From Paucidesulfovibrio longus DSM 6739 (GTDB taxonomy: Bacteria; Desulfobacterota; Desulfovibrionia; Desulfovibrionales; Desulfovibrionaceae), in contig NZ_ATVA01000014.1 in the NCBI RefSeq assembly GCF_000420485.1, forward strand, positions 186,001 through 250,000: a stretch of 64,000 nucleotides of DNA. The letters are read 5' to 3'. A program made the position numbers and the translations under genes. Of the stretch, positions 1 through 64,000 are shown piece after piece (the stretch's first letter is position 1; each line of letters opens with the position of its first letter). The notes beneath the pieces were generated by a model, which worked only from the letters and a program-made list of their open reading frames with translations, was not told the origin of the DNA and did no database searches.

Positions 1-407
1 TGCCGAAGCGCTCTCCAAGTTTGATTCCATCATATTCCCCTCATGGTTTCGTGTCCAGAATATTCCAGGAACCCGCACCAGTCGTATCCGCATGGTGAAC
101 AGGCAGTTGCGCGAGCGCGCGAAAAAAAGTTGCGTTGTCGGAGCAGGCAGGGGGTCGAAAACGGCATTCGGGCGCATGATTCGGCCCGTGCGCGCAGCCG
201 GGAGCGCAAAGGCTCGATTTGTCCGGCGGCGCTGGGATGGGGCGCTCCTGCGGCGCAGGTTTTCCCAATGTTCGCAGGAGAATGCGAAGCGCCTGGTCCG
301 CAGGCGCAATAGACAGGGCACGGCCAAGACTCCGGCGGCCCGCTTCAGAGCCGTCGGCCCGTGGCCGGCCGCCTGCTTCCCATTGTTCGTCGGGCGACGC
401 GAGCGGT
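1..407. other. No gene seen
   Basis: No reading frame here has both a plausible ribosome binding site and a credible protein. The frames are arginine/proline-rich, as expected from random GC-rich DNA. It lies downstream of the leftward gene at 408-626, and I see no clear hairpin terminator. Confidence 0.5.
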
Positions 408-626
408 CTATTCGTCGCCGAAGGGATCCGCGATCAGGCTGGCGACCCTGTCCGCGTTCAGGCTGTGCATTTCGCCGAGTCCTTCGAGATCCATGCCCAG
501 GCTGTCCGAGGGAGCGGCGCTTTGCTGGGCTTCTTCGGGGACGGCCACGCGCGCGGCGCGGGCTTCCTGCATCTTCTGCGGGGCCAGGTTTTCCAGGGAA
601 AGACGGTCGATGTTGCTGATCTGCAT
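408..626 (-). CDS. Small hypothetical protein, 72 aa
   Basis: The protein begins MQISNIDRLSLENL. I chose this start because a GGAGG sits just upstream; the longer frame to 689 would put that site inside the gene. It is acidic with an Ala/Pro-rich middle, has no signal peptide or membrane segment, and ends with a predicted helix (DRVASLIADPF). The C-terminal pattern is faintly like a small anti-sigma or FlgM-type helix, but that is not enough for a call. No operon partner is visible. Function unknown. Confidence 0.55.
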   Translation of the reverse strand: MQISNIDRLSLENLAPQKMQEARAARVAVPEEAQQSAAPSDSLGMDLEGLGEMHSLNADRVASLIADPFGDE

Positions 627-1109
627 GAGCGTTCCTCCTTTGCGTTGCCCGGAATGAAGCAAGGAACGTGCTGTAGGGAATGAATGCAATTATTTCATAT
701 GGTTGATATTCAGAAGACGGCAACTCCTGCCGGGTTCGCGCCTGCGCGCCGCAGATTCGGGCCGCGCGCCCGGCAACACAGGGACGAAATCAAGCACGTA
801 TCAGGGGGCTGTCCCGACTTCGGGTCCGAAACGCATGGCGCCTGCGTGCGCAAGCGGCCCCTTCGCGGCGTGTCGCGCAAGCTATTTTTGGGACCGGGCA
901 AGGGCTGCGTTGCCCGCATGGAGCGCACGGTCCGCGGCATGCATAAATGAAGTCCATTCAAAATCGTCTGTCATTATTATTTGTATTTCAGTTGCATGCG
1001 AAATCGTCGCTTGTCGGTTGGCGTATGGTGTCGGCATGTGATCTCGGCCTGGGATGTCGCCCGGCGGAGCGGCGTGTCGCGTGCAAGACTGGTGCGGACT
1101 GGTGCAAGG
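627..1109. other. Intergenic region, no gene seen
   Basis: This stretch of about 480 bp separates two leftward genes. It includes an AT-rich patch near 945-1010, unlike the surrounding DNA, which may hold the promoter of the 408-626 gene. I found no convincing TTGACA/TATAAT pair and no coding sequence. Confidence 0.4.
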
Positions 1110-2015
1110 TCAGCGCGCGGCAGTGCCGGACGCCCCTGCGAGCACGTCCGCGAAGAAGCGCTGGAGCGCGTCGTCGTACACAGGTCCGGAGAGCAGAAAC
1201 CCCTCATTGTGCCCGCCCTGGAGTTCCTGGAAGACCTTGGGCCCCTGGTAGCTTTCATAGAGTTCCCGGCCCAGGGCAAAGGGCACGATCTCGTCTTCCG
1301 GGCTGTGGATGAAGAGGATGGGCAGGCCCATGCGCGCCAGCGCGTCCAGGCGGGAGAGCGTGTCGTACCGGAAGCGGGAGAGCGCCCGCACGGGCAGAAA
1401 AGGATAGAGGCGTGCGCCCATGTCCGGGACGGAGGTGAAGGTGGATTCGAGCACGAGCCCGACCGGGCGGACCGTTTCCGCAAGCTGCGCGGCTACGGCT
1501 CCTCCCAGGGAACGGCCCATGACCACCACGCGGCCGGGCTTCTCTCCGCGTTCGTTCAGAAGCCAGTCCCAGCAGGCGCGCGCGTCCGCATAGGTTCCGG
1601 CCTCGGAGGGGCGGCCTTCGCTCTCGCCGTAGCCCTGGTAGTCGAAGAGCAGCACGTTCATGCCCAGGCGGTGCAGGATCAGCGCGGTTTCCAGGCGATG
1701 GCCGAGGTTTCCCGCGTTGCCGTGGCAGAAGAGCGCGGTGCCGCGTCCGCCCGGCCCCAGGTCCGTCGTGGGCATGCGGTCCGGCTCGGCAGGGATGAAC
1801 CAGGCTTCGATGCGCGCGCCGGAATCGGAAGAAAGCCGGAGCCGTTCATAGGCGAGGCCCACGTCCGAAGGCGTGGACTGCACTCCCCGCATGGGTTGGT
1901 AGATCAGCCGGGATTGAAAGACCGCCAAAAAAGCAGCCAGCCCGATCCAGAGCGCGGCGGCCAGGGCGAATGCACCGCCGAGGCCCCATTTCATGATCGA
2001 AGCGAGGGTGTTCAT
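1110..2015 (-). CDS. Membrane-anchored alpha/beta hydrolase (BEM46/FrsA-like)
   Basis: A 301-aa serine hydrolase. Residues about 8-32 form one N-terminal membrane anchor. The alpha/beta-hydrolase core follows: an oxyanion region FCHGNAGN, the nucleophile elbow GRSLGGA (Ser in G-x-S-x-G), a late acid in HSPEDEIVP and the catalytic His in QGGHNEGF. Family members are esterases or peptidase-like hydrolases of unknown substrate facing the periplasm or membrane. The start is the ATG at 2015, which overlaps the stop of the upstream gene (ATGA), so the two are translationally coupled. The frame continues upstream to 2651, but that part is the antisense shadow of the 2012-3097 gene. Confidence 0.85.
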   Translation of the reverse strand: MNTLASIMKWGLGGAFALAAALWIGLAAFLAVFQSRLIYQPMRGVQSTPSDVGLAYERLRLSSDSGARIEAWFIPAEPDRMPTTDLGPGGRGTALFCHGNAGNLGHRLETALILHRLGMNVLLFDYQGYGESEGRPSEAGTYADARACWDWLLNERGEKPGRVVVMGRSLGGAVAAQLAETVRPVGLVLESTFTSVPDMGARLYPFLPVRALSRFRYDTLSRLDALARMGLPILFIHSPEDEIVPFALGRELYESYQGPKVFQELQGGHNEGFLLSGPVYDDALQRFFADVLAGASGTAAR

Positions 2016-3097
2016 GCGTCTTCGCGGGGCATGGGCCGCAATGTCGGGTTCGGACGCAGCCGCGCGTGCGCGCGAAAGAGGGCGGCGCAGCGTTCGCACC
2101 CGGACTCCGACAGCCCGCACATGCCGTGGCAGAGGGTGAGCTGGTCGTAGAAGTTTGCGGGCAGGGACGCATTGGGCACGTCGTAGCGGTCCGCGAATTC
2201 GCCGAGGGTGTCCAGCAGGTCGAGCAGATTGCCGTCGTAGCTCCGGTCCAGATAGGCGGTCACGGCCCGCCGCAGGAAAGCGGGCCCGCCGTTGTTGCGC
2301 CCGCATATCTTGATCAGGTCCGCGCAATCCTCCACCTTGTCGAGGTCTTCGGGCCGCAGAAAGGGCGAGGAAAACAGGCGTTCCGGCTTTTCCAGCACGC
2401 TGCGGATGCAGCCGAAGTCGCGGTTGAGCGCAAAGGTGCGTTCGGCATGGCCGGACAGGTGTCCCAGGGCTATGAGCGCGTCGTGGGAAGGCTTGTGCGG
2501 GCAGTGGGGCAGGCAGCCCTCGTTGGCGAGCAGGCCGACGCGCAGGTCGGGATGCCTGCGGCGCAGGGCCTCGCGCACGCGGCGCAGTTCGGTCGGCCGC
2601 CGGTTCAGGCTGCGGTCCAGGATCACGCGGGACGGCTGCTTGAACCCGCATTCGCGCACAAAGCCCAGCAGAGCCGTGACCTTGTCCTCGTGGTCCAGGA
2701 GGCGGTTCACGCCGGGCACGGCTTCCAGATGGGCGCAGAGCGCGGGGGCGACGTCGTGCAGGGCGCGCAGGAGGTAGGCGTCCACCCAGATCAGCCCGCG
2801 CACCTCGGCCCCTTCCAGGAGCAGGCGCAACAGATTGGCCACGGAGCGCATCCGCTCCCGGTCGTGGTAATGCGCTTCGCCGTGAAAGGCCGCGTTGAGC
2901 AGCAGGTATTTGTCCGGCCCCACGATCCTGCCGAGCATCTCGGCGATTTCCAGCGCGTCGCGCCGCTCCAGGGCCGGACGGGCGTCCGCGAGCAGGTCGC
3001 TGTAAAGGCTGAAATGCACGGACTCCAGCTCCTGGGCGTTTTCCGCCAGGAAATCGAGATAGCCCGCATGGGGCAGAAATGGCACGTCCAGCAGCAC
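2012..3097 (-). CDS. Hypothetical protein with C-terminal cysteine cluster, 361 aa
   Basis: I do not recognise the family with confidence. The beginning (VLLDVPFLPHAGYLDF) and the alternating strand/helix pattern suggest a TIM-barrel enzyme, possibly distantly U32-peptidase-like. Cysteines are concentrated: GCLPHCPH in the middle, ICGRNNGG later, and CHGMCGLSESGCERC near the C-terminus, a possible metal or Fe-S site. No ATG occurs before residue about 58; I chose the GTG at 3097 because AGGAGG lies 10 nt upstream. The frame runs on to 3643, but that part is antisense to the 3317 gene. It overlaps the downstream hydrolase by 4 bp. Confidence 0.6.
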   Translation of the reverse strand: MLLDVPFLPHAGYLDFLAENAQELESVHFSLYSDLLADARPALERRDALEIAEMLGRIVGPDKYLLLNAAFHGEAHYHDRERMRSVANLLRLLLEGAEVRGLIWVDAYLLRALHDVAPALCAHLEAVPGVNRLLDHEDKVTALLGFVRECGFKQPSRVILDRSLNRRPTELRRVREALRRRHPDLRVGLLANEGCLPHCPHKPSHDALIALGHLSGHAERTFALNRDFGCIRSVLEKPERLFSSPFLRPEDLDKVEDCADLIKICGRNNGGPAFLRRAVTAYLDRSYDGNLLDLLDTLGEFADRYDVPNASLPANFYDQLTLCHGMCGLSESGCERCAALFRAHARLRPNPTLRPMPREDA

Positions 3098-3316
3098 GTC
3101 GGGCAGACCTCCTGGTTCTTTGGGTAACGCAAATCCGGACGCAGCGCTACGTCCTGAGTGCCTTTGCCGAAACCGCTCGACCTGGGCGCGTGCGGCCGCG
3201 TCCGATTTCGGCGTGCGAACCTCGCCAGGGGTGAAGTATTCTTTCCCTTTGTCCGAAAAGAGAACGCGGGCGGGGAAGCGCCCGAAAACGGACTGCAACG
3301 GCGACAAGGAGGCGTG

Positions 3317-3700
3317 ATGGGACAGGTCATCGCCCTGGACCGCTGGCGTGAGCGCCGCCTGCCCGACCCGGAGCCGGTCGAGGCGAGGCGGCCCGTGTTC
3401 ACGGCCGGGGATGTCTGGGGCCGCGATTACACCGACGAGGAGGCCATCCTGTTCGGAATGCTCAAGGTGCGCGACGCCCTGAGATACTACACGCCGTACG
3501 ACGAGGGCCTGGACAGGCTCCTGCTGGACGCGCTCGAAGCGGCCTACCGCGTGGACGAACTGGGCCAGGCGCATCTCGGCAAGACAGTGGCCCCGCTCAA
3601 GGAATACATCCTCGACTACATGGACGAGGAAAACGTCAAGCACATGAAGACCGCGCTGATTCTGCTTGATCTGATCGAAAAATCGCCATCCTACAAATGA
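3317..3700 (+). CDS. Conserved hypothetical protein, 127 aa
   Basis: A soluble, mostly helical acidic protein starting MGQVIALDRWRERRL, with aromatic clusters (RYYTPYDEGLD). AGGAGG precedes the ATG at ideal spacing. No signal peptide or membrane segment. It is transcribed alone, divergent from the 2012-3097 gene, and closed by a strong hairpin. Family not recognised. Confidence 0.65.
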   Translation: MGQVIALDRWRERRLPDPEPVEARRPVFTAGDVWGRDYTDEEAILFGMLKVRDALRYYTPYDEGLDRLLLDALEAAYRVDELGQAHLGKTVAPLKEYILDYMDEENVKHMKTALILLDLIEKSPSYK

Positions 3701-3732
3701 AAAAGAGCGGATCCGCCGGGGATCCGCTCTTC
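3701..3732. terminator. Bidirectional hairpin terminator
   Basis: Ten-base arms GAGCGGATCC (3705-3714) and GGATCCGCTC (3720-3729), flanked by A's on the left and T's on the right. It sits between the convergent genes 3317-3700 and 3766-4299 and can serve both. Confidence 0.85.
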
Positions 3733-3765
3733 TCGTGCGCGCTCGCGCAGGGGCGTCGTTCCGGG

Positions 3766-4299
3766 CTACAGAACCCGAAGAGAGCGCCCCGCCGTGTCGA
3801 AGACGCTTTCGAATTCCTTGAACTGGTCGTCCTTGCAGCCGCCCGTGACCACGTAGGCCATCTGCTTTTCAATGACCGCGAAGCCCACCAGGGTCAGTTT
3901 CTGGTCGTCCACCTCGATGCTGTACTTGAAGCGGACGCCCTTGCGGTCGTTGATGGTTTCGGAAGCCTGCTCCAGGAACGTGAAGCCGGGCATGACCTGT
4001 GTCATGATCTTCTTGGCCTGCTCGATGTACTGCTCCGGGGTCATGTCCTGGCCCAGGCGCTCGCTGGTGACGCCGAAATTGGGGCGGCCCTTGGTGGATT
4101 CGCCGGGGGCGGCGAAGGAGACGAGCGTGCCCATGCCGTGCAGCTCTTCCCAGTCCGAGGGATGCGCCAGGGCAAAGCCGGCCTTTTCGTCCTTGTATTC
4201 GGAATAGCCGTCCGGCAGGCCGCCGGAACAGGCGGCAAGAGCCAGCAGGCAGAAAATCGCGCACAGGGCTCCGAGCCGTTTCCAAATCATGCCGTGCAT
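3766..4299 (-). CDS. Lipoprotein, PsbP/DcrB-like
   Basis: 177 aa with a type II signal peptide: MHGMIWKRLGALC, a hydrophobic core, then the lipobox LAAC. The mature domain (YSEYKDEKAGFALAHPSDWEE...) has the look of the PsbP/DcrB-like fold, in which a secreted alpha/beta domain opens with a 'folding of a polypeptide with a Trp' motif. The start was set at 4299 because AGGAGAAAG precedes it; the frame's extra 61 upstream codons do not look like protein. Exact role unknown; probably periplasmic and lipid-anchored. Confidence 0.7.
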   Translation of the reverse strand: MHGMIWKRLGALCAIFCLLALAACSGGLPDGYSEYKDEKAGFALAHPSDWEELHGMGTLVSFAAPGESTKGRPNFGVTSERLGQDMTPEQYIEQAKKIMTQVMPGFTFLEQASETINDRKGVRFKYSIEVDDQKLTLVGFAVIEKQMAYVVTGGCKDDQFKEFESVFDTAGRSLRVL

Positions 4300-4726
4300 T
4301 GTCTTTCTCCTTGAATTGACGATCGGTGCGGCTTTCCGCCGCTCCGCGCGATGTGTCACTTGATGCAGGCTGTTGCGGCGCGTGGCCGGGGAATCCCGAC
4401 AAGGGCCGTGCGCCGCATGAAAGGCGACGCATCCTGCCGATATTTTCAGCAAACTAGCACACCCCGGTTGCACCGACAACACAAAGAGGCCCGGACTGGG
4501 TGGAAAACGTCTGCCAAACCGAAAAGCTATCGCAAACTTTACAATATGCGCATTGATCTGAAATTATGTAGAAATAATGGCAGATGAAGCCTGCGATGCG
4601 CAGGAACGCGAACCTCGCGTTTCGCGCTTTCCCGCGCTAGGATGCACGCAGAAGCACGGCGCAGGCAGGGCGCGTTTCGCGTCCGAGGCCGAAAAGCAAA
4701 GAACGCCAAGCCCAACGGAGAAGGCC
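4300..4726. other. Divergent intergenic region, no gene seen
   Basis: This spacer lies between the leftward lipoprotein and the rightward thioesterase and should contain promoters for both. It is AT-rich at 4500-4580. CGCTAGGAT near 4634 resembles the CTAGG-type -10 seen at other promoters in the window, but I see no good -35 for it. Confidence 0.4.
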
Positions 4727-5143
4727 ATGCCCAAGGAATATCTGGAGGCCGTTGCCCGGCCCGGCCAGACCGTCAACCCGCTGTTCACCTTTCTCGGCCT
4801 GGAGCTGGCCGCGCTTTCCCCAGGCCGATGCACGCTGCGGCTGCCCTTCAAGCCGGGACTGGTCCAGGGCGGAGGCGTGATTGCCGGAGGCGTTCTCGCC
4901 ACCCTGCTCGACGAGGCCATGGCCCACGCGGCGCTGGCCCTGAACGCGGCCGAGGGCCGGGGCAGGGTCGCGACCATTTCCATGGAAACGCGGTTTTTCG
5001 CCCCGGCAAGGCCGGAAGCGGACCTGGAGGCGTTCGCCCGCGTGATCCGGGGCGGGAAACGGGTGCTCTTCGTCGAAGCCGAGGCCGTGTCCGGGGAAAC
5101 GCGCGTGGCCGTGGCCAGCGCCCAGTTCATGGTCCTGGGCTGA
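4727..5143 (+). CDS. Hotdog-fold thioesterase (PaaI family)
   Basis: 138 aa, the usual length for a PaaI-type acyl-CoA thioesterase. Typical features are FTFLGLELAALSPGRCTLRLPF, a central glycine-rich helix start (QGGGVIAGGVLATLLDEAMAHA) and a strand-rich second half ending ASAQFMV. The acidic residue in LLDEAM is where this family has its catalytic carboxylate. Substrate unknown. GGAGAAGG precedes the chosen ATG; the longer frame from 4577 has no binding site. The gene ends 1 bp before the convergent Sir2 gene. Confidence 0.8.
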   Translation: MPKEYLEAVARPGQTVNPLFTFLGLELAALSPGRCTLRLPFKPGLVQGGGVIAGGVLATLLDEAMAHAALALNAAEGRGRVATISMETRFFAPARPEADLEAFARVIRGGKRVLFVEAEAVSGETRVAVASAQFMVLG

Positions 5144-5144
5144 C

Positions 5145-5888
5145 CTACCCCAAGAGCGCGTCCCGCAGGGCCGCGAGCGTGGCCCCGGCCGGACCCTGGA
5201 GAAAAACGTCCGTGATGCTCTCCGTATAGGAAGAAGGCTGGACGTTGACCTCGATGATCCGTGCGCCCGCGTGTTTGGCCATGTGCGGGATGCGCGCCGC
5301 CGGATGCACGTTGCCCGACGTGCCCACGATGAGCACGGCTTCGCATTTCTGGGCGGCGAGGGTGGAGAACTGGTACGCGCCCTCGGGAATGGGCTCCCCG
5401 AAAAAGACGATGTCCGGCTTGAGCAGCCCGCCGCAGATGGGGCAGGGCGGCGGCAGCAGATTCAGGCTGACCTCGCTTGCCGGCGTCTTGCGGCGGCATT
5501 GCAGGCAGTCCATGGCGGCCATGCTGCCGTGGAATTCGTGCACCTCCCGGCTGCCCGCGCGCTGGTGCAGATTGTCGATGTTCTGGGTGATCACGGCGTG
5601 CAGCCTTCCGGCCCGCTCCAGCTCGGCCAGGGCCAGGTGCGCGGCGTTGGGCTGGGCCAGGGGCAGGGTGTCGTAGAAGAGTTCCTTGAGCAGGGGCCAG
5701 ACCTCGCCCGGATGCTGCATGAAGTAGCGCTTCTCGAAATATTTCGGATCCTGCTTTTCCCAGAGTCCTCCCGGCCCGCGAAACGGGGCGATGCCGGATT
5801 CGACGGAAATGCCCGCGCCCGTGAAGGCCAGGGTGTAGCGCGAGGCGCGGAGCAGGTCCGCGGCCTGTTCGATCAACTCCTGCATCAT
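5145..5888 (-). CDS. cobB: NAD-dependent protein deacylase, Sir2 family
   Basis: 247 aa, complete. NAD-binding GAGISVESGIAPFRG (about 24-38), TQNIDNLH (101-108), the catalytic His in HEFHG (His120), a four-cysteine zinc site (Cys128, 131, 149, 152), and the GTSGNVHPAA loop. It removes acyl groups from lysines using NAD. The residues after the zinc site (FFGEPIP) fit a class III-like bacterial sirtuin. Its ATG overlaps the stop of the upstream binding-protein gene by 4 bp, so they form a two-gene operon. The symbol is given by family; paralogues cannot be excluded. Confidence 0.9.
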   Translation of the reverse strand: MMQELIEQAADLLRASRYTLAFTGAGISVESGIAPFRGPGGLWEKQDPKYFEKRYFMQHPGEVWPLLKELFYDTLPLAQPNAAHLALAELERAGRLHAVITQNIDNLHQRAGSREVHEFHGSMAAMDCLQCRRKTPASEVSLNLLPPPCPICGGLLKPDIVFFGEPIPEGAYQFSTLAAQKCEAVLIVGTSGNVHPAARIPHMAKHAGARIIEVNVQPSSYTESITDVFLQGPAGATLAALRDALLG

Positions 5889-6649
5889 TTCGACTCCCCG
5901 CCTTTCAGATGGCGATCCTGCAACTCGCGCAGGCGGCCTGATTCCACCATGTCGCGCAAGCGGTTTTCAAAGGCGCCGGCCCTGGCCAGCTGTTTCGAGC
6001 GCAGGGAAAAGGCGAAGAAGAGCGGTTCGCCGCCTTTCAGCCGATACTCGCATTTGACGATGTTTCGATCCAGATGCAGCGCGTGCAGAACGGCGTCGCC
6101 CTCGTTCTCGTCGAGCATGACCAGATCCACCGTGCCCGCCAGGAGCAGCTTCATCAGCCGGGCCGCGCTGTCCTGCCGGACGAGCGGGATGAGGCGGTCC
6201 GTTGCGATGTCCTTGGGCAGGGGGGAGCCGCTGCGCACGCCCAGCTTCTTGCCGCGCAGGCGCAGTTGGCCGGTCACGGGCGGAGCCTCGCGCAGGCGGT
6301 AGAAGACCGCATCGGGCCGGACGGCATAAGCGGGGCGCACGAACAGCAGTTTTGCGGAAAGGCCGGGTTCGTCCTGCACGCCGGAGCCCAGGTCGGCCCT
6401 GCCGTCCGCGAGCATGGCCCGGCACTGCTCGCCCGCGCAGGGCACGAATTCAAGGTCGAGCCGCAGGGACTCGGCCAGCTCGGAAAGCACGTCCGCCTCC
6501 AGGCCGGCAGGCTCGTCCTGCACGCGGAAGAAAAAGGGCTGGCGTTCGGGCGCGGCCACGCGCAGCACGTCCAGCCTTCCGGCCGAGGCAGCGGCAGGGA
6601 CGATCAGGCCGAGCAGGCCGAGCAGGCAAAGAAGAAGCTGGGTGCGCAT
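5885..6649 (-). CDS. Periplasmic solute-binding protein (SBP_bac_3 type)
   Basis: 254 aa with a clear signal peptide (MRTQLLLCLLGLLGLIVPAAASA). The remainder matches the family-3 extracellular binding fold: LEADVLSELAESLRLDLEFVP, then DGRADLGSG and SPLPKDIATDR, typical of amino-acid-binding proteins. No ABC permease or ATPase is adjacent, so it may be an orphan receptor or a sensor partner rather than a transporter component. It is the first gene of an operon with the Sir2 deacylase (ATGA overlap). Confidence 0.8.
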   Translation of the reverse strand: MRTQLLLCLLGLLGLIVPAAASAGRLDVLRVAAPERQPFFFRVQDEPAGLEADVLSELAESLRLDLEFVPCAGEQCRAMLADGRADLGSGVQDEPGLSAKLLFVRPAYAVRPDAVFYRLREAPPVTGQLRLRGKKLGVRSGSPLPKDIATDRLIPLVRQDSAARLMKLLLAGTVDLVMLDENEGDAVLHALHLDRNIVKCEYRLKGGEPLFFAFSLRSKQLARAGAFENRLRDMVESGRLRELQDRHLKGGESK

Positions 6650-6749
6650 GGGGGAACTCTACCGGGCCGCGCGACACGGCGTCAATGATGCGAAGGAGGG
6701 AAGGAGGGCGGAAGGCCGCGCCGTAGTCCCCCCCTCCGAGCGGTCGGCA

Positions 6750-7184
6750 TCAGGCCAGTCTTGCCCTTGCCCAGCGCTCGATGTCGTGGGCGGACATGGC
6801 TCCGGGCTGGCGGGCGATCTCCCTGCCGTTCCGGTAGAGCGCCAGGGTGGGGATGGACTGGATGCCCAGCCGGGCCGCGAGGGCCTGTTCGGTTTCGGTG
6901 TTGACCTTGATCAGCCGGACGTGCGGGTGCAGCAGCCGTGCGGCCTCGGCGAACTGCGGGGCCATTCCCCGGCAGGGTCCGCACCAGGGCGCCCAGAAAT
7001 CCACGAGCACGGGAACATCGGAGCGGGCGGTCTGCTTGAGGAAGAGCCGTTCGTCGGCTTCGGCGGGCGCGGGCTCGAATACGGGGCGGGCGCACTTGCC
7101 GCAGGCGGCCTGAGCCGCGCGGGAGAGGTCCACTCGGTTCACGGCGCCGCAACCGGGGCAGACCAGATGGATGGGTTCGCTCAT
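6750..7184 (-). CDS. trxC: Thioredoxin 2 (zinc-ribbon thioredoxin)
   Basis: 144 aa. An N-terminal zinc ribbon (CPGC at 9-12, CGKC at 28-31) is followed by a thioredoxin fold with the active site WCGPC (67-71) and the conserved cis-Pro region SIPTLALY. This layout is specific to TrxC. It reduces cytoplasmic disulfides. GGAGG precedes the start. The frame extends upstream only as antisense to unrelated DNA. Confidence 0.92.
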   Translation of the reverse strand: MSEPIHLVCPGCGAVNRVDLSRAAQAACGKCARPVFEPAPAEADERLFLKQTARSDVPVLVDFWAPWCGPCRGMAPQFAEAARLLHPHVRLIKVNTETEQALAARLGIQSIPTLALYRNGREIARQPGAMSAHDIERWARARLA

Positions 7185-7264
7185 GGGCGTCCTCCTTGTT
7201 CCACTGGAGATAAGCACGGCCAGTGGTTTGGCAAGGTCCGCCCGTGTGCCCGCAGGGCAGGGGG

Positions 7265-7687
7265 CTAGGCCGTGGGCGTGCCCTCTTCCTGGGGCTGGAC
7301 GAACACGTACAGCGGCAATTCCTTGGCGATTTCGCGCTGCTCGCCCATCTGCACGGCCAGGACGATGTTGTGGCGGCCTTGCTGGGAAACGTTCAGTCCG
7401 GGCAGCCGGAAATTGACCTTGTGCAGGGACGCGCCGTTGGGCTGGACCGTGTTCGCGCCCAGGTTGTGCGCTTCGCCGTCCGGGCCCACAAGGCTCAGCC
7501 CCAGGGTGAAGGGTTCGGTCAGCGGGGGCACGGTTTCCCAGAGGGTGGCGATGTAGCAGGGCGGCACCGAGGCCGGGAGGCTGCGCACGGTGCCGTGCTC
7601 GAAGGCGCGGATGAACGAAGCGGAGCCGGATTCGCGGTCGATGATCACGTCGCTGCAAAGCAGCGCGTAAACGATTTTCGGAAGCAT
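7265..7687 (-). CDS. DUF6941-like hypothetical protein, 140 aa
   Basis: It begins MLPKIVYALLCSDVIIDRESG and contains NPF/LP-rich strands ending LPLYVFVQP, the pattern of a small uncharacterised beta-rich family. AGGAGGACC precedes the ATG. It lies 15 bp downstream of the aldolase gene on the same strand, so the two are likely co-transcribed. No signal peptide. Function unknown. Confidence 0.6.
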   Translation of the reverse strand: MLPKIVYALLCSDVIIDRESGSASFIRAFEHGTVRSLPASVPPCYIATLWETVPPLTEPFTLGLSLVGPDGEAHNLGANTVQPNGASLHKVNFRLPGLNVSQQGRHNIVLAVQMGEQREIAKELPLYVFVQPQEEGTPTA

Positions 7688-7702
7688 GGTCCTCCTCTAT
7701 TG

Positions 7703-8500
7703 TCAGTTGTCCAAAATATGCAGGGCTTCGTCCACGGAGGCGCTCTCGTGGACCACGGCGTTGAGCGCCTGCACGAGCCTGGTCGGGTTTTCGTGCTGGA
7801 AGACGTTGCGGCCGATGGAAAGGCCTGCGCCGCCCGCCATGAGCGAGTTCTTGACCATTTCGAGCAGGTCGCGCGTGGAGTCGAGCTTTTCGCCGCCCGC
7901 GATGACCACCGGAACGCAGCAGCTTTCCGTCACGCGCAGAAAGGAGTCGGGGTCGCCGGTGTAGTTGACCTTGACCACGTCCGCGCCGAGTTCCATGCCC
8001 ACGCGGGCGCAGTGCGCGACCACGTCCGGGGCGTACTCGTTCTTGATCTTGGGTCCGCGCGCGTAGACCATGGCCAGCAGCGGCATGCCCCAGTAGTCGG
8101 CGCGTTCCGCGGTGCGGCCGAGCTGTTCGAGCATCAGGGACTCGTTATCGTCGCCGATGTTCACGTGCACGCTCACGCCGTCCGCGCCGAGGCGCATGGC
8201 CTCCTCCACGGTGGTCACCAGAGCCTTGCGGTTGGGGTAGGGGGAAAGGGTCGTGCTGGCGGAGAGGTGCACGATGAGCCCGAAGTCCTTGCCTTCGGAG
8301 CGGTGTCCGCAGGCCACGCAGCCCTTGTGCACGAGCCCGGCGTTGGCCCCGCCGTTCACGAGCTTGGTCACGATGTCGCGGATGTCTTCCAGTCCCTTGA
8401 TGGGGCCTACCGTGACGCCGTGGTCCATGGGCACGATGATGGTCCGCCGGGTGTTGCGGTTGAAGATGCGATCCAGCCTGAGAGCTTTTCCGGTGTTCAT
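7703..8500 (-). CDS. DhnA-family class I aldolase / ADTH synthase
   Basis: 265 aa, close to the archaeal-type class I fructose-bisphosphate aldolase and to 2-amino-3,7-dideoxy-D-threo-hept-6-ulosonate synthase. Key elements are PMDHGVT (Asp26), the Schiff-base lysine in VVKVNYTG (Lys177) and the phosphate loop IAGGEK...GLSIGRN. The two activities cannot be separated by eye. In several Desulfovibrio species an ADTH synthase starts an alternative route to dehydroquinate. No dehydroquinate synthase II gene is adjacent here, which leaves the glycolytic role open. Confidence 0.8.
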
Positions 8501-8585
8501 GGCACGGCTCCTTGTGAAGGGTGGATGACCGGGTGGTCACCAGACCTGTTTACCCAAACTCGCGGCGAAGCGCCAGCCTTTCGCG

Positions 8586-9335
8586 CTACTTGCGGGTCAT
8601 GTCGCTCCAGGCCCAGACCACCTTGCCCACGATGGCGCGGCTGATGTCGCCCTCGTAGTCGCGTCCGAGGCGGTAGACCATGGGGGGAAATTCCTTGCTG
8701 TTGTCCGAGTAGAAGATCAGCTCCATGTCGTCGGCGGTCTTGTGCGTGGACACGCGCTTGACCATGGCCCCCGCGTCGTCGCCGCCGGGTTCGGTCACGA
8801 GCATGATCTTTCCGGCGGGCACGGGGTCGCGCTCGTTGCGGTCCACGAGCACGATGTCGCCGGGGTGCAGGGTCGGGATCATGGACTGCTCGTACTTGCC
8901 GATCTGCACGGCGACCATGTTCGAGCGGAAGCGCACGGCCTCGTGGTGCCGCCAGACGAGCACCCAGCCGTCGATGCGGTCTTCGGGAATGATGCCCGGC
9001 CCGGCCGCCACGGGAGAGGAGGCCAGGGGGACGGCGATATAGTCTTCGGACGCGGGCGGCGGAGAATCCCGGCCGACCTGCGAGCGCTCCGGGGTGACGA
9101 AGCAGACCTCGCGCGCGGCGTCCGCCGGATCATCGGGAAAGGCGATGCGCGCGCCGAGCTTGTCCAGGATGCGGCCCAGGGAATCCACCGTGAGCCCGCG
9201 TTCCCCGGAGAGAAACCGATTCAGCTGGGAGGGGTCCACTTCCAGGGAGTCGGCCATGCGCTTCTTGTTCGGGAAGCAGCTCCCCCGGCCCACGAGGTTG
9301 TTCAGCCGGTTGCGCAGATCATCCGTAAAGCCCAT
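8586..9335 (-). CDS. S24/CI-type repressor with autocleavage domain
   Basis: 249 aa. The N-terminal helix-turn-helix (about 20-65, MADSLEVDPSQLNRFLSG) is followed by a LexA/CI-type S24 domain with all hallmarks: an Ala111-Gly112 cleavage bond, Ser151 in QSMIPTLHPGD, and Lys193 in MVKRVS. Family members repress phage or SOS genes and self-cleave with activated RecA. AAAGGAGGG precedes the ATG. It diverges from a phage-type gene pair (9572-10199) across inverted repeats, the usual architecture of a lysogenic switch. I infer that it controls those genes and perhaps the virion genes from 20 kb on; the latter is not shown. Confidence 0.85.
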   Translation of the reverse strand: MGFTDDLRNRLNNLVGRGSCFPNKKRMADSLEVDPSQLNRFLSGERGLTVDSLGRILDKLGARIAFPDDPADAAREVCFVTPERSQVGRDSPPPASEDYIAVPLASSPVAAGPGIIPEDRIDGWVLVWRHHEAVRFRSNMVAVQIGKYEQSMIPTLHPGDIVLVDRNERDPVPAGKIMLVTEPGGDDAGAMVKRVSTHKTADDMELIFYSDNSKEFPPMVYRLGRDYEGDISRAIVGKVVWAWSDMTRK

Positions 9336-9362
9336 GCACCCTCCTTTGCCCGCCGGGTGGCG

Positions 9363-9434
9363 ATGTTGTCTTCAACATTGGATATACTCATTTTTGGACT
9401 TTTGTCTAATGTTATTTGACAAAAGCTGTTGACA
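9363..9434. promoter_or_regulatory. Divergent control region with three inverted-repeat elements
   Basis: Going left to right: a palindrome ATGTTG-tctt-CAACAT (9363-9378); a leftward promoter candidate for the repressor, read on the minus strand as TTAGAC (9409-9404), 17 nt, TATATC (9386-9381); an inverted repeat with arms CTTTTGTC (9399-9406) and GACAAAAG (9418-9425); then CTGTTGACA (9426-9434). The last matches 9 of 14 bases of the palindrome found upstream of the virion genes and also reads as a -35 box (TTGACA). This looks like repressor operators. Confidence 0.6.
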
Positions 9435-9571
9435 ATTAATTAGTCATATGGCTATTCAAAACATGGCTGCGGCGTGGTCGGCGACGTGGGTTTTCTCCCG
9501 ACCTTTGCAAGCGCCAGTCTATAATTTATCGTTTAATTGCGTAAAAAATTCATAAACAAAAGGGGAATGGA

Positions 9572-9970
9572 ATGGATATGGATCTGGTTCGGCTGGAGCG
9601 TTCCGAGGACGGGGTCTTCGGGGTTTTGCGCTGCGGAGGTCGTGTCGTCTGCTGCACGCTGGAACCGCAGGATTTGGACAATCGACAAAATGTCTCCTGC
9701 ATCCCTGAAGGGGAGTATGTTTGTCGTCGGACACATTCCAGCCGTTTCGGGGAGACGTTCGAGGTCTGCGCCGTTCCGGGCCGGGACCACATCCTCTTCC
9801 ACGCCGGCAACACGCAAGGCGACACGCGCGGCTGCATTCTGCTCGGCCAGGGCGTGGGCATGCTCGGCGGGGTCCGGGGGATCATGGATTCCCGCAATGC
9901 CCTTTCGGGATTTCTGCGGCTTCTGGAAGGCCGCGACCAGGTCGAGCTGCGCATCCGAAACGCAGGGTAG
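9572..9970 (+). CDS. DUF5675 family phage-associated protein
   Basis: 132 aa. Starts MDMDLVRLERSEDGVFGVL and has the family pattern: a Cys-containing strand, CIPEGEYVCRRTHS, a conserved HAGNTQGDTRGCILLG core, and S-x-N-A-x-S-G-F near the end. DUF5675 genes are common in tailed-phage lysis or tail modules; their biochemical role is unsettled. AAAAGGGGA lies upstream of the start. First gene rightward of the repressor operator region and followed after 7 bp by the small HTH gene. Confidence 0.75.
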   Translation: MDMDLVRLERSEDGVFGVLRCGGRVVCCTLEPQDLDNRQNVSCIPEGEYVCRRTHSSRFGETFEVCAVPGRDHILFHAGNTQGDTRGCILLGQGVGMLGGVRGIMDSRNALSGFLRLLEGRDQVELRIRNAG

Positions 9971-9977
9971 GACGAGC

Positions 9978-10199
9978 ATGGGCGACAGCATCTGCATCAA
10001 GGGGGCCAAGGCGATCTGCTCGGCGGTGGGCGAAAATCCAAAGGAGATAGTGCGGCTCGTGCGGGAAAAGGGACTGCCCGCCTGGAAACGCGAAAACCGG
10101 GGTTCCTGGCGGGCGCTGCCCGAGGATCTCAGCCGGTGGATGCGCGACCAGCGCAACCGCCACATTGATCCGGGCTGCTGCGATGATCTTCGGCTTTGA
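9978..10199 (+). CDS. Small HTH-like DNA-binding protein, 73 aa
   Basis: A basic protein with the layout of a winged-helix/AlpA-like or Nu1-like DNA-binding domain: IKGAKAICSAVGEN, a helix (PKEIVRLVREKGLPAWK), then RGSWRALPEDLSRWMRDQRNR. The start at 9978 is 7 bp after the DUF5675 stop, so they form an operon; the longer frame back to 9537 is a shadow. It could be an excisionase-like protein, an activator, or a terminase-small-subunit fragment. A 12-bp hairpin terminator follows. Confidence 0.6.
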   Translation: MGDSICIKGAKAICSAVGENPKEIVRLVREKGLPAWKRENRGSWRALPEDLSRWMRDQRNRHIDPGCCDDLRL

Positions 10200-10226
10200 G
10201 CCGCGCGGATGGGAGAAGGAGACCAG

Positions 10227-10264
10227 AACGGACCGGAAACGAGGCGCGCTTCCGGTCCGTTTTC
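10227..10264. terminator. Bidirectional hairpin terminator
   Basis: Perfect 12-base arms AACGGACCGGAA (10227-10238) and TTCCGGTCCGTT (10250-10261) followed by TTT. It lies between the rightward phage-type pair and the leftward cheB. Confidence 0.9.
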
Positions 10265-10282
10265 GTGCAGGGGCGTGCCTGC

Positions 10283-11368
10283 TCAGCTCCAGTTGGTCAA
10301 GGCCCGGCGGACCATCTCCGGAGCGATGGAGCCGAGCGGAAGCACCTCGCGGACGCCGCCGAGCTTGATGGCCTCCTTGGGCATGCCGAAAACCACGGAA
10401 GTGGCCTCGTCCTGGGCGATGGTCCAGCCGCCCGCGTCGAAAAGCTCGCGCATGCCCTTGGCGCCGTCGTCGCCCATGCCCGTCATGATCGCGGCCACCG
10501 CGTTCTTGCCCGCATACTGCGCTGCCGAGCGGAAGAGCACGTCCACCGAAGGGCGGTGCCGCGAGACCAGGGGGCCGTCCTTGATCTGGACGTAATACCG
10601 CGCTCCCGCGCGATTGAGCAGCATGTGCTTGTTGCCGGGCGCGATGAGCGCCTGGCCGCGCAGCATGGTGTCGTTGTCCTGGGCTTCCTTGACCGTGATC
10701 CGGCAGATCTGGTTCAGCCGCTCGGAAAAGCGCGCGGTGAATCCTTCGGGCATGTGCTGGACGATGGCCACGGCCGGGCAGTCCAGGGGCAGGGCCTGAA
10801 GGAACTGCGAGAGCGCCTCGGTGCCGCCCGTGCTCGCGCCCACCACCATCATTTTTTCCGTGGTCGAGATGGTGTAGCCCTTGCCCTTGGCGATGACCAC
10901 GTCCGCGTCCAGCTTGGGCTGGACCTTGGCGTCGCGGGCCGAGAAGATCTCGCGCTTGCGGGGCTGGACCCTGGCCACGGCCTTGACCACGTCGCAGAGC
11001 CGGATGCGCGACTCCTCGAGAAATTTCTTGGTGCCCACCCTGGGCTTGGTCACGATCTCCACCGCCCCGTATTCCAGGGCCTTGAGCGCGTTGTCGCTGC
11101 CGTCCTGGGCCATGGAGGAACAGATGATCACGGGGATGGGATGCTGGGACATGATCTTGCGCAGAAAAGTCAATCCGTCCATGCGCGGCATTTCAATGTC
11201 CAGGGTGATCACGTCAGGAATTTCATGGCGCAGGCGTTCGGCGGCGACGTAAGGATCCGGAGCCGTGGCCATGACCTCGATGTCCGGATCCGATTCCAAT
11301 ATTTCCGTCATTGTCTGGCGGACCAGGGCTTGATCGTCCACCACGAGTACGCGAATTTTCTTGCTCAT
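10283..11368 (-). CDS. cheB: Chemotaxis response regulator methylesterase CheB
   Basis: 361 aa with both domains. Receiver at 1-125 with Asp11/Asp12, phosphoacceptor Asp57 (TLDIEMP) and Lys108. Methylesterase/deamidase from about 172 with the catalytic triad Ser179 (GASTGG), His205 (QHMPEGF) and Asp300/301 (MGDDGAKGM). It demethylates chemoreceptor glutamates when phosphorylated. No CheA, CheR or receptor gene is nearby, so it stands alone here and must be partnered from elsewhere. Confidence 0.95.
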
Positions 11369-11452
11369 GCCCCCTGCCTTTTTCGGCGATGCAAAGGATT
11401 GGATAGTGGCATAATGAGGGAAAACGAGGTTTGACGCAAGAGGACGAGGCTG

Positions 11453-11755
11453 TCAGGGCATGATCTTCATGGAAACGATCACGTCCGTGGCCGCTTCGTC
11501 CATGTGCCGGGTCAGGGGCTTGTAGCCGCTGCGCGAAAAACGCAGCGTGGTTGGCCCGTCCGTGGAAATGGAAAGAGTGAAGCGGCCGTCCGGGCCGGTG
11601 ACGGTATGTTCGCCCGTTTCCAGCGCCTCGACCCGCACCCCGGAAAGCGGTCCGCTCTGCCCCACGACAACGCCGGAAACCGCGCCGCGTCCCAGGGCCG
11701 GGGAGCAGAGCAGCAATACGAGCAGCACGGGGGCGAGAACCTGTCGTAGCAGCAC
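11453..11755 (-). CDS. Secreted carboxypeptidase-regulatory-like domain protein, 100 aa
   Basis: Signal peptide at 1-22 (LLRQVLAPVLLVLLLCSPALG), then a single beta-sandwich domain of the carboxypeptidase regulatory-like type: VSGVVVGQSGPLSGVRVEA, GPDGRFTLSIS, LRFSRSGYKPL. Such domains are accessory, transthyretin-like modules in envelope proteins. Start is GTG at 11755 with GAGG about 8 nt upstream. Stands alone, 84 bp downstream of cheB's start region on the same strand. Function unknown. Confidence 0.65.
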   Translation of the reverse strand: MLLRQVLAPVLLVLLLCSPALGRGAVSGVVVGQSGPLSGVRVEALETGEHTVTGPDGRFTLSISTDGPTTLRFSRSGYKPLTRHMDEAATDVIVSMKIMP

Positions 11756-11936
11756 GCGAACCTCACGGTTTGAAAAGGGCCGATTCGCCGATGACCTAGT
11801 GCATACACAAAATCAGCCCGACAGCCAATGCCCGGAAAGGCCCGCCCGCCTCGATCTTCCAGGCGGTTCACATTTTCCCTGCGGCGGGGTATTGCCCTTT
11901 CGGGCACATGCCAACCACTAGAGAGGAGAAACGCGT

Positions 11937-12521
11937 ATGAAACGCTCACGATTCCCTGTTCGTATTTTCGGCCTGGCGGTTCTGGCGCTGACCCTTGCGG
12001 GCTGCGCCGCGCAGAACGTCGTGCCGCTGACCTACCCCGCCACCGTGGACAACGCGCCCTGGTGCCGCTGGGACATCACCGTGGTCGCCTTCCAGGACCA
12101 GCGTCCCGCCCCGAAGCTGCTCGGCACCCTCGACGAGCAGACCAGCTACGTCGCGGGATCGGACGTGGCCGAGTGGGCCACCCGCGCCATGTTTGAGGAA
12201 ATGAAGGGCCGGGGCTGCTCCTGCCGCTACGTGGCCACGGCGGACAACGCCGGATCCGGCTTCGTCATCACGGGCGAGGTCCAGCAGGTCCAGCTCGACA
12301 AGGTCGGGCTGAGCACCTGGAAGACCCAGATGAAGGTGCGCTACACCCTGACCCGCGACGGCGAGCAGCTCTACGCCGCCACGCATACCGGCGTCGTGGA
12401 AAAGCCCATCGTGCTCGAACGCGACGCCACATCCCAGATCATGGCCGAGGGACTCCAGGACATCACGGTCCAGGCCGTGCAGGCCATGATTCCCGCCATG
12501 GAGAAGGTCAAGGCGTTCTAG
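11937..12521 (+). CDS. Lipoprotein, 194 aa
   Basis: Lipobox LTLAGC after a short signal peptide (MKRSRFPVRIFGLAVLALTLAGC). The mature protein has the pattern of an alpha/beta lipoprotein that includes DQRPAPKLLGTL and repeated beta strands, reminiscent of YajG-type lipoproteins, but the family is not certain. GAGAGGAG precedes the ATG. Monocistronic, closed by a hairpin at 12533. Confidence 0.7.
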   Translation: MKRSRFPVRIFGLAVLALTLAGCAAQNVVPLTYPATVDNAPWCRWDITVVAFQDQRPAPKLLGTLDEQTSYVAGSDVAEWATRAMFEEMKGRGCSCRYVATADNAGSGFVITGEVQQVQLDKVGLSTWKTQMKVRYTLTRDGEQLYAATHTGVVEKPIVLERDATSQIMAEGLQDITVQAVQAMIPAMEKVKAF

Positions 12522-12532
12522 AACGGAAAACC

Positions 12533-12582
12533 GCCTCCGGCGGTCGGGCGAGGCAATCCCCGGCTGCCGGAGGCGCTCTTTC
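12533..12582. terminator. Hairpin terminator
   Basis: Arms GCCTCCGGC (12533-12541) and GCCGGAGGC (12566-12574) with a 24-nt loop, then GCTCTTTC. Serves the lipoprotein at 11937 and, in reverse, the leftward gene ending at 12597. Confidence 0.75.
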
Positions 12583-12596
12583 AAGCGTTTTCGCGC

Positions 12597-12908
12597 TTAC
12601 TGATTTCTCTTCATGTAGCCCTGACTTCCGTCGTCATAGGGCTTGTAGGGCAGGTTGACCCGGTCCTCGTACTGCTTGGTGCAGGCGGCGTAACAGCGGT
12701 TGTAGGCGTTTTCGGCCTTGATGCGCCGCTGGTACTGGGCGTCCGTTTCCGTTCCGGAAAAGCGGGGGAACGGCGGGCAGGCCGCAATGCACTTCTGTTC
12801 TTCGGCCTTCCAGCGCGCATTGGGAAATCCGCCCCCCTGGGCCTGGGCCGTGCCCGCGAAAAGCAGGCCCGCGCAGCACGTCAGTCCAATCATGCGGATC
12901 AGGCGCAT
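12597..12908 (-). CDS. Secreted twin CX3C protein, 103 aa
   Basis: Signal peptide to about residue 24 (LLFAGTAQAQ). The mature part has two CX3C motifs, CIAAC and CYAAC, about 30 residues apart with charged helices, then a tyrosine-rich tail. The pattern predicts a small helical hairpin held by two disulfides. It is paralogous to the gene at 15997-16362, which keeps the same spacing (CIAAC...CFLRC). GGAGG precedes the start. It is downstream of the HEAT-Sel1 gene on the same strand with 15 bp between, so an operon is likely. Confidence 0.65.
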   Translation of the reverse strand: MRLIRMIGLTCCAGLLFAGTAQAQGGGFPNARWKAEEQKCIAACPPFPRFSGTETDAQYQRRIKAENAYNRCYAACTKQYEDRVNLPYKPYDDGSQGYMKRNQ

Positions 12909-12923
12909 CGATTCCTCCCGGCT

Positions 12924-15071
12924 TCAGCGGCGCAGCGTCCGGGCGCGCTCCAGGGCGCCCCGGTGTCCGCGCTTGGCCGCGCGGTCATACCAGCGCAGGG
13001 CCGTGGGTATGTCCTTTTCCACTCCGAGCCCGTGCTCGTACATCCAGCCCATGTTGAAATATCCCGCCGCGTCGCCCAGGGCCGAGGCGCTCCGGAACCA
13101 GCGCAGGGCCTTCTCGTTGTCCGGGGGCGAGCCCAGGCCGTCGCGGCGCATCTGGCCGAGCAGCACCTGGGAAGGCGAATGGTTCTGCCGCGCGGCCCGG
13201 AGCAGCACCTGGGCGGCGTCTTCGTATTTTCCGGATTCGTAGAGCGTTCTTCCCTGCGCGTATTCCCTGGCCAGCGGGCTTCCGGGCGCTTCGGGCGCGG
13301 CCGGGGCCGCAGCGGACGGCGGCGGGGGAGCATCGGCAGGCTTTTCCGCTTCGGGCGCGGGAGCGGCGGGAGGCTGCGCGGCTTCCTGGCGGGCGAAATC
13401 CGGATAGCGCGGATCCGGCGCAAGATCTTCCAGCGAAGTGGGCCAGGGATCGTTGCCGGTTCCTTCGGCCGCATTTGCCGTTTCAGCGGAGGCGTTGGTC
13501 TCGGCGGGCGAGCCTGCGTCCGCTTCCAGCGGCGCTCCGGTGGGGTCGATTTCGCGCAGGGCCTTTTCCGCAGCTGTGCGCACGGCGGGATCCGAGTCGC
13601 TCTTGAGGGCGCGCAGCTTGGGCGCGGCAGGCAGGGATATGGGGCCGATCTTGCCCAGGGCTTCGGCTGCGACCTGCCGGAGTTCCGGGTCGGAGCTGGT
13701 CAGGGCGTCCCGCAGTTCGGGCACGGCCTGCGCGGCCTTGGGACCGATGTTGCCCAGTGCCTTGGCCGCGGCCACGGCCGCCTGGTCCGGTCCGCGCTGG
13801 AGCAGCGCGGCCAGGAAAGACGCGGCAGGCGCGGCAGCGGCTCCGAACGAGGCCAGGGTCTGGGCAGCGGCCGTGCGCACCAACGGGTCGGTGTCGTTCA
13901 AGGCCCGTCCGAGTTCGTCCAGGGCGTGCAGCCCGGCCTCGCCCATGCTCCCCAGGGCCCGGGCGACGTTTTCGCGCACGCGCGCATCCGTATCGCTCAG
14001 GGACCGGGCCAGGGCGGCGCGGGCCGGAGCGCTGTCCGGACCAAGACGTTCCAGGGTCCGGGCGGCCCGCCTGCGCAGCGTCGCGTCCTCGCTGTCCAGG
14101 GCCCAGGCCAGGGCCGGAGCCGCGTCCGCTCCGCGTTTGACGATGAGGTCGGCGGCGGCGTTCGCGGTGTGTTCGTCCTTGCCGAGGTCACGGACGAGGT
14201 CGGCCACGGGGGTGCTTTCGGAAGCGCCGGAGTGTTGCCTCGTAGCGTTTTCCGAGTCTTCTTCCGAACCGTAATCGTCACCTTCCGAAGGGTGCCGATC
14301 TTCTTTGCCGCTGTTTTTGAATACTTTAATGGTTTCCGAAGCCACGTCACGGACCGATTGCGTGGTGTCGCCGGAAATGACCCCGTCCAGGGCATCGCGC
14401 GCGCTGGCCGGGTCGGGATCGATCTTTCCGAGGGAGCGCACCGCCTCGGCCCGGACCTTGGGGCTCTTGTCCTCGCGCATGGCCCGCATCAGCGCGTCGG
14501 CGGATTCGCGCGCGCCGGGGCCGATGCGGCCCAGAGCCATGGCCGCGTTGCGCCGCACCCAGGGGCTGGGGTCTTCCAGCAGCCGCTCCAGCTCCGGCGC
14601 TGCGGGCGCGGCGTCCGCGCCGATCTCGGCCAGGGCTGCGGCGGCGTTGCCGCGCACGTCCTCGACGTGGTCGTCCAGGGCGCGCGAAAGCGGACGGACC
14701 GCGTCCGAGGCGTTCGAGCCCATCAGCCCCAGAGCGATGGCGGACTGGATGCGGGCGAAGCGGGACTGGTCTTCCAGGGCGCGCGCCAGTTCCGGCACGG
14801 CCGGAGCGCCGATGCGCGAGAGGGCCTGGGTGGCGGCTCCGCGCAGCGCGGGGCTGTTGCCCCGCAGGGCGTCCACCAGCGCGGGCACGGCCTCGCTGCC
14901 GCGGCGCAGCAGCTCGTCCAGTGCGGCTGCGCGCACCTCGTCGTTTTTGTCGTCGAGCTGGCGCACGAGATTTTCCGCAGGAATCTTGCGCACGTCCGCC
15001 GGGGATGCCGCGCAGGGCAGCGCGATGCAGATCAGGAAAAGCAGAAGGGCGGTGCTGGCGATGCGGCTCAT
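12924..15071 (-). CDS. Secreted HEAT-repeat protein with C-terminal Sel1 repeats, 715 aa
   Basis: Signal peptide at 1-24 (MSRIASTALLLFLICIALPCAA). Residues about 30-500 hold many PBS-lyase-type HEAT repeats (R-x-x-A-x-x-A-L-G-x-I-G), split by an acidic linker near 255-285. A proline/alanine-rich linker follows, then Sel1-type repeats (about 590-715: YESGKYEDAAQ, GYFNMGWMYEHGLGVEKD). Both repeat types build solenoid scaffolds for protein binding, so this is probably a periplasmic interaction platform. The start at 15071 is 4 bp after the upstream stop; the 12597 gene follows at 15 bp. The extension to 15161 is antisense noise. Confidence 0.8.
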   Translation of the reverse strand: MSRIASTALLLFLICIALPCAASPADVRKIPAENLVRQLDDKNDEVRAAALDELLRRGSEAVPALVDALRGNSPALRGAATQALSRIGAPAVPELARALEDQSRFARIQSAIALGLMGSNASDAVRPLSRALDDHVEDVRGNAAAALAEIGADAAPAAPELERLLEDPSPWVRRNAAMALGRIGPGARESADALMRAMREDKSPKVRAEAVRSLGKIDPDPASARDALDGVISGDTTQSVRDVASETIKVFKNSGKEDRHPSEGDDYGSEEDSENATRQHSGASESTPVADLVRDLGKDEHTANAAADLIVKRGADAAPALAWALDSEDATLRRRAARTLERLGPDSAPARAALARSLSDTDARVRENVARALGSMGEAGLHALDELGRALNDTDPLVRTAAAQTLASFGAAAAPAASFLAALLQRGPDQAAVAAAKALGNIGPKAAQAVPELRDALTSSDPELRQVAAEALGKIGPISLPAAPKLRALKSDSDPAVRTAAEKALREIDPTGAPLEADAGSPAETNASAETANAAEGTGNDPWPTSLEDLAPDPRYPDFARQEAAQPPAAPAPEAEKPADAPPPPSAAAPAAPEAPGSPLAREYAQGRTLYESGKYEDAAQVLLRAARQNHSPSQVLLGQMRRDGLGSPPDNEKALRWFRSASALGDAAGYFNMGWMYEHGLGVEKDIPTALRWYDRAAKRGHRGALERARTLRR

Positions 15072-15075
15072 GGTG

Positions 15076-15849
15076 TTAGATGCGCATGTCGATGCCCCGG
15101 AGCTTCCATTCCGGGTATTCGAACACGAATTCCATGCGGAAGCGCAGCGTGCCGCGTTCATGCGGGAAATATCCCTTGAGCACGAGAACGCCGTCCGCGT
15201 TGACCGTGGGAGGTTCGCTGAAGACCGGGGAAATCTGGTCGAACCCGGTCAGATCCACCTGCTTGGAAATGAAGGGCTCGAAGGCCTCGAGCAGCTCTTC
15301 AGGACTGATGCGGCTGGCCCAAAGCGCCGATATGGAAGCATGGAACTGATGAAAGTCCTTTTGCTCCACGGCCTCGGCAAAGAGCTTGGCCGTGTCCGAG
15401 GCCATGCGTTCGAGCACTTCCTGGTCGGGGAGATCCTTGGTGATCTCCCGGCGGGCCAGGCCGGGAAGGCGCGCGTCGATGAAATGGATGCGCCATTCGC
15501 CTTCCTCGCGGACAAAGGTCAGGACCAGGGGGGTCACGGAACCGTCGTCCGCGTAGACGGTGCCTTCCAGCTCGCCGCTGTCGCCGACGTAGCTGCGCGA
15601 GGTCCAGACCGAGGTCATGTAGCGGTCCAGGGAGCCGCGCCGCAAAAACGCGCGCAGCTCTTCCGGGCTGACCGTGTTGCGAAAGCCCTTGGAAAGATAA
15701 TTATAGGCTGTGTCGAAACGTCCGTCCCGTACGGTCTGGAAAAAGGCGTCCGCGTTCTGGGACATGCCCGTGGTCAAATTATTGACCACAAGAAGCCCCG
15801 CCAGGGCGACGGCGGCGAAGAACGCGAACAGGGCGAGCAGGCGGGTCAT
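15076..15849 (-). CDS. Secreted or membrane-anchored NTF2-like (DUF3887/DUF4864-type) protein, 257 aa
   Basis: One N-terminal hydrophobic segment (LLALFAFFAAVALAGLLVV), then two similar halves of the NTF2-like type: AFFQTVRDGRFDTAYNYLSKGF ... EGEWRIHFID and KLFAEAVEQKDFHQFHASIS ... YPEWKLRGIDMRI. Each half ends with the strand 'E-W-K/R-[LI]' typical of these small envelope domains. Unlike the related domains at 18-20 kb it lacks the paired cysteines. First gene of an operon 15849 to 12597 (leftward). GGAGG precedes the start. Confidence 0.65.
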   Translation of the reverse strand: MTRLLALFAFFAAVALAGLLVVNNLTTGMSQNADAFFQTVRDGRFDTAYNYLSKGFRNTVSPEELRAFLRRGSLDRYMTSVWTSRSYVGDSGELEGTVYADDGSVTPLVLTFVREEGEWRIHFIDARLPGLARREITKDLPDQEVLERMASDTAKLFAEAVEQKDFHQFHASISALWASRISPEELLEAFEPFISKQVDLTGFDQISPVFSEPPTVNADGVLVLKGYFPHERGTLRFRMEFVFEYPEWKLRGIDMRI

Positions 15850-15996
15850 GCTACCTCCGAAAGGGGATCATCCGTTCAAACCGAGGATTGGGTCGTTTCC
15901 ATACCGCTGCGGTGCAGGTCTCATACCAGTTTTCAGTGCGAAGCGCAGCCCCGCCGCCCTGTTGACTCCCGGTGCGCGCGGCGGCATGGTGAAAGC

Positions 15997-16362
15997 ATGC
16001 GCAAAGCAAGGCGAACCACTGATTCCGGGCACGAACGAAGCTGCGCCGCCGCGCGGAAGGGGGTGCCCCTGCTGCTTGTCTCGGCGCTGCTGCTGGGCCA
16101 GCTCTGCCTCTGCGCAGGCTTGGCCCGCGCCCAGGGTACCGAGGACTGGAAGCGCCGGGAGCGCGCCTGCATCGCGGCCTGCCCGAAGCCCTCGCTGCGG
16201 TACCAGGCCGGGGAGACCGCCGCGAAACAGCGCGAGCGCATCGCCCAGGAGGACCGCTACAACGCCTGCTTTCTGCGCTGCACCCGCGACTATGTGCGAC
16301 ACTATCCCAATCTTGGCAAGGGCCAGGGAGGGGACAGCGTGATCTACTACCGCAAACGCTGA
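15997..16362 (+). CDS. Secreted twin CX3C protein, 121 aa
   Basis: Hydrophobic signal at about 23-45 (VPLLLVSALLLGQLCLCAGL) after an unusually long basic n-region, then CIAAC and CFLRC in a helical context (WKRRERACIAACPKP ... EDRYNACFLRCTRDY). It is the paralogue of 12597-12908. The start ATG at 15997 is the best in-frame choice but has only a weak binding site, so the N-terminus is uncertain. The next gene starts 30 bp downstream on the same strand. Confidence 0.6.
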   Translation: MRKARRTTDSGHERSCAAARKGVPLLLVSALLLGQLCLCAGLARAQGTEDWKRRERACIAACPKPSLRYQAGETAAKQRERIAQEDRYNACFLRCTRDYVRHYPNLGKGQGGDSVIYYRKR

Positions 16363-16392
16363 AGGCCGCCCTGCGCGGCCCTCGGGAGGAAC

Positions 16393-17457
16393 ATGCGTCG
16401 AAGGGATTTGCTCAAGGGTGTGGGACTGGCTGCGGCCGCCGTGGCGGTCGCGGGAACGGGAGCGCCCGCGGCCTTTGCGGCCAAGCGCCGGGAATGGCGT
16501 ATGGCAACGGCATGGAGCCGGGACATGGACGTGTTCTGGGACGGGCTGGAGCGTTTTTCGGCCCGCGTCTTCGAGCTGACCGGGGGGGGCCTGCGCATCA
16601 CCCCGCTTCCGGCCGGGGAGCTGGCCGGTCCGCTGGATGTCTTTCAGGCCGTGGCCGAGGGCCGCGCCGAAATGGGCCACGCCTCGGCCTACTATTGGGC
16701 GGACAGGATCCCGGCGGCCCAGTGGTTTTCCTCCGTGCCCTTCGGCATGGACAAGAACTGCCTGAACTCCTGGCTCTACGACGGCGAGGGGCTGCGCTTC
16801 TGGGAGCAGGCCTACGAGCCTTACGGGGTCGTGCCGCTGCCCATGGGGGACACGGGCGCGCAGATGTTCGGCTGGTTTCGCAAGGAGCTGCGCAGCGTTT
16901 CGGACCTCGTGGGCCTGAACCTGCGCTTTCCCGGCCTGGCGGGCAAGGTGTTGGAGCGGGCCGGGGCCAGGGTGGTCATGCTGCCCGGGCAGGAGCTGCG
17001 CGACGCCTTTGCTTCGGGCGCGCTGGACGGGGTCAACTGGATCGGCCCGCATCATGATCTCGCGCTGGGGCTGGCCGGGGCCGGGGCGTGGTACTATGGG
17101 CCGGGCTGGCAGGAGCCGTCCGGACGCATGGAAGGGCTGGTTTCCCGCGCCGCCCTGGAGCAGCTGGACGCGCCGCAGCGCGCGGCACTGCGGGCCGCCG
17201 CCGCCGAGACGGACCTCTGGATGCAGGCGCGGTTCGACGCGGCCAACGCGCTCTCCCTGGGCAAGCTGCGCGGGCTGGCCGGGGTGCGGGTGGCTTCCCT
17301 GCCGGATGAGTTCCTGAACCGGATCTGGGTGCTCAGCCGCGAGGTCATCGACGAGGCGGCCGCGGCCGATCCGCTCAGCGCGCGCATACACGAGGACTAC
17401 ATGCGCGTCTGGGAACGCAGCCAGACCTGGAACGCGTTCTCCGTCCTGAACATCTGA
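16393..17457 (+). CDS. TRAP transporter substrate-binding protein, DctP family
   Basis: 354 aa with a twin-arginine signal (MRRRDLLKGVGLAAAAVAVAG). The body matches DctP/TakP receptors: EWRMATAWSRDMDVFWDGLERF, a mid-protein EMGHASAYYWADR, the ligand Arg in LVGLNLRFPGL and ASGALDGVNWIGPHHD. Such proteins capture carboxylates in the periplasm. No DctQ/DctM permease genes are adjacent, so the transporter partner lies elsewhere or this is an orphan receptor. GGAGG precedes the start. Confidence 0.88.
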   Translation: MRRRDLLKGVGLAAAAVAVAGTGAPAAFAAKRREWRMATAWSRDMDVFWDGLERFSARVFELTGGGLRITPLPAGELAGPLDVFQAVAEGRAEMGHASAYYWADRIPAAQWFSSVPFGMDKNCLNSWLYDGEGLRFWEQAYEPYGVVPLPMGDTGAQMFGWFRKELRSVSDLVGLNLRFPGLAGKVLERAGARVVMLPGQELRDAFASGALDGVNWIGPHHDLALGLAGAGAWYYGPGWQEPSGRMEGLVSRAALEQLDAPQRAALRAAAAETDLWMQARFDAANALSLGKLRGLAGVRVASLPDEFLNRIWVLSREVIDEAAAADPLSARIHEDYMRVWERSQTWNAFSVLNI

Positions 17458-17499
17458 GCCCCGCGCGCGTCATGCACCAGGGGATCGGGCAAAGCCTGA

Positions 17500-17706
17500 T
17501 CAGCCGTGGCTTTCGGCCGGAGCCTCTTCGTGGGCCGGGGCTTCGTGACCCGTCCCGGCGGCGGCGCCGTGGTGGCGCTCGATGTCCGGGGCGTGGAGCT
17601 TGCCCGTCTCGTAGGGCATGTCCAGCTTCTGGCCGATGACCGGGGCAAAGGCGACCGCGCCCGCGACCACCGCCGCGAAGATCAGGAAGGAAAAGAATTT
17701 CTTCAT
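17500..17706 (-). CDS. Small membrane or secreted protein, 68 aa
   Basis: N-terminal hydrophobic stretch MKKFFSFLIFAAVVAGAVAFAPVIG, then a short His/Glu/Ala-rich tail (HHGAAAGTGHEAPAHEE), which may bind metal. AGGAG precedes the ATG. Convergent with the TRAP receptor gene. Family unknown. The frame continues upstream through the tandem repeats, but that part is not coding. Confidence 0.55.
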   Translation of the reverse strand: MKKFFSFLIFAAVVAGAVAFAPVIGQKLDMPYETGKLHAPDIERHHGAAAGTGHEAPAHEEAPAESHG

Positions 17707-17851
17707 CGGATTACTCCTCGTTGCCTGCTGCCGAGGGTTCGGGCCACAGGGATATTTTCTCCGCACCGATAGCGCATTCATGAAGGAAAATCCACACCTG
17801 CGGAAAGACGACCGCAGCCTTGGCCCAGGTGTCGCGGCTTTGCCCGGCCAT

Positions 17852-17953
17852 GAAAGAGCGTCGGCCATGAAAGAGCGCCTGCCACGAAAGAGCGCCGGGT
17901 AGGGAAGAGCGCCGGGTAGGGAAGAGCGCCGGGCACGAAAGAGCGCCGGGCAG
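17852..17953. repeat. Six tandem 17-bp repeats
   Basis: Units of the form GAAAGAGCGCCGGGYAG repeat six times head to tail: 17852-17868, 17869-17885, 17886-17902, 17903-17919, 17920-17936, 17937-17953. The first two are more diverged. The period is not a multiple of three and no gene covers the array in a sensible frame, so it is non-coding. The surrounding 17707-18141 otherwise has no gene. Confidence 0.9.
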
Positions 17954-18141
17954 GTGGCTCCGCATCGTCCGGGGAGGCGAAAGGGAGCGCCCTTGCGGAA
18001 AGAGCGTTGCGAACTCCGCTCCAAAGGGCGGGACGCTGAAAATGGGCTTTCCCGGATCGCATCTTCTCAACTTTTCAAAATGCAAATTTTCTTATATCGT
18101 CTCAGTATGTTTCGATATGCCTGCGTATTGAGGTTTGCAAA

Positions 18142-18606
18142 ATGAATGGCATGGTGCGCCGAGGCATTGGCCGAGGCATTGGCCGGGACATTGGCCGGGA
18201 CATTGGCCGGGACATAGGGCGGGCCGCGCTTTGCGCCGCGCTGGCGTTCTCTCTTTGCTGCTGCGGACCCTCGGCAGGGCCGGAGCGGAGCGTGGAGTGC
18301 GCCATGCAGGCCCTGGCACGGCTCGACGCCGTGGGCCTGGTTCATTATCTCTGCGCGGAAACGGCTCCGCCCGTGGACGAGCTGCGGCAAAGCATGGCCG
18401 AGGCCAGGGCGCAGGGAGCGCGCATGGAGCTGGCCGAGATGCGCTACGAGCTGCTGGAGCAGGACGGGGACGAGGCCCGCGTGCGCATGACCGGACTGCT
18501 CAAGGCGGACCATCCCAGCCAGGGCCCCAGCCGGGAGCGGCTGGACGAAACCGTGCAATTGCGTCTGGAGGACGGCCGCTGGAAGATCTGCGGCGGGCTG
18601 ATGTGA
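18142..18606 (+). CDS. Lipoprotein-like NTF2-type protein with GRDI repeats at its N-terminus, 154 aa
   Basis: The N-terminus encodes about five copies of a four-residue unit (GRGI/GRDI) from a 12-bp DNA repeat, then a hydrophobic segment (AALCAALAFSLCCCG) that looks like a lipoprotein signal. The mature domain (MQALARLDAVGLVHYLC ... YELLEQDGDEARVRMTG ... WKICG) is one NTF2/DUF4878-like domain with an early and a late cysteine. The start could be 18142 or the ATG at 18151. Relatives follow at 18694 and 19320. Role unknown, probably envelope. Confidence 0.6.
   Translation: MNGMVRRGIGRGIGRDIGRDIGRDIGRAALCAALAFSLCCCGPSAGPERSVECAMQALARLDAVGLVHYLCAETAPPVDELRQSMAEARAQGARMELAEMRYELLEQDGDEARVRMTGLLKADHPSQGPSRERLDETVQLRLEDGRWKICGGLM
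18161..18220 (+). repeat. Five tandem 12-bp repeats within a gene
   Basis: Units GAGGCATTGGCC (x2), GGGACATTGGCC (x2) and a variant GGGACATAGGGC, in the same frame as the 18142 gene. They encode the GRGI/GRDI series before its signal segment. Being a multiple of three, copy-number changes would keep the frame. Confidence 0.88.
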
Positions 18607-18693
18607 CGCTTTCTTCGCCGGGATCGCGTTGACCCTCTCCGGCTTTCGGGCTACCCAGAAGGACGCGGTTTCGCGCATGCAAGGAGAATCGGA

Positions 18694-19149
18694 ATGAGCA
18701 AACGAATCCCGGCGATCGCTTCCCTGGCGGCGCCGCTCTGTCTTTTGCTGCTGCTGGGGGCCTGCGCCCAGACCGGCGAGCAGCCCGGCGATCCCCTGTC
18801 CGTGGCCAAGAAGGCCGTGGAGGTTTCCCTGGCCTACGACATGGACGGGCTGAGCGCCCTTTCCTGCGCGCAGATGCGCAAGGAAATCGAGGAACAGCGC
18901 GGCGACTTCGAGGAGACCATGAACATCCTCAAGGGCATGGGCGTCGATCTCAGCCAGGTGCGCTACGACATGAGCGGCGTGACCTTCGAGGTGGTCAGCC
19001 AGGGTGAGCTGACGGCCAAGGTGCACATGGGCGGCGTGCTCAAGGTCAAGGTTCCGGGCCTGCCGGAAGAGTCCCAGGAACAGAACCAGGACATCGAGCT
19101 GCGCAAGGAAGACAACGAATGGCTCGTCTGCAGCGAGCTCCAGTCCTGA
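18694..19149 (+). CDS. NTF2-like lipoprotein, 151 aa
   Basis: Lipobox LGAC (LLLLLGACAQTG) after a standard signal peptide. The mature domain has the same plan as the 18142 gene: AVEVSLAYDMDGLSALSCAQM, RYDMSGVTFEVVSQGELTAKVHMGG, and a final WLVCS, preserving the paired cysteines that could form a disulfide. GGAG precedes the ATG. Probable small periplasmic ligand- or protein-binding domain; function unknown. Confidence 0.65.
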   Translation: MSKRIPAIASLAAPLCLLLLLGACAQTGEQPGDPLSVAKKAVEVSLAYDMDGLSALSCAQMRKEIEEQRGDFEETMNILKGMGVDLSQVRYDMSGVTFEVVSQGELTAKVHMGGVLKVKVPGLPEESQEQNQDIELRKEDNEWLVCSELQS

Positions 19150-19257
19150 TTCCGGGGGCTTCGCTCCCCGGCTGCGGGGTCGCCGCCGTGCGGCCCGCCC
19201 GGCTCGGCCGCGCCCGGCCATATCGGCTTCCATTCCTTTCGGAGTTCCACTTCCCCG

Positions 19258-19287
19258 TTGACCCCCGGCAGGAGCGCCGCGTATAGC
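19258..19287 (+). promoter_or_regulatory. Sigma-70-type promoter candidate
   Basis: TTGACC (19258-19263), 18 nt, TATAGC (19282-19287), about 30 nt before the 19320 gene. Typical vegetative pattern for this genome; start site not mapped. Confidence 0.6.
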
Positions 19288-19319
19288 CTGGGCAGAGCAA
19301 CCTGCAAACGGAGAAGCCC

Positions 19320-20210
19320 ATGCCCCGCCTCGCATCCATTTCCATCGTCCTTCTTCAGTTCCTTCTGGCCGTCGCGGTCCAGGCCGGAACATCGTCCGCG
19401 AACGATTCCGGTCTCGTTGCCGGTCCCGCTCCCGATTCCCCGGAATATGCCGCGCGCATGGTCTACGAGGGCGGGCACAGCCTGAACTACGAGATGATGG
19501 CCCGGCACGCCTGCATGAGCGAACAGGACCGCGCCGAGCTGAAGGCCTTTTTCGAATCCCAGATCGCCGAGCTGCGCGCCGCCGGAGTTGATTTCGACAA
19601 GATCGGCTACGATTTCAGCAAGGTGGAATATACGCTCCTGGAACAGGACCAGGATCTCGCCCGCGTGCGCATCAGCGGCCCGTATGCGATCCTCTCGCCC
19701 ACAGGCCCGCAGTGGGACGAGGATCCGGACGTGGTCATCGTTCAGCGCATCGGCGGGGAATGGAAGATGTGCGGCGACCAGACCCGTTCCAACCTGCCCC
19801 TTTCGGATTACCGGGTCTGGCTTGAGAACCCCTCGGCTTTGGCCGGGGAGGCGCCGGAGTCCGGTCCCTCGCCCGTGGAGGTGGCCCGCGCCTTTTGCGA
19901 GGCGGTCTACCGCATCGACGCCCAGGCCATGCAGGCCAACATGTGCAAGGCCATGCGCGATTCCGGCCTCGTGGACATGGCCGAGGGAGCCCTGCGCGAG
20001 TTCGAGGGCATGGACGTGAAGTGGGCCGACGTGAAGCACGATTTTTCGGGCCTGCGCTACGAGCTGGTCCGCCAGGAAGGCGGCATGGCCGAGGTCCGGC
20101 TCACCGGCACCTACAGGCGCGAGCATCCGACCCTGGGCGGCGAGGAGCAGCAGGAAAACCAGCTCTTCACCCTCAAGGCCGAGGACGGCCGCTGGGTCGT
20201 CTGCGAATGA
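19320..20210 (+). CDS. Secreted two-domain NTF2-like protein, 296 aa
   Basis: Signal peptide at 1-22 (LASISIVLLQFLLAVAVQAG). Two NTF2-like domains follow, about 35-150 (ARHACMSEQ ... WKMCGD) and about 185-296 (QANMCKAM ... WVVCE). Each has the early and late cysteine seen in its neighbours at 18142 and 18694, so four such domains occur in tandem over three genes: a local duplication. Preceded by its own promoter and followed by a strong terminator. Confidence 0.65.
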   Translation: MPRLASISIVLLQFLLAVAVQAGTSSANDSGLVAGPAPDSPEYAARMVYEGGHSLNYEMMARHACMSEQDRAELKAFFESQIAELRAAGVDFDKIGYDFSKVEYTLLEQDQDLARVRISGPYAILSPTGPQWDEDPDVVIVQRIGGEWKMCGDQTRSNLPLSDYRVWLENPSALAGEAPESGPSPVEVARAFCEAVYRIDAQAMQANMCKAMRDSGLVDMAEGALREFEGMDVKWADVKHDFSGLRYELVRQEGGMAEVRLTGTYRREHPTLGGEEQQENQLFTLKAEDGRWVVCE

Positions 20211-20261
20211 CGCATCCGGCGCGGGCCTTGGTTGTCCGGACCGTTGCCCTTTGCTGAAAAG

Positions 20262-20288
20262 CAGCCCCTTGCGGGGCTGTTTTTTTTT
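20262..20288 (+). terminator. Strong intrinsic terminator
   Basis: Arms CAGCCCC (20262-20268) and GGGGCTG (20273-20279) followed by nine T's. It insulates the virion-gene block from the NTF2-like genes upstream. Confidence 0.9.
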
Positions 20289-20320
20289 GGGGCCGTCCCC
20301 TGCGGAATCGCCCGCCGAGC

Positions 20321-20401
20321 CGTCGTCAAGGGGGCAATCGCGTCCTTTTGCGCCGCTTTCGGCTTCCTGTTTTGTCCGACCCGGAAAACCGGGGCTAGGC
20401 T
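20321..20401 (+). promoter_or_regulatory. Virion-gene control element, copy A (diverged)
   Basis: 81 bp with the same spacing as copies B-D: a degenerate operator half (GTCAAGGGGG, where others have the palindrome), CGTCCTTTT, 26 nt, then a GACCCGG/CCGGG inverted repeat and TAGGCT (20396-20401) as -10. A TTGTCC lies 18 nt upstream of that. The predicted transcript starts about 18 nt before the holin gene. Confidence 0.75.
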
Positions 20402-20425
20402 GCGGGCAAATCAAAGGAGGTTTGC

Positions 20426-20929
20426 ATGGCGATACCGATCGTGGGCGCGTTGGCAGGGTTGCTTTCCCTCGTGGTGGACGGGGTGCGCGAGCATCTCAGA
20501 GGCAATCAGGAAATCCGGCGCGCCGTGGTGGAAAACAAGGTCAGGCTGGCCCAGTCCAGCCAGGAGTTCAACCAGGCCTGGGAAATGAAGCAACTGGAAA
20601 ACGCGGGCTGGAAGGACGACGTGCTCTTTTACGCCTGGCTCGCGTTCTTCGTCTGGTCCGGGTTCGACCCGGCGGGCGCAGGCGAGGTGCTGCGGGCCTG
20701 GGAGGCCCTGCCCGACTGGTTTCTTCAGGTCACGTTCTGGATCGTGGCGGCCGTGCTCGGCGTGAAGAAGATCGGCGACTACCTGCCCGGAACCCTGCGC
20801 GGGGTGCGCTCGGCCCTGGGGCGGGAAGCGGCCGCGGAAAACGCCGGAGCGGACCAGGGCGCAGCGCCCACGCCGGGAAGCGGCCCGTCCGCGCCGGGCC
20901 TGGTGGGAGGATCGATCCATGAGCGTTGA
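20426..20929 (+). CDS. Phage holin, GTA_holin_3TM-like
   Basis: 167 aa. Opens with an amphipathic/hydrophobic helix (IVGALAGLLSLVVDGV), then a charged region and two further membrane segments (AWLAFFVWSGF, FLQVTFWIVAAVLGV). NAGWKDDVLFYAWLAF resembles the 3TM holin family first named from gene-transfer-agent release and also common in podoviruses. It would form inner-membrane lesions for lysis. AAAGGAGG precedes the start. First gene of a three-gene block with the next frame overlapping by 11 bp. Charged C-terminal tail from about 125. Confidence 0.72.
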   Translation: MAIPIVGALAGLLSLVVDGVREHLRGNQEIRRAVVENKVRLAQSSQEFNQAWEMKQLENAGWKDDVLFYAWLAFFVWSGFDPAGAGEVLRAWEALPDWFLQVTFWIVAAVLGVKKIGDYLPGTLRGVRSALGREAAAENAGADQGAAPTPGSGPSAPGLVGGSIHER

Positions 20930-21188
20930 CGCACAGGGCTGGCGGGTGGATCGGCGCATCAATCTGGCCACGCTGCTGACTCTCGGTTCCTGCCTGCTCA
21001 TGGCCGTGACCGCCGGGGCCGGACTGGGCGCGCGGCTTCAGGTGCTGGAGGAGAAGCTCTGCACCCTGGAGCGGCGCGTGGACGAAGCGCGCGAGGCCGC
21101 CATCAAGGTCGAGCGCATCGAGGAGCGCGTGCGCGGCATTCAGGAAATGCTCGTGGACATCCGCACGGAACTGCGCAGGAGGACGTGA
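20919..21188 (+). CDS. Small membrane protein with coiled coil, 89 aa
   Basis: One membrane segment (LATLLTLGSCLLMAVTAGAG) followed by a long heptad helix (VLEEKLCTLERRVDEAREAA ... RIEERVRGIQ). The topology fits a phage i-spanin/Rz-like or a holin-associated protein. It overlaps the holin by 11 bp and the terminase small subunit by 1 bp (TGATG), so the trio is translationally coupled. Exact role unknown. Confidence 0.6.
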   Translation: MSVDAQGWRVDRRINLATLLTLGSCLLMAVTAGAGLGARLQVLEEKLCTLERRVDEAREAAIKVERIEERVRGIQEMLVDIRTELRRRT

Positions 21189-21637
21189 TGGCCGCCAGGA
21201 CGTTTTCCCGGAAACAGCGGAGCGCGTTTCTGGAATCGCTGGCCCAGCACGGCAACGTGACCCAGGCCGCGCAGCATGCGGGGCTGGGCCGCTGGAAGGT
21301 CTACGAGCTTCGCAAGCAGGATGCGGAGTTCGCCCGCGAATGGGAAGAAGCCCTGCGCGAGAGCGAGGACCGGCTGGAGGCCGAGGCCGTGCGCCGGGCC
21401 GTGGACGGAGTGGAGGAGCCGTATTTCTACCAGGGCGAGCAGCGCGGCGCTTCGCGGAAGTATTCGGATCAGCTGCTCATGTTTCTGCTCAAGTCGCGCC
21501 GACCCGATCGCTTCGGGACAGGAGCGGCCGGGGAGGAGGACGGTTCCGGGCAGACCGGTTCCGGCTCGGTGGTCTTCGAGCTGCACCTTGCGGGGGAGCC
21601 GCCCGCAACGGACGAAAGCGAAGAGCTTCCCTGCTGA
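21188..21637 (+). CDS. Terminase small subunit
   Basis: 149 aa. An HTH-like opening (FLESLAQHGNVTQAAQHAGLGRWKVYELRKQDAEFAREWEEALRE, quoted in parts) gives the known 'NVTQAA...AG' small-terminase pattern, followed by an oligomerisation helix with YSDQLLMFLLKSRRPDRFG. Small terminases recognise concatemer DNA for packaging. The end (about 115-149) is acidic and variable. Not followed directly by terL: 317 bp containing repeats and element B come first. Confidence 0.85.
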   Translation: MAARTFSRKQRSAFLESLAQHGNVTQAAQHAGLGRWKVYELRKQDAEFAREWEEALRESEDRLEAEAVRRAVDGVEEPYFYQGEQRGASRKYSDQLLMFLLKSRRPDRFGTGAAGEEDGSGQTGSGSVVFELHLAGEPPATDESEELPC

Positions 21638-21764
21638 TTTTGCAGCCGGGGCGGCTCCCGGCAGCCGCGGTCTTCCGGTCGGGCCGTTGGCCGCGCACGG
21701 GAGCAACCTGTCCGGGCGGATACCGCGTTAGCGCCCGCCCGTTTTCATGCCGTGCGCACATTCA

Positions 21765-21803
21765 CCGCGCACGTTTGCCGCGCACGTTTGCCGCGCACGT
21801 CCG
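21765..21803. repeat. Three 13-bp tandem repeats
   Basis: CCGCGCACGTTTG twice (21765-21777, 21778-21790) and a variant (21791-21803), in the 317-bp gap between the terminase genes. No gene covers it convincingly. Confidence 0.7.
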
Positions 21804-21867
21804 TCACGCACCTCCGGCGCGCATCCGCCGCATTCTGCCGGAACGTTTGCGGGCCGCTCCCTCGGCC

Positions 21868-21948
21868 CCCTGTCAACAGGGAAAAAACGTCCTTTTCCTT
21901 TCCTCTTTCCCGCCCGTTTCATCCGGCCCGAAAAACCGGGGCTAGGCT
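21868..21948 (+). promoter_or_regulatory. Virion-gene control element, copy B
   Basis: 81 bp: palindrome CCCTGTCAACAGGG (21868-21881), TCCTTTT, 26 nt pyrimidine-rich, then CCGGCCCGAAAAACCGGGGC and TAGGCT (21943-21948) as -10. The palindrome centre lies about 80 bp before the predicted start, a distance typical of activator sites. terL's ATG lies 7 nt after the -10, so its message may be leaderless. Confidence 0.8.
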
Positions 21949-21954
21949 CCGGCC

Positions 21955-23412
21955 ATGAACACGACAGCAGAACTCACAAGACGGATACGGTACGTGGCCT
22001 CGCCGACCCTGGCCCGCTTCCACGCCTCGAACGCCTTCTATCGCGGCGTCATGGGGCCTGTCGGCTCCGGCAAGTCCACGGCCATGTGCATGGAGCTGGT
22101 GCAGCGCGCCCAGCGGCAGCGGCCCGGCCCGGACGGCATTCGCCGGAGCCGCTTCGCCGTGGTCAGAAACACGTATCGGGAACTCGCGGACACCACGCTG
22201 AAGACCTGGCTGGACTGGTTTCCGGAAGATCTCTTCGGGCGCTTCGGACATTCGTCCATGACCCACGTGCTGCGTTTTGCGGACGTGCGCATGGAGGTGC
22301 TCTTCCGGTCGCTGGAGCGGCCCGGCGACCTCAAGAAGCTGCTTTCCCTGGAGCTGACCGGGGCCTGGTTCAACGAGGCCCGCGAAATGCCCAAGACCAT
22401 CGTGGACGCCATGGGCGACCGCGTGGAGCGGTATCCCGCGAAGCGGGACGGCGGCTGCGCCTGGGCCGGGGTGATCATGGACACCAACCCGCCGGACACG
22501 GACCATTGGTGGTATCGGCTCGCCGAGGAGGAGCGGCCCGGCGGATGGGAGTTCTTCAGCCAGCCCGGCGGCGTGGTGGAGCTTTCCCCGGACGGGGACG
22601 GGCCGCGCTTCGCCCCGAACCCGCAGGCCGAGAACCTCGACAACCTGCCGCCGCACTACTATGCCCGGCGCATGGCCGGGAAGCCCGCCGACCACGTCCG
22701 CGTCTACTATTGTTCCAAGTACGGCAGCGTGCAGGACGGCAAGCCCGTGTTCCCGGAGTTTCGCACCTCGGTGCACGTGGCCCGCGAGGAGCTGCGCGCC
22801 GTGGAAGGCGCTCCGTTGCAGGTGGGGCTCGACTTCGGCCTGACCCCGGCGGCGGTGTTCGGCCAGCGCCTTGCTTCCGGAGCCTGGCTCTGGCTGGGCG
22901 AACTGGTGGCCGAGGACATGGCCATGACCCGCTTCGCCGAGGAATTGCGCCGGGTTCTCGCCGAGCGCTGGCCCGGCCTGGAGGTGCTCGTGCACGGCGA
23001 CCCCGCCGGAACCCAGCGCTCCCAGGTGGACGAGCGCACCCCCTTCGACATTCTGCGGGCCTCCGGCATTGCGGCGCGTCCGGCTCCGAGCAACGATCCG
23101 CTGCTGCGGCGCGAGGCCGTGGCCCTGCCCCTGACGCGCATGGTGGACGGCAGGCCGGGCCTGCTCGTGGATCCGCAGTGCCGGGTGCTCATCAAGGGCA
23201 TGGCCGGGGCCTACCGCTATCGGCGCGTGGAGCTGGCCGGGGAGGAACGCTACAAGGACGAGCCGGAAAAGAACCGCTATTCCCACGTCTGCGACGCGGC
23301 GCAATACCTGATGATCGGGGCGGGCGAGGGCCGGGCCGTGCTCGGCTGCGAATCCGGGCCGCGACCCGCCAGGGCAGAGAACGCCTACGATCCGTTTCGG
23401 AGGCGCGCATGA
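21955..23412 (+). CDS. Terminase large subunit
   Basis: 485 aa with a complete motor and nuclease. ATPase: Walker A GPVGSGKST (34-42), a Walker B-like TGAWFNEA with Glu141, and the coupling motif DTNPPD (176-181). RNase H-like nuclease: Asp293 (GLDFGLTP), Asp349 (HGDPAG) and Asp447 (SHVCDAAQY). It packages DNA into proheads. All catalytic residues are intact, which argues against a decayed relic. No ribosome binding site is visible; it may start on a leaderless message from element B. Overlaps the next gene by 4 bp. Confidence 0.92.
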   Translation: MNTTAELTRRIRYVASPTLARFHASNAFYRGVMGPVGSGKSTAMCMELVQRAQRQRPGPDGIRRSRFAVVRNTYRELADTTLKTWLDWFPEDLFGRFGHSSMTHVLRFADVRMEVLFRSLERPGDLKKLLSLELTGAWFNEAREMPKTIVDAMGDRVERYPAKRDGGCAWAGVIMDTNPPDTDHWWYRLAEEERPGGWEFFSQPGGVVELSPDGDGPRFAPNPQAENLDNLPPHYYARRMAGKPADHVRVYYCSKYGSVQDGKPVFPEFRTSVHVAREELRAVEGAPLQVGLDFGLTPAAVFGQRLASGAWLWLGELVAEDMAMTRFAEELRRVLAERWPGLEVLVHGDPAGTQRSQVDERTPFDILRASGIAARPAPSNDPLLRREAVALPLTRMVDGRPGLLVDPQCRVLIKGMAGAYRYRRVELAGEERYKDEPEKNRYSHVCDAAQYLMIGAGEGRAVLGCESGPRPARAENAYDPFRRRA

Positions 23413-23777
23413 GCCGCTCGGGATTGCTGGTGCCGCCGCCCTGCCACGCGCACTATCCGGTTGGGGAATATCGGCACTTGCGGCTTTTCGACGATGCCGG
23501 AACCTACGGATACGCCGCGGTTGCCGAACGGGAGGACTGCCTGGAATTGCACCTGGAGGTGACGCGCTGGGGCGCGCGGGCCAGGCTCGGACTGCTGCGC
23601 GACCTGGAATGGCTCAAGGCGCAGGCCCGTTCCCTGGGCAAGGTCCGCATCACGGGGATTCGCCAGGAGCCGGACAACAGGCCGGACCCGCGCTGGGCCA
23701 AGTTCACGCGGCTGTACGGCTTCACCGGCCAGTGCGTGCTTCAGGCCGCGTTCCTGGAGCTGGACGGAGAGCGGTAA
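23409..23777 (+). CDS. Phage protein, GNAT-like, 122 aa
   Basis: The ATG overlaps terL's stop (ATGA). The alternating strands and helices (RHLRLFDDAGTYGYAAVAE, LHLEVTRWGARARLGLL, RDLEWLKAQARSLGKVRI, LYGFTGQCVLQAAFLEL) resemble the acyltransferase-like proteins found after terL in several podoviruses. The frame extends upstream only as terL's shadow. Probable internal or head-associated phage protein; role unknown. Confidence 0.6.
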   Translation: MSRSGLLVPPPCHAHYPVGEYRHLRLFDDAGTYGYAAVAEREDCLELHLEVTRWGARARLGLLRDLEWLKAQARSLGKVRITGIRQEPDNRPDPRWAKFTRLYGFTGQCVLQAAFLELDGER

Positions 23778-23826
23778 TCCTCTGGAGGACGGCGCTGCCA
23801 TGAACGGGCGCGCGCACGCGGAGCGC

Positions 23827-23856
23827 TTGACGAGGCGGCCCGGCCCTGCCTAGGGT
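23827..23856 (+). promoter_or_regulatory. Sigma-70-type promoter candidate
   Basis: TTGACG (23827-23832), 18 nt, TAGGGT (23851-23856), about 28 nt before the 23884 gene. It uses the same TAGG-type -10 as the virion elements but has a proper -35 and no palindrome. Confidence 0.6.
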
Positions 23857-23883
23857 GTGCCCACTTTTGCCGAGGAGAACTTC

Positions 23884-24540
23884 ATGCCCATGTTCCGCAG
23901 TCCCTTGATCGCCGCCCTGTTGCTGGCTTGCCTTTGCCTGATCGCAGCGGCGCCTGCCCGCCCCGCCCTGGCCGAGGACGAAATCTCCCGGGAGGAGGCC
24001 CTTGCCCTGCGCCGGGCCTACGACGAGCAGCGCACGCATGAATATCCGGATGTCGGCGTGGACAAGGCCCTGGCCGCTGCCGCGCGGGTTTTCGAGCTGG
24101 CCGACGGCGGATACGCCGTGCTGATCGGCAAGGGGGGCGTCGTGGCCCACCGCGAGCGCGAGGCGAGCCTGTTTTCCGCCGAAGCCGGGGACTATTGGTA
24201 CGTGGATGCGAGGCCTTCCGGAAACGGCGTGGTCATGCGCATTCGCCGCACTTCCGAGCCGGATCCCCGGACCTCCCTGGACGCGGAGGAGCAGAAAGCC
24301 CTGCCCGGCAGGCTCGTGGACCCCGCGACCCTGGACCCGGAAGAAACCTGGCTCTCGGAGCTGACCGATTCCGGCGCGGCCTACGCCATCTTCTTCAAGC
24401 GCATGGACTGGCTGCTGGCGCGCAACAATTACTGGCTCTACTGCCGCGCCGCCGAGGAGTACGTGAAGATGGAGAAGCTCGCGGGCACGCTCGACTCCCT
24501 CTGTCGGGACGCCGGAGACAAGCGCCCCTCGCTTCGCTAG
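23884..24540 (+). CDS. Secreted hypothetical protein, 218 aa
   Basis: Signal peptide at 1-36 (LIAALLLACLCLIAAAPARPALA). The mature part is acidic, with RVFELADGGYAVLIGKGGVV, repeated Asp/Glu and a helical C-terminus with two cysteines (LYCRAAEEYVKM, LCRDAGD). Host-like, with its own promoter, inserted between two virion blocks. Family not recognised. Confidence 0.6.
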   Translation: MPMFRSPLIAALLLACLCLIAAAPARPALAEDEISREEALALRRAYDEQRTHEYPDVGVDKALAAAARVFELADGGYAVLIGKGGVVAHREREASLFSAEAGDYWYVDARPSGNGVVMRIRRTSEPDPRTSLDAEEQKALPGRLVDPATLDPEETWLSELTDSGAAYAIFFKRMDWLLARNNYWLYCRAAEEYVKMEKLAGTLDSLCRDAGDKRPSLR

Positions 24541-24623
24541 AGAAAGGCGGAGCAGGAGTCGGCGCGGTCTTCTCTGCCGCCGCGCAAGGTTCTGCGCCGG
24601 AAGGATGAAAGCTGCGGGCCGAT

Positions 24624-26180
24624 TCAGTCGAAGCGGATTTCCAGAATGGAGAAATCGTCCTCCCAGCCCTCGCGCCCGGCAAGGCTCTGGGTGTGGCGCA
24701 TGAGTTCGTCGAGACAGGGGCTTTTCGTCCCGGCAGGCCCGCCTTTTCCGGAGCCGTTCCCGCCCGCCATGAATCCCTCGAATTCCTCGAAGGTCCAGAT
24801 GCGCCCGTCCGTGCATTCGATTTCGTAGACCCCGTCCGAAAAGACCAGGAGCCGTTCGCCCGGAGCGATGTCCGCTGCGTCCGTGACGTAGGCCTGCCCC
24901 GGAACGCAGCCGAGCAGCATGTTGTGGGTGAAGAGCCTGCGCGCTCCGTCCGGCCCGAAGAGCAGGGCCGGAGGGTGGCCCCCGCCCGCATAGGTCAGCG
25001 TGCGTTCGCGCCGGTTCCAAACCCCGTACCACATGGTCAGGAACATGTTGTTGTGCCGCTCCATGGGAAAGGCGTCGTTGAGCGCGGCCAGCACCTGGCC
25101 GGGATCGCGATAGTCCACGTCCTGGAGCATCCGCGAGTGCAGCACGTTCATCACCGAGACGGAAAGCAGGGCCGCGCCCACGCCGTGGCCGCTGACGTCG
25201 TTGAGGTAGATGGCGAAGTGTTCGTCGTCGAGCCAGTGATAGCCGAAGGCGTCGCCGCCCAGGGAGCTGGACGGCACGTAGCGCCAGTCGCAGCGGAGCG
25301 GGCCGGCGGCCTGGGGCGGGGGCAGCAGGCGGCGCACATATTCGGCGGCGGCTTCCAGCTCCGCGGAGAGCAGGTCCAGGGTCTGGTTCAGCTCGCGGGT
25401 CCGCTCGCTGACGAGCTCTTCCATGTGGTTGTAGAGCTTTGCGTTTTCAATGGCGATGGAAGCCTGGGCCGAAAAGGCCAGGAGCCGCGTTTCGTCGCGC
25501 GGGCTGAACGGTCCGCCCCGTTTGTTCAGGGCCTGGGTCACGCCGATGATGCGCCCTTCCTTGTTCACGACCGGGCAGCAGAGGATGGTCCGGGTGCGGT
25601 AGCCCGTGCGGCGGTCCGTTTCCGGGTCGAAGCGTTCGTCCGCGTAGGCGTCCGGGATGTTGATGGGGTCGCCCGTGCTGAAGACCCGGCCCGCGATGCC
25701 CGCTGCCTGGGGAATGCGGATTTCCCCCACGTCCAGGCCCTGGGCCACGGGGGACCAGAGTTCGTGGCGTTCTTCGTCGTGCAGGAACAGGGTCGAGCGT
25801 TCCGCGCCGAGCAGGCGCGTCACCGAATCCATGATTTTCGCAAGCAGGCGGTCCAGGTTCAGCTCCGAGGAAAGGGCCAGGATGACCTCGCGGAACTGGT
25901 CTTCCTCCTGGCGCGCCTCCAGGGAGGATTCGCTGGCCAGGGCCAGGTGCCGCAGCAGGGCGGCCACGGTTTCGGCGCGTTCGTCCTCGCCCCCGGCGAC
26001 CGAGCCGAGCAGCCTGCCGTGCAGCCGGACTTCGTGCGCCGGGCCGCACATGTCCTGCGGGCTTGTGCCGTCGAGCAGCACCCCGCCGTCCGGCGCGAAC
26101 ACGCGGACAGGTCCGAGCCGCTCCACGAGGTCGGCGACCCCCGTGCGCGCGAGCAGGCGATCCAGCAGGCATTGATCCAT
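24624..26180 (-). CDS. GAF-domain SpoIIE/PP2C serine phosphatase
   Basis: 518 aa. The N-terminal part is of unknown sensor type (1-105); a GAF domain (about 110-250: LLGAERSTLFLHDEERHELW, GIAGRVFSTGDPINIPDAYAD) is followed by a coiled linker and a SpoIIE-type phosphatase (about 300-517) with GGDAFGYHW, NDVSGHGVGAAL, AGGGHPPALL, FSDGVYE and the metal Asp in WEDDFS. Such proteins act in partner-switching control of stress or motility factors. Leftward, divergent from the HD-GYP gene; lies between two virion blocks. Confidence 0.88.
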   Translation of the reverse strand: MDQCLLDRLLARTGVADLVERLGPVRVFAPDGGVLLDGTSPQDMCGPAHEVRLHGRLLGSVAGGEDERAETVAALLRHLALASESSLEARQEEDQFREVILALSSELNLDRLLAKIMDSVTRLLGAERSTLFLHDEERHELWSPVAQGLDVGEIRIPQAAGIAGRVFSTGDPINIPDAYADERFDPETDRRTGYRTRTILCCPVVNKEGRIIGVTQALNKRGGPFSPRDETRLLAFSAQASIAIENAKLYNHMEELVSERTRELNQTLDLLSAELEAAAEYVRRLLPPPQAAGPLRCDWRYVPSSSLGGDAFGYHWLDDEHFAIYLNDVSGHGVGAALLSVSVMNVLHSRMLQDVDYRDPGQVLAALNDAFPMERHNNMFLTMWYGVWNRRERTLTYAGGGHPPALLFGPDGARRLFTHNMLLGCVPGQAYVTDAADIAPGERLLVFSDGVYEIECTDGRIWTFEEFEGFMAGGNGSGKGGPAGTKSPCLDELMRHTQSLAGREGWEDDFSILEIRFD

Positions 26181-26300
26181 ACGCTTTTCTCCCCCAGGGG
26201 CCGGTTCGCGTCAAGGCGTAACCTGCGCGCGATGCGCGGGGACGCGATTTGCGGCAGACAAGGAGGGCATGATCCTGTATCCTGGAATGGGAGGAGCCTG

Positions 26301-27548
26301 ATGGTCAAGGAAGTTCCGATCTCTGAGCTGCGTCCGGGCATGTATGTGGTGGATACCGGCCTGTCCTGGATGGACCGCCCGTTCGTCTACTCGACCGAGG
26401 GGCGCATTTTCGGTCCCGACGACGTGCGGCGCATTCAGGGCGAAGGGTATCTTTCCGCTTTTGTCCGCGAGGGCGACGAGCGCGGTCGGAGCGGCCCGAA
26501 CCTCTCCCGGCGCATGGCCGGGAAAGAGCTGGCCCCCCTGCCGAAGGAGCAGGAAGCCGAGGCCCGCGTCCGCGAACGCCTGCGCAAGGTGCCGATCCGC
26601 AAGGAGATAGAAACGGCGCGCCAGGTCCATTCCCAGCTTGTGGAGTACACGCGCGGCGTCATGAAGGACGCCAGGCTCGGCAAGCCCGTGGATTATGAAT
26701 CCTCCAAACCCCTGGCCGGGGCGCTGGTGGATTCCGTGATGCGCAACGAGGACGCGCTTCTCGCGCTCAAGTATCTCAAATCCTTCGACGAATATACCTA
26801 CAACCACAGCATCAACGTGGCCGTGGTGGCCACGGTCTTCGCCAAGTCGCTGGGGTATTCCGAAGATCGCCTGCGCGAGCTTTGCCAGGCCGCGGTTCTG
26901 CACGATCTGGGCAAGGCCCTGGTGCCGGACGAGATCCTGAACAAGCCCGGACGGCTGACCCCGGCGGAATTCGCCGTGGTTCGCGACCACCCCGTCAACG
27001 GATTCGAGCTGCTGCACGGCGCGCGCGGTCCGAGCCAGGACGTGTTGCGAGGCGCGCTCGAACACCATGAGAAATTCAACGGCGGCGGGTATCCGGACGG
27101 CTTGGCCGGGGACGAGATCGGCGAGTTCGGAAGGATCATCGCCGTGGCCGACGTCTACGATGCGCTCACCAGCGAGCGGGTCTACAAGCGGGGCATGACG
27201 CCGAGCAACGCCCTGCGGATCATTTACGGCATGCGCGAAAGCGATTTTCATCCCGGTTATGTGGAGCGGTTCATCCGCTGCCTGGGCATCTACCCCGTGG
27301 GCACGGTGGTGCGGCTGACCACGGGGGAGACGGGCGTGGTGGTCCAGGGCGCGCCGCCGACCCCGCTGCTGCCCACGGTGCGCGTCGTGCTCGACCGCAA
27401 CCGCGTGCGCACGCGTCCCCATGATCTGGATCTGGCCGCCCTGGCCGAGCAGATGGGCTTGGACGCGCCGCGCATCGACTCGGCCATCGAGAGCTACGAG
27501 GACGATCCCCTGATGCCCAGAATCGATTCGCGCGAGTATCTGGGCTGA
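26301..27548 (+). CDS. HD-GYP domain protein, 415 aa
   Basis: N-terminal DUF3391-like region (EVPISELRPGMYVVDTGLSWMDRPF, about 1-60), then a helical linker and an HD-GYP domain: His169, HD at 201-202, His230, HH at 255-256 and GYP at 263-265. Those metal and signature residues are all present, so it is probably an active cyclic-di-GMP phosphodiesterase. GGGAGGAG precedes the ATG at 26301; the long upstream frame is the phosphatase's shadow. Followed by a small lipoprotein gene after 26 bp. Confidence 0.9.
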   Translation: MVKEVPISELRPGMYVVDTGLSWMDRPFVYSTEGRIFGPDDVRRIQGEGYLSAFVREGDERGRSGPNLSRRMAGKELAPLPKEQEAEARVRERLRKVPIRKEIETARQVHSQLVEYTRGVMKDARLGKPVDYESSKPLAGALVDSVMRNEDALLALKYLKSFDEYTYNHSINVAVVATVFAKSLGYSEDRLRELCQAAVLHDLGKALVPDEILNKPGRLTPAEFAVVRDHPVNGFELLHGARGPSQDVLRGALEHHEKFNGGGYPDGLAGDEIGEFGRIIAVADVYDALTSERVYKRGMTPSNALRIIYGMRESDFHPGYVERFIRCLGIYPVGTVVRLTTGETGVVVQGAPPTPLLPTVRVVLDRNRVRTRPHDLDLAALAEQMGLDAPRIDSAIESYEDDPLMPRIDSREYLG

Positions 27549-27574
27549 TTCTGCACGACAATCACGGAGGCCGC

Positions 27575-27961
27575 ATGGGATTCGCCGTTGGACATGATCT
27601 TCGCCGCAGACCGGGCTGGACCCGTTTCGCCGCGACCCTGGCCGTACTGCTGCCGGTGCTGCTGCTCTGCGCCTGCGTCGCCAAGCAGAGCCACCCGCTC
27701 TTGCAGTACGAGCCGGCGAAAATGACCGATGAAGGGCTGGTGCGCTACTACTACGATCTCGGCGAGGCCATCGACGCCTGCGAACGCTCCGGGCAGGGCG
27801 ACGCCACTGTTTCGGTGGGCGGCGGAGTGGGCACGGGCGGCTGGTCCGGAGTCGGGGTCAGCGTTGGGCAGCCGGTGAGCAAGGGCTGCAAAAGCGACCC
27901 GCTGCGCCAGCGGCGCGTGGACACCGCCATCGAGATGCGAAAACGCGGCATTCAGCACTAG
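27575..27961 (+). CDS. Lipoprotein, 128 aa
   Basis: Signal with lipobox LLCAC (VLLPVLLLCACVAKQSH). The mature part holds an acidic helix, then a glycine-rich stretch (GGGVGTGGWSGVGVSVGQ) and a basic helix. GGAGG precedes the start. Co-oriented with the HD-GYP gene (26 bp gap) and possibly co-transcribed. Family unknown. Confidence 0.6.
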   Translation: MGFAVGHDLRRRPGWTRFAATLAVLLPVLLLCACVAKQSHPLLQYEPAKMTDEGLVRYYYDLGEAIDACERSGQGDATVSVGGGVGTGGWSGVGVSVGQPVSKGCKSDPLRQRRVDTAIEMRKRGIQH

Positions 27962-28123
27962 CGCCGCCCCCCAAAAAAAAGAAGCAGCCCAAGGGCAAAC
28001 GGTTCCTAGGCGGGGCCTCGTCCGCGTTTGAGCAGGCAATGCCTTCTTCCGGGCGAAAGCCGAGCAAAAGCCCCTCGATCGCAAGCCGAGGCGCTCCGGT
28101 GCGAAACGCGCGCGTGCGGAAGG

Positions 28124-29197
28124 CTATCCGTTCTGGGCGACGAGCGCTCCGCCGGTGCGTTCGGGAGCGGCGAGCACGTAGGTGTTGGCGCGGTTGTCCT
28201 CGAAGAGGAAGGTCGGCAGGTGCTGATCGTTGTAGGACACGCTGGAGGCGTCCACGTCCGTGAAGTTGTTCACGGTTTGGTTGCTCGTGTTCTGGCTGAA
28301 ATCGTTGAAGTTCGTCACCGACTGCGGCCGGGTCTGGTCCGGCGGAACCTTGTTGTCGAGCAGGTCGAGCAGGGCGCCGGTGTCCACCACGTCGGTGCTG
28401 AGGATGAAGTCCATCTTTTCGATGGGCTTCCAGGTGGAATGCGTTTCCTTGGGCTCCCAGCCCTTGATGTCGAGCACGTGCTTGTATTCGTCGCTGGGCC
28501 AGTTCTGGTTGTGCTGGAAGCGCGGCCCGTGAAACTCGGACATCTGGTGCGGAAAGACGCGTCCGGGACTCGGCGGGTTGACCCTGCCGGGGGGCGTGTT
28601 CGGGGAGACGCCGAGCTTGGGCGCGATGGGCACGTAGCCGCCTGGCATGAAATGGCTGCCGCCCAGGCCGATGGGCACGCTGCCGCCGGGCGTGAAATGG
28701 CTGAAGCCGGGAGTGGGCTGCACGTTTCCGCCGGGCGTGAAGTGGAAGTAGCCGGGAGTGGGGCGCACGTCCCCGCCGGGAGTGAAGTGTCCGCCGGAAT
28801 TGCTGCCCACGGGCACATGCCCGGACGGAGTGAACACGCCGCCCGTGGTGGAGTGCACCGGGGTGCTGCCGGAGGGCGTGAAATGGTTCGCACCGCCCGT
28901 GGCGGGCGCGTTCTGGGCGACCGAGACCATCATGCCGCTGGTGGCCAGGCCGCCTCCGCCGCCTCCGCCGCCGTGGCCGAAGCCTGAGCCGTCGATGGGC
29001 ACCCAGCCCGGCGTGGTGTCGATGGGCACGCGGGCCATGGACGTGTCGATGGGCACGAATCCGGCGGGGGACACGGGAACCGAGGCTGCGGGCGCGGGCC
29101 GAACTTCTCCTGCCGGGCCCGCGGTGACGTGGCCCGGAGGTCCGGCTGTGGTGTGGCCCGGAGGTCCGGCCACGATGAAGTCGGTGACGCCGTTCAT
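28124..29197 (-). CDS. Repeat-rich hypothetical protein (HFTPGG repeats), 357 aa
   Basis: No signal peptide. The N-terminal third is made of short Pro/Gly repeats (GPPGHTTA type, then VPIDT units), followed by a poly-Gly run at about 76-83 and about six copies of a 15-residue unit built on HFTPGG-x-VP (residues about 104-192). The C-terminal half (about 200-357) is ordinary globular sequence ending NTYVLAAPERTGG. Repeats of this kind are typical of surface, adhesin or structural proteins. It lies between two virion blocks on the opposite strand. Function unknown; the start site is a weak GGAG. Confidence 0.6.
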   Translation of the reverse strand: MNGVTDFIVAGPPGHTTAGPPGHVTAGPAGEVRPAPAASVPVSPAGFVPIDTSMARVPIDTTPGWVPIDGSGFGHGGGGGGGGLATSGMMVSVAQNAPATGGANHFTPSGSTPVHSTTGGVFTPSGHVPVGSNSGGHFTPGGDVRPTPGYFHFTPGGNVQPTPGFSHFTPGGSVPIGLGGSHFMPGGYVPIAPKLGVSPNTPPGRVNPPSPGRVFPHQMSEFHGPRFQHNQNWPSDEYKHVLDIKGWEPKETHSTWKPIEKMDFILSTDVVDTGALLDLLDNKVPPDQTRPQSVTNFNDFSQNTSNQTVNNFTDVDASSVSYNDQHLPTFLFEDNRANTYVLAAPERTGGALVAQNG

Positions 29198-29333
29198 GAG
29201 CAGGGCTCCCGATTCGTGTTGGCGCGCGTGCGCAACCTTCCCCTAGTCTATCCCAGATAACGACGAAACCACGTTTGCCAAGACCTGTCAAGCGAGCCGG
29301 GCGTGGCCCGCCCGGAAAGCGCTGCGCTCCAAA

Positions 29334-29414
29334 CCCTGTCAACAGGGAAAATCCGTCCTTTTCCTTTCCTTCTTCCAGCCATTTTCATCCGCCCCGCAAA
29401 ACCGGGCCTAGCAT
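29334..29414 (+). promoter_or_regulatory. Virion-gene control element, copy C
   Basis: 81 bp: CCCTGTCAACAGGG (29334-29347), TCCTTTT, 26 nt, then CCGCCCCGCAAAACCGGGCC and TAGCAT (29409-29414) as -10. Leader of about 45 nt before the small gene at 29465, which has AAGGAGG. Confidence 0.8.
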
Positions 29415-29464
29415 GGGCCTCGTGCCGGAATGACCCGGCGCGAAAGACCTCAAGGAGGAAGATC

Positions 29465-29770
29465 ATGGGAGGAGCGGCATCCGTGGTGGCCACGGTGGCG
29501 GGGTTGGTTTCCGGGGCCGGGTCGGCGCGTTCCGGGGGCGGGACGAGCGGTCCGAGCGCGGCGGACCTGCGCGCGCAGCAGCTGGAGGAGCAGCGCAAGC
29601 GAAAGGCCGAGGAAAGGCGCAAGGCGAGGGAGCGCAAGGACGAGGCCAGGGAGCTTGCCGACGCGCGGCAAAAGCGCGCGAGCGTGGGCTCGCTGCTCTC
29701 CGGAGGCGCGGTCCTGCTTGGAGAGCCGGACGTGAGCCGCACCGGGCTCAAAGGGAAGTTGGGCGAATGA
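29465..29770 (+). CDS. Small phage protein, 101 aa
   Basis: Glycine/alanine-rich opening (GGAASVVATVAGLVSGAG) followed by a basic coiled helix (LEEQRKRKAEERRKARERKD) and a short end. It overlaps the portal gene by 4 bp. Small proteins of this shape precede the portal in related podoviruses; role unknown. Confidence 0.6.
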   Translation: MGGAASVVATVAGLVSGAGSARSGGGTSGPSAADLRAQQLEEQRKRKAEERRKARERKDEARELADARQKRASVGSLLSGGAVLLGEPDVSRTGLKGKLGE

Positions 29771-31341
29771 GGCCGCGCGACGCACGCATCGAACTGGAAC
29801 TTGCGGAGCGGGTCCGCGCCCGGCTGGAAGCCATGCGCGCTGGCCGCTCCCAGTGGGAACCGGTCTGGCGCGATCTCAGCGACTACATACTGCCGCGCAA
29901 GAATTCCTTCGGCAGCGGCGCGGGCCGGGGCTCCGCCGGGGACGAGCTGATTTTCGACTCGACCCCGACCCATGCCCTGGAGCAGCTCGCTTCGGGCCTG
30001 GGGGGGCTTCTGACCAATCCGGCCCTGCCCTGGTTCGGCATCCGCGTGCGCGACAGGCGCACGGCGGACCGCAGGGAGGTGCGCGAATTCCTGCAGGAGA
30101 CGCGCGAGCGCATGGTCCGGCTTTTCAACACGGAATCCACCGGCTTTCAGGCCCATGTGCACGAGCTGTATCTGGACATCGTGCTCCTGGGCACGGCCGT
30201 CATGTACGTGGAGGCGGACCCGGACACCGTGGTGCGCTTTTCCACCCGGCCCCTGGGCGAGGTCTTCGTCGCGGAGAACGTGCGCGGCGTGGTGGATACG
30301 GTTTTCCGGCAATACGAGCTGACCGCGCGGCAGGCGGTGCAGGAATGGGGCGAGGACTGCTCGGAGGCGGTGCGCGTCCTGGCGGCGGACAGGCCCGAAA
30401 ACAAGGTGGAGATTCTGCACGCGGTCTTTCCCCGCGCCGACCGCGACCCCGCGGGCTTCACCTGCGCGGACTTTCCCTGGGCCAGCGTGCAGCTGGAAAC
30501 CGCGACGGGCCGGGTTCTGGAGGAAAGCGGCTACCTGGAAATGCCCTACATGGTGCCCCGCTGGTCCAAGGCCGCCGGGGAGACGTACGGCCGCGGGCCG
30601 GGGCTGACCTCCCTGTCGGACGTGCGCGTGCTCAGCGCCATGTCGCGCACAGCGCTCATGGCCGCCGAGAAAATGAGCGATCCGCCGCTGATGGTGCCGG
30701 ACGACGGATTTCTCGGTCCGGTGCACACCGGGCCGGGCGGGCTGTCCTACTACCGCGCCGGAAGCCGCGACCGCATCGAGGCCCTGCCCGTGGCCGTGGA
30801 TCTGAAGGCCGCCGAGGAAATGATGCGCACGCGCAGGGAGTCGGTGCGTCGGATTTTCCTCACGGACCAGCTCTCCCCGGAAGGGCCGGGCCTGACCGCC
30901 ACCGAGGCGGTCATCCGCCAGAGCGAAAAGATGCGCCTGCTCGGCCCCGTGCTGGGCCGGATGCAGACCGAATTCCTCAGCCCGTTGATCCGCAGGGTCT
31001 TCAACATCCTGCTTCGCGCCGGGGAGCTGCCGCCCCTGCCGCCGGGCCTGCGGCCCCGCGACCTGGACGTGGAATACCTCTCGCCCGTGGCCCGCGCCCA
31101 AAAGCAATACGAGGCCCAGTCCCTGCTTCAGGTGGTCGAATATCTCGGCCCGTTCCTGCGGGAGGGCGACCCCTACGGAGTCATGGACAACTTCGAGACG
31201 GACCGCATCGCGCGGCATGCCGCGGAAATGTTCGGCACGCCCGGCGACTACCTGCGTCCGGAAGTCGAGGTCCGCGCGCGGCGCAGCGCGGGCAGCGGCC
31301 AGGAGAGCGACGAGCCGCGGGAACAAGGGGCAAGGCCATGA
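29767..31341 (+). CDS. Head-to-tail connector / portal protein
   Basis: 524 aa, full length for the T7-type (Head-tail connecting) portal family. Signature regions: RARLEAMRAGRSQWEPVWRD with LSDYILPRKN, SGLGGLLTNPALPWFGI, TAVMYVEADP, RGPGLTSLSDVRVLS, and MGTPGDYLRPEVEVR near the end. Twelve copies form the channel through which DNA enters and leaves the head. Well-conserved throughout. Overlaps the upstream and downstream genes by 4 bp. Confidence 0.92.
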   Translation: MRPRDARIELELAERVRARLEAMRAGRSQWEPVWRDLSDYILPRKNSFGSGAGRGSAGDELIFDSTPTHALEQLASGLGGLLTNPALPWFGIRVRDRRTADRREVREFLQETRERMVRLFNTESTGFQAHVHELYLDIVLLGTAVMYVEADPDTVVRFSTRPLGEVFVAENVRGVVDTVFRQYELTARQAVQEWGEDCSEAVRVLAADRPENKVEILHAVFPRADRDPAGFTCADFPWASVQLETATGRVLEESGYLEMPYMVPRWSKAAGETYGRGPGLTSLSDVRVLSAMSRTALMAAEKMSDPPLMVPDDGFLGPVHTGPGGLSYYRAGSRDRIEALPVAVDLKAAEEMMRTRRESVRRIFLTDQLSPEGPGLTATEAVIRQSEKMRLLGPVLGRMQTEFLSPLIRRVFNILLRAGELPPLPPGLRPRDLDVEYLSPVARAQKQYEAQSLLQVVEYLGPFLREGDPYGVMDNFETDRIARHAAEMFGTPGDYLRPEVEVRARRSAGSGQESDEPREQGARP

Positions 31342-31622
31342 GCGGAGCCGGACAAAACGGCGGCGGTTCTCCCCGGTTCGGTTCCGGACCGGTGGCGCAG
31401 GCCGAGCTGGAGCGGGCCTATGCGCGGGTTTTTGACGGTCCGGAAGGCGAAGCCGTGTTCGCGGATCTGATGCGGCAGGGGCGGCTGGAAGCACCCATCT
31501 TCTCGCCGGACGCGCTGGAACTGGCCCACGCCGAAGGGCGCCGGAGCCTGGCCCTGCACGTCCGGCGCATGGCCGAGCGGGGCCGTGCGGGCGGCGCTAT
31601 TGCAGGGCGTGCAGGGAGTTGA
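31338..31622 (+). CDS. Bbp19-like phage protein, 94 aa
   Basis: ATG overlaps the portal stop. The core LERAYARVFDGPEGEAVFADLMRQGRL is the recognisable Bbp19-type motif found next to portals in podoviruses; the end is variable. Structural or assembly role suspected. Its last 26 bp overlap a small reverse-strand frame at 31597. Confidence 0.7.
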   Translation: MSGAGQNGGGSPRFGSGPVAQAELERAYARVFDGPEGEAVFADLMRQGRLEAPIFSPDALELAHAEGRRSLALHVRRMAERGRAGGAIAGRAGS

Positions 31623-31713
31623 GGTGCGTGACCCAGGTGCTCAGGGCCAGGCTGGCGGCGTACGCGGCCACGCCGAGCAGGGTGACGCGAAAAAAGGACC
31701 GAAGGCGGCGCAT
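31597..31713 (-). CDS. Possible 38-aa membrane peptide
   Basis: Begins MRRLRSFFRVTLLGV and continues as a hydrophobic helix (AAYAASLALSTWVTHL) to a stop, with AGGAGA about 8 nt before the ATG. Positive n-region and one membrane segment. It overlaps the end of the Bbp19-like gene on the other strand. Too short to be sure. Confidence 0.4.
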   Translation of the reverse strand: MRRLRSFFRVTLLGVAAYAASLALSTWVTHLNSLHALQ

Positions 31714-31832
31714 GGCGGTCTCTCCTGTTTCCGGTTCCCGGAACGTGTTTCCGGTCCGAAAGGGTGAGCAAGGGCTATGCCAGCGGAAACATTGGACATG
31801 TTAGAAAAACTCTAGAGAAAATGGAGGAAATC

Positions 31833-32672
31833 ATGGATCAGGTGAATCAGGAGCAAGGCTGGTGGGTTGAACTGCCTGCGGAATGGAGCGCGCCTTTGCG
31901 CGGGGAGGACGGCGTGGAGCGGCAGGTGCCCCTGCGGGAGCATCCTGCCCTGCGCAAGTACGCCAGCAAGGACGAGGCCGTGAAGGTCTTGGTCCATGCG
32001 CAGCGCATGCTGGGCCGCCGGCCCGAGGGGTACGTGCGCGTGCCGGGCGAGGCCGCCGCTCCCGAGGAGCAGGCCGAATTCCGCGCGGCCCTGGGGCTGC
32101 CCGAGGCTCCGGACGGGTACGGCCTGCCCGATGTGGAGCTGCCCGACGGGTTCGAGCTGCGCGAGGAGCTGCGCAGCGCCTACCTGGCCAAGGCGCATGA
32201 GCTGGGCCTGACCCCGACGCAGGTCAGCGGGCTGTTCGAGTGGTTCGTGCCGCTGAACGTCTCGGCGGCGCAGGAGCTGAGCCTGGACCAGGAGAAGCGG
32301 CGGGGCGGAGAGCTGGAAAGCCTGCGCAGCGTGCATCGCGGCGAGACCCAGGCCGTGCTGGAGGCGGCGCGCCAGGCGGCGCTGGCCCTGGGCGGCGAGG
32401 AGCTGCTCCGCGTCTTTGAGGAAACCGGAGCCGCGGACCGGGCCGTGGTCGTGAACGCGCTATCGCGGCTTGCCCCGGTCATGCTGGAAGGCCGGTTTCG
32501 CTTCCGCGACGCGGGCGCGACCCAGGGCCTGACCCTGGCCAAGCTCAAGGAAATGATGCGCGATCCGCGCTATCACGATCCGTTGCAGCGCGACCCCGCG
32601 TTCGTGGAACAGGTGGCCAAGGGCTTTGAGGCGCTCTACCCCGGCAAATACGAGCCGGGCTCGCGGAACTGA
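31833..32672 (+). CDS. Scaffolding / capsid-assembly protein
   Basis: 279 aa. Starts MDQVNQEQGWWVELPAEW; I chose 31833 because GGAGG lies just upstream (an in-frame ATG at 31764 also exists). The region YGLPDVELPDGFELREEL and the long acidic helix with QVSGLFEWF are typical of T7-type scaffold proteins, which template the head and leave before DNA enters. The end (KLKEMMRDPRYHDPLQRDPAFVEQV) is a clear helical capsid-binding candidate. The gene normally immediately precedes the major capsid gene, but none follows here. Confidence 0.75.
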   Translation: MDQVNQEQGWWVELPAEWSAPLRGEDGVERQVPLREHPALRKYASKDEAVKVLVHAQRMLGRRPEGYVRVPGEAAAPEEQAEFRAALGLPEAPDGYGLPDVELPDGFELREELRSAYLAKAHELGLTPTQVSGLFEWFVPLNVSAAQELSLDQEKRRGGELESLRSVHRGETQAVLEAARQAALALGGEELLRVFEETGAADRAVVVNALSRLAPVMLEGRFRFRDAGATQGLTLAKLKEMMRDPRYHDPLQRDPAFVEQVAKGFEALYPGKYEPGSRN

Positions 32673-32732
32673 CCGGGCGGGCAAGGAAGGGCGGTTCCGG
32701 CATCGGCCGGGCCGCCCGAAGGCGCGGGCGCG

Positions 32733-32990
32733 TCAGTTGTCGCGCAGGACGCCCATGAAGAGCAGGGCGGCGGCGCGTTTCTGCGGCAGGGTGATGTTGC
32801 CTTCGGATTCGGGCTGGGGCTGGTCGGGCCGAATCGTCTCCAGTTCGGTCGAAGGCGGCAAGGGAGCAATGGTCAGTCTGTGCCCGGCATCGGCCACCAT
32901 CGGGGTCCGGTTGTTGAAGTCGTTGGAAACCAGGGCGGCGAGAACGGTGAAAACCATGGCCAGGGCCATATATATGATCGTCTTGTGCAT
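32733..32990 (-). CDS. Small membrane protein, 85 aa
   Basis: One membrane segment (TIIYMALAMVFTVLAALV), then a Pro/Glu-rich periplasmic tail. GAGG precedes the ATG at 32990. Host-like, on the opposite strand to the virion genes. Occupies the position where a capsid gene would be expected. Confidence 0.55.
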   Translation of the reverse strand: MHKTIIYMALAMVFTVLAALVSNDFNNRTPMVADAGHRLTIAPLPPSTELETIRPDQPQPESEGNITLPQKRAAALLFMGVLRDN

Positions 32991-33482
32991 GGGAACCTCG
33001 GTTCCCGCGAGCGGCGGAGAGAAGGAAACAGGTGCGAAATGCAGCGGCTCCGCTTTCACGGGTGTCTCTCGGTAAAAGAATCATGGGTAAAGCGCAAGGC
33101 AAAATGTCCTAGGTGCCTGAATCCGGTTGCAGGAATGCATCTTTTCAGGGGCTGGAATGCGGATTTCGGGAGTGAAATCTGCACAAAACCCGCGTTGGCG
33201 GGCAGCCATGCATTCGGTTCCAATCGCAGTAAAAATGATATGATCATTATACTGAATTAAAATGGAATAATGCAACTTAAGCACAAATTAATGAGAACAG
33301 CAATGTCCACGAATGCCGGGTCGCAGACAGCGATTCCCGGTTCAGGGACACGGGATCGGGACATGTTTGCCTCGGATATTTCTATAACGTGCCTTGGAAT
33401 GGAATCCGTCGCAGACGCGGCCAAAAAAGCGCCGCAGCGCGGCAGGAGGCCGCCGGAGCGCGAGGTCGGGGCGAGGCGTCTT
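32991..33482. other. Intergenic region with AT-rich patch, no gene seen
   Basis: Nothing here codes convincingly. DNA at about 33225-33310 is clearly AT-rich compared with the surroundings. It may hold promoters for the leftward small gene or be the scar of a lost capsid gene. Confidence 0.4.
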
Positions 33483-34127
33483 TCAGCCGTACAGAAGCAG
33501 CAGGCGGGGCAGCCTGCCCTTGCTCAGCCGGGCGGCCAGGCTCACGAGGTCGCAGGCGATGCGCCCGCGCAGGGGCGCGGCGGAAGGGTCGAAGCCGTCC
33601 CGGCCTCGCGCGCGGAAATACTCCCGCGTGAACCAGTAGGCCAGACCTTCCTGATAGGAGAGCAGGAGCGGGAAGAGCAGGGCGTCCAGCAGGGCATGGA
33701 TCGCTTCGCGCGGGGCGGGCCTGTTCAGGTAGGCCAGGGCGAGGGCGCGGGCCAGTTCCTGCTCGGCGCGCGGACCGTAGCGGATCACGATTTCGCGGTC
33801 GGGCAGGATGCTCGGCAGGAGCGGAAAGAAATAGAGCAGGCCGATGCAAAGGGCCGTGAACAGGGCCACGCCGGGGTTGAACCATCCCGCCCAGAGAAAC
33901 AGGACCAGGGCCAGCGCCAGAGCGCCGACCGCGGAATAGAGCGCGGCGCGGCGCAGCTTGGATCCGCCGAGGCGGATTCCCGGATCCGGGTCCGCTTCCA
34001 GCAGCTCCTCGGAGAGCGGGGGCGCGAAGCGGAGCATGTCCCGCTTCAGGCCCAGGGAGGGCAGGCCGAGATCCTTGCGGTACCAGCCGAGCACGTCCCG
34101 GACCAGGGCTTTTTCAGAGTCGTTCAT
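33483..34127 (-). CDS. Membrane protein, 214 aa
   Basis: Two adjacent membrane segments (AVGALALALVLFLWAGWF and VALFTALCIGLLYFFPLL) flanked by basic soluble regions; the C-terminal half is helical and Arg/Leu-rich. Start ATG at 34127; the in-frame extension to 34199 is not convincing. Family unknown. Lies between scaffold and tail genes on the opposite strand. Confidence 0.55.
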   Translation of the reverse strand: MNDSEKALVRDVLGWYRKDLGLPSLGLKRDMLRFAPPLSEELLEADPDPGIRLGGSKLRRAALYSAVGALALALVLFLWAGWFNPGVALFTALCIGLLYFFPLLPSILPDREIVIRYGPRAEQELARALALAYLNRPAPREAIHALLDALLFPLLLSYQEGLAYWFTREYFRARGRDGFDPSAAPLRGRIACDLVSLAARLSKGRLPRLLLLYG

Positions 34128-34221
34128 GGGCCTACCTGCGGGCGGAGTGCGCGCGGGGCGTCCTGCCGAAGTCGGCGAACCGGCGCGAACAATGCGCAAA
34201 CCTTACGAAAGGGGGAATCAA

Positions 34222-34806
34222 ATGGCAACGAGCGTTATTGAAATCTGCAACAACGCCCTCCAGGATCTGGGCGAGGATCCTATTTCCTCGCTGGTGGAAG
34301 GGAACAAGGCCGCCCGGCTCTGCAACCAGCGCTGGCCCTCCGTGCGGGACGCGGTGCTCCGGGCGCACCCGTGGAACTGCGCCATGTCCCAGGCGGAATT
34401 GGCCGCGAACCTGGGCGCGCCGCTCTGGAAATGGCGCTGCCGCTACGAGCTGCCCGCAGACTTTCTGCGCATCGTGGGCGTGGTGGACAGCCGCCAGAAC
34501 GAGGTCGCCCGCTGGGAAATACAGGGCCGTCACATCCTCTGCGACGAGGACGCGCCCATCTACATCGCCTACGTGCGGCGCGAGACCGATCCGCAACGCT
34601 TCGACGCGCTGCTCTCCGAGGCCTTTTCCGCGCGGCTGGCCGCTGTCCTGGCCTATCCGCTCACGGGGTCCACGAGCCTGGCCAGGGAATACTGGGACGT
34701 CTACAACGAAAAGGTGCTGGAGGCGCGGGGCGTGGACGCGCGCGAGGGCGTGGCCGAGTCCGTGGCCCCCAACGCCTGGCTCACGGCCAAGCTCGGCAGG
34801 GGCTGA
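34222..34806 (+). CDS. Tail tubular protein A (T7 gp11-like)
   Basis: 194 aa, the same length as T7 gp11 (196). Recognised by IEICNNALQDLGEDPISSL, AARLCNQRWPSVRDAVLRAHPWNCA, the central KWRCRYELPADFLRIVGV, and the C-terminal helices with LAREYWDVYNEKVLEAR. It forms the ring joining portal and nozzle. GGGGGAA precedes the ATG. No copy of the control element lies before it; it stands alone between leftward cellular genes. Confidence 0.9.
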   Translation: MATSVIEICNNALQDLGEDPISSLVEGNKAARLCNQRWPSVRDAVLRAHPWNCAMSQAELAANLGAPLWKWRCRYELPADFLRIVGVVDSRQNEVARWEIQGRHILCDEDAPIYIAYVRRETDPQRFDALLSEAFSARLAAVLAYPLTGSTSLAREYWDVYNEKVLEARGVDAREGVAESVAPNAWLTAKLGRG

Positions 34807-34834
34807 TTCCGGGGCCGGGCGCGGCGGCTGCGGC

Positions 34835-35050
34835 CTAGCGAGGGAGGTAGTGGGGCGGGAGCGGATCCTCGCCCTCCTCCCCCTCGGGCAGGGCCGTGCG
34901 CAGGGCGCGATAGCGTCCGGCCAGAATTTCCATCTGCCTGCGCAGTTCGGTGATTTCCATCTGCTGCTGCGCGACGACGCGGTTCAGTTCCTCGACCTCG
35001 CGGTCGCGCAGCGCCTGAAGCTCTTCCAACCGCACCAATCTGCTTTCCAT
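34835..35050 (-). CDS. slyX: SlyX family protein
   Basis: 71 aa coiled coil (LEELQALRDREVEELNRVVAQQ, quoted in part; MEITELRRQMEIL) ending with the family-like PPHYLPR. SlyX proteins are small cytosolic coiled coils of unclear function. GGAGAGCGGG precedes the ATG at 35050. Leads the block of leftward cellular genes reaching back to 37172. Confidence 0.75.
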   Translation of the reverse strand: MESRLVRLEELQALRDREVEELNRVVAQQQMEITELRRQMEILAGRYRALRTALPEGEEGEDPLPPHYLPR

Positions 35051-35067
35051 CCCGCTCTCCTTGTTCG

Positions 35068-35721
35068 TCACGCGATTCTCCGCAAAACCTCGGCCAGACA
35101 GCGGCAGGGCGCGCCGTCCGCGTCGGCCAGGGGCAGGGGCGCGCAGATGAAGGTGAAGCCCGAATCGGGCAGGGCCTCCAGGTTGCGCAGGTTCTCCACG
35201 ATCAGCGCGCCCGCGCGGAACAGGGTCCGGTGCACGGGTAGGTCCGTGTCGGTGCAGCGTTCCGGGGAGGGCGTGTCCAGGCCCAGGCCCGTCACGCCTG
35301 TCCCGGCCAGGAGTTCCGCGGCGGCTGGGGTCAGTTCCGGATGCTCCGTGAAATAATCCGGCGCTCCCCAGTGTTCCTCCCATCCTGTCTGGAGCAGCAG
35401 CCAGTCGCAGCGCGCGGGCAGGTGGGGCCGCAGGTGCTCCGGGCCGATGCGCCCGCCGGACTCGCGGCAGGCCGCGCGCAGGTCGAGCCTGCGTCCCTGG
35501 CCGATCCAGGTGCCCGCGGGCAGGCTGTCCAGGGTCGCGCCGCCGGGCACAAGGTGCGCGGGTGCGTCGCAGTGCGTGCCCATGTGCGAGGTCAGCGTGA
35601 AGCGGGCCTCCAGGAAGCCTTTGGTCTCCAGCGTGGCGGCGTTGTCGAAGGCGGGCTCGGGCGTGCCCGGAAAGACGGGCATCCCCGGAACAAGCGGGTG
35701 GCTGAGGTCGATGACGAGCAA
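35068..35721 (-). CDS. Cyclase / kynurenine-formamidase-like hydrolase
   Basis: 217 aa. The metal-binding motif HMGTHCDAPAH (47-57) and the surrounding LSHPLVPGMPVFPGTPEP belong to the cyclase family; a later His occurs in PVHRTLF. Substrate unknown. Start is TTG at 35721, supported by GGAGG 6 nt upstream; no ATG lies in frame before the conserved domain. Confidence 0.82.
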   Translation of the reverse strand: MLVIDLSHPLVPGMPVFPGTPEPAFDNAATLETKGFLEARFTLTSHMGTHCDAPAHLVPGGATLDSLPAGTWIGQGRRLDLRAACRESGGRIGPEHLRPHLPARCDWLLLQTGWEEHWGAPDYFTEHPELTPAAAELLAGTGVTGLGLDTPSPERCTDTDLPVHRTLFRAGALIVENLRNLEALPDSGFTFICAPLPLADADGAPCRCLAEVLRRIA

Positions 35722-35733
35722 GAGCGTCCTCCT

Positions 35734-36651
35734 TTAGAGTTGGGCCAGGGCGCAGCCCCGGTCCCGAAGCAGTTGGAGCAGGCCCTGGTCGCCGACCACG
35801 TGGCCGGCGCCCACGATGACGAAGTGGATTTCCCCGGATTCGAGATAGTCCAGGATTTTCGAGGCCATGTTCCGGTTGCGCTCGAAATAGAGCTTTTCGT
35901 TCAGCGGACGGAAGACGGCGTTGAAGAGCGGGCTGCCGAAAAGAATCTGCTCCAGCTCCGGGACGTCGCCGCGCTTCCAGGCCTCGGCCAGCCTGCGGGC
36001 CAGCTTGTCCATGGTCCGCATCTGGAGCAGGGAGAAGCGCAGGTAGGCGTCCTGGTTCATTTCCTCCAGCCCCGCGAGCATCCGGAACTGCTCCTCCACG
36101 CCTTCCAGCTCGCGCACGGGCATGCCGCGTTCGTGCGCGCGTTCCAGAAAATGCATGTCGATGCCCAGCTCGGAGCGAAAACCGAGCCGGACCATCTGCT
36201 CGGACTGCATGGCCGTGAGCGCGTACCAGGGCCGGAAGCCCTCATAGCGCGTCCAGTCCTGGCCCGCGCGCTCGAAGGCGGCCTTGGCCTCGTCCGAAAG
36301 CTCGTCGCCGAGGGTCTTGCCCGGCGGGCAGGCGGCCAGCTCGCGCATCATGCGGCCCTGCTCGGGGGTGATCCGGGTGACGTCGGCCTCCACGGCCAGG
36401 ATCGCGCTCTTGCCGAAGGCTTCGTCAAAGGCCGGGGCCAGCGGATACATGCTCTCGTCCGCGAAATGCATGGAGCCCGCGAGGTAGGCGATGCGGCCGT
36501 TGCGTTCCACGCGCCAGAGAAAGCTCGCGGCCTTGGCCGGGGCCGCCGGTCCCAGGGTCAGGGAGCAGCAGGCCAGGGCCGCGGCGGCCAGGGCCGGAAT
36601 GCGGCGCGCAGCGGAGCGCAGGAAGCGGGAAAACTGTCTCAGCAAAGCCAT
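35734..36651 (-). CDS. TraB/GumN family protein
   Basis: 305 aa with a signal peptide (ALAAAALACCSLTLGPAAPAKA). The family pattern is clear: FLWRVERNGRIAYLAGSMHFADESMYPL at the start and a GxGHxxG-type motif (IVGAGHVVGDQGLLQLL) at the end. These are proposed metal-dependent proteases (TIKI-like). Located 5 bp after the DUF985 gene on the same strand: one transcription unit. Confidence 0.85.
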   Translation of the reverse strand: MALLRQFSRFLRSAARRIPALAAAALACCSLTLGPAAPAKAASFLWRVERNGRIAYLAGSMHFADESMYPLAPAFDEAFGKSAILAVEADVTRITPEQGRMMRELAACPPGKTLGDELSDEAKAAFERAGQDWTRYEGFRPWYALTAMQSEQMVRLGFRSELGIDMHFLERAHERGMPVRELEGVEEQFRMLAGLEEMNQDAYLRFSLLQMRTMDKLARRLAEAWKRGDVPELEQILFGSPLFNAVFRPLNEKLYFERNRNMASKILDYLESGEIHFVIVGAGHVVGDQGLLQLLRDRGCALAQL

Positions 36652-36656
36652 GGTCC

Positions 36657-37172
36657 TCACTTCGTGGTCAGCCGCGTGATGAGCGCGGCGTGTTCGGGCC
36701 ATTCCCGCAGGAGCGCTTCGCGCCGGCCGTGCTCATAGTCCGCGTATTCGAAGCCCGGGGCAACGGTGCAGCCGAGCAGGGCGAATTCCGCGCCCGGCTC
36801 CAGCAGCGCGCCCTGCCAGACCCCGCGCGGCACCACCACCTGGGGCCGCTGGCCAGCGCGCAGGTCCGGGCCGATGACGAGTTCGCGCGCGCCCGGCTCC
36901 TGGTTCCGCTCCGGGCCGAGCTGGAGCATCCGCACTGGTCCGCCCGCGTAGAAATGAAAGATTTCGTCGCTTTTCAGTCGATGCAGGGCCGAGAACGTGC
37001 CCGGCGTGAGCAGGTAGTAGATGGCCGTGCCGAAGCTGCGCGGGCCGGAGTAGCGCGCGGGCAGCGCGGAAAGCGGCGCGCCCTCGTCCGCGCGGTACGT
37101 CTCGGCGAAAAAGCCGCCTTCCTCCGGGTGGGGCGTCAGCTGGAGCAGTTCGATGATTTCCTGTGCGGTCAT
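36657..37172 (-). CDS. Cupin, DUF985 family
   Basis: 171 aa. The family pattern QLTPHPEEGGFFAETYRADE, RSFGTAIYYLLTPGTFSALHRLKSDEIFHFYAG and PRGVWQGALL is complete. Members are sugar-nucleotide-epimerase-like cupins of unknown substrate. First gene of the leftward cellular operon; diverges from element D, whose palindrome lies about 180 bp away. Confidence 0.85.
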   Translation of the reverse strand: MTAQEIIELLQLTPHPEEGGFFAETYRADEGAPLSALPARYSGPRSFGTAIYYLLTPGTFSALHRLKSDEIFHFYAGGPVRMLQLGPERNQEPGARELVIGPDLRAGQRPQVVVPRGVWQGALLEPGAEFALLGCTVAPGFEYADYEHGRREALLREWPEHAALITRLTTK

Positions 37173-37354
37173 GGCGGATCGTCTCCCGGTCGTGGTCGTT
37201 TCCGAAGAGGGCGCGGCTGGATTGACGACGCCGGGGTGCAGTCCCGGCGGGCCGTGGAACGCAAGCTGCCCGCTCTTCCTGCGCTGCGCAGACAGGCACG
37301 ATAGCAAAGCGCGCCCGCCTGGGGAAGCCCGCAAGGAATGCTCCGGGCCGCAAA

Positions 37355-37435
37355 CCCTGTCAACAGGGGAAAAACATCCTTTTGCCTTCCCCTTTGCTTC
37401 CCTTTTCATCCGGCCCGAAAAACCGGGGCTAGGCT
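37355..37435 (+). promoter_or_regulatory. Virion-gene control element, copy D
   Basis: 81 bp: CCCTGTCAACAGGG (37355-37368), TCCTTTT, 26 nt, CCGGCCCGAAAAACCGGGGC and TAGGCT (37430-37435). Compared with copy B, 72 of 81 bases match and the right-hand 30 are identical. Leader of about 20 nt with AAGGAGG before the GTG start. Confidence 0.85.
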
Positions 37436-37461
37436 CGCGTCCAAACCAAGGAGGAATCGTC

Positions 37462-39567
37462 GTGAGCATCGCCACACCGGCATTGACCAACTTCACCGCC
37501 GGAGAGATCAGCCCCCGCCTGGCAGGGCGGGTGGATCTCTCCAAATACTACAACGGCTGCCAGACCCTGCTGAATTTCGTGGTCCACCCCCACGGCGGGG
37601 CCACGCGCCGCAGCGGGCTGCGCTTCGTCTGCGAGGCCGCCAGCCAGGACGCGCCCTCGCTGCTCGTCCCTTTCGAATACAACGCCGAGCAGTCCTACGT
37701 TCTGGAATTCGGCGCGGACGCCGAAGGCCAGGGCCTGATGCGGGTGTTCATGGACAGGGGCAGGGTGCTCGACCCGGACACCGGGCTCCAGGCCGCCATT
37801 GCCACGCCGTATGCCGCCGCCGATCTGGAGCGCCTCAAGCATGTGCAGTCCAACGACACCCTGATCCTGACCCATCCGAACATCCCGCCGCACAAGCTGA
37901 CGCGTTCGGACCACCATGTCTGGACCCTGGAGGAAATCCAGTTCACGGGTCGGCCGGAAAAATGGGACGAGGGCAACTGGCCTTCCACCGCCTGCTTCTA
38001 CGAGCAGCGTCTCGTGCTCGCGGCCACCCCGCGGGAGCCGAACTCGCTCTGGTTCTCGCGCACGGGCGACCATTACGATTTCCGCATCAATACGCGCGAA
38101 GTGCCCCTGGAGGACTGGGACGAGATGGAGGTGGGCGAGGCGGGCGGAACCCCGCGCGACGGCCGGGCCGGGCAGAGCTTCGTGGTGCTCGACGGCGGAC
38201 GCTTCGAAAACGGCTCCGTGGTGCGCGGGCAGAGTCCGGACAAGGAAAAGCGCTTCTTCCGCTACAAGGGCGGGCGCGAATTCCTGCCGGACGGCGCGGA
38301 CCAGACCGTGAGCTTTGCGGCCGCGCCCGCAGGCAGCCAGGTGGAGTGCGTGCATTCGGCCACGGGCGAGCTGGACGGAGACAAGTGGGAAGCCCTGGCC
38401 GTGGGGGACCGCATCGAGAATCCCGACGCGGGCGAGCCGCTGGCCGACGACGGCATCGAGATCACTCTTTCCGCGGCCCAGGCCAACGCCATCGAGTTTC
38501 TCGCGCCCAAGTCGCGGCTCTGGATCGGCACCAGCGGAGGGGAATGGACCGTGGGCGGGGCGTCGTCCGGGGAGGCTCTGACGCCGTCGAGCATCAAGGC
38601 CGGGCAGGAGGGCACCTGCGGCGCGTCCCCGGCCCGGCCCGAATCCGTGGCCTCGGCCAGCCTGTTCATCCAGCGCGCAGGGCGCAAGGTCCGGGAAATG
38701 CGCTACCGCTTCGACTCGGACGCCTACGTTTCCCGCGACCTGACCATCCTCTCCGAGCACGTCACCGCGCCGGGATTGAAGCAGCTGGCCTACGCCCAGG
38801 AACCGGATTCGCTGGTCTGGTGCCTGCGCGAGGACGGGGTGCTGCTGTCCCTGACCTACCAGCCGGACCAGGACGTGCTGGCCTGGGCCAGGCACGAGAC
38901 GCGCGGCCGGGTCGAGCGCATCTGCACGGTCTACAACGGACAGAGCCTCACGGACGAGCTCTGGGTCGTGGTCCGGCGGCAGGTGGCCGGGGTCTGGAAA
39001 CGGTTCGTGGAATACCTGGAGCCGATCTTCGAGAGCGGGGAAACCGCGGACGCCTATTTCCTGGACGCGGGCCTCTCCTACGAGGGCGAGCCCCTGGAAC
39101 GGCTGGAAGGGCTGGCCCATCTCGCCGGGGAGAGCGTCAGCGTGCTGGCGGACGGGCTGATCTATTCGGACGTGCCCGTGGAGGCGGACGGCAGCGTGGC
39201 CCTGCCGCGACCCGCGAGCCGCGTGCATGCCGGTCTGCCCTATGTTTCCGTGCTGCGGCCCATGCGCAGCGAGGGCGGGTCGCAGCGGGGCACGGCCCAG
39301 ACCAAGAACAAGCGCGTGACCCAGGTTTCCGTGCGCTTCCACAACACCCTCGGCGGCGGGGTGGGGCCGGATGAGGACCATCTGGAGCCGATCCACTACC
39401 TGACTCCTTCCGCGCCCCTGGGCCGGGCTCTTCCGCTCTGGACCGGGGACAAGAAGGTCAAGTTCCCCAAGGGCTGGAGCGAGGACGGCCTGCTTTCCAT
39501 CGTCCAGGCCCAGCCCCTGCCCATGACCGTGCTCATGGTTGTCCCGGAGGTGATCGTCAACGATTGA
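37462..39567 (+). CDS. Tail tubular protein B (T7 gp12-like)
   Basis: 701 aa (T7 gp12 is 794). Starts with the hallmark FTAGEISPRLAGRVDLSKYYNGCQTL, then FVVHPHGGATRRSGLRFV, VPFEYNAEQSYVLEFG and RPEKWDEGNWP. It continues as beta-propeller-like blades and ends ILYSIVQ-type strands (MTVLMVVPEVIV). It forms the tail nozzle. Start is GTG at 37462, 7 nt after AAGGAGG; an in-frame extension upstream overlaps the control element and is rejected. Confidence 0.92.
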   Translation: MSIATPALTNFTAGEISPRLAGRVDLSKYYNGCQTLLNFVVHPHGGATRRSGLRFVCEAASQDAPSLLVPFEYNAEQSYVLEFGADAEGQGLMRVFMDRGRVLDPDTGLQAAIATPYAAADLERLKHVQSNDTLILTHPNIPPHKLTRSDHHVWTLEEIQFTGRPEKWDEGNWPSTACFYEQRLVLAATPREPNSLWFSRTGDHYDFRINTREVPLEDWDEMEVGEAGGTPRDGRAGQSFVVLDGGRFENGSVVRGQSPDKEKRFFRYKGGREFLPDGADQTVSFAAAPAGSQVECVHSATGELDGDKWEALAVGDRIENPDAGEPLADDGIEITLSAAQANAIEFLAPKSRLWIGTSGGEWTVGGASSGEALTPSSIKAGQEGTCGASPARPESVASASLFIQRAGRKVREMRYRFDSDAYVSRDLTILSEHVTAPGLKQLAYAQEPDSLVWCLREDGVLLSLTYQPDQDVLAWARHETRGRVERICTVYNGQSLTDELWVVVRRQVAGVWKRFVEYLEPIFESGETADAYFLDAGLSYEGEPLERLEGLAHLAGESVSVLADGLIYSDVPVEADGSVALPRPASRVHAGLPYVSVLRPMRSEGGSQRGTAQTKNKRVTQVSVRFHNTLGGGVGPDEDHLEPIHYLTPSAPLGRALPLWTGDKKVKFPKGWSEDGLLSIVQAQPLPMTVLMVVPEVIVND

Positions 39568-39688
39568 TGCACATATTAATTAGCTGTTATCATGTTATAT
39601 TTTTAACTAATTGAGATTTTGAAGCAACTGAAAATGCAGCAAGGAAACACGGCTTGCGGTGCTGCCGCGGAGGCCGAAAGGAGGAATC
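39568..39688. promoter_or_regulatory. AT-rich leader between tail genes
   Basis: Strongly AT-rich at 39570-39625, with an imperfect inverted repeat (AATTAG ... CTAATT). ATTAATTAG is also present in the repressor control region (near 9437). Probably a promoter for the next three genes, but no copy of the 81-bp element. Confidence 0.4.
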
Positions 39689-40198
39689 ATGGGAGTGAGT
39701 GCCGAGGGCGGCAAGGTCATCAGGGACGTGGGCGGGACGCTGGGCGTCCTGACCAGGGCCGGTGCGGATCGGGGCGCAGCGGACAAGGCGGGGGACTACG
39801 AGCGGCTGGCCGCGCTCAGCGAGCAGGAGGCGCGGGAGCGGGCCAGGAAAACGCGCGAACAGGCCGGAAAGGAACGGGACGCCCTGCGCCAGCGGCAACG
39901 CGAATCGCAGGCGCGGGGCCGGGCGGGCTGGGGCCGTTCCGGAGTGTCGCTCGCGTCCGGCTCGCCCCTGGCAGTGCTGGAGGGGCGCGCGGCCGAGGAC
40001 GAGCAGGAGCAGCTCGACCTGCTGGAGCGGGGCGAGAGCGCGGCCTCGGCGGAATTGGGGTCCGGCGCTTCGGCCGCGGCGCGCTACCGCAACCGGGCCG
40101 AGTCCTTGCGCAGCGGGTCGTCCGGCGCGGACGGGGCGGAGGCTTTCCGGCGGACCGGCTCGCTGCTCGCGCGCGGCGGCAGGGTTTTTGACTACTAG
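39689..40198 (+). CDS. Internal virion-type protein, 169 aa
   Basis: A charged, almost entirely helical protein (KAGDYERLAALSEQEARERARKTREQAGKERDALRQRQRESQ, given in part), Ala/Arg/Ser-rich with a degenerate C-terminus. Position after the nozzle gene and before the fibre matches the T7 gp14-type internal core proteins, which escape from the virion into the cell envelope; sequence similarity is not obvious. AAGGAGG precedes the start. Confidence 0.55.
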   Translation: MGVSAEGGKVIRDVGGTLGVLTRAGADRGAADKAGDYERLAALSEQEARERARKTREQAGKERDALRQRQRESQARGRAGWGRSGVSLASGSPLAVLEGRAAEDEQEQLDLLERGESAASAELGSGASAAARYRNRAESLRSGSSGADGAEAFRRTGSLLARGGRVFDY

Positions 40199-40231
40199 AC
40201 CGCGCATCCGGTCGAAGCAAAAGGAGAAACA

Positions 40232-41674
40232 ATGACCATCTCATCGGAGCAGTCCAAGGTCATCTACGAAGGCAACGGATCCACCAGGGAGTTCACCGTG
40301 CCGTTCCATTACATGCGGGACGCGGACCTGGAGGTCGTGCTGCGCGGGGCGGACGGCGGGGAGCGCACGCTCGCGCCCGGCGGAGAATATGTCCTGGCGC
40401 GCAGCGAGTCGAGCAGCGGCGGGACCTGCATCCTGTCCCAGGCTCCGGCGTCCGGGGAAAGGCTGGCCATCCGCAGGGATCCGCCGCTGCTTCAGGAAAC
40501 CGTCTACGAGGAGGGGGTTCCGCTCTCGGCCAAGGCCCGGGAAAACGCCCTGGACCTGCTGACCATGCTGGCGCAGTCCAACCGCGAGCGCATCGAGCGG
40601 GCGCTCCTGCTCCCGGTTGCCAGCGCCGGAACCGCTCCCGTGGTTCCGGCTCCGGCCACTGGCTCGGTCCTGGCCTGGGGCGAGGACGGCAATCTCGTCA
40701 ACGGTCCCGGCACGGCGGCCATCGCAGGCGCGGCGGCCTGCGCGCAGAGTGCGGCCCAGGCCGCCCAGGAGGCCGACGGTTCCAGGGAGGGAGCAGAGTC
40801 CGCGCGGCTTGCGGCCGAGGCGGCACGGGACGCGGCCCAGGCGCTGGCCGGGGGCGAACACAACAGCACCGCCGGACGCGATGCGGAAGACTGCCACCCT
40901 CTGAGCGCCATCAACGGGCTGGACGCGGCCCTGGCGGGCAAGGCGGGCCTCAGCCATGCGCACGTCCTCGCGGACGTGGCCGACGCCGGGACCGCCGCCG
41001 CTCTGGACGCGGGAACGGTTGCCGGAGCGGTTCCCGTGCTGGGCGAGGACGGGAAGCTGCCTGCGGGGGTGCTCCCCGGCGGTGCCGGGGTCGTCCGCGA
41101 ATTCATCACGTCCTCGCAGGACTGGACGGTTCCCTCCGGCGTCACGGAGGTCCGCGTCTGGGTCGTCGGCGGCGGCGCCGGCGGAGAAGGGATTTACAAC
41201 GCCGGGTCTTCCAGAAGCGAGGGCGGCGGCGGTGGAGGCTGCGCCTACAAGGTCGTCTCTTCGCTCGCCCCCGGAGAAGTCATCTCCTGCACCATCGGCG
41301 CAGGGTCTGCTGGGTCATCTGGTAGTGGGAATTACGCCACGGACGGCGGCACGTCGAGCTTCGGGGCGCACTGCTCCGCGACGGGAGGAAGCCCGTACTA
41401 CGCAACCAGTGCCGGCGGCACAGGCATTGGTGGAGACATCAACTACCGAGGCGGCGGTGGTGGGCCACGCGATGATGCCACGCTGGCATCGGGCCACGGC
41501 GGACGGGCAGGCGGTCCTTGGGGCGGAACCGGGGGAAACCAGCGAGCGTCTGTCGGCAACGGATACGCTGGGCAATATGGCGGTGGCGGCGGCGGCGCGT
41601 CGAGCAACACCACCGGGACAAAGTACGGCGGCAACGGCGGCGCAGGCCTGATCGTGATCGAATACAACGCATAG
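40232..41674 (+). CDS. Tail fibre protein with glycine-rich tip
   Basis: 480 aa. Residues 1-130 are the T7 gp17-type particle-binding domain (QSKVIYEGNGSTREFTVPFHYMRDADLEVVL ... ARENALDLLTMLAQSNRERIERAL). A helical Ala-rich shaft follows (about 140-240), then from about 290 a glycine-rich tip (VREFITSSQDWTVPSGVTEVRVWVVGGGAGGEG and many GGGGG stretches) typical of polyglycine-II receptor-binding tips. AAAGGAG precedes the start. The tip would decide which cells are recognised. Confidence 0.85.
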   Translation: MTISSEQSKVIYEGNGSTREFTVPFHYMRDADLEVVLRGADGGERTLAPGGEYVLARSESSSGGTCILSQAPASGERLAIRRDPPLLQETVYEEGVPLSAKARENALDLLTMLAQSNRERIERALLLPVASAGTAPVVPAPATGSVLAWGEDGNLVNGPGTAAIAGAAACAQSAAQAAQEADGSREGAESARLAAEAARDAAQALAGGEHNSTAGRDAEDCHPLSAINGLDAALAGKAGLSHAHVLADVADAGTAAALDAGTVAGAVPVLGEDGKLPAGVLPGGAGVVREFITSSQDWTVPSGVTEVRVWVVGGGAGGEGIYNAGSSRSEGGGGGGCAYKVVSSLAPGEVISCTIGAGSAGSSGSGNYATDGGTSSFGAHCSATGGSPYYATSAGGTGIGGDINYRGGGGGPRDDATLASGHGGRAGGPWGGTGGNQRASVGNGYAGQYGGGGGGASSNTTGTKYGGNGGAGLIVIEYNA

Positions 41675-41685
41675 GGAGGAAGGAA

Positions 41686-42093
41686 ATGAAATACGCGCGA
41701 ATATTCGGCGGCGTGGTCCGCGAGGTTTGGGACCAGCGGCCTGTTCTGCATCCCGGCATCGAGATCGCCGAGGTGGGCGGGGCGGTTCTCGCCGGATGGA
41801 TCGTGGACGGGGACGGCGACATTGTCCCCCCGGACAAGCCGGAGACGTTTGAAACGTGGGACAAAGCTGCCGGAGCATATGTCGTGGACGCCTCGGCCAG
41901 GGACGCGGCGCGGCAGGAGGCGATCAAAATCGAGCTGGCCTCCCTGGATGCCGCGGCCGTCCGCCCGGCGCGGGCCGTGCTCGCGGCCCAATTGGCCGGG
42001 GTGGCGCCGGACGCGGCGGACACGGCGCGGCTCGCCGAGATCGAGGCGCGGGCAAGGACGTTGCGTACGGAGCTGGCCACGCTCGACCTCTGA
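41686..42093 (+). CDS. Phage tail-fibre-associated protein, 135 aa
   Basis: Starts MKYARIFGGVVREVWDQRPVLHPGIEIAEV, matching small proteins found after fibre genes, and ends in a coiled Ala-rich helix. Eleven bp after the fibre gene with AGGAAGG as binding site. May be a chaperone or a distal fibre component. Confidence 0.65.
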   Translation: MKYARIFGGVVREVWDQRPVLHPGIEIAEVGGAVLAGWIVDGDGDIVPPDKPETFETWDKAAGAYVVDASARDAARQEAIKIELASLDAAAVRPARAVLAAQLAGVAPDAADTARLAEIEARARTLRTELATLDL

Positions 42094-42136
42094 CGCGCAG
42101 GGCGGTCGAGGTCCGGGAGCGAGTCTGAATGCGCAT

Positions 42137-42164
42137 GGCCGGGGAGACGGATGCTTCCCCGGCC
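42137..42164 (+). terminator. Hairpin after the tail block
   Basis: Arms GGCCGGGGA (42137-42145) and TCCCCGGCC (42156-42164) with a 10-nt loop. No T-run, so termination may be partial. Confidence 0.5.
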
Positions 42165-42213
42165 TCGCGGGAGGCGGCCCGCTCTCCGGCGCTCTGCGTT
42201 GTCCGTGCGCCCC

Positions 42214-42243
42214 TTGCGGGTCGTGCTCCGGATGCGGTATGCT
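42214..42243 (+). promoter_or_regulatory. Promoter candidate for mltD
   Basis: TTGCGG (42214-42219), 18 nt, TATGCT (42238-42243). Ends 7 nt before the ATG at 42250, so either the transcript is nearly leaderless or translation starts at the in-frame ATG at 42232 from another promoter. Confidence 0.4.
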
Positions 42244-42249
42244 GAAGAA

Positions 42250-43431
42250 ATGAGAAAAGCCAAGCGCACTTTTGTTTTCCTTTGTCCGGCCCTGCTCGCC
42301 GCGCTCGTTCTGGGCGCGTCCCTGCCTGCGGGCGCGTTCGAACGGCAGGCCGTTTCCGGCGCGGACAGGACGGCCGAGGCCGTTGCCGAAGCCGCGGCGT
42401 TTCCGTCGCTGCTTTCCTGCATCCGGGTGGAGGGACCGCTGGACTTCTGCGGCGAGCCCGTGCCCCTGGAACTGGACGACGTGCGCGAACGGCTGGAAAA
42501 GGAAATGCTCGTGCTGCTCTGGGACCGCGCCCAGGTCATCCTCAACGCCAAGCGCGCGGGCCGGTATTTCCCCTACATCGAACAGCGGCTCGCCAAGCGC
42601 GGCATGCCCGACGACCTCAAGTACATCGCGGTCATCGAAAGCGCGCTGCGGCCCCACGCCGGATCCCACAGGGGGGCTGTGGGCTACTGGCAGTTCATCC
42701 GCCCCACGGCCCAGAAATACGGGTTGCGCGTGGACGGGAACATCGACGAACGCCGCAACATCTTCACCTCCACCGAGGCGGCCCTGGACTTCCTCCAGGA
42801 GCTGCACGACGAATTCGGCTCCTGGGCCGTGGCCTGCGCCGCGTACAACATGGGCGACAACGGCATGCGCAAGCGCATCCGCATCCAGGGCGTGCAGGAC
42901 TACTACCGGCTGTATCTCCCGCTGGAAACCCAGGCCTATGTCTTTCGCGCCATGGCGGCCAAGATGATCCTCTCGGACCCGGCCCGGTACGGCTTTCATT
43001 TTCAGGAGCAGGACTTCTACGACGCGCCGGACTTCGACCGCATCACCCTGACCGTGGCCAAGGACACGCCCCTGGCGGACATCGCCGCAGCGGCCGGAAC
43101 CTATTACAAGGTCATCAAGGACTTGAACACGCAGATCCTGGGCGACGACCTAGTGCGCGGAACGCACGTGCTGCTGCTGCCCAAGGGCTCGGCCAAGGGC
43201 TTCGTGGCCCGGCTCAAGGGCGTGGAAGCCGCGCCGCAATCCGCCTCTGCCCCGGCGCGGGGGGTGGACCCCTCCAAAAAGGAACTGCGCACCTACGTGG
43301 TCAGGCCGGGGGACAACGTCCATGCCATCGCCCGCAGGCTCGGCGTGCCCCTGAACGCGCTGCTGCGGCCCAACGGCCTCAAGCCGGACAGCGTGATTCA
43401 TCCGGGCCAGCGCCTGCTTGTGGCCGACTAG
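42250..43431 (+). CDS. mltD: Membrane-bound lytic murein transglycosylase D
   Basis: 393 aa with a signal peptide (VFLCPALLAALVLGASLPAGA). The lytic transglycosylase domain has the catalytic Glu130 in VIESALRPHA, then GAVGYWQFIRPTAQKYGL and CAAYNMGDNGM. One LysM module is present at about 346-391 (TYVVRPGDNVHAIARRLG). It cleaves peptidoglycan. Host-type gene directly downstream of the tail block; I see no reason to call it a phage lysin. Confidence 0.9.
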   Translation: MRKAKRTFVFLCPALLAALVLGASLPAGAFERQAVSGADRTAEAVAEAAAFPSLLSCIRVEGPLDFCGEPVPLELDDVRERLEKEMLVLLWDRAQVILNAKRAGRYFPYIEQRLAKRGMPDDLKYIAVIESALRPHAGSHRGAVGYWQFIRPTAQKYGLRVDGNIDERRNIFTSTEAALDFLQELHDEFGSWAVACAAYNMGDNGMRKRIRIQGVQDYYRLYLPLETQAYVFRAMAAKMILSDPARYGFHFQEQDFYDAPDFDRITLTVAKDTPLADIAAAAGTYYKVIKDLNTQILGDDLVRGTHVLLLPKGSAKGFVARLKGVEAAPQSASAPARGVDPSKKELRTYVVRPGDNVHAIARRLGVPLNALLRPNGLKPDSVIHPGQRLLVAD

Positions 43432-43447
43432 ACCGGTCGCGACGTCC

Positions 43448-44050
43448 TCAGCGCCGCCGCTGGAGTTCGCGGAAGCGGCGCGGGGTCATCTTCAGTCCGC
43501 CCTGCGCCCAGAATCCCGCCCGTGCGGCCCTGGCGTCCTTTTCGGCCCGGGCCAGCCGTCCCGCGTGCCGCTCCGCCTCGTCGTAGGCCACGGCCAGGGC
43601 CAGTCCCCGCGACACGAGTTCCTCGTTGAGCATGCGCCCGTCCTTCCAGACATAGGCCAGGATCCGTCCGTAGCGGTCCGTGCGGCGCGGGCCGTATTCC
43701 AGCTCCAGCACCTGCCCCTTGCAGAATTTTCGGCTCAGTTCCCTGGCGCGCTGCGCATATTCCTGACCCTTTTCCGGGCAATCCAGGCCGAGCAGGCGGA
43801 TCTGGAACCGGCCCGGCGGCCCGTTTTCCCGTTCCGCCAGGAGCGAGTCCCCGTCCAGCGCGGTGATGCAGCGGACCCTGTCGCGCGGGGCCGGAAGATT
43901 TTCCTGGGCGCGGCCGCTCGCGGCCAGGACGCCGAGGAGCAGCGGCGCGATCCAGAAGGCGAGCAGGCAGGCCCGGCGCGTTCCCCGCGATGCGGGCACA
44001 AGGCATAAGCGGCTTGCGGAGCCGGTTGCGGAGCGGTTGCAAAAGCGCAT
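43448..44050 (-). CDS. Secreted thermonuclease-like (SNase) protein
   Basis: 200 aa. Hydrophobic signal at about 28-48 (LLAFWIAPLLLGVLAASGRAQ). The SNase core reads VRCITALDGDSLLAE, RLLGLDCPEKGQEYAQRAR, LEYGPRRTDRYGRILAYVW and LNEELVSRGLALA. The Arg in RLLGLD and the Glu in the ELEYG/QEY region fit the family's active site only partly, so activity is uncertain. The start is uncertain for want of a binding site; the very long frame upstream is an antisense shadow of the histidine kinase. Confidence 0.78.
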   Translation of the reverse strand: MRFCNRSATGSASRLCLVPASRGTRRACLLAFWIAPLLLGVLAASGRAQENLPAPRDRVRCITALDGDSLLAERENGPPGRFQIRLLGLDCPEKGQEYAQRARELSRKFCKGQVLELEYGPRRTDRYGRILAYVWKDGRMLNEELVSRGLALAVAYDEAERHAGRLARAEKDARAARAGFWAQGGLKMTPRRFRELQRRR

Positions 44051-44170
44051 GGCCGGAGCATACGCCCGGTCGCGGCCCCTGCCCAGCCCCCGGAACAGCG
44101 CACGCGCGGAAGCGGGCGCAATTCGCCGCCGGGGGCAGGGGGGACATTGATAGCCGGGCTGCTTTGGGCT

Positions 44171-44197
44171 ATTGAATGAGGGTATTGAACATTCAAT
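44171..44197. promoter_or_regulatory. Inverted repeat before the hybrid kinase
   Basis: Arms ATTGAATG (44171-44178) and CATTCAAT (44190-44197) with an 11-nt centre, ending 12 nt before the ATG at 44210. Looks like an operator overlapping the start region. Confidence 0.55.
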
Positions 44198-44209
44198 CCC
44201 GGAGACTGC

Positions 44210-47200
44210 ATGCATCCCCGACTCGACGAGTTGCTCGAAAAGCTGGCCGCGTGCGTTGAGCGCCTGGCAGCCGGAGAAGCCGGAGAACAGGGACTCGTCA
44301 TGGGCCGGGAGCTGGAGGGCCTGCTCCTCGAGGCGCGGGAAAGCGGCGGGGAGCGCCGCTTTTTCCGGCGACTCGCGGACGGCGTTCCGGACGGGCTTTT
44401 CCGCCTGCGCCTGCGCGACCGCACCTTCGAATACATCAATCCCGCCATGGAAGCGCTCACCGGCTACGTCCGGAGTGAATTCTGCGGAACTCCCGGCATC
44501 TTCCGGGAAGTGATCCACCCCCGCTGGCTCGACTACGTGGAAGAGGCGCTGCGCCAGATGGACGCGGGCCGCAACGAGGGCGAATACGAGATCGCCGTCG
44601 TCACGCGGGGAGGCCAGGAGCGCCGCATCCTGCTGCGCACCATCCTGGTGCGCAAGGACGGCCGGCCGACCCACGTGGAAGGCGTGGCCCGGGACGTGAC
44701 CGCCACGCGCCAGACCGAGAGCATGCTTCGGCGTCATCTTTTCATGACCGACGCCACCCGCGACCCCATGAGCCTGATCGGCAGGGACTACCAGTACAAG
44801 GCCGCGAACCGGGCCTTTCTGGAATCGGTCAAGGCCATCTGCCGCAACCCTCTGGGACGGCACGTTTCCGAGGTCTGGAGCGAGCGCGTCTTCAGCGGGG
44901 TGATCAAGCAGGCCCTGGACGAATGCCTTTCCGGCCGGGAAGTGGTCTACGAGGCCTGGTTCGGTTTTCCCGGCCAGCCCGAGGGCTATTACGAAGTCAC
45001 CTACACGCCCTACCGCGAGGACGGCGCGGGCGTGACCCACGTGGTGGTGGTATCCCGCGACCTGACGCGCCGCAAGCTCGCCGAGGAGGCGGGCCGCCGG
45101 GCGGACGCGCGGTTCCGGCAGGTGGTCGAGAGCATCAGCGACGTGATCATGACCCTGGGCCCGGACCGCGAGCTGACATACGTCAGCCCGGCCATGATCC
45201 GTCTCGCGGGGCTGGAGCCGGAGGGGCTGCATGGCCGCCGCCTCGAGGAATTGGTGCATGCCCAGGACAGGCAGGCGCTCGTTTCCTCGCTCGGTGCCAT
45301 CCTGGAGACGGGCGAGGCCAGCGCGGAATGCCGCATCCTGGCGCAGGACGGCACTCCGGTCTGGGTGCGCATGGCCGCGCGCGCCCTGGTGGAAAACGGA
45401 GAATACCTCGGCGCTGCCGGGCGGCTGACGAACATCTCCCTGCGCAAGCAGACCGAGGAGGCCCTGGCCCGCAGCGAGCGCAAGTATCGTGACATTTTTG
45501 AAAATATTCAGGACGTCTACTTCGAGTGCGATTTCGAGGGCAACATCCTGGAGATCAGCCCCGCAGTGGAGCGCATCAGTTTCTACACCCGGCAGGAGAT
45601 ACTCGAAACCGGGGTTCTTCCGCTGCTGGACGGCCCGGAGGACGGCGAACGGATGCTCCTGGAGCTGGAGCGGTTCGGCCACGTGTCGGACCAGGAGATA
45701 CGCTTCCGCGACAAGGACGGGACCGTGCGCTATTTTTCGGTCACGGCCCGCCTCGTCTCGGACTCGGAAAGCAGCCGCAAGGTGGTCGGCTCCCTGCACG
45801 ATGTGACCGTGCGGCGCGCGGCCCAGCTCGAAGCCCAGCAGGCCAAGGATTTCGTCGAGAGCATCATCGACGCCGTGCCCGATCCCGTCTACGTCAAGGA
45901 CGGCGCGCATCGCTACGTCATGGCCAACAGGGCCATGTGCGTGCTGCTCGGACGCGGGCGCGAAGACGTGGTGGGACGGACCACCTGGGAACTCTTCGAT
46001 TCCGAGCAGGCCGAGGGATTCGCAGCCATGGACGACCGCGCCCTGCGGAGCGGCGGCAAGGTCATGCACGAGGAAGATTTCTGGGACGCCTCCGGGGTCT
46101 GGCGGCTGCTGGCCACGAGCAAGGCGGTTTTCCAGGGGCGCGACGGCGGGCGGCTGCTCGTGGGCGTGGTCCGCGACATCACCGAGGCCCGGCGTCTTCA
46201 GGAGGAGCTGCGCCGCGCCAAGGACGAGGCCGAGTTCCTGGCCGAGTCCAAGAGCCGTTTCCTGGCGAACATGAGCCACGAGATCCGCACGCCCCTGAAC
46301 GGCGTCATCGGGATGCTCCAGCTCCTGAACCTGACGGAGCTTTCCGGGGAGCAGGCCGAATATGTGGGCACGGCCCTGGGCTCGGCCCTGGGGCTGCTGG
46401 CCGTGATCAACGACATCCTCGATTATTCCAAGATCGAATCCGGGCGCATGCACTCCCCGCGAGAGCGTTTTTCCATGGCGGCCATGCTGCGCACCGTGGA
46501 GCGCGCCCTGGCCGAGCAGGCCCGCAGCAAGGGCGTCGACCTGGAGTTCGAGGTCAGCGACGCGGTGCCCAGGGTTCTCAACGGTGTCGAGTCCCGGCTG
46601 CGGCAGGTGCTCTTCAATCTCGTGGGCAACGCGGTCAAGTTTACGGACAGGGGCAGCGTGCGCGTCCGGGTGCATGCCTTCCATCGCTCGGACCCGCGCG
46701 GCGACCTCCAGCTCTACTTCGAGATCGAGGACACGGGCATCGGCATAGCCGATGACAATCTGGAGCGGATTTTCGAACCGTTCGTCCAGGCGGACGAGGC
46801 CCCTTCCCGGCGCTATCAGGGCACGGGCCTCGGCCTCGGCATCGTGCGGAGACTGGTGGACATGATGCATGGCTCGCTCTGCGTCGGCAGCGAGCTGGGC
46901 AAGGGGACCGACATCGTCTTCACGGTCTTTGCCCAGAGCGCGCTCCCCGGCGAAGCCGTGGACGAGGAAGAGCCCAGGGAGAGCGCACCGCTTCCGGTCA
47001 CTCCGGAGCGTTCCCTGCGGGTGCTCGTGGCCGAGGACAACAACGTGAACATGATCCTGGCGGAGCGCTTTCTGCGCAAGCTCGGGCATGACCCCGTGGG
47101 CGTCGAAAACGGCCAGCTGGCCCTGGACGCGCTGGAGAAAGCCGCAGCCGAGGGGCGACCTTTCGACGTGGTCTTCATGGACATCCAGATGCCCGTGCTG

Positions 47201-47419
47201 GACGGCGTGGAAACCGTGCGCCGCATCCGCGCCGGGGTGGACGGAATCCCGCGCGGGCTGCCCGTGGTGGCGCTCACGGCCCACGCCATGGAAGGCGACA
47301 TGGAGCGCTTCCTGGAGCTGGGCATGGACGGATACCTTGCCAAACCGCTCGACTTCAAGATATTCGCCGAACTCTTGAACGAGCTGTTTTCCGGGCAGGA
47401 GCGGAACCTCGACCCCTGA
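44210..47419 (+). CDS. Hybrid sensor histidine kinase with several PAS domains
   Basis: 1069 aa. About five PAS domains in series (about 60-665), a HisKA domain with phosphorylation site His690 (SHEIRTPLNG), an ATPase domain with FNLVGNAVKFT and EDTGIGIA, and a C-terminal receiver with phosphoacceptor Asp991 (VFMDIQMPV). No membrane segments, so it senses in the cytoplasm. GGAG precedes the start. It has no adjacent output regulator; a separate Hpt protein at 59058 is a candidate phosphorelay partner. Confidence 0.9.
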   Translation: MHPRLDELLEKLAACVERLAAGEAGEQGLVMGRELEGLLLEARESGGERRFFRRLADGVPDGLFRLRLRDRTFEYINPAMEALTGYVRSEFCGTPGIFREVIHPRWLDYVEEALRQMDAGRNEGEYEIAVVTRGGQERRILLRTILVRKDGRPTHVEGVARDVTATRQTESMLRRHLFMTDATRDPMSLIGRDYQYKAANRAFLESVKAICRNPLGRHVSEVWSERVFSGVIKQALDECLSGREVVYEAWFGFPGQPEGYYEVTYTPYREDGAGVTHVVVVSRDLTRRKLAEEAGRRADARFRQVVESISDVIMTLGPDRELTYVSPAMIRLAGLEPEGLHGRRLEELVHAQDRQALVSSLGAILETGEASAECRILAQDGTPVWVRMAARALVENGEYLGAAGRLTNISLRKQTEEALARSERKYRDIFENIQDVYFECDFEGNILEISPAVERISFYTRQEILETGVLPLLDGPEDGERMLLELERFGHVSDQEIRFRDKDGTVRYFSVTARLVSDSESSRKVVGSLHDVTVRRAAQLEAQQAKDFVESIIDAVPDPVYVKDGAHRYVMANRAMCVLLGRGREDVVGRTTWELFDSEQAEGFAAMDDRALRSGGKVMHEEDFWDASGVWRLLATSKAVFQGRDGGRLLVGVVRDITEARRLQEELRRAKDEAEFLAESKSRFLANMSHEIRTPLNGVIGMLQLLNLTELSGEQAEYVGTALGSALGLLAVINDILDYSKIESGRMHSPRERFSMAAMLRTVERALAEQARSKGVDLEFEVSDAVPRVLNGVESRLRQVLFNLVGNAVKFTDRGSVRVRVHAFHRSDPRGDLQLYFEIEDTGIGIADDNLERIFEPFVQADEAPSRRYQGTGLGLGIVRRLVDMMHGSLCVGSELGKGTDIVFTVFAQSALPGEAVDEEEPRESAPLPVTPERSLRVLVAEDNNVNMILAERFLRKLGHDPVGVENGQLALDALEKAAAEGRPFDVVFMDIQMPVLDGVETVRRIRAGVDGIPRGLPVVALTAHAMEGDMERFLELGMDGYLAKPLDFKIFAELLNELFSGQERNLDP

Positions 47420-47516
47420 AGCGTTCCGATTCCGCATGAAATACAGGCCCCCGCCGCAAGCATGGGCGAGGGGCGCGTCCGCGTTGCAGATCATGGTTCG
47501 CCGAGGAGGAAAAAGC

Positions 47517-48830
47517 ATGCTTGCGGCCCTTGACCGTTGGTTCAAAGTAAGAAACTCCGGGAGCACCGTCCCGCGCGAGCTTGTGGCCGGGCTGACCACG
47601 TTCGTGACCATGTCCTACATCATCGTGGTCAATCCGCTGATCCTCCGGGACGCGGGCATTCCCGTGGGCGCGAGCATGGTGGCCACCATCCTTTCCGCAT
47701 TTTTCGGCACGCTGGCCATGGGGCTCTATGCCAACCGTCCCCTGGCCGTGGCCCCCTACATGGGCGAGAACGCCTTCATCGCCTACACGGTCTGCGGGGT
47801 GCTCGGCTATTCCTGGCAGACGGCCCTCGGCGCCATTTTCATCAGCGGCGTGCTGTTCATGCTCATCACCCTCTTCGGCGTCCGGCAATGGCTGGTGCGC
47901 TCCATTCCCAAGAGCCTGAAGCAGGGCTTCACCATCGGCATCGGCCTGTTTCTGACCTTCATCGGACTGATGACCACCGGGGTCATCACCCAGAGCGCGG
48001 CCCCCGGCGTTCCCGTCAGTCTCGGCAATTTCGGGGACATGAACGTCTTCCTGGCCGTGTGCGGCTTCGTGCTCATGTCCGCGCTGATGGCCTGGCGCAC
48101 TCCCGGCGCGATCATCATCGGCATCCTGGTGATCTCGGCCATGGCCTTCGGCATCAGCGCGGCCCCGATTCCCGAGCATTGGTTCGGCCTGCCGCCCTCC
48201 CTGGGCGAGACCTTCCTGGCGATGGATGTTGGCGGGGCGCTGGCCTGGGGCTTCTTTTCCGTGATCCTGACCGTGCTGGTCATGGATTTCGTGGACACCA
48301 TGGGCACGCTGCACGCCGTGCATCAGGCGGGAGGCATGCTCGACGAGAACGGCGACGTGCCCGACATCAGGAAGCCGCTGCTCGTGGACGCCATGACCAC
48401 GGTGGTGGCGGCCTGCCTGGGCACGACCAGCGCCGGAGTCTACATCGAGTCCGCCACGGGCATCGAGTCCGGCGGGCGCACGGGCCTGACGGCCGTGGTC
48501 ACGGCGCTGCTCTTTCTTCTGGCCCTGTTCATGGCGCCGCTGTTGACGGCGGTTCCGGCCTGCGCGTATGGCCCCAGTCTGGTGGTGGTGGGCATGCTCA
48601 TGATGTCCGGCGCGGGCGACATGAACTTCAAGAGCATGGACGAGCTGCTGCCCGCCTTTCTGACCCTGGTCCTGATGAGCTTCACCTACAACATCGGCAT
48701 CGGCATGACCGCGGGCTTCGTGGCCTATCCCGTGATGAAGATTCTCGTGGGCAAGCCCGAGGAGGTTCCCGCGGGCATGTGGGTGCTTTCGGCCATTTCC
48801 CTGCTCTTCTTCCTGTTCTACCCCCACTAG
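47517..48830 (+). CDS. Purine permease, AzgA/NCS2-type
   Basis: 437 aa, about 12-14 membrane segments, matching the hypoxanthine/guanine/adenine (AzgA) branch of NCS2: RELVAGLTTFVTMSYIIVVNP, APYMGENAFIAYTV, FVDTMGTLHAV and a conserved E in STGIESGGRTGL. GAGGAGG precedes the ATG at 47517. Imports a nucleobase, probably with protons; exact substrate unknown. The HD-GYP gene follows after 26 bp. Confidence 0.88.
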   Translation: MLAALDRWFKVRNSGSTVPRELVAGLTTFVTMSYIIVVNPLILRDAGIPVGASMVATILSAFFGTLAMGLYANRPLAVAPYMGENAFIAYTVCGVLGYSWQTALGAIFISGVLFMLITLFGVRQWLVRSIPKSLKQGFTIGIGLFLTFIGLMTTGVITQSAAPGVPVSLGNFGDMNVFLAVCGFVLMSALMAWRTPGAIIIGILVISAMAFGISAAPIPEHWFGLPPSLGETFLAMDVGGALAWGFFSVILTVLVMDFVDTMGTLHAVHQAGGMLDENGDVPDIRKPLLVDAMTTVVAACLGTTSAGVYIESATGIESGGRTGLTAVVTALLFLLALFMAPLLTAVPACAYGPSLVVVGMLMMSGAGDMNFKSMDELLPAFLTLVLMSFTYNIGIGMTAGFVAYPVMKILVGKPEEVPAGMWVLSAISLLFFLFYPH

Positions 48831-48856
48831 GACCGGCGAGAAGGCGAACGCAGAAC

Positions 48857-49846
48857 ATGACCTCCATGGAAAAAAAAGAACGCAACTGGATTCCGGCCTC
48901 CTTTTTTCCCGTCTCTCCCCTGATCCTCGTCCCCGAGGCATTGGGCGAGTTTTCTGTCTATTTGCGGCAGAACAAGGAATTCGTGCTCTATGCGCGCTCC
49001 GGCGAGAAGTTCACCGCGGAGCAGCGGGTCAAGCTCTTTGAGAGCGGGGTCGGGGAGGTCTTTGTCCAGACCGTGGAGAAGCCCGGATTCGACAAATACG
49101 TGGAGGACAATCTCGGCGGCATCCTCACGGACGAATCCCTGCCCATGCAGGAGCGTTCGCGGCTGTTTTACGAGGCCACGGCCAACGTGGTCCGGGATGC
49201 CTTCAACGACAAGCTCCCCCCCAGGCTCATGGAGGAGAAGTTCGTCCGCATCGAAAGCATGGTCCGGCAGAGCATGGATTTCCTCAAGGACGAGCGGGCG
49301 CTCAAGGCCATCGGGCCGTTCATCAGCCACGACTACAAGACCTACACCCACAGCCTGCACGTCTTCGTCTACGCCCTGTCGCTGCTGGCCTGTTTCGACG
49401 TTCCGGAGGAGGAACATTTCGAATACGGCCTGGGAGCCATGCTCCACGACATCGGAAAGACGCGCATCCCGCTGAAGGTGCTCAACAAGCGCGGCGCTCT
49501 GACCCAGGAGGAGCGCAGCCTGGTGGAGACGCATTCGGTCCAGGGCGTGGCCCTCTGCGCCGGGCTGGACATCAGCCAGCGCACCTTCAACTGCATTCTG
49601 TTCCACCATGAGCGCATGGACGGAACGGGCTACCCCTCGGGCATCGGAGGCATGGACATCCCCCTGGCCGTGAAGTGCATCACCATCGCGGACGTCTTTG
49701 ACGCGCTGACCTCGAACCGGCCCTACGCGCCGGCCATGCGGGCCTACGACGCCCTGATCCTCATGCGGCACGAGATGGCCGGGGCCTTCGACATGAGCGT
49801 ATACAAGCGGTTCATCGAGATGCTCAGCGGTTCGTCTCTGATCTGA
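48857..49846 (+). CDS. HD-GYP domain protein, 329 aa
   Basis: An N-terminal domain of about 140 aa (PVSPLILVPEALGEFSVYL) followed by HD-GYP with complete residues: His165, HD at 197-198, His226, HH at 250-251 and GYP at 258-260. Likely active cyclic-di-GMP phosphodiesterase. It is distinct from the one at 26301 in its N-terminus. ATG at 48857. Confidence 0.88.
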   Translation: MTSMEKKERNWIPASFFPVSPLILVPEALGEFSVYLRQNKEFVLYARSGEKFTAEQRVKLFESGVGEVFVQTVEKPGFDKYVEDNLGGILTDESLPMQERSRLFYEATANVVRDAFNDKLPPRLMEEKFVRIESMVRQSMDFLKDERALKAIGPFISHDYKTYTHSLHVFVYALSLLACFDVPEEEHFEYGLGAMLHDIGKTRIPLKVLNKRGALTQEERSLVETHSVQGVALCAGLDISQRTFNCILFHHERMDGTGYPSGIGGMDIPLAVKCITIADVFDALTSNRPYAPAMRAYDALILMRHEMAGAFDMSVYKRFIEMLSGSSLI

Positions 49847-49874
49847 GCCTCAAAGAAAGCAAGGAGAGCGTGCA

Positions 49875-50372
49875 ATGCGGACGATTGGAAAACCGACGCT
49901 CCTGGTTCTCGCCCTGCTGGGCGCGCTGCTGGCGGGCTCGGCTCTGGCGGCCGGACCCGGCTACCCGGACGCCCGTCGTCCGGAGGACTTTCGGGGCGCG
50001 CGCTTCGGCGCGACGCTGGAGGAGATTCCCGGCCTGCACCCCGTTTCCGAGCGCATGCCCCGCGCGGGCGAACGCTTCAAGGACGTCTATTACCGGGAAG
50101 GGGAGCCCCCGACCCTGGGCGAGGCCAGCATCGTTTCCGTGGCCTATTATTTCCGCAAGGATCGCCTGCGCTCCGTGATCCTGACCATGCAGGGCGACGT
50201 GAACGCCTTTCTGGTCAAGGACATGCTTATCTCCAAGTTCGGCCCCGGCCGCCAGCTCGGCCCGCTCTACGGCTGGACCTGGGAGGATTTTTCCGTGAGC
50301 CTGGGACCGCTGGACGATTCGGGCATGCACGCCCTGACGTACACGCTGGAGCGCGACCCGGAGTCGGAATAG
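49875..50372 (+). CDS. Secreted hypothetical protein, 165 aa
   Basis: Signal peptide at 1-25 (TLLVLALLGALLAGSALA). The mature domain is strand-rich (VSVAYYFRKDRLRSVILTM, WTWEDFSVSLGPL) and resembles small periplasmic domains seen in delta-proteobacteria. AAGGAGA precedes the ATG. Co-oriented with the HD-GYP gene and closed by a bidirectional terminator. Confidence 0.6.
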   Translation: MRTIGKPTLLVLALLGALLAGSALAAGPGYPDARRPEDFRGARFGATLEEIPGLHPVSERMPRAGERFKDVYYREGEPPTLGEASIVSVAYYFRKDRLRSVILTMQGDVNAFLVKDMLISKFGPGRQLGPLYGWTWEDFSVSLGPLDDSGMHALTYTLERDPESE

Positions 50373-50405
50373 GCGCGTCTTTCGCCTCGCTCCGAGCATG
50401 GCAGG

Positions 50406-50432
50406 CCCCCCGGAACGGAATGTTCCGGGGGG
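50406..50432. terminator. Bidirectional hairpin terminator
   Basis: Arms CCCCCCGGAAC (50406-50416) and GTTCCGGGGGG (50422-50432) with a 5-nt loop, between convergent genes. Confidence 0.85.
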
Positions 50433-50440
50433 GTTCGCGT

Positions 50441-51373
50441 TCATTGCAGGATGTAGTTGCGGGGATTCACGGGCTTGTCGTGCTGGTGCACCTCGTAGTG
50501 CAGGTGGGGCGCCTTGCTGCGCCCTGTGTTGCCGACGAAGCCGACGATCTGGCCGCGCAGCACGCGCTGGCCTTCCACAACGGCCACCTTGCTCAGGTGC
50601 GCGTAGCGCGTGGAAAGCTCGCTGCTGTGGGTGATGACGATGACCAGCCCGTAGGAGGGGGAGCGGTCCAGGTGGCTGATGATTCCGTTGGCCGCCGCGC
50701 GGACCGGGGTGCCCGTGGGCGCGGTCAGGTCGATGCCCTTGTGGAAGCGGCGGCCGCCGTTGAAGGGGTCGTTGCGCCAGCCGAAGGGAGAGGAGAAGCG
50801 CCCGCGCGTGGGCATGATCACGGGGATGGTGGCCAGGGTTTCGAGCTGTTCGGCAATGGCGTGGCCGATGCGCTGCTGGCGCACTTCCTCGGAGATCGTC
50901 TCGCCGTCAACGCGGTCGAGCCGCATGCGCATGGCCCGGAAATGGTTGCGCCCATAGAGCGCGGGCAGCCGTTCCAGGCCGAGGCGGTCGCGCGGGCTGA
51001 GCGCGAGCGAGGCCGCGTCGTCGCCCGAATCCGCGATGTTGAGCATGATGCGCAGCTTGGTGTTGAAATCCACGATGCGCACCACCTGGTTTTCCATCTC
51101 GTTCAGCGCGGATGTCTGGAGCAGGATGTCGTGGGAGAGCCGGCGGCGCTGCTCCAGCAGGGCGGATTCGTAGGACTTGAGTTCGCGCCATTGGTGCCAG
51201 TGTACGGCGAGAAAGCCGTTGCCGAAGGCGAGGACCAGGAGCAGAAGAGGCAGGAAAAGAAGGGCCAAGCCGTTCGCGCTCAATGTCAGGAGCGGTTTTC
51301 CCCAATTCGAATAGAGGGTGAGCTGGTAGCGCGAAAGCAGCATCTGTCCTGGATTTCCTTTTTTTTCTTCCAT
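50441..51373 (-). CDS. M23 family metallopeptidase
   Basis: 310 aa. One membrane segment near residue 40 (ALLFLPLLLLVLAFGNGF), a coiled coil (about 65-110), then a LytM/M23 domain with zinc ligands in FHKGIDLTAPTG and HLHYEVHQ. These envelope enzymes or regulators act on peptidoglycan. All metal-binding residues are present. Start chosen at ATG 51373; convergent with the 49875 gene. Confidence 0.85.
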   Translation of the reverse strand: MEEKKGNPGQMLLSRYQLTLYSNWGKPLLTLSANGLALLFLPLLLLVLAFGNGFLAVHWHQWRELKSYESALLEQRRRLSHDILLQTSALNEMENQVVRIVDFNTKLRIMLNIADSGDDAASLALSPRDRLGLERLPALYGRNHFRAMRMRLDRVDGETISEEVRQQRIGHAIAEQLETLATIPVIMPTRGRFSSPFGWRNDPFNGGRRFHKGIDLTAPTGTPVRAAANGIISHLDRSPSYGLVIVITHSSELSTRYAHLSKVAVVEGQRVLRGQIVGFVGNTGRSKAPHLHYEVHQHDKPVNPRNYILQ

Positions 51374-51522
51374 CTCTATATGTTCAACCGGGGGCACAAT
51401 CAAGCCTGAGAAAGCGACGGGAAAAAGCGTGCCGTCTGGATTTTTCCGGGCGCAGCGGATACACCGGAAGAGAAAGAGGGAGGATCGGCCTTCGACGGCC
51501 ACGGAAATCGGGGGAGGGAGGA

Positions 51523-52257
51523 ATGGAAAACCGGGCAATCACGCTCTATGCCGCCAGTCTGGCGGCCATCGGAATTCTTTTGCTGGCCGGGCCTTTCGCC
51601 CTGGTGCCGACCGACGCCGTCGGCGGGGAGTCTTCGCTTCCCCTGCTGCTGGCGCTGCTCGGCGGGGCGCTGCTCCTGGGCCAGGCCGTCGTGGTCTACA
51701 GCGGCATCCGGCGCGCGGCCGCGGCAAGGCAGCAAGAAACCGAAGAGCTGCGGCGCAGGCTGGCCGAACTGTCCGGACGGGACGAGCTGACCGGAGCGTT
51801 CACCAGGACCATGCTGGAGAGCGTCCTGGCGCGGGAGCTGGAATCCGTCCGGCGCTACGGCGTGGTCACCTCCTGCATCATGCTGGACGTGGACGGCCTG
51901 GGCCGGATCAACCGTGAGCGCGGCTTTCGCGCGGGGGACCAGGTTCTGCGGACGCTGGGCGAAGCCCTTGCCGCGAATCTGCGTTCGACGGATTCTCTCT
52001 TCCGCTGGCAGGGCGGGCGGTTTATGGTGCTTGTTCCGCACGTGCGGGTGGACCTGGCCGCGCACCTAGCGGAAAAGCTGCGGCGTCTCGCGGAGCGTCT
52101 CGCTTTTGCGGACGGCCAGCGCATTACGATCTCTCTCAGCGTGGCCGAAGTGGCCGCCGCGGACACCCAGGAAAGCCTGGTGGAGCGGCTGCGCTCCGGG
52201 CTGGATAAAGCGAAGGCGGCGGGGCCGAATCGGCTGGAAGTCCTGCGCTGCCCATGA
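51523..52257 (+). CDS. Degenerate GGDEF protein with two membrane segments
   Basis: 244 aa. Two N-terminal membrane segments (7-30 and 40-60), a short coil, then a GGDEF domain (about 85-244). The signature is QGGRF (163-167) instead of GGDEF, and the usual IND of the substrate site reads INR, so cyclase activity is unlikely. The inhibitory I-site RSTD (154-157) is intact. I infer a cyclic-di-GMP receptor rather than a synthase. GGGAGGG precedes the ATG. Confidence 0.82.
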   Translation: MENRAITLYAASLAAIGILLLAGPFALVPTDAVGGESSLPLLLALLGGALLLGQAVVVYSGIRRAAAARQQETEELRRRLAELSGRDELTGAFTRTMLESVLARELESVRRYGVVTSCIMLDVDGLGRINRERGFRAGDQVLRTLGEALAANLRSTDSLFRWQGGRFMVLVPHVRVDLAAHLAEKLRRLAERLAFADGQRITISLSVAEVAAADTQESLVERLRSGLDKAKAAGPNRLEVLRCP

Positions 52258-52335
52258 TTCTGGGGATTTGGGGGTTTTCCCTATCGACAACGGCATGTGG
52301 CGCGACATAAGCCAAAAGGCTGGAATCAAGGTGGC

Positions 52336-53022
52336 ATGACTATGAAAGACCAGTTCAAGCGCGTGATGATTGTGGACGACCATCCGCTTTTCCGGGAGGG
52401 CCTCAAGGCGCTCATCGGCAGGAGCGACCGTTTCCGCGTCAGCGGGGAGGCGGGCAGCGCCCAGGAAGCCCTCAGCAAGGTCAAGGATGTGCGCCCGGAC
52501 ATCATGCTCGTGGACATCACCATGCCCGGCAAGAACGGCATCGCCTTCATCCGTGAGCTGCGCCAGATCATGCCGGACATCCAGTTCATCATCGTGAGCA
52601 TGCACGCCAACGCGGACTACATCGTGGAAGCCTTCCAGGCCGGGGCCACGGGCTACATGGTCAAGGACTCGGCCAGCGAGGGCCTGCTGCGCGGGCTGGA
52701 CACCGTGGCGCGCGGGCAGATCTTCCTGGACAGCGCCCTTTCCGGCGAGGTCGTGGAGAAGCTGCTCAAGTCGCGCAACGGCAGACAGGGCGCGGCGGAC
52801 GATCCCTACAAGCTGCTGACCCCCAGGGAGCAGGAGGTCATGCGCCTGCTGGCCGAGGGACTCGTGACCCGCGAGGTCGCCGAGCGGCTCTACATCAGCC
52901 CCAAGACCGTGGAAAACCACCGCGCGAACATCATGAAAAAGCTCGGCCTGCAAAGCACCGTGGAACTGGTGCGCTACGCGGCCAAGCTCGGACTCATCGA
53001 CCTCGACACCTGGGCAAGCTGA
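52336..53022 (+). CDS. NarL/LuxR-type response regulator
   Basis: 228 aa. Receiver (1-125) with phosphoacceptor Asp60 (MLVDITMPG), then a LuxR helix-turn-helix at about 160-225 (LTPREQEVMRLLAEG ... SPKTVENHRANIMKKLG). Start is ATG 52336 with AAGGTGG nearby; an in-frame ATG at 52342 is possible. No cognate kinase is adjacent. Confidence 0.9.
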   Translation: MTMKDQFKRVMIVDDHPLFREGLKALIGRSDRFRVSGEAGSAQEALSKVKDVRPDIMLVDITMPGKNGIAFIRELRQIMPDIQFIIVSMHANADYIVEAFQAGATGYMVKDSASEGLLRGLDTVARGQIFLDSALSGEVVEKLLKSRNGRQGAADDPYKLLTPREQEVMRLLAEGLVTREVAERLYISPKTVENHRANIMKKLGLQSTVELVRYAAKLGLIDLDTWAS

Positions 53023-53275
53023 ACCCCGGATGAATTAGGGCCTTTCGCCCAGAAGATCGGGAATCCCCCCTATCGACACCCCTTCCAGTTTTGCGGCAAT
53101 ATGCGCGCAAGGTCGCAATGCGACTCCCGATTCGGGGACCACACGGCCCGGACAGACAGCAATCACGACCCCGTGCCCCCCTGCCGTCTGATCGGGCCGT
53201 GCTTTTTGCCGAAAAGCAGTTTCCGATCCTCCGGAGCGTTTTCGGGCGATTCCCCTCCCGTGCCTTTCGCTGTCG

Positions 53276-53977
53276 TCAGCGCTCCATTCCGCTCGCCGCG
53301 TCCCGGCGCACCGCGTCGAATTGCAGCACGATCCAGTCCGAGCCCGCGCCGTCCTTGCGCAGGGCCAGTCCGGCGGAACGCGTGCCGGGCCGGGTGTCCG
53401 CGAGCAGTTCGCGCAGGTCGCGGGCCTGCTGCAAGGCCTCGTGCACGCCGCCGCGCTCCAGAAAAACATAGACCAGATTGCTTCGGGCCATGCCCTCGGC
53501 CTCGTATTCGGCCATGCGGCGCGAGGCTTCGCCGGAATCAGCCGCCCCGCGCCAGAGCGCCACAAGGTCGAGCTGGGGTGCGTCCGACTGCAAGGCGACC
53601 AGCTCGAAGCGTTCGTCCAGGGCCGCGAACGCACGGGCGTAGAGCTCCCGGCTGAAGGGCGCGCGCAGGGAAACAGTGCGCAGGCCATTGCTGGAAAAGC
53701 TGAAGTCCATGTCCCATTCCTGATCCAGGAAACGCACCTGGTCCATGCAGACCGCGTCCGGGCCGAGCAGGTCCGAGCAGTCGTAGGCTCCGGCACGGGC
53801 GAGCACCTCCCGGCGGGCCATGTCCAGGGCGTAGTCGCGGAAGAGCCGCACTGCGGGGTTCCCGTCCTGGGCATGGACAGGCAGGGGGAGCACGGCCGCC
53901 GCGCAAAGCAGCCCGAGCAGAAGCGCGAGGGAAAACATGGTCGCCCGGAAACGAATCCGGCGGCGGGGTCGGTTCAT
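53276..53977 (-). CDS. Secreted hypothetical protein, 233 aa
   Basis: Signal peptide after a basic start (MFSLALLLGLLCAAAVLPLPVHAQ). The mature part is acidic and mixed alpha/beta, with two cysteines (YDCSDLL, AVCMDQV) near its start and FSRELYARAFAALDERF. AGGAGG precedes the ATG. Family unknown. Confidence 0.6.
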   Translation of the reverse strand: MNRPRRRIRFRATMFSLALLLGLLCAAAVLPLPVHAQDGNPAVRLFRDYALDMARREVLARAGAYDCSDLLGPDAVCMDQVRFLDQEWDMDFSFSSNGLRTVSLRAPFSRELYARAFAALDERFELVALQSDAPQLDLVALWRGAADSGEASRRMAEYEAEGMARSNLVYVFLERGGVHEALQQARDLRELLADTRPGTRSAGLALRKDGAGSDWIVLQFDAVRRDAASGMER

Positions 53978-54155
53978 GGAGCCTCCTTGGGCGGGGCGCT
54001 GCCGCTTTTGAGAAAAATAAATGCCAGAATACCCTCCGGAGGCGCAGGAGTCCAGGCCGCTTCCCTCTTGGTTGGATTCGACAAGATGCGCCCGGTTCTG
54101 CTATTCATGCATCAACGACAATCCCCGGCCAGCCGTGCCGGACAATGGAGGCCAC

Positions 54156-54689
54156 ATGCGCAAGATCATTCTGACCGCCGCCTGTATGGCGGCCCTGGCC
54201 CTTTTCGCGGGCTGCACCATGGAGAAGGGGGGAACCGAGGATCCGGCGGGATTCACGACCGTGCAGGGGCTGGAGCAGCCCGGCGAGCCCGCTTCCGGGC
54301 AGACGGCGCAGCCCGCTCCGGACCCGGCCCTGCAGAATCGGCTGGACGCCCTGGAAACCGAGAACGCGCGGCTTCAGGCCCGCCTGGACGAACTGGAACG
54401 GCAGATGGACGAGCGCGTCGCCGCCGTGGACGAACGTCTCGCCGCCCTGGAGGCCAAGGCTGGGGAAGCCGCCTCCGCCGCGACGAAGCCTCTGGTGGAC
54501 CTCGGAAACGACGAGCAGTTCAAGGAAAAGGTCGTGCGCCAGGGGCTGGAGGAAATTTTGAATATGTCGCGGCTGCTGCTGGACAAGATGGAATATGAGA
54601 TGAACCAGAAGATCAAGGACGGTGCCGCGCCGGAAGCGGACGCGGCGGCTGTCGCCGGGCAGGGCGCTGCCCAGGGCGCGGCCCAGTAG
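54156..54689 (+). CDS. Coiled-coil lipoprotein, 177 aa
   Basis: Lipobox FAGC at residue 19 (LALFAGCTMEK). A proline-rich linker, then a coiled coil (about 60-105, LETENARLQARLDELERQM) and a helical end. Probably outer-membrane-anchored. GGAGG precedes the ATG. A convergent small membrane-protein gene follows. Confidence 0.65.
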   Translation: MRKIILTAACMAALALFAGCTMEKGGTEDPAGFTTVQGLEQPGEPASGQTAQPAPDPALQNRLDALETENARLQARLDELERQMDERVAAVDERLAALEAKAGEAASAATKPLVDLGNDEQFKEKVVRQGLEEILNMSRLLLDKMEYEMNQKIKDGAAPEADAAAVAGQGAAQGAAQ

Positions 54690-54696
54690 CCCGGTT

Positions 54697-54858
54697 TCAG
54701 AACGTCTTTCCGGCGATGTCCGCGAGGGAGCCGAAGATGTGCGCCAGGGCGCTGCCTTCCACCTGGGCGTCCACCTGGGCGTAATGTCGGCAGAACAGCG
54801 CCAGGGCGACGATCGCGGCCAGGGCAAGGGCATCGAACTGGTTGAACGGTTTGTACAT
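54697..54858 (-). CDS. Small membrane protein, 53 aa
   Basis: MYKPFNQFDALALAAIVALAL gives one membrane segment, then an acidic end. GAGGTGCGC precedes the ATG at 54858. It is convergent with the lipoprotein gene and divergent from the glycosyltransferase. Function unknown. Confidence 0.55.
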   Translation of the reverse strand: MYKPFNQFDALALAAIVALALFCRHYAQVDAQVEGSALAHIFGSLADIAGKTF

Positions 54859-54948
54859 GCGCACCTCGCTTTGCTGCACGTTGGAAATTAGGTACGGCAT
54901 GAGTCGAAAGGGTGTCAACCGCCGCGGCTTTCGGCGAGGGAATCGGCG

Positions 54949-56115
54949 ATGAAGATTCTGCATCTGATCACCGCCCTGGAGACCGGAGGGGCGGAAACCA
55001 TGCTGGCCAAGCTGCTCGAGAGCATGGACGCCGGCCTCTACCAGCCCGTGGTCGTGAGCATGATCAAGCCTGGGCTGATGGGCGAGCGCATCGTCGCGTC
55101 CGGCGCCGAGCTGCTGGACCTGGGCATGAGCCGGGGGCTTCCCTCCCCGCTGGCTCTGGTCCGGCTCGTTTCCCTGCTGCACGAGCACCACCCCGACGTG
55201 GTCCAGACCTGGCTCTACCATGCGGACCTGCTCGGACTGGTTGCGGCGCGAACGGCGTTTCCCCTGGGCCGCCGCCCCGCAGTGGCCTGGAACCTGCGCT
55301 GTTCGTTCATGGATTTTTCGCAGTATCGGCGCTCCACGGCCTGGACCGTGCGGCTCTGCGCCCGGCTGTCCGGCCTTCCCGACGCCGTGGCGGCCAACTC
55401 CCGCGCCGCCGTGGACCGGCATATCTCCCTGGGCTACAGCCCGCGTCGGTTCGAGGTCATCCCCAACGGCTTCGACGCGGGACTGTTTCGGTCCCAGCCC
55501 GCAGCGGCGGCGCTGCTGCGCCGCGAGCTGGGCGTTCCTCCCGAATCTCTCCTCGTGGGCATGGCCGCCCGTTTCGATCCCATGAAGGACCATCGCACTT
55601 TTGTGCGCGCCGCAGGAATCGCGGCCGCCCAGCGTCCGGACGTCCACTTCGTCTGCTGCGGGCAGGGGGTGGATCCGGAAAACGAGCAGCTGGACCGCTG
55701 GGCCAAGCAGGCCCGGCTGAACGGCAGGCTGCATCTGCTGGGGCAGCGCAGGGACGTGGAACGCTTCCTTGCCGGGCTGGACCTCTGCGCGTCCTCGTCC
55801 ATGGGGGAGAGCTTCCCCAACGTGCTCGGCGAGGCGCTTTGCTGCGGGGTGCCCTGCGTGGCCACGGACGTGGGCGACTCCGCCGCCATCGTGGGCCGCT
55901 CCGGCGAGATCGTCCGGCCCGGCGACCCGGATGCGCTGGCAAGGGCCATGCTGCGCCTTCTGGACCTGCCCGCTGCGGAGCGCTCCCGCCTGGGCTGCGA
56001 AGGCAGAATGCGCATGATCCGCGATTATTCCCTGGAAGCCATGGCTGCGCGGTATGCGCGGCTATACGATTCCCTGGCCCGAACAGGCCGGGAAATGAAG
56101 GATCCCGGCGAGTGA
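54949..56115 (+). CDS. Glycosyltransferase, family 4 type
   Basis: 388 aa, GT-B fold. N-terminal domain begins MKILHLITALETGGAETML; the C-terminal donor-binding domain has VGMAARFDPMKDHRTFVRAA, HLLGQRRDVERFL and the signature SMGESFPNVLGEAL with the nucleotide-binding Glu. Likely transfers a sugar to a surface polysaccharide. Single gene closed by a perfect 12-bp hairpin. Confidence 0.9.
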   Translation: MKILHLITALETGGAETMLAKLLESMDAGLYQPVVVSMIKPGLMGERIVASGAELLDLGMSRGLPSPLALVRLVSLLHEHHPDVVQTWLYHADLLGLVAARTAFPLGRRPAVAWNLRCSFMDFSQYRRSTAWTVRLCARLSGLPDAVAANSRAAVDRHISLGYSPRRFEVIPNGFDAGLFRSQPAAAALLRRELGVPPESLLVGMAARFDPMKDHRTFVRAAGIAAAQRPDVHFVCCGQGVDPENEQLDRWAKQARLNGRLHLLGQRRDVERFLAGLDLCASSSMGESFPNVLGEALCCGVPCVATDVGDSAAIVGRSGEIVRPGDPDALARAMLRLLDLPAAERSRLGCEGRMRMIRDYSLEAMAARYARLYDSLARTGREMKDPGE

Positions 56116-56122
56116 GCGCGAC

Positions 56123-56152
56123 AAAAGGCCCGGCTATGCCGGGCCTTTTCTT
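56123..56152. terminator. Bidirectional terminator
   Basis: Perfect arms AAAAGGCCCGGC (56123-56134) and GCCGGGCCTTTT (56138-56149) followed by CTTTT. Confidence 0.92.
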
Positions 56153-56167
56153 TTCCGGGAGCGGCGT

Positions 56168-56914
56168 TCAGTTCTTTTTGCCGGTCTGGACGCCGAGCCG
56201 GTGTCTCTTTTGGGCGCGTTCCCTTTCCTGGGATCGTCCCTGGCCGTCGGGCTGGACCTGCTCGCGGCTGTTCCAGCTGCGGGTGGCCGCGTCTTCGGGA
56301 ATGTCGTCCGGACCTTGGCGCGTGGCGCGGGGCGTCACGCCGAGTCCGCTCTGCTGCTCGTTCCGGTTCGTGGTCGTGCGCGGCCGGACCTGGGGCGCGT
56401 AGGCTTTCTGGTCCTGTGCGGCGGCACCTTGGGCGGCGTCCAGGCCGGTCTGCCCGGGCGCGACGTCGACGGCGCGCTCCCTGCGCTCCCTGGCCCGGTT
56501 CAGGGTTTCTTCCGCGTCCCGCAAGCCTGCCCGCGATCTGTCCAGAGCCATGTTGGCGTCCTCTATGGCGGCGGGATCGCCGAACTGGATGGCCTCGGCC
56601 AGGTTCTGCTCGGCCTCGAGCGTGTCCGCTCCTGCCCTGGCCGCCGCCGCTTCCGCTGCGGCCACGGGGTCGTGCATGGCCTGCGCCGCCTCGTCGCCGT
56701 TTCCGGCGTCCAGGGCCGCTCCCGGCTCCGAGCCCGTGCCCCCGGCGTCCGCGCCGCTTACGACGACTGGAGTCTCTTGGTCCGTGGGCGGGGCCGGCTG
56801 GGCCAGGCCGGGATGCGACGTCGCCAGCATAATCAGCGCCGCCAGCAGCCCGCCGAGCAGCGCCCGAAAGCGGGCCGAAACGCTCCATGGTCCTTTGTGC
56901 GGAAAAACACGCAT
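56168..56914 (-). CDS. Secreted coiled-coil protein, 248 aa
   Basis: Signal peptide at about 16-39 (RALLGGLLAALIMLATSHPGLAQ). Rich in Ala/Gly/Glu with a coiled-coil core (ADTLEAEQNLAEAIQF ... LRDAEETLNRARERRERA) and a disordered Arg/Gln-rich tail. GGAGGAGG precedes the ATG. Function unknown. Confidence 0.6.
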   Translation of the reverse strand: MRVFPHKGPWSVSARFRALLGGLLAALIMLATSHPGLAQPAPPTDQETPVVVSGADAGGTGSEPGAALDAGNGDEAAQAMHDPVAAAEAAAARAGADTLEAEQNLAEAIQFGDPAAIEDANMALDRSRAGLRDAEETLNRARERRERAVDVAPGQTGLDAAQGAAAQDQKAYAPQVRPRTTTNRNEQQSGLGVTPRATRQGPDDIPEDAATRSWNSREQVQPDGQGRSQERERAQKRHRLGVQTGKKN

Positions 56915-57065
56915 GTTCGCCTCCTCCGGGTGCAGGCATTCCCGTTGGCGGCCTGTTCCCGGATCGGTCTTCCGGGAACAGGCCCGATGCCCGGCCCTCT
57001 GGCCGGAGCATATCCTCTTTGCGAAAAAAAAGGTTTCGAAATCCAGAAAAATAAAACTCAACCTT

Positions 57066-57081
57066 TGGCACAAGGGTTGCT
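57066..57081 (+). promoter_or_regulatory. Sigma-54 promoter of flgE
   Basis: TGGCACAAGGGTTGCT, with GG and GC of the -24/-12 boxes exactly 10 bases apart and every consensus base present. About 107 nt before flgE, consistent with RpoN control of hook genes. Confidence 0.85.
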
Positions 57082-57187
57082 CTTCCTTGAGCGGGGAAGT
57101 TTTTTCCGGGCCCGCTCCTTCGGAGCAGGGGAGGAAACCGGAGCAAGGAGAGCGTCCGCATGTTCGCGGACATCCCAAGGAGTCGTC

Positions 57188-58759
57188 ATGGCATTTTCAT
57201 CATTGTACATCGGCGCGACCGGGCTTGTCAGCCACGGGCAGCGCATGGGCGTGATCGGCAACAATCTCGCCAACGTGAGCACCTCCGGATACAAGCGTGC
57301 GGACGCGCTGTTCCAGAACCTCATCAGCGAGCAGCTGGCCTGCGGGACGACCCGCAGCGGGGACTCCGTGGTCCAGACCAGCCAGAAGGGGCTCGGCGTG
57401 GGCGTGGCGTCCATACGGACCAGCTTTCTGCAAGGCTCGTTCGAGAATTCGACCACGGCCACGGACATGGCCGTTTCCGGCAACGGATTTTTCGGCGTGG
57501 TCAACCCGGAGGACGGGAACCAATATTACACCCGTGCGGGCGTGTTTCGCTTCGACCAGCAGGGCTACCTGCTCACGCCCCAGGGCTACCGCGTCCAGGG
57601 CGGCGCCGTGGACCGCGCCACGGGCGCCGTGGGCTCCATGGAGGACATCCGCCTTCCGTACCAGGAGATCGTGGTCAACGGGCAAACCGTTCCGGCCATC
57701 GTTTCCGAGCCCAAGGCCACCACGGCCATCACCCTGCAAACCAACCTGGACTACGCCACCGGGGACAGCTACACGGACGCGGCCGATCCCTTCTTCGCCA
57801 TGGCCAAGGCCTGGAACGGGCTCAACGACGACCCGCTCGGCTTTGCCACGGGCTACGACACCGCGCTCAAGGTCTACGACGAAAACGGCACGGCCCATAA
57901 CCTCACGGTGCACTTCGACCCCGTGGACACCTCGACCCTGAGCAACACCGCCGCGGGCAGCAGCTACTGGGAATATCTCGTGACCATGCCTCCCTCGGAG
58001 GACGGCTCCGCCGCAGCGGGCACCTCGGGCGCGGGGCTGCTGGGCATGGGCGTGCTGACCTTCAACAAGTACGGCGAGCTGACCGGGCAGACCGCCTTCA
58101 GCCTGACGGGCTCGGACCCGTCCGTGCTCAGCAACTGGACCCCGGCCTCCTTCAGCGCCGAGGGCGCGCCCGTGTTCAGCGCCACCTTCAGCGGAACCGC
58201 GTCGCAGGATCTGTCCCTCAATTTCGGCCTGACCACCTCTTCGGCGTCCTGGAACACGAACGTCGCCGGGTCGGCGGGCGCGGTGGGCAAGGACGTGGCC
58301 GCCCTGGGCAACATGGCCACGCCCGCCAAGGACGCCTACTCCACCACCAACTACGAGTGGGGCTCCACCACGCTGGCCGCGCGCCAGGACGGATATGCCG
58401 AAGGGTATCTGCGCGGGCTGATCGTGGACGAAAAGGGCTTCATCACCGGGCAGTTCACCAACGGCCAGGAGGAGAAGCTCTACCAGGTGGGACTCTACCG
58501 CTTCAACAGCGAGTACGGCTTGCGCCGCGAAGGCGGCAATCTCTTCTCCGAGAGCCCGGATTCGGGAGCCGCCCTGGAAGGATTTGCCGGGGAGGAGGGC
58601 CGCGGTGCGGTCTATGGCAACTCCCTGGAGATGTCCAACGTGGACATGGCCGAACAATTCGCGGACCTGATCGTGACCCAGCGGGGCTTCCAGAGCAACA
58701 CCAAGGTCATCACCACCTCGGACGCGATCCTGAACACCCTGATCGGAATCAAGCGTTAG
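57188..58759 (+). CDS. flgE: Flagellar hook protein FlgE
   Basis: 523 aa. N-terminal rod/hook motif SLYIGATGLVSHGQRMGVIGNNLANVSTSGYKR (in parts), a DGYAEGYLRGL middle and the C-terminal coiled region DMAEQFADLIVTQRGFQSNTKVITTSDAILNTLI. Polymerises into the hook. GGAG precedes the ATG. No other flagellar genes are in the window, so it stands apart from the main flagellar clusters. Confidence 0.95.
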   Translation: MAFSSLYIGATGLVSHGQRMGVIGNNLANVSTSGYKRADALFQNLISEQLACGTTRSGDSVVQTSQKGLGVGVASIRTSFLQGSFENSTTATDMAVSGNGFFGVVNPEDGNQYYTRAGVFRFDQQGYLLTPQGYRVQGGAVDRATGAVGSMEDIRLPYQEIVVNGQTVPAIVSEPKATTAITLQTNLDYATGDSYTDAADPFFAMAKAWNGLNDDPLGFATGYDTALKVYDENGTAHNLTVHFDPVDTSTLSNTAAGSSYWEYLVTMPPSEDGSAAAGTSGAGLLGMGVLTFNKYGELTGQTAFSLTGSDPSVLSNWTPASFSAEGAPVFSATFSGTASQDLSLNFGLTTSSASWNTNVAGSAGAVGKDVAALGNMATPAKDAYSTTNYEWGSTTLAARQDGYAEGYLRGLIVDEKGFITGQFTNGQEEKLYQVGLYRFNSEYGLRREGGNLFSESPDSGAALEGFAGEEGRGAVYGNSLEMSNVDMAEQFADLIVTQRGFQSNTKVITTSDAILNTLIGIKR

Positions 58760-58778
58760 CTCGCCCGCAGCCGCCGGA

Positions 58779-58819
58779 CCCCGCCCCTGCGCACCGCTTC
58801 GAAGCGGGCAGGGGCGGGG
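58779..58819 (+). terminator. Terminator after flgE
   Basis: Perfect 12-base arms CCCCGCCCCTGC (58779-58790) and GCAGGGGCGGGG (58808-58819), with an inner GCTTCGAAGC palindrome. No T-run. Confidence 0.65.
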
Positions 58820-59057
58820 CTGCTGTTTGCGCCAGGGAGACGAATGCTTGAAAAATGTTGCACTTTCCTCCCCGGATGGTACAGAAAAGTCAGGATCGCG
58901 TGAAGGCATAGGCACGTGCCTTCCGGGGACCGCGGAAACGGAACGTGCCGTTGCGGTGCCGCAGGTTGGCGCGGCAAGGGGATCGGACCAGACCAGAAGC
59001 TGGCCCAGCCTTCCGAAATGTAAGGAAAGGCAGACCAAGCCGGAAAGGATACGTGTA

Positions 59058-59405
59058 ATGATGTCCGAAAGAATAGCATTCGACGCCGAACGTCTCATGG
59101 AAAGCCTGGACAACGACGAGGAACTCCTGGAGGAACTGCTCAGGGCCTATGTCGAGGACGCTCCCCTGCGCCTCGCGGCGCTGACGCGCGGCGTCGAGGA
59201 AGGAGACGCGGCAGCGGTGGTCACGGCGGCCCATTCCCTGAAGGGCATGACCGGAGTCATCCGCATCGCGGCCCTGGAACAGAAGGCCCTGGAACTGGAG
59301 ATGGCCGGGAGAAGCGGAAACATCGCGAAAATCCGGGAGATTTTTCCGGCTTTCCGGGACGATCTCGAACGCGTCCTGAGCCAGGCCGGGGAGTATCTTC
59401 GCTAG
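59058..59405 (+). CDS. Hpt phosphotransfer protein
   Basis: 115 aa, one histidine-phosphotransfer domain with His59 in TAAHSLKGMTG. Typical helical bundle around it. No adjacent kinase or regulator; it could relay from the hybrid kinase at 44210 or others. Two adjacent ATGs (59058, 59061) precede the domain. Confidence 0.85.
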   Translation: MMSERIAFDAERLMESLDNDEELLEELLRAYVEDAPLRLAALTRGVEEGDAAAVVTAAHSLKGMTGVIRIAALEQKALELEMAGRSGNIAKIREIFPAFRDDLERVLSQAGEYLR

Positions 59406-59429
59406 GTCGGCCCCGCTTGAACCGGAAAG

Positions 59430-59473
59430 GCGACAGGCGCCGGAGACGTGAAAACGTTTCCGGCGCCTGTCGC
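59430..59473. terminator. Bidirectional hairpin
   Basis: Perfect 15-base arms GCGACAGGCGCCGGA (59430-59444) and TCCGGCGCCTGTCGC (59459-59473), between convergent genes. Confidence 0.75.
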
Positions 59474-59483
59474 GTTCAGGACG

Positions 59484-59882
59484 TCAGGATGCGGCGTACG
59501 CCGCTTTGCCGTCGCGCTCGGCAAAGACCGACGACACGGTGAAGAGGGCGTTCAGGGCCGCTGGAAATCCCGTGTAGACCGCCATGTGCAGGACGATTTC
59601 CAGGATCTCCTCCTGGGTGACGCCCACGTTCAGCGCCGCGTGCGTATGGACTGCGAGCTGCGGCTGGGCGTGGCCCAGGGCGATGAGCCCGCCGAGGGTG
59701 GCGATCTCCCTGGAGCGCATGTCCAGCCCCGGCCGGGAAAACACGTCGCCGAAGCCGAACTCCACCATCAGGCGGCCCATGTCCGGGAAGAGCTTTTCCA
59801 GGCGCTGGACCACGGCCTCGCCCGCTTCGCCGTCCAGGGCGATCAGTTGTTCCAATCCTTTTTCATACCGCTTCGAATGCAT
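59484..59882 (-). CDS. Carboxymuconolactone decarboxylase family protein
   Basis: 132 aa, full length for the CMD family: RSREIATLGGLIALGHAQPQLAVHTHAALNVGVTQEEILEIVLHMAVYTGFPAALNAL (in parts). The usual CxxC of AhpD-type members is absent, so this is of the gamma-CMD-like group. AGGAGG precedes the ATG. Divergent from the LysR gene, 93-100 bp apart, so probably its target. Confidence 0.88.
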   Translation of the reverse strand: MHSKRYEKGLEQLIALDGEAGEAVVQRLEKLFPDMGRLMVEFGFGDVFSRPGLDMRSREIATLGGLIALGHAQPQLAVHTHAALNVGVTQEEILEIVLHMAVYTGFPAALNALFTVSSVFAERDGKAAYAAS

Positions 59883-59981
59883 TCAGGCCTCCTTGGTTGA
59901 CGTGATGGCTCATCTGACGGCAAGATCATCCATGCGTCCAATGTCTTGTTTGTTTCATGTTGATGCAAAAAAAGTATGATT

Positions 59982-60890
59982 ATGGAATTGAGACAACTTA
60001 GATACTTCCTGGCCGTTGCCGAGGAGCTGCATTTTTCCCGCGCGGCCGAGCGGGAGCACGTGTCCCAGCCGCCGTTGTCCCGGCAGGTGGCCGCCCTGGA
60101 GGAGGAACTCGGCGCGCGTCTCCTGCTGCGCAGCAGCCGCCGGGTCGCATTGACTGCCGAGGGCGAGCGCGTCGCGGCGATGGCCAGGGAGATCTTCCGG
60201 GCCGTGGAGCGCGGGGTGGCGGACGTGTCGGCCATGGTCCGGGGCGCGGCCGGGCGGCTGCGCGTGGGCTTCATTCCCATGGCGGCGAGCACGCCGTTCC
60301 CGGAAGCCGTGGCGCGCTTTCGCGCGCGCAGGCCGCACGTGGAGCTGGCGATGGTCGAGGGCGATTCCAAGTCCCTGCGGGAAAAGCTGGCCCGCCGGGA
60401 GCTGGACGCCGCCCTGGTGCGCGGCTTCGGGAGCCCGGAGGGGTTTCGCGCCGCGGCGTTCCTGCGCGAGCCCTACGTGCTGGCCGTCGCGGCCGGACGG
60501 ATCAAGGCCGGGGACGGAGGCGTTCCTTTCGAATCGCTGCGCGACCTGCCGCTGGTGCTGTATCCCCGGGAGGGAAATCCGGGCCTCTACGACAGCATGG
60601 CCGCGGCATTCGAGTCGCGGGGCATGACCATGCGCGTCGCGCAGGAGACCGCCAGCAAGCAGGCCGCCGTGGGACTGGTGGCGGCGGGGCTGGGCGTGGC
60701 GCTCGTTCCGGCGGGCATGCGCCGCTCCGCTCGCGTGGGGGTGGACTATCTGGACATTGCGGATTCGCCGCTGCCCGAGGTGGAGCTGGTCGTTTTGCGG
60801 CGAAGGGAGGAGATGGGCGCGGTCCTGCGGGAATTCTTGGCCGACATGGCCCACATGGCCGATGTCGCGGGGAGCGCGTCTCCGACCTGA
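59982..60890 (+). CDS. LysR-type regulator
   Basis: 302 aa. HTH at about 3-62 (LRQLRYFLAVAEELHFSRAAEREHVSQPPLSRQVAALEE, given in part), then the ligand-binding domain with GRLRVGFIP. Start ATG 59982 (MELRQL); an in-frame ATG at 59976 is possible. Faces the CMD gene across a short divergent spacer, the usual arrangement for a LysR regulator and its target. Confidence 0.9.
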   Translation: MELRQLRYFLAVAEELHFSRAAEREHVSQPPLSRQVAALEEELGARLLLRSSRRVALTAEGERVAAMAREIFRAVERGVADVSAMVRGAAGRLRVGFIPMAASTPFPEAVARFRARRPHVELAMVEGDSKSLREKLARRELDAALVRGFGSPEGFRAAAFLREPYVLAVAAGRIKAGDGGVPFESLRDLPLVLYPREGNPGLYDSMAAAFESRGMTMRVAQETASKQAAVGLVAAGLGVALVPAGMRRSARVGVDYLDIADSPLPEVELVVLRRREEMGAVLREFLADMAHMADVAGSASPT

Positions 60891-60914
60891 GCCTTGTCTC
60901 CGGCGCTTGTCCGA

Positions 60915-60950
60915 AACAAAGAAACCCGCCGAAAGGCGGGTTTCTTTGTT
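60915..60950. terminator. Bidirectional terminator
   Basis: Perfect 16-base arms AACAAAGAAACCCGCC (60915-60930) and GGCGGGTTTCTTTGTT (60935-60950) around GAAA. Confidence 0.92.
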
Positions 60951-60970
60951 CTTGCAGTGTCCGGGCTCGC

Positions 60971-61579
60971 CTATTCAGCGGGCTTGGCGGGCGCTTCGGG
61001 AGCGGCGCCTTCCGCGGCGGGCTGTTCGGCTTCCGGAGCGGGAGCGCTTTCAACGGCAGGCTGGTCGCCGGCGGCGGGAGCTTCTTCCACGGCGGGCTGT
61101 TCCGCTGCGGCCGGGGCTTCCAGGCCGGGATCAAGCGTGTCCAGGCGCTTGAGGATCTCGTCCGTGACGTCCAGGGAAGGATCGACGGCGGCCACGGTTT
61201 CCTTGAGCAGGAGCGCGTCGAGCTTCTTCTCGGTGCGATACTCCTCCATGATCCGCTTCAGTTCCTGGCCCAGGTAGCCGCCCAGGCGTTCCTGCTCGGC
61301 CTGCATGGAGCCCTGGAGGCGGCTCATGGTCTCGTTGAAGGCCTTGTCGTTCTCCTCGCTGGGAGATTCCTTGCGGGCCTTGTCCGCGGCCAGGGCCTCG
61401 GTCATCAGGCTGTTGTTCATTTCGCTGAGGTGGGTCTGGATGCGTTTGACCAGATCGCTTTCCTTCTGGACGCGGGTCATGTCCACCACGGCGATGCCGC
61501 CGCTTTTGGCGGATTCCTGATTGCAGCCCGCCAGCAGGGGCAGGATGAGAAGCGCGACGACAAGCACTTTGCGAAGCAT
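60971..61579 (-). CDS. Skp-like lipoprotein, 202 aa
   Basis: Lipobox LAGC (LLILPLLAGCNQ). The mature domain reads IAVVDMTRVQKESDLVKRI, then a long coil (about 50-140), resembling the Skp/OmpH chaperone family, followed by a long Pro/Ala/Glu-rich tail. Follows apbE by 23 bp on the same strand. Possibly a lipid-anchored periplasmic chaperone. Confidence 0.72.
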   Translation of the reverse strand: MLRKVLVVALLILPLLAGCNQESAKSGGIAVVDMTRVQKESDLVKRIQTHLSEMNNSLMTEALAADKARKESPSEENDKAFNETMSRLQGSMQAEQERLGGYLGQELKRIMEEYRTEKKLDALLLKETVAAVDPSLDVTDEILKRLDTLDPGLEAPAAAEQPAVEEAPAAGDQPAVESAPAPEAEQPAAEGAAPEAPAKPAE

Positions 61580-61602
61580 TGATTTCTCCGTTTTGTTCAG
61601 GT

Positions 61603-62634
61603 TCAGGTAAGAGAGTTGTCCCAGCCGCGCGAAGCGAGACGGGAGCCTCGCGCCGTGAGCAGCAGGGCCTCGGTGCCGGGCAGGGAATCGATCAATTCGA
61701 GACCCTGGCGCGGCGGGGCAACGAACAGCGCCGTGGAAAGAGCGTCGGCGTCGGCGACGCGGCGCGCGCGGACCGTCGCGCTGGAAAGCAGCGCCGGCGA
61801 ATGGCCGGAGCGCGGGTCGACTATGTGATTGCAGAGGCGGTTCTCGCCGAACCAGACCTCGTAGGCTCCGGAGGTGGCCACTGCGCCGTTGCGCATGCGG
61901 AACACGTCCGGGAATTCTCCCCCCTCGGGGTTTTGCACGGCCACGGCCCAGGGCCGCCCCAGGGCGCGTTCGCCCGAGGTGCGGATGTCCCCGCCCGCGT
62001 CCACCAGGTGGTTGACCGCGCCCAGGGCGAGCAGCGCTTCCGAGGCCAGATCCACGATGCGGCCCTTGGCGATGCCGTCCAGAGTCAGGCCCATGCCGCG
62101 TTTGCCCAGGCTCAGGCTGCGCGGCTCGATGTGCAGGGCGGCCATGTCCACCAGGGGCAGCAGTTCGCGGATTTCCTCCTGCGCAACGTGCACCTTGGGG
62201 TCGCGCGCCGCCGTGGCCGCGAAGAGATCCAGCACGGGCTTGACCGTGGGGTCGAAGGCGCCGCCGGTCAGGGAATGGAAGTCGCGGGCGTGTTCCAGCA
62301 GTCCGCCCAGCTCCGGGGGGCCGCCTTGCAGCGAGCCTTCGGCGTTGAGCACGGAAAGCGGAGAGGCCGCGTCGAAACGGTCGAACAACGGAATCAGGTC
62401 GCCCATGCGTTCAAAGGCGCGTCCAACGGCGTCCTCGGCAAAGCCGCGCGAGGAGTGCGCCACGGTCACGGTCACGAAGGTTCCCATGAGCGCACGCGTG
62501 CTGCTCACGCAGGGGGTGCCGTTGACCTGCTCGGCGGCAAACGCTGGGCGCGGCGCTGCTTTGGTGGCGGCGAAGAGGGCCAGAGCGGCCCCGGCCTTGA
62601 GGAAATCGCGTCGGCTGCTTCCGTTGCGATGCAT
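61603..62634 (-). CDS. apbE: FAD:protein FMN transferase
   Basis: 343 aa with a twin-arginine-type signal (SSRRDFLKAGAALALFAATKA). ApbE motifs: ALMGTFVTVTVA, GAFDPTVKPVL, LDGIAKGRIVDLASE, DAGGDIRTSG and HIVDPRSGHSP with its Asp. Attaches FMN to threonines of respiratory flavoproteins such as Nqr/Rnf subunits. Those genes are not in the window. Cotranscribed with the Skp-like lipoprotein. Confidence 0.92.
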   Translation of the reverse strand: MHRNGSSRRDFLKAGAALALFAATKAAPRPAFAAEQVNGTPCVSSTRALMGTFVTVTVAHSSRGFAEDAVGRAFERMGDLIPLFDRFDAASPLSVLNAEGSLQGGPPELGGLLEHARDFHSLTGGAFDPTVKPVLDLFAATAARDPKVHVAQEEIRELLPLVDMAALHIEPRSLSLGKRGMGLTLDGIAKGRIVDLASEALLALGAVNHLVDAGGDIRTSGERALGRPWAVAVQNPEGGEFPDVFRMRNGAVATSGAYEVWFGENRLCNHIVDPRSGHSPALLSSATVRARRVADADALSTALFVAPPRQGLELIDSLPGTEALLLTARGSRLASRGWDNSLT

Positions 62635-62726
62635 GAAACCTCCTCTGGTTGAAGGCCAGTCAGCCTAAAGAATGCGGGCAGCCTTGTCCAGATGCGGAAA
62701 GAATCATTCCGCGTTCATCCTCGTGG

Positions 62727-62755
62727 TTGACCTTGGGACCGTGCCCGTACATAAT
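62727..62755 (+). promoter_or_regulatory. Sigma-70-type promoter candidate
   Basis: TTGACC (62727-62732), 17 nt, CATAAT (62750-62755), 30 nt before the 62785 gene. Best vegetative match in the window. Confidence 0.7.
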
Positions 62756-62784
62756 GAAAAATCGGCAAATCCAGGGAGGTTGCC

Positions 62785-63864
62785 ATGAAAATGAAATATC
62801 CGGTTCCCGGCGCGGCCCTGCTCGTCCTGGCCGCCCTGTTGCTGTTCCCTGCCTTGTCCCAGGCGGAGGACATGATGGTCCGAAAGGCCGACAACGTGTT
62901 TTTCTGCGTGGATACGTCCGGCTCCATGATGTCCGACTACCACGGAACAAAGAAGACCGACCTTTCGAGCGCCCGCGAGCTGCTCCAGCGCATGACCGGC
63001 GTCATGCCGGACCTGGGCTACAAGACCGCGCTGTACCGCTTCGCGCCGTATCAGGAACTGCGGCCCCTGGCCCTGCACGACCAGGCCGCGTTCATGGAGG
63101 CCTCCGCGAAGCTGCCGTACGATGTTCCGGTCTTCGGCAACCGCACGCCCCTGGGCGACGGATTGTTCGACCTGGCCTGGCCCATTTCGGCCGTGCCCGG
63201 TCCCTCCGCCGTGATCCTCTTCACGGACGGCGGCCAGAACGAAGGCCCGCTGCCCCAGCCCATTGCCGAGCAGCTCTACGCCAATTACGACATCTGCCTG
63301 CATATCGTCAGCTTCGCGAACACGCCTTCGGAGCAGGCCCAGGTGGACCGTCTGGCCGCGCTGAACCACTGCACGGTGATGGCCTCCGGCGAGGATCTGC
63401 TCAACGACCCGGCCAAGCTGGAAGCCTTTGTGCGCGACGCCCTCTGGGAGATGAAGCCCGCGCCCGCACTGCCCGCACCCGCGCCCGCGCCCAAGCGCGA
63501 GTTCCATACCGTGCGCATGGACCTCTATCTCGAGTTCGACACGAACAAGTCGGAGATCCGTCCGGAATTCCACGACGAAATCGCCAAGCTGGGCGACCTG
63601 ATGAACCGCTATCCCGAAACCACGGCCATGATCGTGGGCTATGCGGACGCGGTGGGTTCCTACGTCTCCAACATCCACCTCTCCGGCGACCGCGCCGCAG
63701 CCGTGCGCGAGTATCTCTCGCAGCAGTTCGGCATCGCGCCGAGCCGTTTGCAGTCCGTGGGCTACGGCGAGAACTTCCCCCTGGGCGACAACTCCTCGGA
63801 AACGGGCCGCCAGCGCAATCGGCGCGTCACGGTATTCGTGACGGGGTGGTTCGTGGAGCAGTAG
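62785..63864 (+). CDS. VWA-OmpA fusion protein
   Basis: 359 aa. Signal peptide (ALLVLAALLLFPALSQA), a von Willebrand A domain with MIDAS motif DTSGSM and later GDGLFDLAW and FTDGGQN, a Pro/Ala linker (about 228-242), then a peptidoglycan-binding OmpA domain (LEFDTNKSEIRPEF ... LSGDRAAAVREYL ... GRQRNRRVTV). A cell-wall-tethered adhesion or binding protein. GGAGG precedes the ATG. Confidence 0.88.
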   Translation: MKMKYPVPGAALLVLAALLLFPALSQAEDMMVRKADNVFFCVDTSGSMMSDYHGTKKTDLSSARELLQRMTGVMPDLGYKTALYRFAPYQELRPLALHDQAAFMEASAKLPYDVPVFGNRTPLGDGLFDLAWPISAVPGPSAVILFTDGGQNEGPLPQPIAEQLYANYDICLHIVSFANTPSEQAQVDRLAALNHCTVMASGEDLLNDPAKLEAFVRDALWEMKPAPALPAPAPAPKREFHTVRMDLYLEFDTNKSEIRPEFHDEIAKLGDLMNRYPETTAMIVGYADAVGSYVSNIHLSGDRAAAVREYLSQQFGIAPSRLQSVGYGENFPLGDNSSETGRQRNRRVTVFVTGWFVEQ

Positions 63865-63896
63865 CCCGCAGCCGCAGCTATAAGACGCATTCAACG

Positions 63897-63934
63897 AAAA
63901 GCGCGCTCCGGATTCGATCCTGGGCGCGCTTTTT
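63897..63934. terminator. Bidirectional terminator
   Basis: Arms AAAAGCGCGC (63897-63906) and GCGCGCTTTT (63924-63933) followed by a further T. Confidence 0.85.
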
Positions 63935-63959
63935 CATGGTCCTGCGTTCCGGGGAGGGC

Positions 63960-64000
63960 TTACGATTCCAGCAGCCGCCGAATCCGGCCCGAAGGATCGC
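63960..64000 (-). CDS. Possible C-terminus of a leftward gene
   Basis: Reverse-strand reading gives DPSGRIRRLLES followed by a stop at 63960-63962, just upstream (in its own direction) of the shared terminator. Too short to identify; cut by the window edge. Confidence 0.35.
   Translation of the reverse strand, partial: DPSGRIRRLLES

What the first reader, a model, noticed from the sequence alone, without database searches (positions are those of the whole stretch)
20321..37435. Identical 81-bp control element in front of four virion blocks
Copies at 20321-20401, 21868-21948, 29334-29414 and 37355-37435 have exactly the same length and internal spacing. Each has the palindrome CCCTGTCAACAGGG (degenerate in the first), TCCTTTT, 26 nt of pyrimidine-rich DNA, an inverted repeat (CCGGCCC/CCGGGGC type) and a TAGGCT-like -10. 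B and D match at 72 of 81 bases. The -35 is poor and the palindrome sits near -80, which fits an activator-dependent promoter. A shared regulatory element at scattered loci means a regulon. It could instead mark block edges from past recombination.
Basis: seen in the sequence. Interest (0 to 1): 0.87.

Follow-up and report, generated by a model that had tools for sequence, protein, structure and literature searches.

The report
Dispersed phage-particle regulon with phage switch
A sulfate-reducing bacterium carries the genes of a virus-like, DNA-packaging particle scattered around its chromosome, nearly every piece behind a copy of what looks like one ancient viral switch, and the likely protein that flips the switch sits close by, which points to a new kind of gene-transfer particle.

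Summary
The four elements are real but not identical: B/C/D agree at 63-72 of 81 bases, A at 52-57; unrelated 81-mers reach 38. Model R1 finds eight genome-wide: five before virion genes (the capsid gene lies outside the window), three before RHS or effector-like genes. In five genomes 61 of 62 sites read had a virion or effector-like gene downstream; one was unreadable. The virion is podovirus-like, its capsid and tail genes track RpoB (Mantel r 0.93), Ka/Ks 0.12-0.23. Not the palindrome but helically phased direct repeats between CCTGTCAA and a -10 are conserved; repeat words differ by lineage but change together at dispersed loci. Two viral contigs have one similar promoter before the late operon, beside a small winged-HTH gene. 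Its homologue lies in this window (9978-10199), opposite an S24-type repressor; it co-occurs with the portal (54 of 56 genomes, cut-offs chosen afterwards) and its recognition helix co-varies with the repeats. Best reading: a domesticated phage repressor/late-activator switch drives a dispersed, gene-transfer-agent-like regulon with polymorphic effectors. Binding, particles and transfer are untested.

The parts
20321..20401 (+). Element A, late-type promoter before the phrog_2524 / spanin-like / TerS block
   Evidence: (R1 63.2 bits at 20324-20401)
21868..21948 (+). Element B, promoter of the large terminase gene
   Evidence: (72.7 bits)
29334..29414 (+). Element C, promoter of the portal block
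   Evidence: (67.0 bits)
37355..37435 (+). Element D, promoter of the tail tubular B block
   Evidence: (72.2 bits)
8586..9335 (-). LexA/CI-type repressor (Peptidase_S24, weak HTH_3), divergent from the activator candidate
   Evidence: Pfam S24 1.1e-6, HTH_3 0.0066 below cut-off; homologue within 1.5 kb of the HTH in 27 of 30 loci, and 51% identical in viral contig L190
9336..9571 (.). Intergenic control region with inverted repeat CTTTTGTC-N11-GACAAAAG and a TTGACA; putative repressor operator
   Evidence: 12 intergenic regions looked at; this exact repeat is in G000 only, G217 has a different one; function inferred
9572..9970 (+). DUF5675 protein; in viral contig L191 its homologue follows the late promoter directly
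   Evidence: Pfam 1.1e-31; 46% to L191 6970-7389
9978..10199 (+). 73-aa winged-HTH protein, candidate activator of the regulon
20426..20929 (+). phrog_2524 protein (unknown function) of the first virion block
   Evidence: E 1.7e-7; homologue behind an element in G250 (L145)
20919..21188 (+). Rz-like spanin (weak)
   Evidence: E 9e-4
21188..21637 (+). Small terminase
   Evidence: phrog_4044 2.4e-36
21955..23412 (+). Large terminase
   Evidence: phrog_2 3.1e-22
23409..23777 (+). Unknown gene in the terminase block, with homologues in relatives
   Evidence: L030, L038, L045
29465..29770 (+). Small protein before the portal, with homologues in relatives
29767..31341 (+). Portal (podoviral head-tail connector)
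   Evidence: PF12236 1.2e-148
31392..31622 (+). phrog_14772 protein, in the same place in compact viruses
31821..32672 (+). Scaffold-like capsid assembly protein
   Evidence: phrog_3742, weak T7 capsid assembly hit
34222..34806 (+). Tail tubular protein A; no element of its own in this genome
   Evidence: phrog_394 3.6e-54
37462..39567 (+). Tail tubular protein B
   Evidence: phrog_376 6.7e-175
39689..40198 (+). Internal virion protein (weak)
   Evidence: phrog_418 3.3e-4
40232..41674 (+). Tail fibre-like protein
41686..42093 (+). Unknown gene after the fibre
   Evidence: no family

Best explanation
The element is a phage-type late promoter, copied to or kept at nearly each piece of a domesticated podovirus-like virion gene set that is now scattered over the chromosome. 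Proposed mechanism: (1) An S24-type repressor (8586-9335) represses the divergent DUF5675-HTH operon (inferred). (2) When the repressor is removed, perhaps by RecA-stimulated self-cleavage (inferred from recalled motifs), the 73-aa winged-HTH protein (9978-10199) accumulates. (3) It polymerises head-to-tail along the helically phased direct repeats, like BldC, and recruits RNA polymerase to a promoter with a good -10 and poor -35 (inferred from repeat phasing, fold and co-variation). (4) This turns on, in trans, terminase, portal, capsid, tail and RHS/peptidoglycan-hydrolase-like effector genes, giving particles that act as a gene transfer agent (inferred). Supported by computation: a specific multi-locus regulon, mostly vertical inheritance, purifying selection, concerted promoter change, helical phasing, and co-occurrence and co-variation of the HTH with the promoters.
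For: Regulon: G000 8 of 8 R1 elements before virion (5) or effector-like (3) genes; in five genomes 62 sites read of 75 hits: 33 virion, 28 effector-like, 1 unreadable. Controls without a close portal orthologue (17 genomes): 7 R1 hits, all E>=0.03, and 6 R2 hits, best 0.004. Reverse test, element upstream by model at E<=0.1: TerL 11 of 11, tubB or its operon 30 of 30 (several only over the -10 half), MCP 22 of 30 (7 more by eye), portal 19 of 30 (11 more by lenient pattern and eye); an unrelated TerL in G152 (L236) has none. Concerted change: alignment similarity of the middle 50 bp 0.620 for different genes of one group against 0.436 for the same gene of different groups, shuffled 0.399 (68 elements). 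Phasing: lags 10-11 and 20-22 bp stand out in all five groups, 31-32 in three (41 elements). Origin: viral contigs L190 and L191 have one promoter of this build before the late operon, each with the HTH gene ending a few bases upstream. HTH in 54 of 56 genomes with the orthologous portal and 2 of 232 others at a cut of about 2e-24. Promoter distance follows HTH distance after removing RpoB distance: partial r 0.50, recognition-helix region 0.59, 0 of 2000 permutations (25 genomes). HTH model pLDDT 84.6; weak Foldseek neighbours RacA, MerR type, RdfS, BldC, Xis. Vertical inheritance. Ka/Ks 0.12-0.23.
Against: No binding, expression, particle or transfer data. tubA in the window has no element. 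The models were built partly from sequences they then match; 11 portal and 7 MCP elements were accepted by eye. The g37a/g37b split was made by looking at promoters, so the label permutation is partly circular (the partial Mantel uses no labels). In one search other lags also pass (23-26, 29, 33 in g25; 25-26 in g1; 29, 34 in g4), and lag 11 in g25 is marginal. HTH and portal cut-offs were chosen after seeing the lists: at E<=1e-20 five of 232 other genomes have the HTH, at E<=1e-3 thirty-five do; phylogeny confounds co-occurrence. Of all tree splits only 12 of 23 (MCP) and 14 of 23 (tubB) agree with RpoB. R1 hits are not exclusive to one helix type: G250 and G222 have 13 and 10. The viral promoters were found with a lenient pattern that gave 17 rows in 7 loci, most of them chance; L194 and the four compact prophages showed none at the late operon. 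No Foldseek match reaches E 0.001 (best 0.007). HTH_17 is below Pfam's cut-off (24.4 against 27). G229 and G248 keep the portal without a full HTH match. Promoter homogenisation by gene conversion is not excluded.
Confidence: 0.75

Rival explanations
1. The elements are homogenised by recombination (gene conversion or block-edge exchange), and similarity within a genome reflects copying rather than a shared regulator.
For: Same-genome elements are among the most alike (0.676); several RHS-linked elements lie near contig ends (L134, L135, L159, L160), as repeated genes would.
Against: Copies are not identical; similarity sits in phased words and the two ends while intervening bases differ (listing, by eye). 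Elements in the window are all 5' and co-oriented with genes, with none at 3' ends. The HTH recognition helix co-varies with the words.
Confidence: 0.12
2. The virion genes are decaying prophage remnants and the promoters are relics.
For: Virion genes are separated by other genes; one survey called 53 Desulfovibrio elements complete and 75 degenerate (PMC6006170, passages seen).
Against: Ka/Ks 0.12-0.23; MCP and tubB in 30 of 30 genomes tested, two or three of them broken; congruence with RpoB. G165 (81% complete), which lacks the portal, also lacks element and HTH.
Confidence: 0.06
3. The particle is mainly a toxin- or hydrolase-delivery device and not a gene transfer agent; the DNA packaging genes serve head assembly only.
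For: 28 of 62 elements read precede RHS, Tlde1, CHAP-like or related proteins with variable C-termini.
Against: A packaging set (TerS, TerL, portal, scaffold, capsid) is present, and TerL, portal and capsid are under purifying selection.
Confidence: 0.2
4. The promoters are controlled by another protein; the HTH is an excisionase relic or a repressor.
For: PHROGs calls one matching family excisionase and transcriptional regulator (17 of 39 members match phrog_66).
Against: Co-occurrence with portal orthologues, location beside the viral late promoter, and helix-word co-variation.
Confidence: 0.2

Closest known systems
RcGTA and GafA (Rhodobacter capsulatus)
   Same: GTA genes at several loci, up together in a hyperproducer; a dedicated HTH activator binds the GTA promoter (PMC6363796, passages seen; ectopic loci also in a PMC6854486 passage).
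   Different: RcGTA has one core structural cluster and siphovirus-like parts (the latter recalled). Here terminase, portal, capsid and tail pieces each have their own promoter copy; the activator candidate is a 73-aa winged HTH, unlike GafA.
CcGTA and GafYZ/IHF (Caulobacter)
   Same: Degenerate -35, upstream activator site, palindrome between -35 and -10, about 18 accessory promoters bound by GafY (PMC11150451, passages seen).
   Different: One main cluster; other regulators; no phased repeat array described in the passages seen.
FpGTA (Faecalibacterium)
   Same: Podovirus-like GTA with two operons about 125 kb apart (PMC12946183, section 9 read).
   Different: Two operons, no shared element described in that section; here 8 R1 hits in G000 and 6 to 28 in the 14 g25 genomes that have a portal.
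Dd1 GTA of Desulfovibrio desulfuricans
   Same: A GTA reported by experiment in the former genus Desulfovibrio (Rapp and Wall 1987, not held; cited in passages).
   Different: Described as an island (Ddes_0703 and following, PMC5701242 passage) with TerS next to TerL (PMC6854486 passage). Homology to the present genes could not be tested.
BldC family (Streptomyces) and RdfS
   Same: Small MerR-like winged HTH, among weak Foldseek neighbours; head-to-tail oligomers, BldC on direct repeats, with one DNA turn between subunits at smeA-ssfA (PMC5859096, PMC11963761, passages seen).
   Different: Weak structural match; no binding shown here; BldC's whiI repeats are 9 bp, these 10-11; phage origin differs.
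HTVC010P-type Pelagibacter podoviruses
   Same: Closest named portal relatives, about 42-44% identity in the 15 of 231 records listed.
   Different: Phage genomes of 34-35 kb, not chromosomal genes.

Membership tests
Gene transfer agent (viriform) | Phage-derived structural and packaging genes kept in the host genome | tested here: met
Gene transfer agent (viriform) | Vertical inheritance and purifying selection | tested here: met
   Mantel 0.93; supported splits shared 9 of 12 (MCP) and 12 of 15 (tubB), all splits 12 of 23 and 14 of 23; 26 of 30 genomes used; Ka/Ks 0.12-0.23
Gene transfer agent (viriform) | No self-propagation: genes cannot be packaged together, no replication or integration genes | tested here: inconclusive
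   Virion genes lie on several contigs or tens to hundreds of kb apart in most single-contig genomes looked at; no integrase or replication gene was met among the block genes scanned, but the genome was not searched for one
Gene transfer agent (viriform) | Particles contain random host DNA | not testable with these tools
   needs particles
Gene transfer agent (viriform) | Transfers genes to recipients | not testable with these tools
   needs a transfer assay
RcGTA-like agents | RcGTA-type head-tail cluster (features recalled) | tested here: not met
   podoviral portal PF12236 and tail tubular proteins, dispersed genes
Dd1 GTA | Homology to the Ddes_0703-0720 island | not testable with these tools
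Defective prophage | Contiguous block with decaying genes | tested here: not met
BldC-like regulators | Small MerR-like winged HTH | tested here: inconclusive
   AlphaFold model pLDDT 84.6 shows a winged HTH; RacA, RdfS, Xis and BldC among Foldseek neighbours, but E 0.007-0.6, none below 0.001
BldC-like regulators | Head-to-tail binding to direct repeats | not testable with these tools
   repeat phasing fits; binding not tested

The most novel reading that the evidence does not exclude
A whole podoviral virion has been dismantled into a chromosome-wide host regulon in several genera of Desulfovibrionaceae. The phage's repressor/late-activator switch still runs it: one small, filament-forming winged-HTH protein reads the same phased promoter at nearly every dispersed locus, and its recognition helix and its target sites evolve together. 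The regulon has recruited a polymorphic set of RHS and peptidoglycan-hydrolase effectors, so the particle both carries DNA and delivers or releases antibacterial proteins.
Probability: 0.35. Interest if true: 0.95.

Novelty: new variant of a known kind. Interest (0 to 1): 0.88.

Why it matters
Gene transfer agents are hard to recognise because they look like broken prophages. Here a short promoter signature names particle genes and their accessory proteins across a chromosome, and gives a testable activator and repressor. It would extend podovirus-like gene transfer agents to common sulfate reducers, offer a natural system for regulator and promoter co-evolution over dozens of genomes, and link such particles to RHS-type effectors. 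In the held library no paper has both 'gene transfer agent' and the whole word 'Rhs'; no paper on dispersed GTA genes in this family was noticed in the listings, which show only part of some hit lists and no subscription journals.

Tried and rejected
Palindrome as the regulatory unit: rejected, mainly its left half is conserved. ORF 33270-34241 as the major capsid: rejected, the capsid gene is at G000 C14:265318-266151 minus and several of its phage homologues are annotated major capsid protein. A first capsid reference was translated out of frame and corrected. The first Ka/Ks run used wrong strands for some loci and is replaced. R1 and R2 found no element in the compact viral contigs or compact prophages (one weak R1 hit in L298), which first suggested the element arose in the host; the lenient search changed that view for L190 and L191. 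AlphaFold of the capsid gave pLDDT 44 and was not used. Rows dropped: G218, G005, G251 and G227 from the trees (broken or partial matches); L236 and L237 from the TerL count (other terminases; L236 kept as a negative control); 13 of 75 element hits in five genomes were not read. Portal loci L046-L075 are the best 30 matches and include no g25 genome. In the 21 named portal loci an element was seen upstream in 16 (by eye); four have under 330 bases upstream, and in L038 it lies before the capsid gene instead. Four genomes with a 36% identical portal (g34) gave 3 R1 hits at E 0.02-0.1, so no element is claimed there. In some g37 genomes (G232, G234) the models find nothing or one weak hit though an element is visible by eye. 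The effector reference set was built partly from the same sites, so that class is partly self-defined; RHS and Tlde1 were confirmed by Pfam, CHAP is below its cut-off.


Full report
CHECK OF THE OBSERVATION. Pairwise identity over 81 bases is 72 (B-D), 69 (B-C), 63 (C-D), 57 (A-D), 56 (A-B) and 52 (A-C); the best other 81-mer in the window matches B or D at 37-38 positions. So they are homologous, not identical. The palindrome is exact in B, C and D. The window is a piece of a 3.70-Mb, 19-contig genome; named relatives of its portal are mostly Desulfovibrionaceae, the nearest a Desulfovibrio MAG at 85%.

WHAT LIES DOWNSTREAM. The blocks encode a podovirus-like virion: small terminase, large terminase, portal (PF12236, 1.2e-148), scaffold-like protein, tail tubular proteins A and B, a fibre and a weak internal virion protein. 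Between them lie ordinary genes, for example a SpoIIE phosphatase, a TraB protein and a cyclase. A sequence-only model of the element (R1, from A-E and eight relatives) finds eight copies in the genome: A-D; E on contig 18; and one each on contigs 4, 2 and 14. R2 finds nine; the ninth is not among the listed rows. The contig-14 copy outside the window stands before the major capsid gene, identified by phage homologues annotated as major capsid protein. The other three precede two RHS proteins and one effector-like protein without a Pfam family.

THE REGULON IN RELATIVES. R1 was run on 62 genomes and R2, a model of a longer class, on 59. Seventeen genomes without a close portal orthologue served as controls: 7 R1 hits, none below E 0.03, and 6 R2 hits, best 0.004. 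I read 62 of the 75 hits in five genomes: 33 lie before virion genes, 28 before effector-like genes, and one ran into a contig end (G000 8 of 8, G250 13 of 16, G166 20 of 28, G156 9 of 10, G159 12 of 13). The effectors are RHS proteins with variable C-termini and, in genus g25, proteins with a shared N-terminal motif and different ends, two with a Tlde1 domain and one with a CHAP match below its cut-off. In the reverse direction an element precedes the large terminase in 11 of 11 loci, tubB or its operon in 30 of 30, the capsid gene in 22 of 30 by model plus 7 by eye, and the portal in 19 of 30 by model plus 11 by a lenient pattern and eye; some model matches are weak (three of the TerL ones are at E 0.002-0.06) and some cover only the -10 half. 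In g25, where genes are split further, scaffold and tubA have their own elements. Exception: tubA in the window has none.

INHERITANCE. A portal match was found in 190 of 288 family genomes. In 56 of them, in five genus groups (g1, g4, g25, g27, g37), it is close (about 59-84% identity), with one match in 48 of the 56; others have a second, often prophage or broken, match. Capsid and tubB were found in 30 of 30 genomes tested, the large terminase of this type in 11 of 30. Capsid and tubB distances follow RpoB (Mantel r 0.93 each, 0 of 2000 permutations; supported splits shared 9 of 12 and 12 of 15, all splits 12 of 23 and 14 of 23; 26 of 30 genomes). Ka/Ks between this genome and two congeners is 0.12-0.23 for portal, capsid, terminase and tubB (some Ks values are near saturation). 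In single-contig genomes portal, capsid and tubB mostly lie tens to hundreds of kb apart (G228, for one, has capsid and portal adjacent).

ANATOMY OF THE ELEMENT. In relatives the ends persist (CCTGTCAA, and an A-rich stretch with CCGGGG and a TATACT/TATGCT/TAGGCT -10) while the middle changes: GTCC-type words in g1 and g25, GCCC in one part of g37, ATACC/ACATTC in another, GCTGC in two g4 genomes. In all five groups the middle has internal repeats at lags of 10-11 and 20-22 bp (41 elements; other lags also pass in some groups). The words change together at unlinked loci: alignment similarity of the middle 50 bp is 0.620 between different genes of one group (297 pairs) but 0.436 between the same gene of different groups (499 pairs); shuffled sequence gives 0.399; 68 elements in all. 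The g37 split was made from promoters, so the label permutation (0 of 500) is partly circular. This is what a shared, evolving trans-acting protein would leave; gene conversion is the alternative.

ORIGIN AND THE LIKELY ACTIVATOR. Seven IMG/VR contigs carry portal relatives. L190, L191 and L194 have the portal-to-tubB genes in compact viral order. A lenient search found in L190 (6930) and L191 (6841) one promoter of the same build before the late operon: TTGTCAA, about 10-bp ACCGGATTTA-like repeats, an A-run, and GGGGTTACGCT. The pattern gave 17 rows in 7 loci, so this rests on position, on agreement between the two contigs and on the repeats. The gene that ends a few bases before this promoter encodes a small HTH protein (66 aa in L191), and the first gene after it a DUF5675 protein. 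Homologues of both lie in this window, at 9978-10199 and 9572-9970, divergent from an S24 repressor at 8586-9335. An S24 homologue lies within 1.5 kb of the HTH gene in 27 of 30 fetched loci, DUF5675 in 16 of 30; L190 has an S24 protein 51% identical. The repressor shows AAG, S-M-P-T-like and V-K-R motifs as in self-cleaving repressors (motifs recalled). In three compact prophages (G240 C43, G237 C8, G230 C49) and on two further contigs whose layout was not checked (G277, G269) an HTH relative lies upstream of the portal in the same orientation.

TESTS OF THE ACTIVATOR. HTH relatives occur in 90 of 288 genomes at E<=1e-3. With a cut of about 2e-24, chosen after seeing the list, 56 genomes have it and 56 have the close portal; 54 have both, two only the portal, two only the HTH, 230 neither. 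At 1e-20 five genomes outside the 56 have it, at 1e-3 thirty-five. Phylogeny confounds this count. G165 (81% complete) lacks portal, element and HTH together. Across 25 genomes (47 capsid and tubB elements) promoter distance follows HTH distance after RpoB is removed (partial r 0.50), more for the 15-residue recognition-helix region (0.59) than for the rest (0.38), each 0 of 2000 permutations. Three genomes not used in R1 fit: G007, G228 and G168 have g1-like helices and 4, 10 and 7 R1 hits, while G005 and G006, with a different helix, have 0 and 1; but G250 and G222, with the g37a helix, also have 13 and 10 R1 hits, so this is only suggestive. The model (pLDDT 84.6) is a winged HTH with helix 21-30. 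Its Foldseek neighbours, none below E 0.001, include RacA, RdfS, Xis and BldC. BldC and RdfS oligomerise head-to-tail, BldC on direct repeats (PMC5859096, PMC11963761, passages seen), which fits the repeat array.

KNOWN SYSTEMS. Multi-locus control of a gene transfer agent by a dedicated activator is known for RcGTA and CcGTA, and a two-operon podovirus-like agent for Faecalibacterium. Desulfovibrio Dd1 is known experimentally, but its relation to these genes could not be tested. What differs here is the degree of dispersal, a promoter copy at nearly every piece, a phage-derived repressor and small winged-HTH activator candidate, and polymorphic effectors in the same regulon. Membership in 'gene transfer agent' stays unproven because DNA content and transfer were not testable.

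Noticed in passing
window 18304-20210: Three neighbouring + strand ORFs (18304-18606, 18694-19149, 19320-20210) that by eye look like diverged tandem copies of one small protein (first one weak DUF4440), directly before element A.
   Followed up: partly
window 34222-34806: Tail tubular A is a core virion gene of the window without an element; two minus-strand ORFs predicted by my gene finder separate it from the portal block.
   Followed up: yes
G237 C8, G230 C49, G240 C43, G164 C4 (L298-L301): Genomes with the dispersed set also carry compact prophages with related portal and tail genes, three of them with a related capsid.
   Followed up: partly
G166, L155-L166: Proteins with a shared N-terminal motif (GTKIGAGHKPQPYG-like) and different hydrolase-like C-termini, each behind an element; they resemble polymorphic effectors.
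   Followed up: partly
19 genomes of g37 and g4 tested: A large terminase of this type is found in 0 of 19, though weak 32-38% matches beside its neighbour gene in L030 and L038 hint at a strongly diverged one.
   Followed up: no
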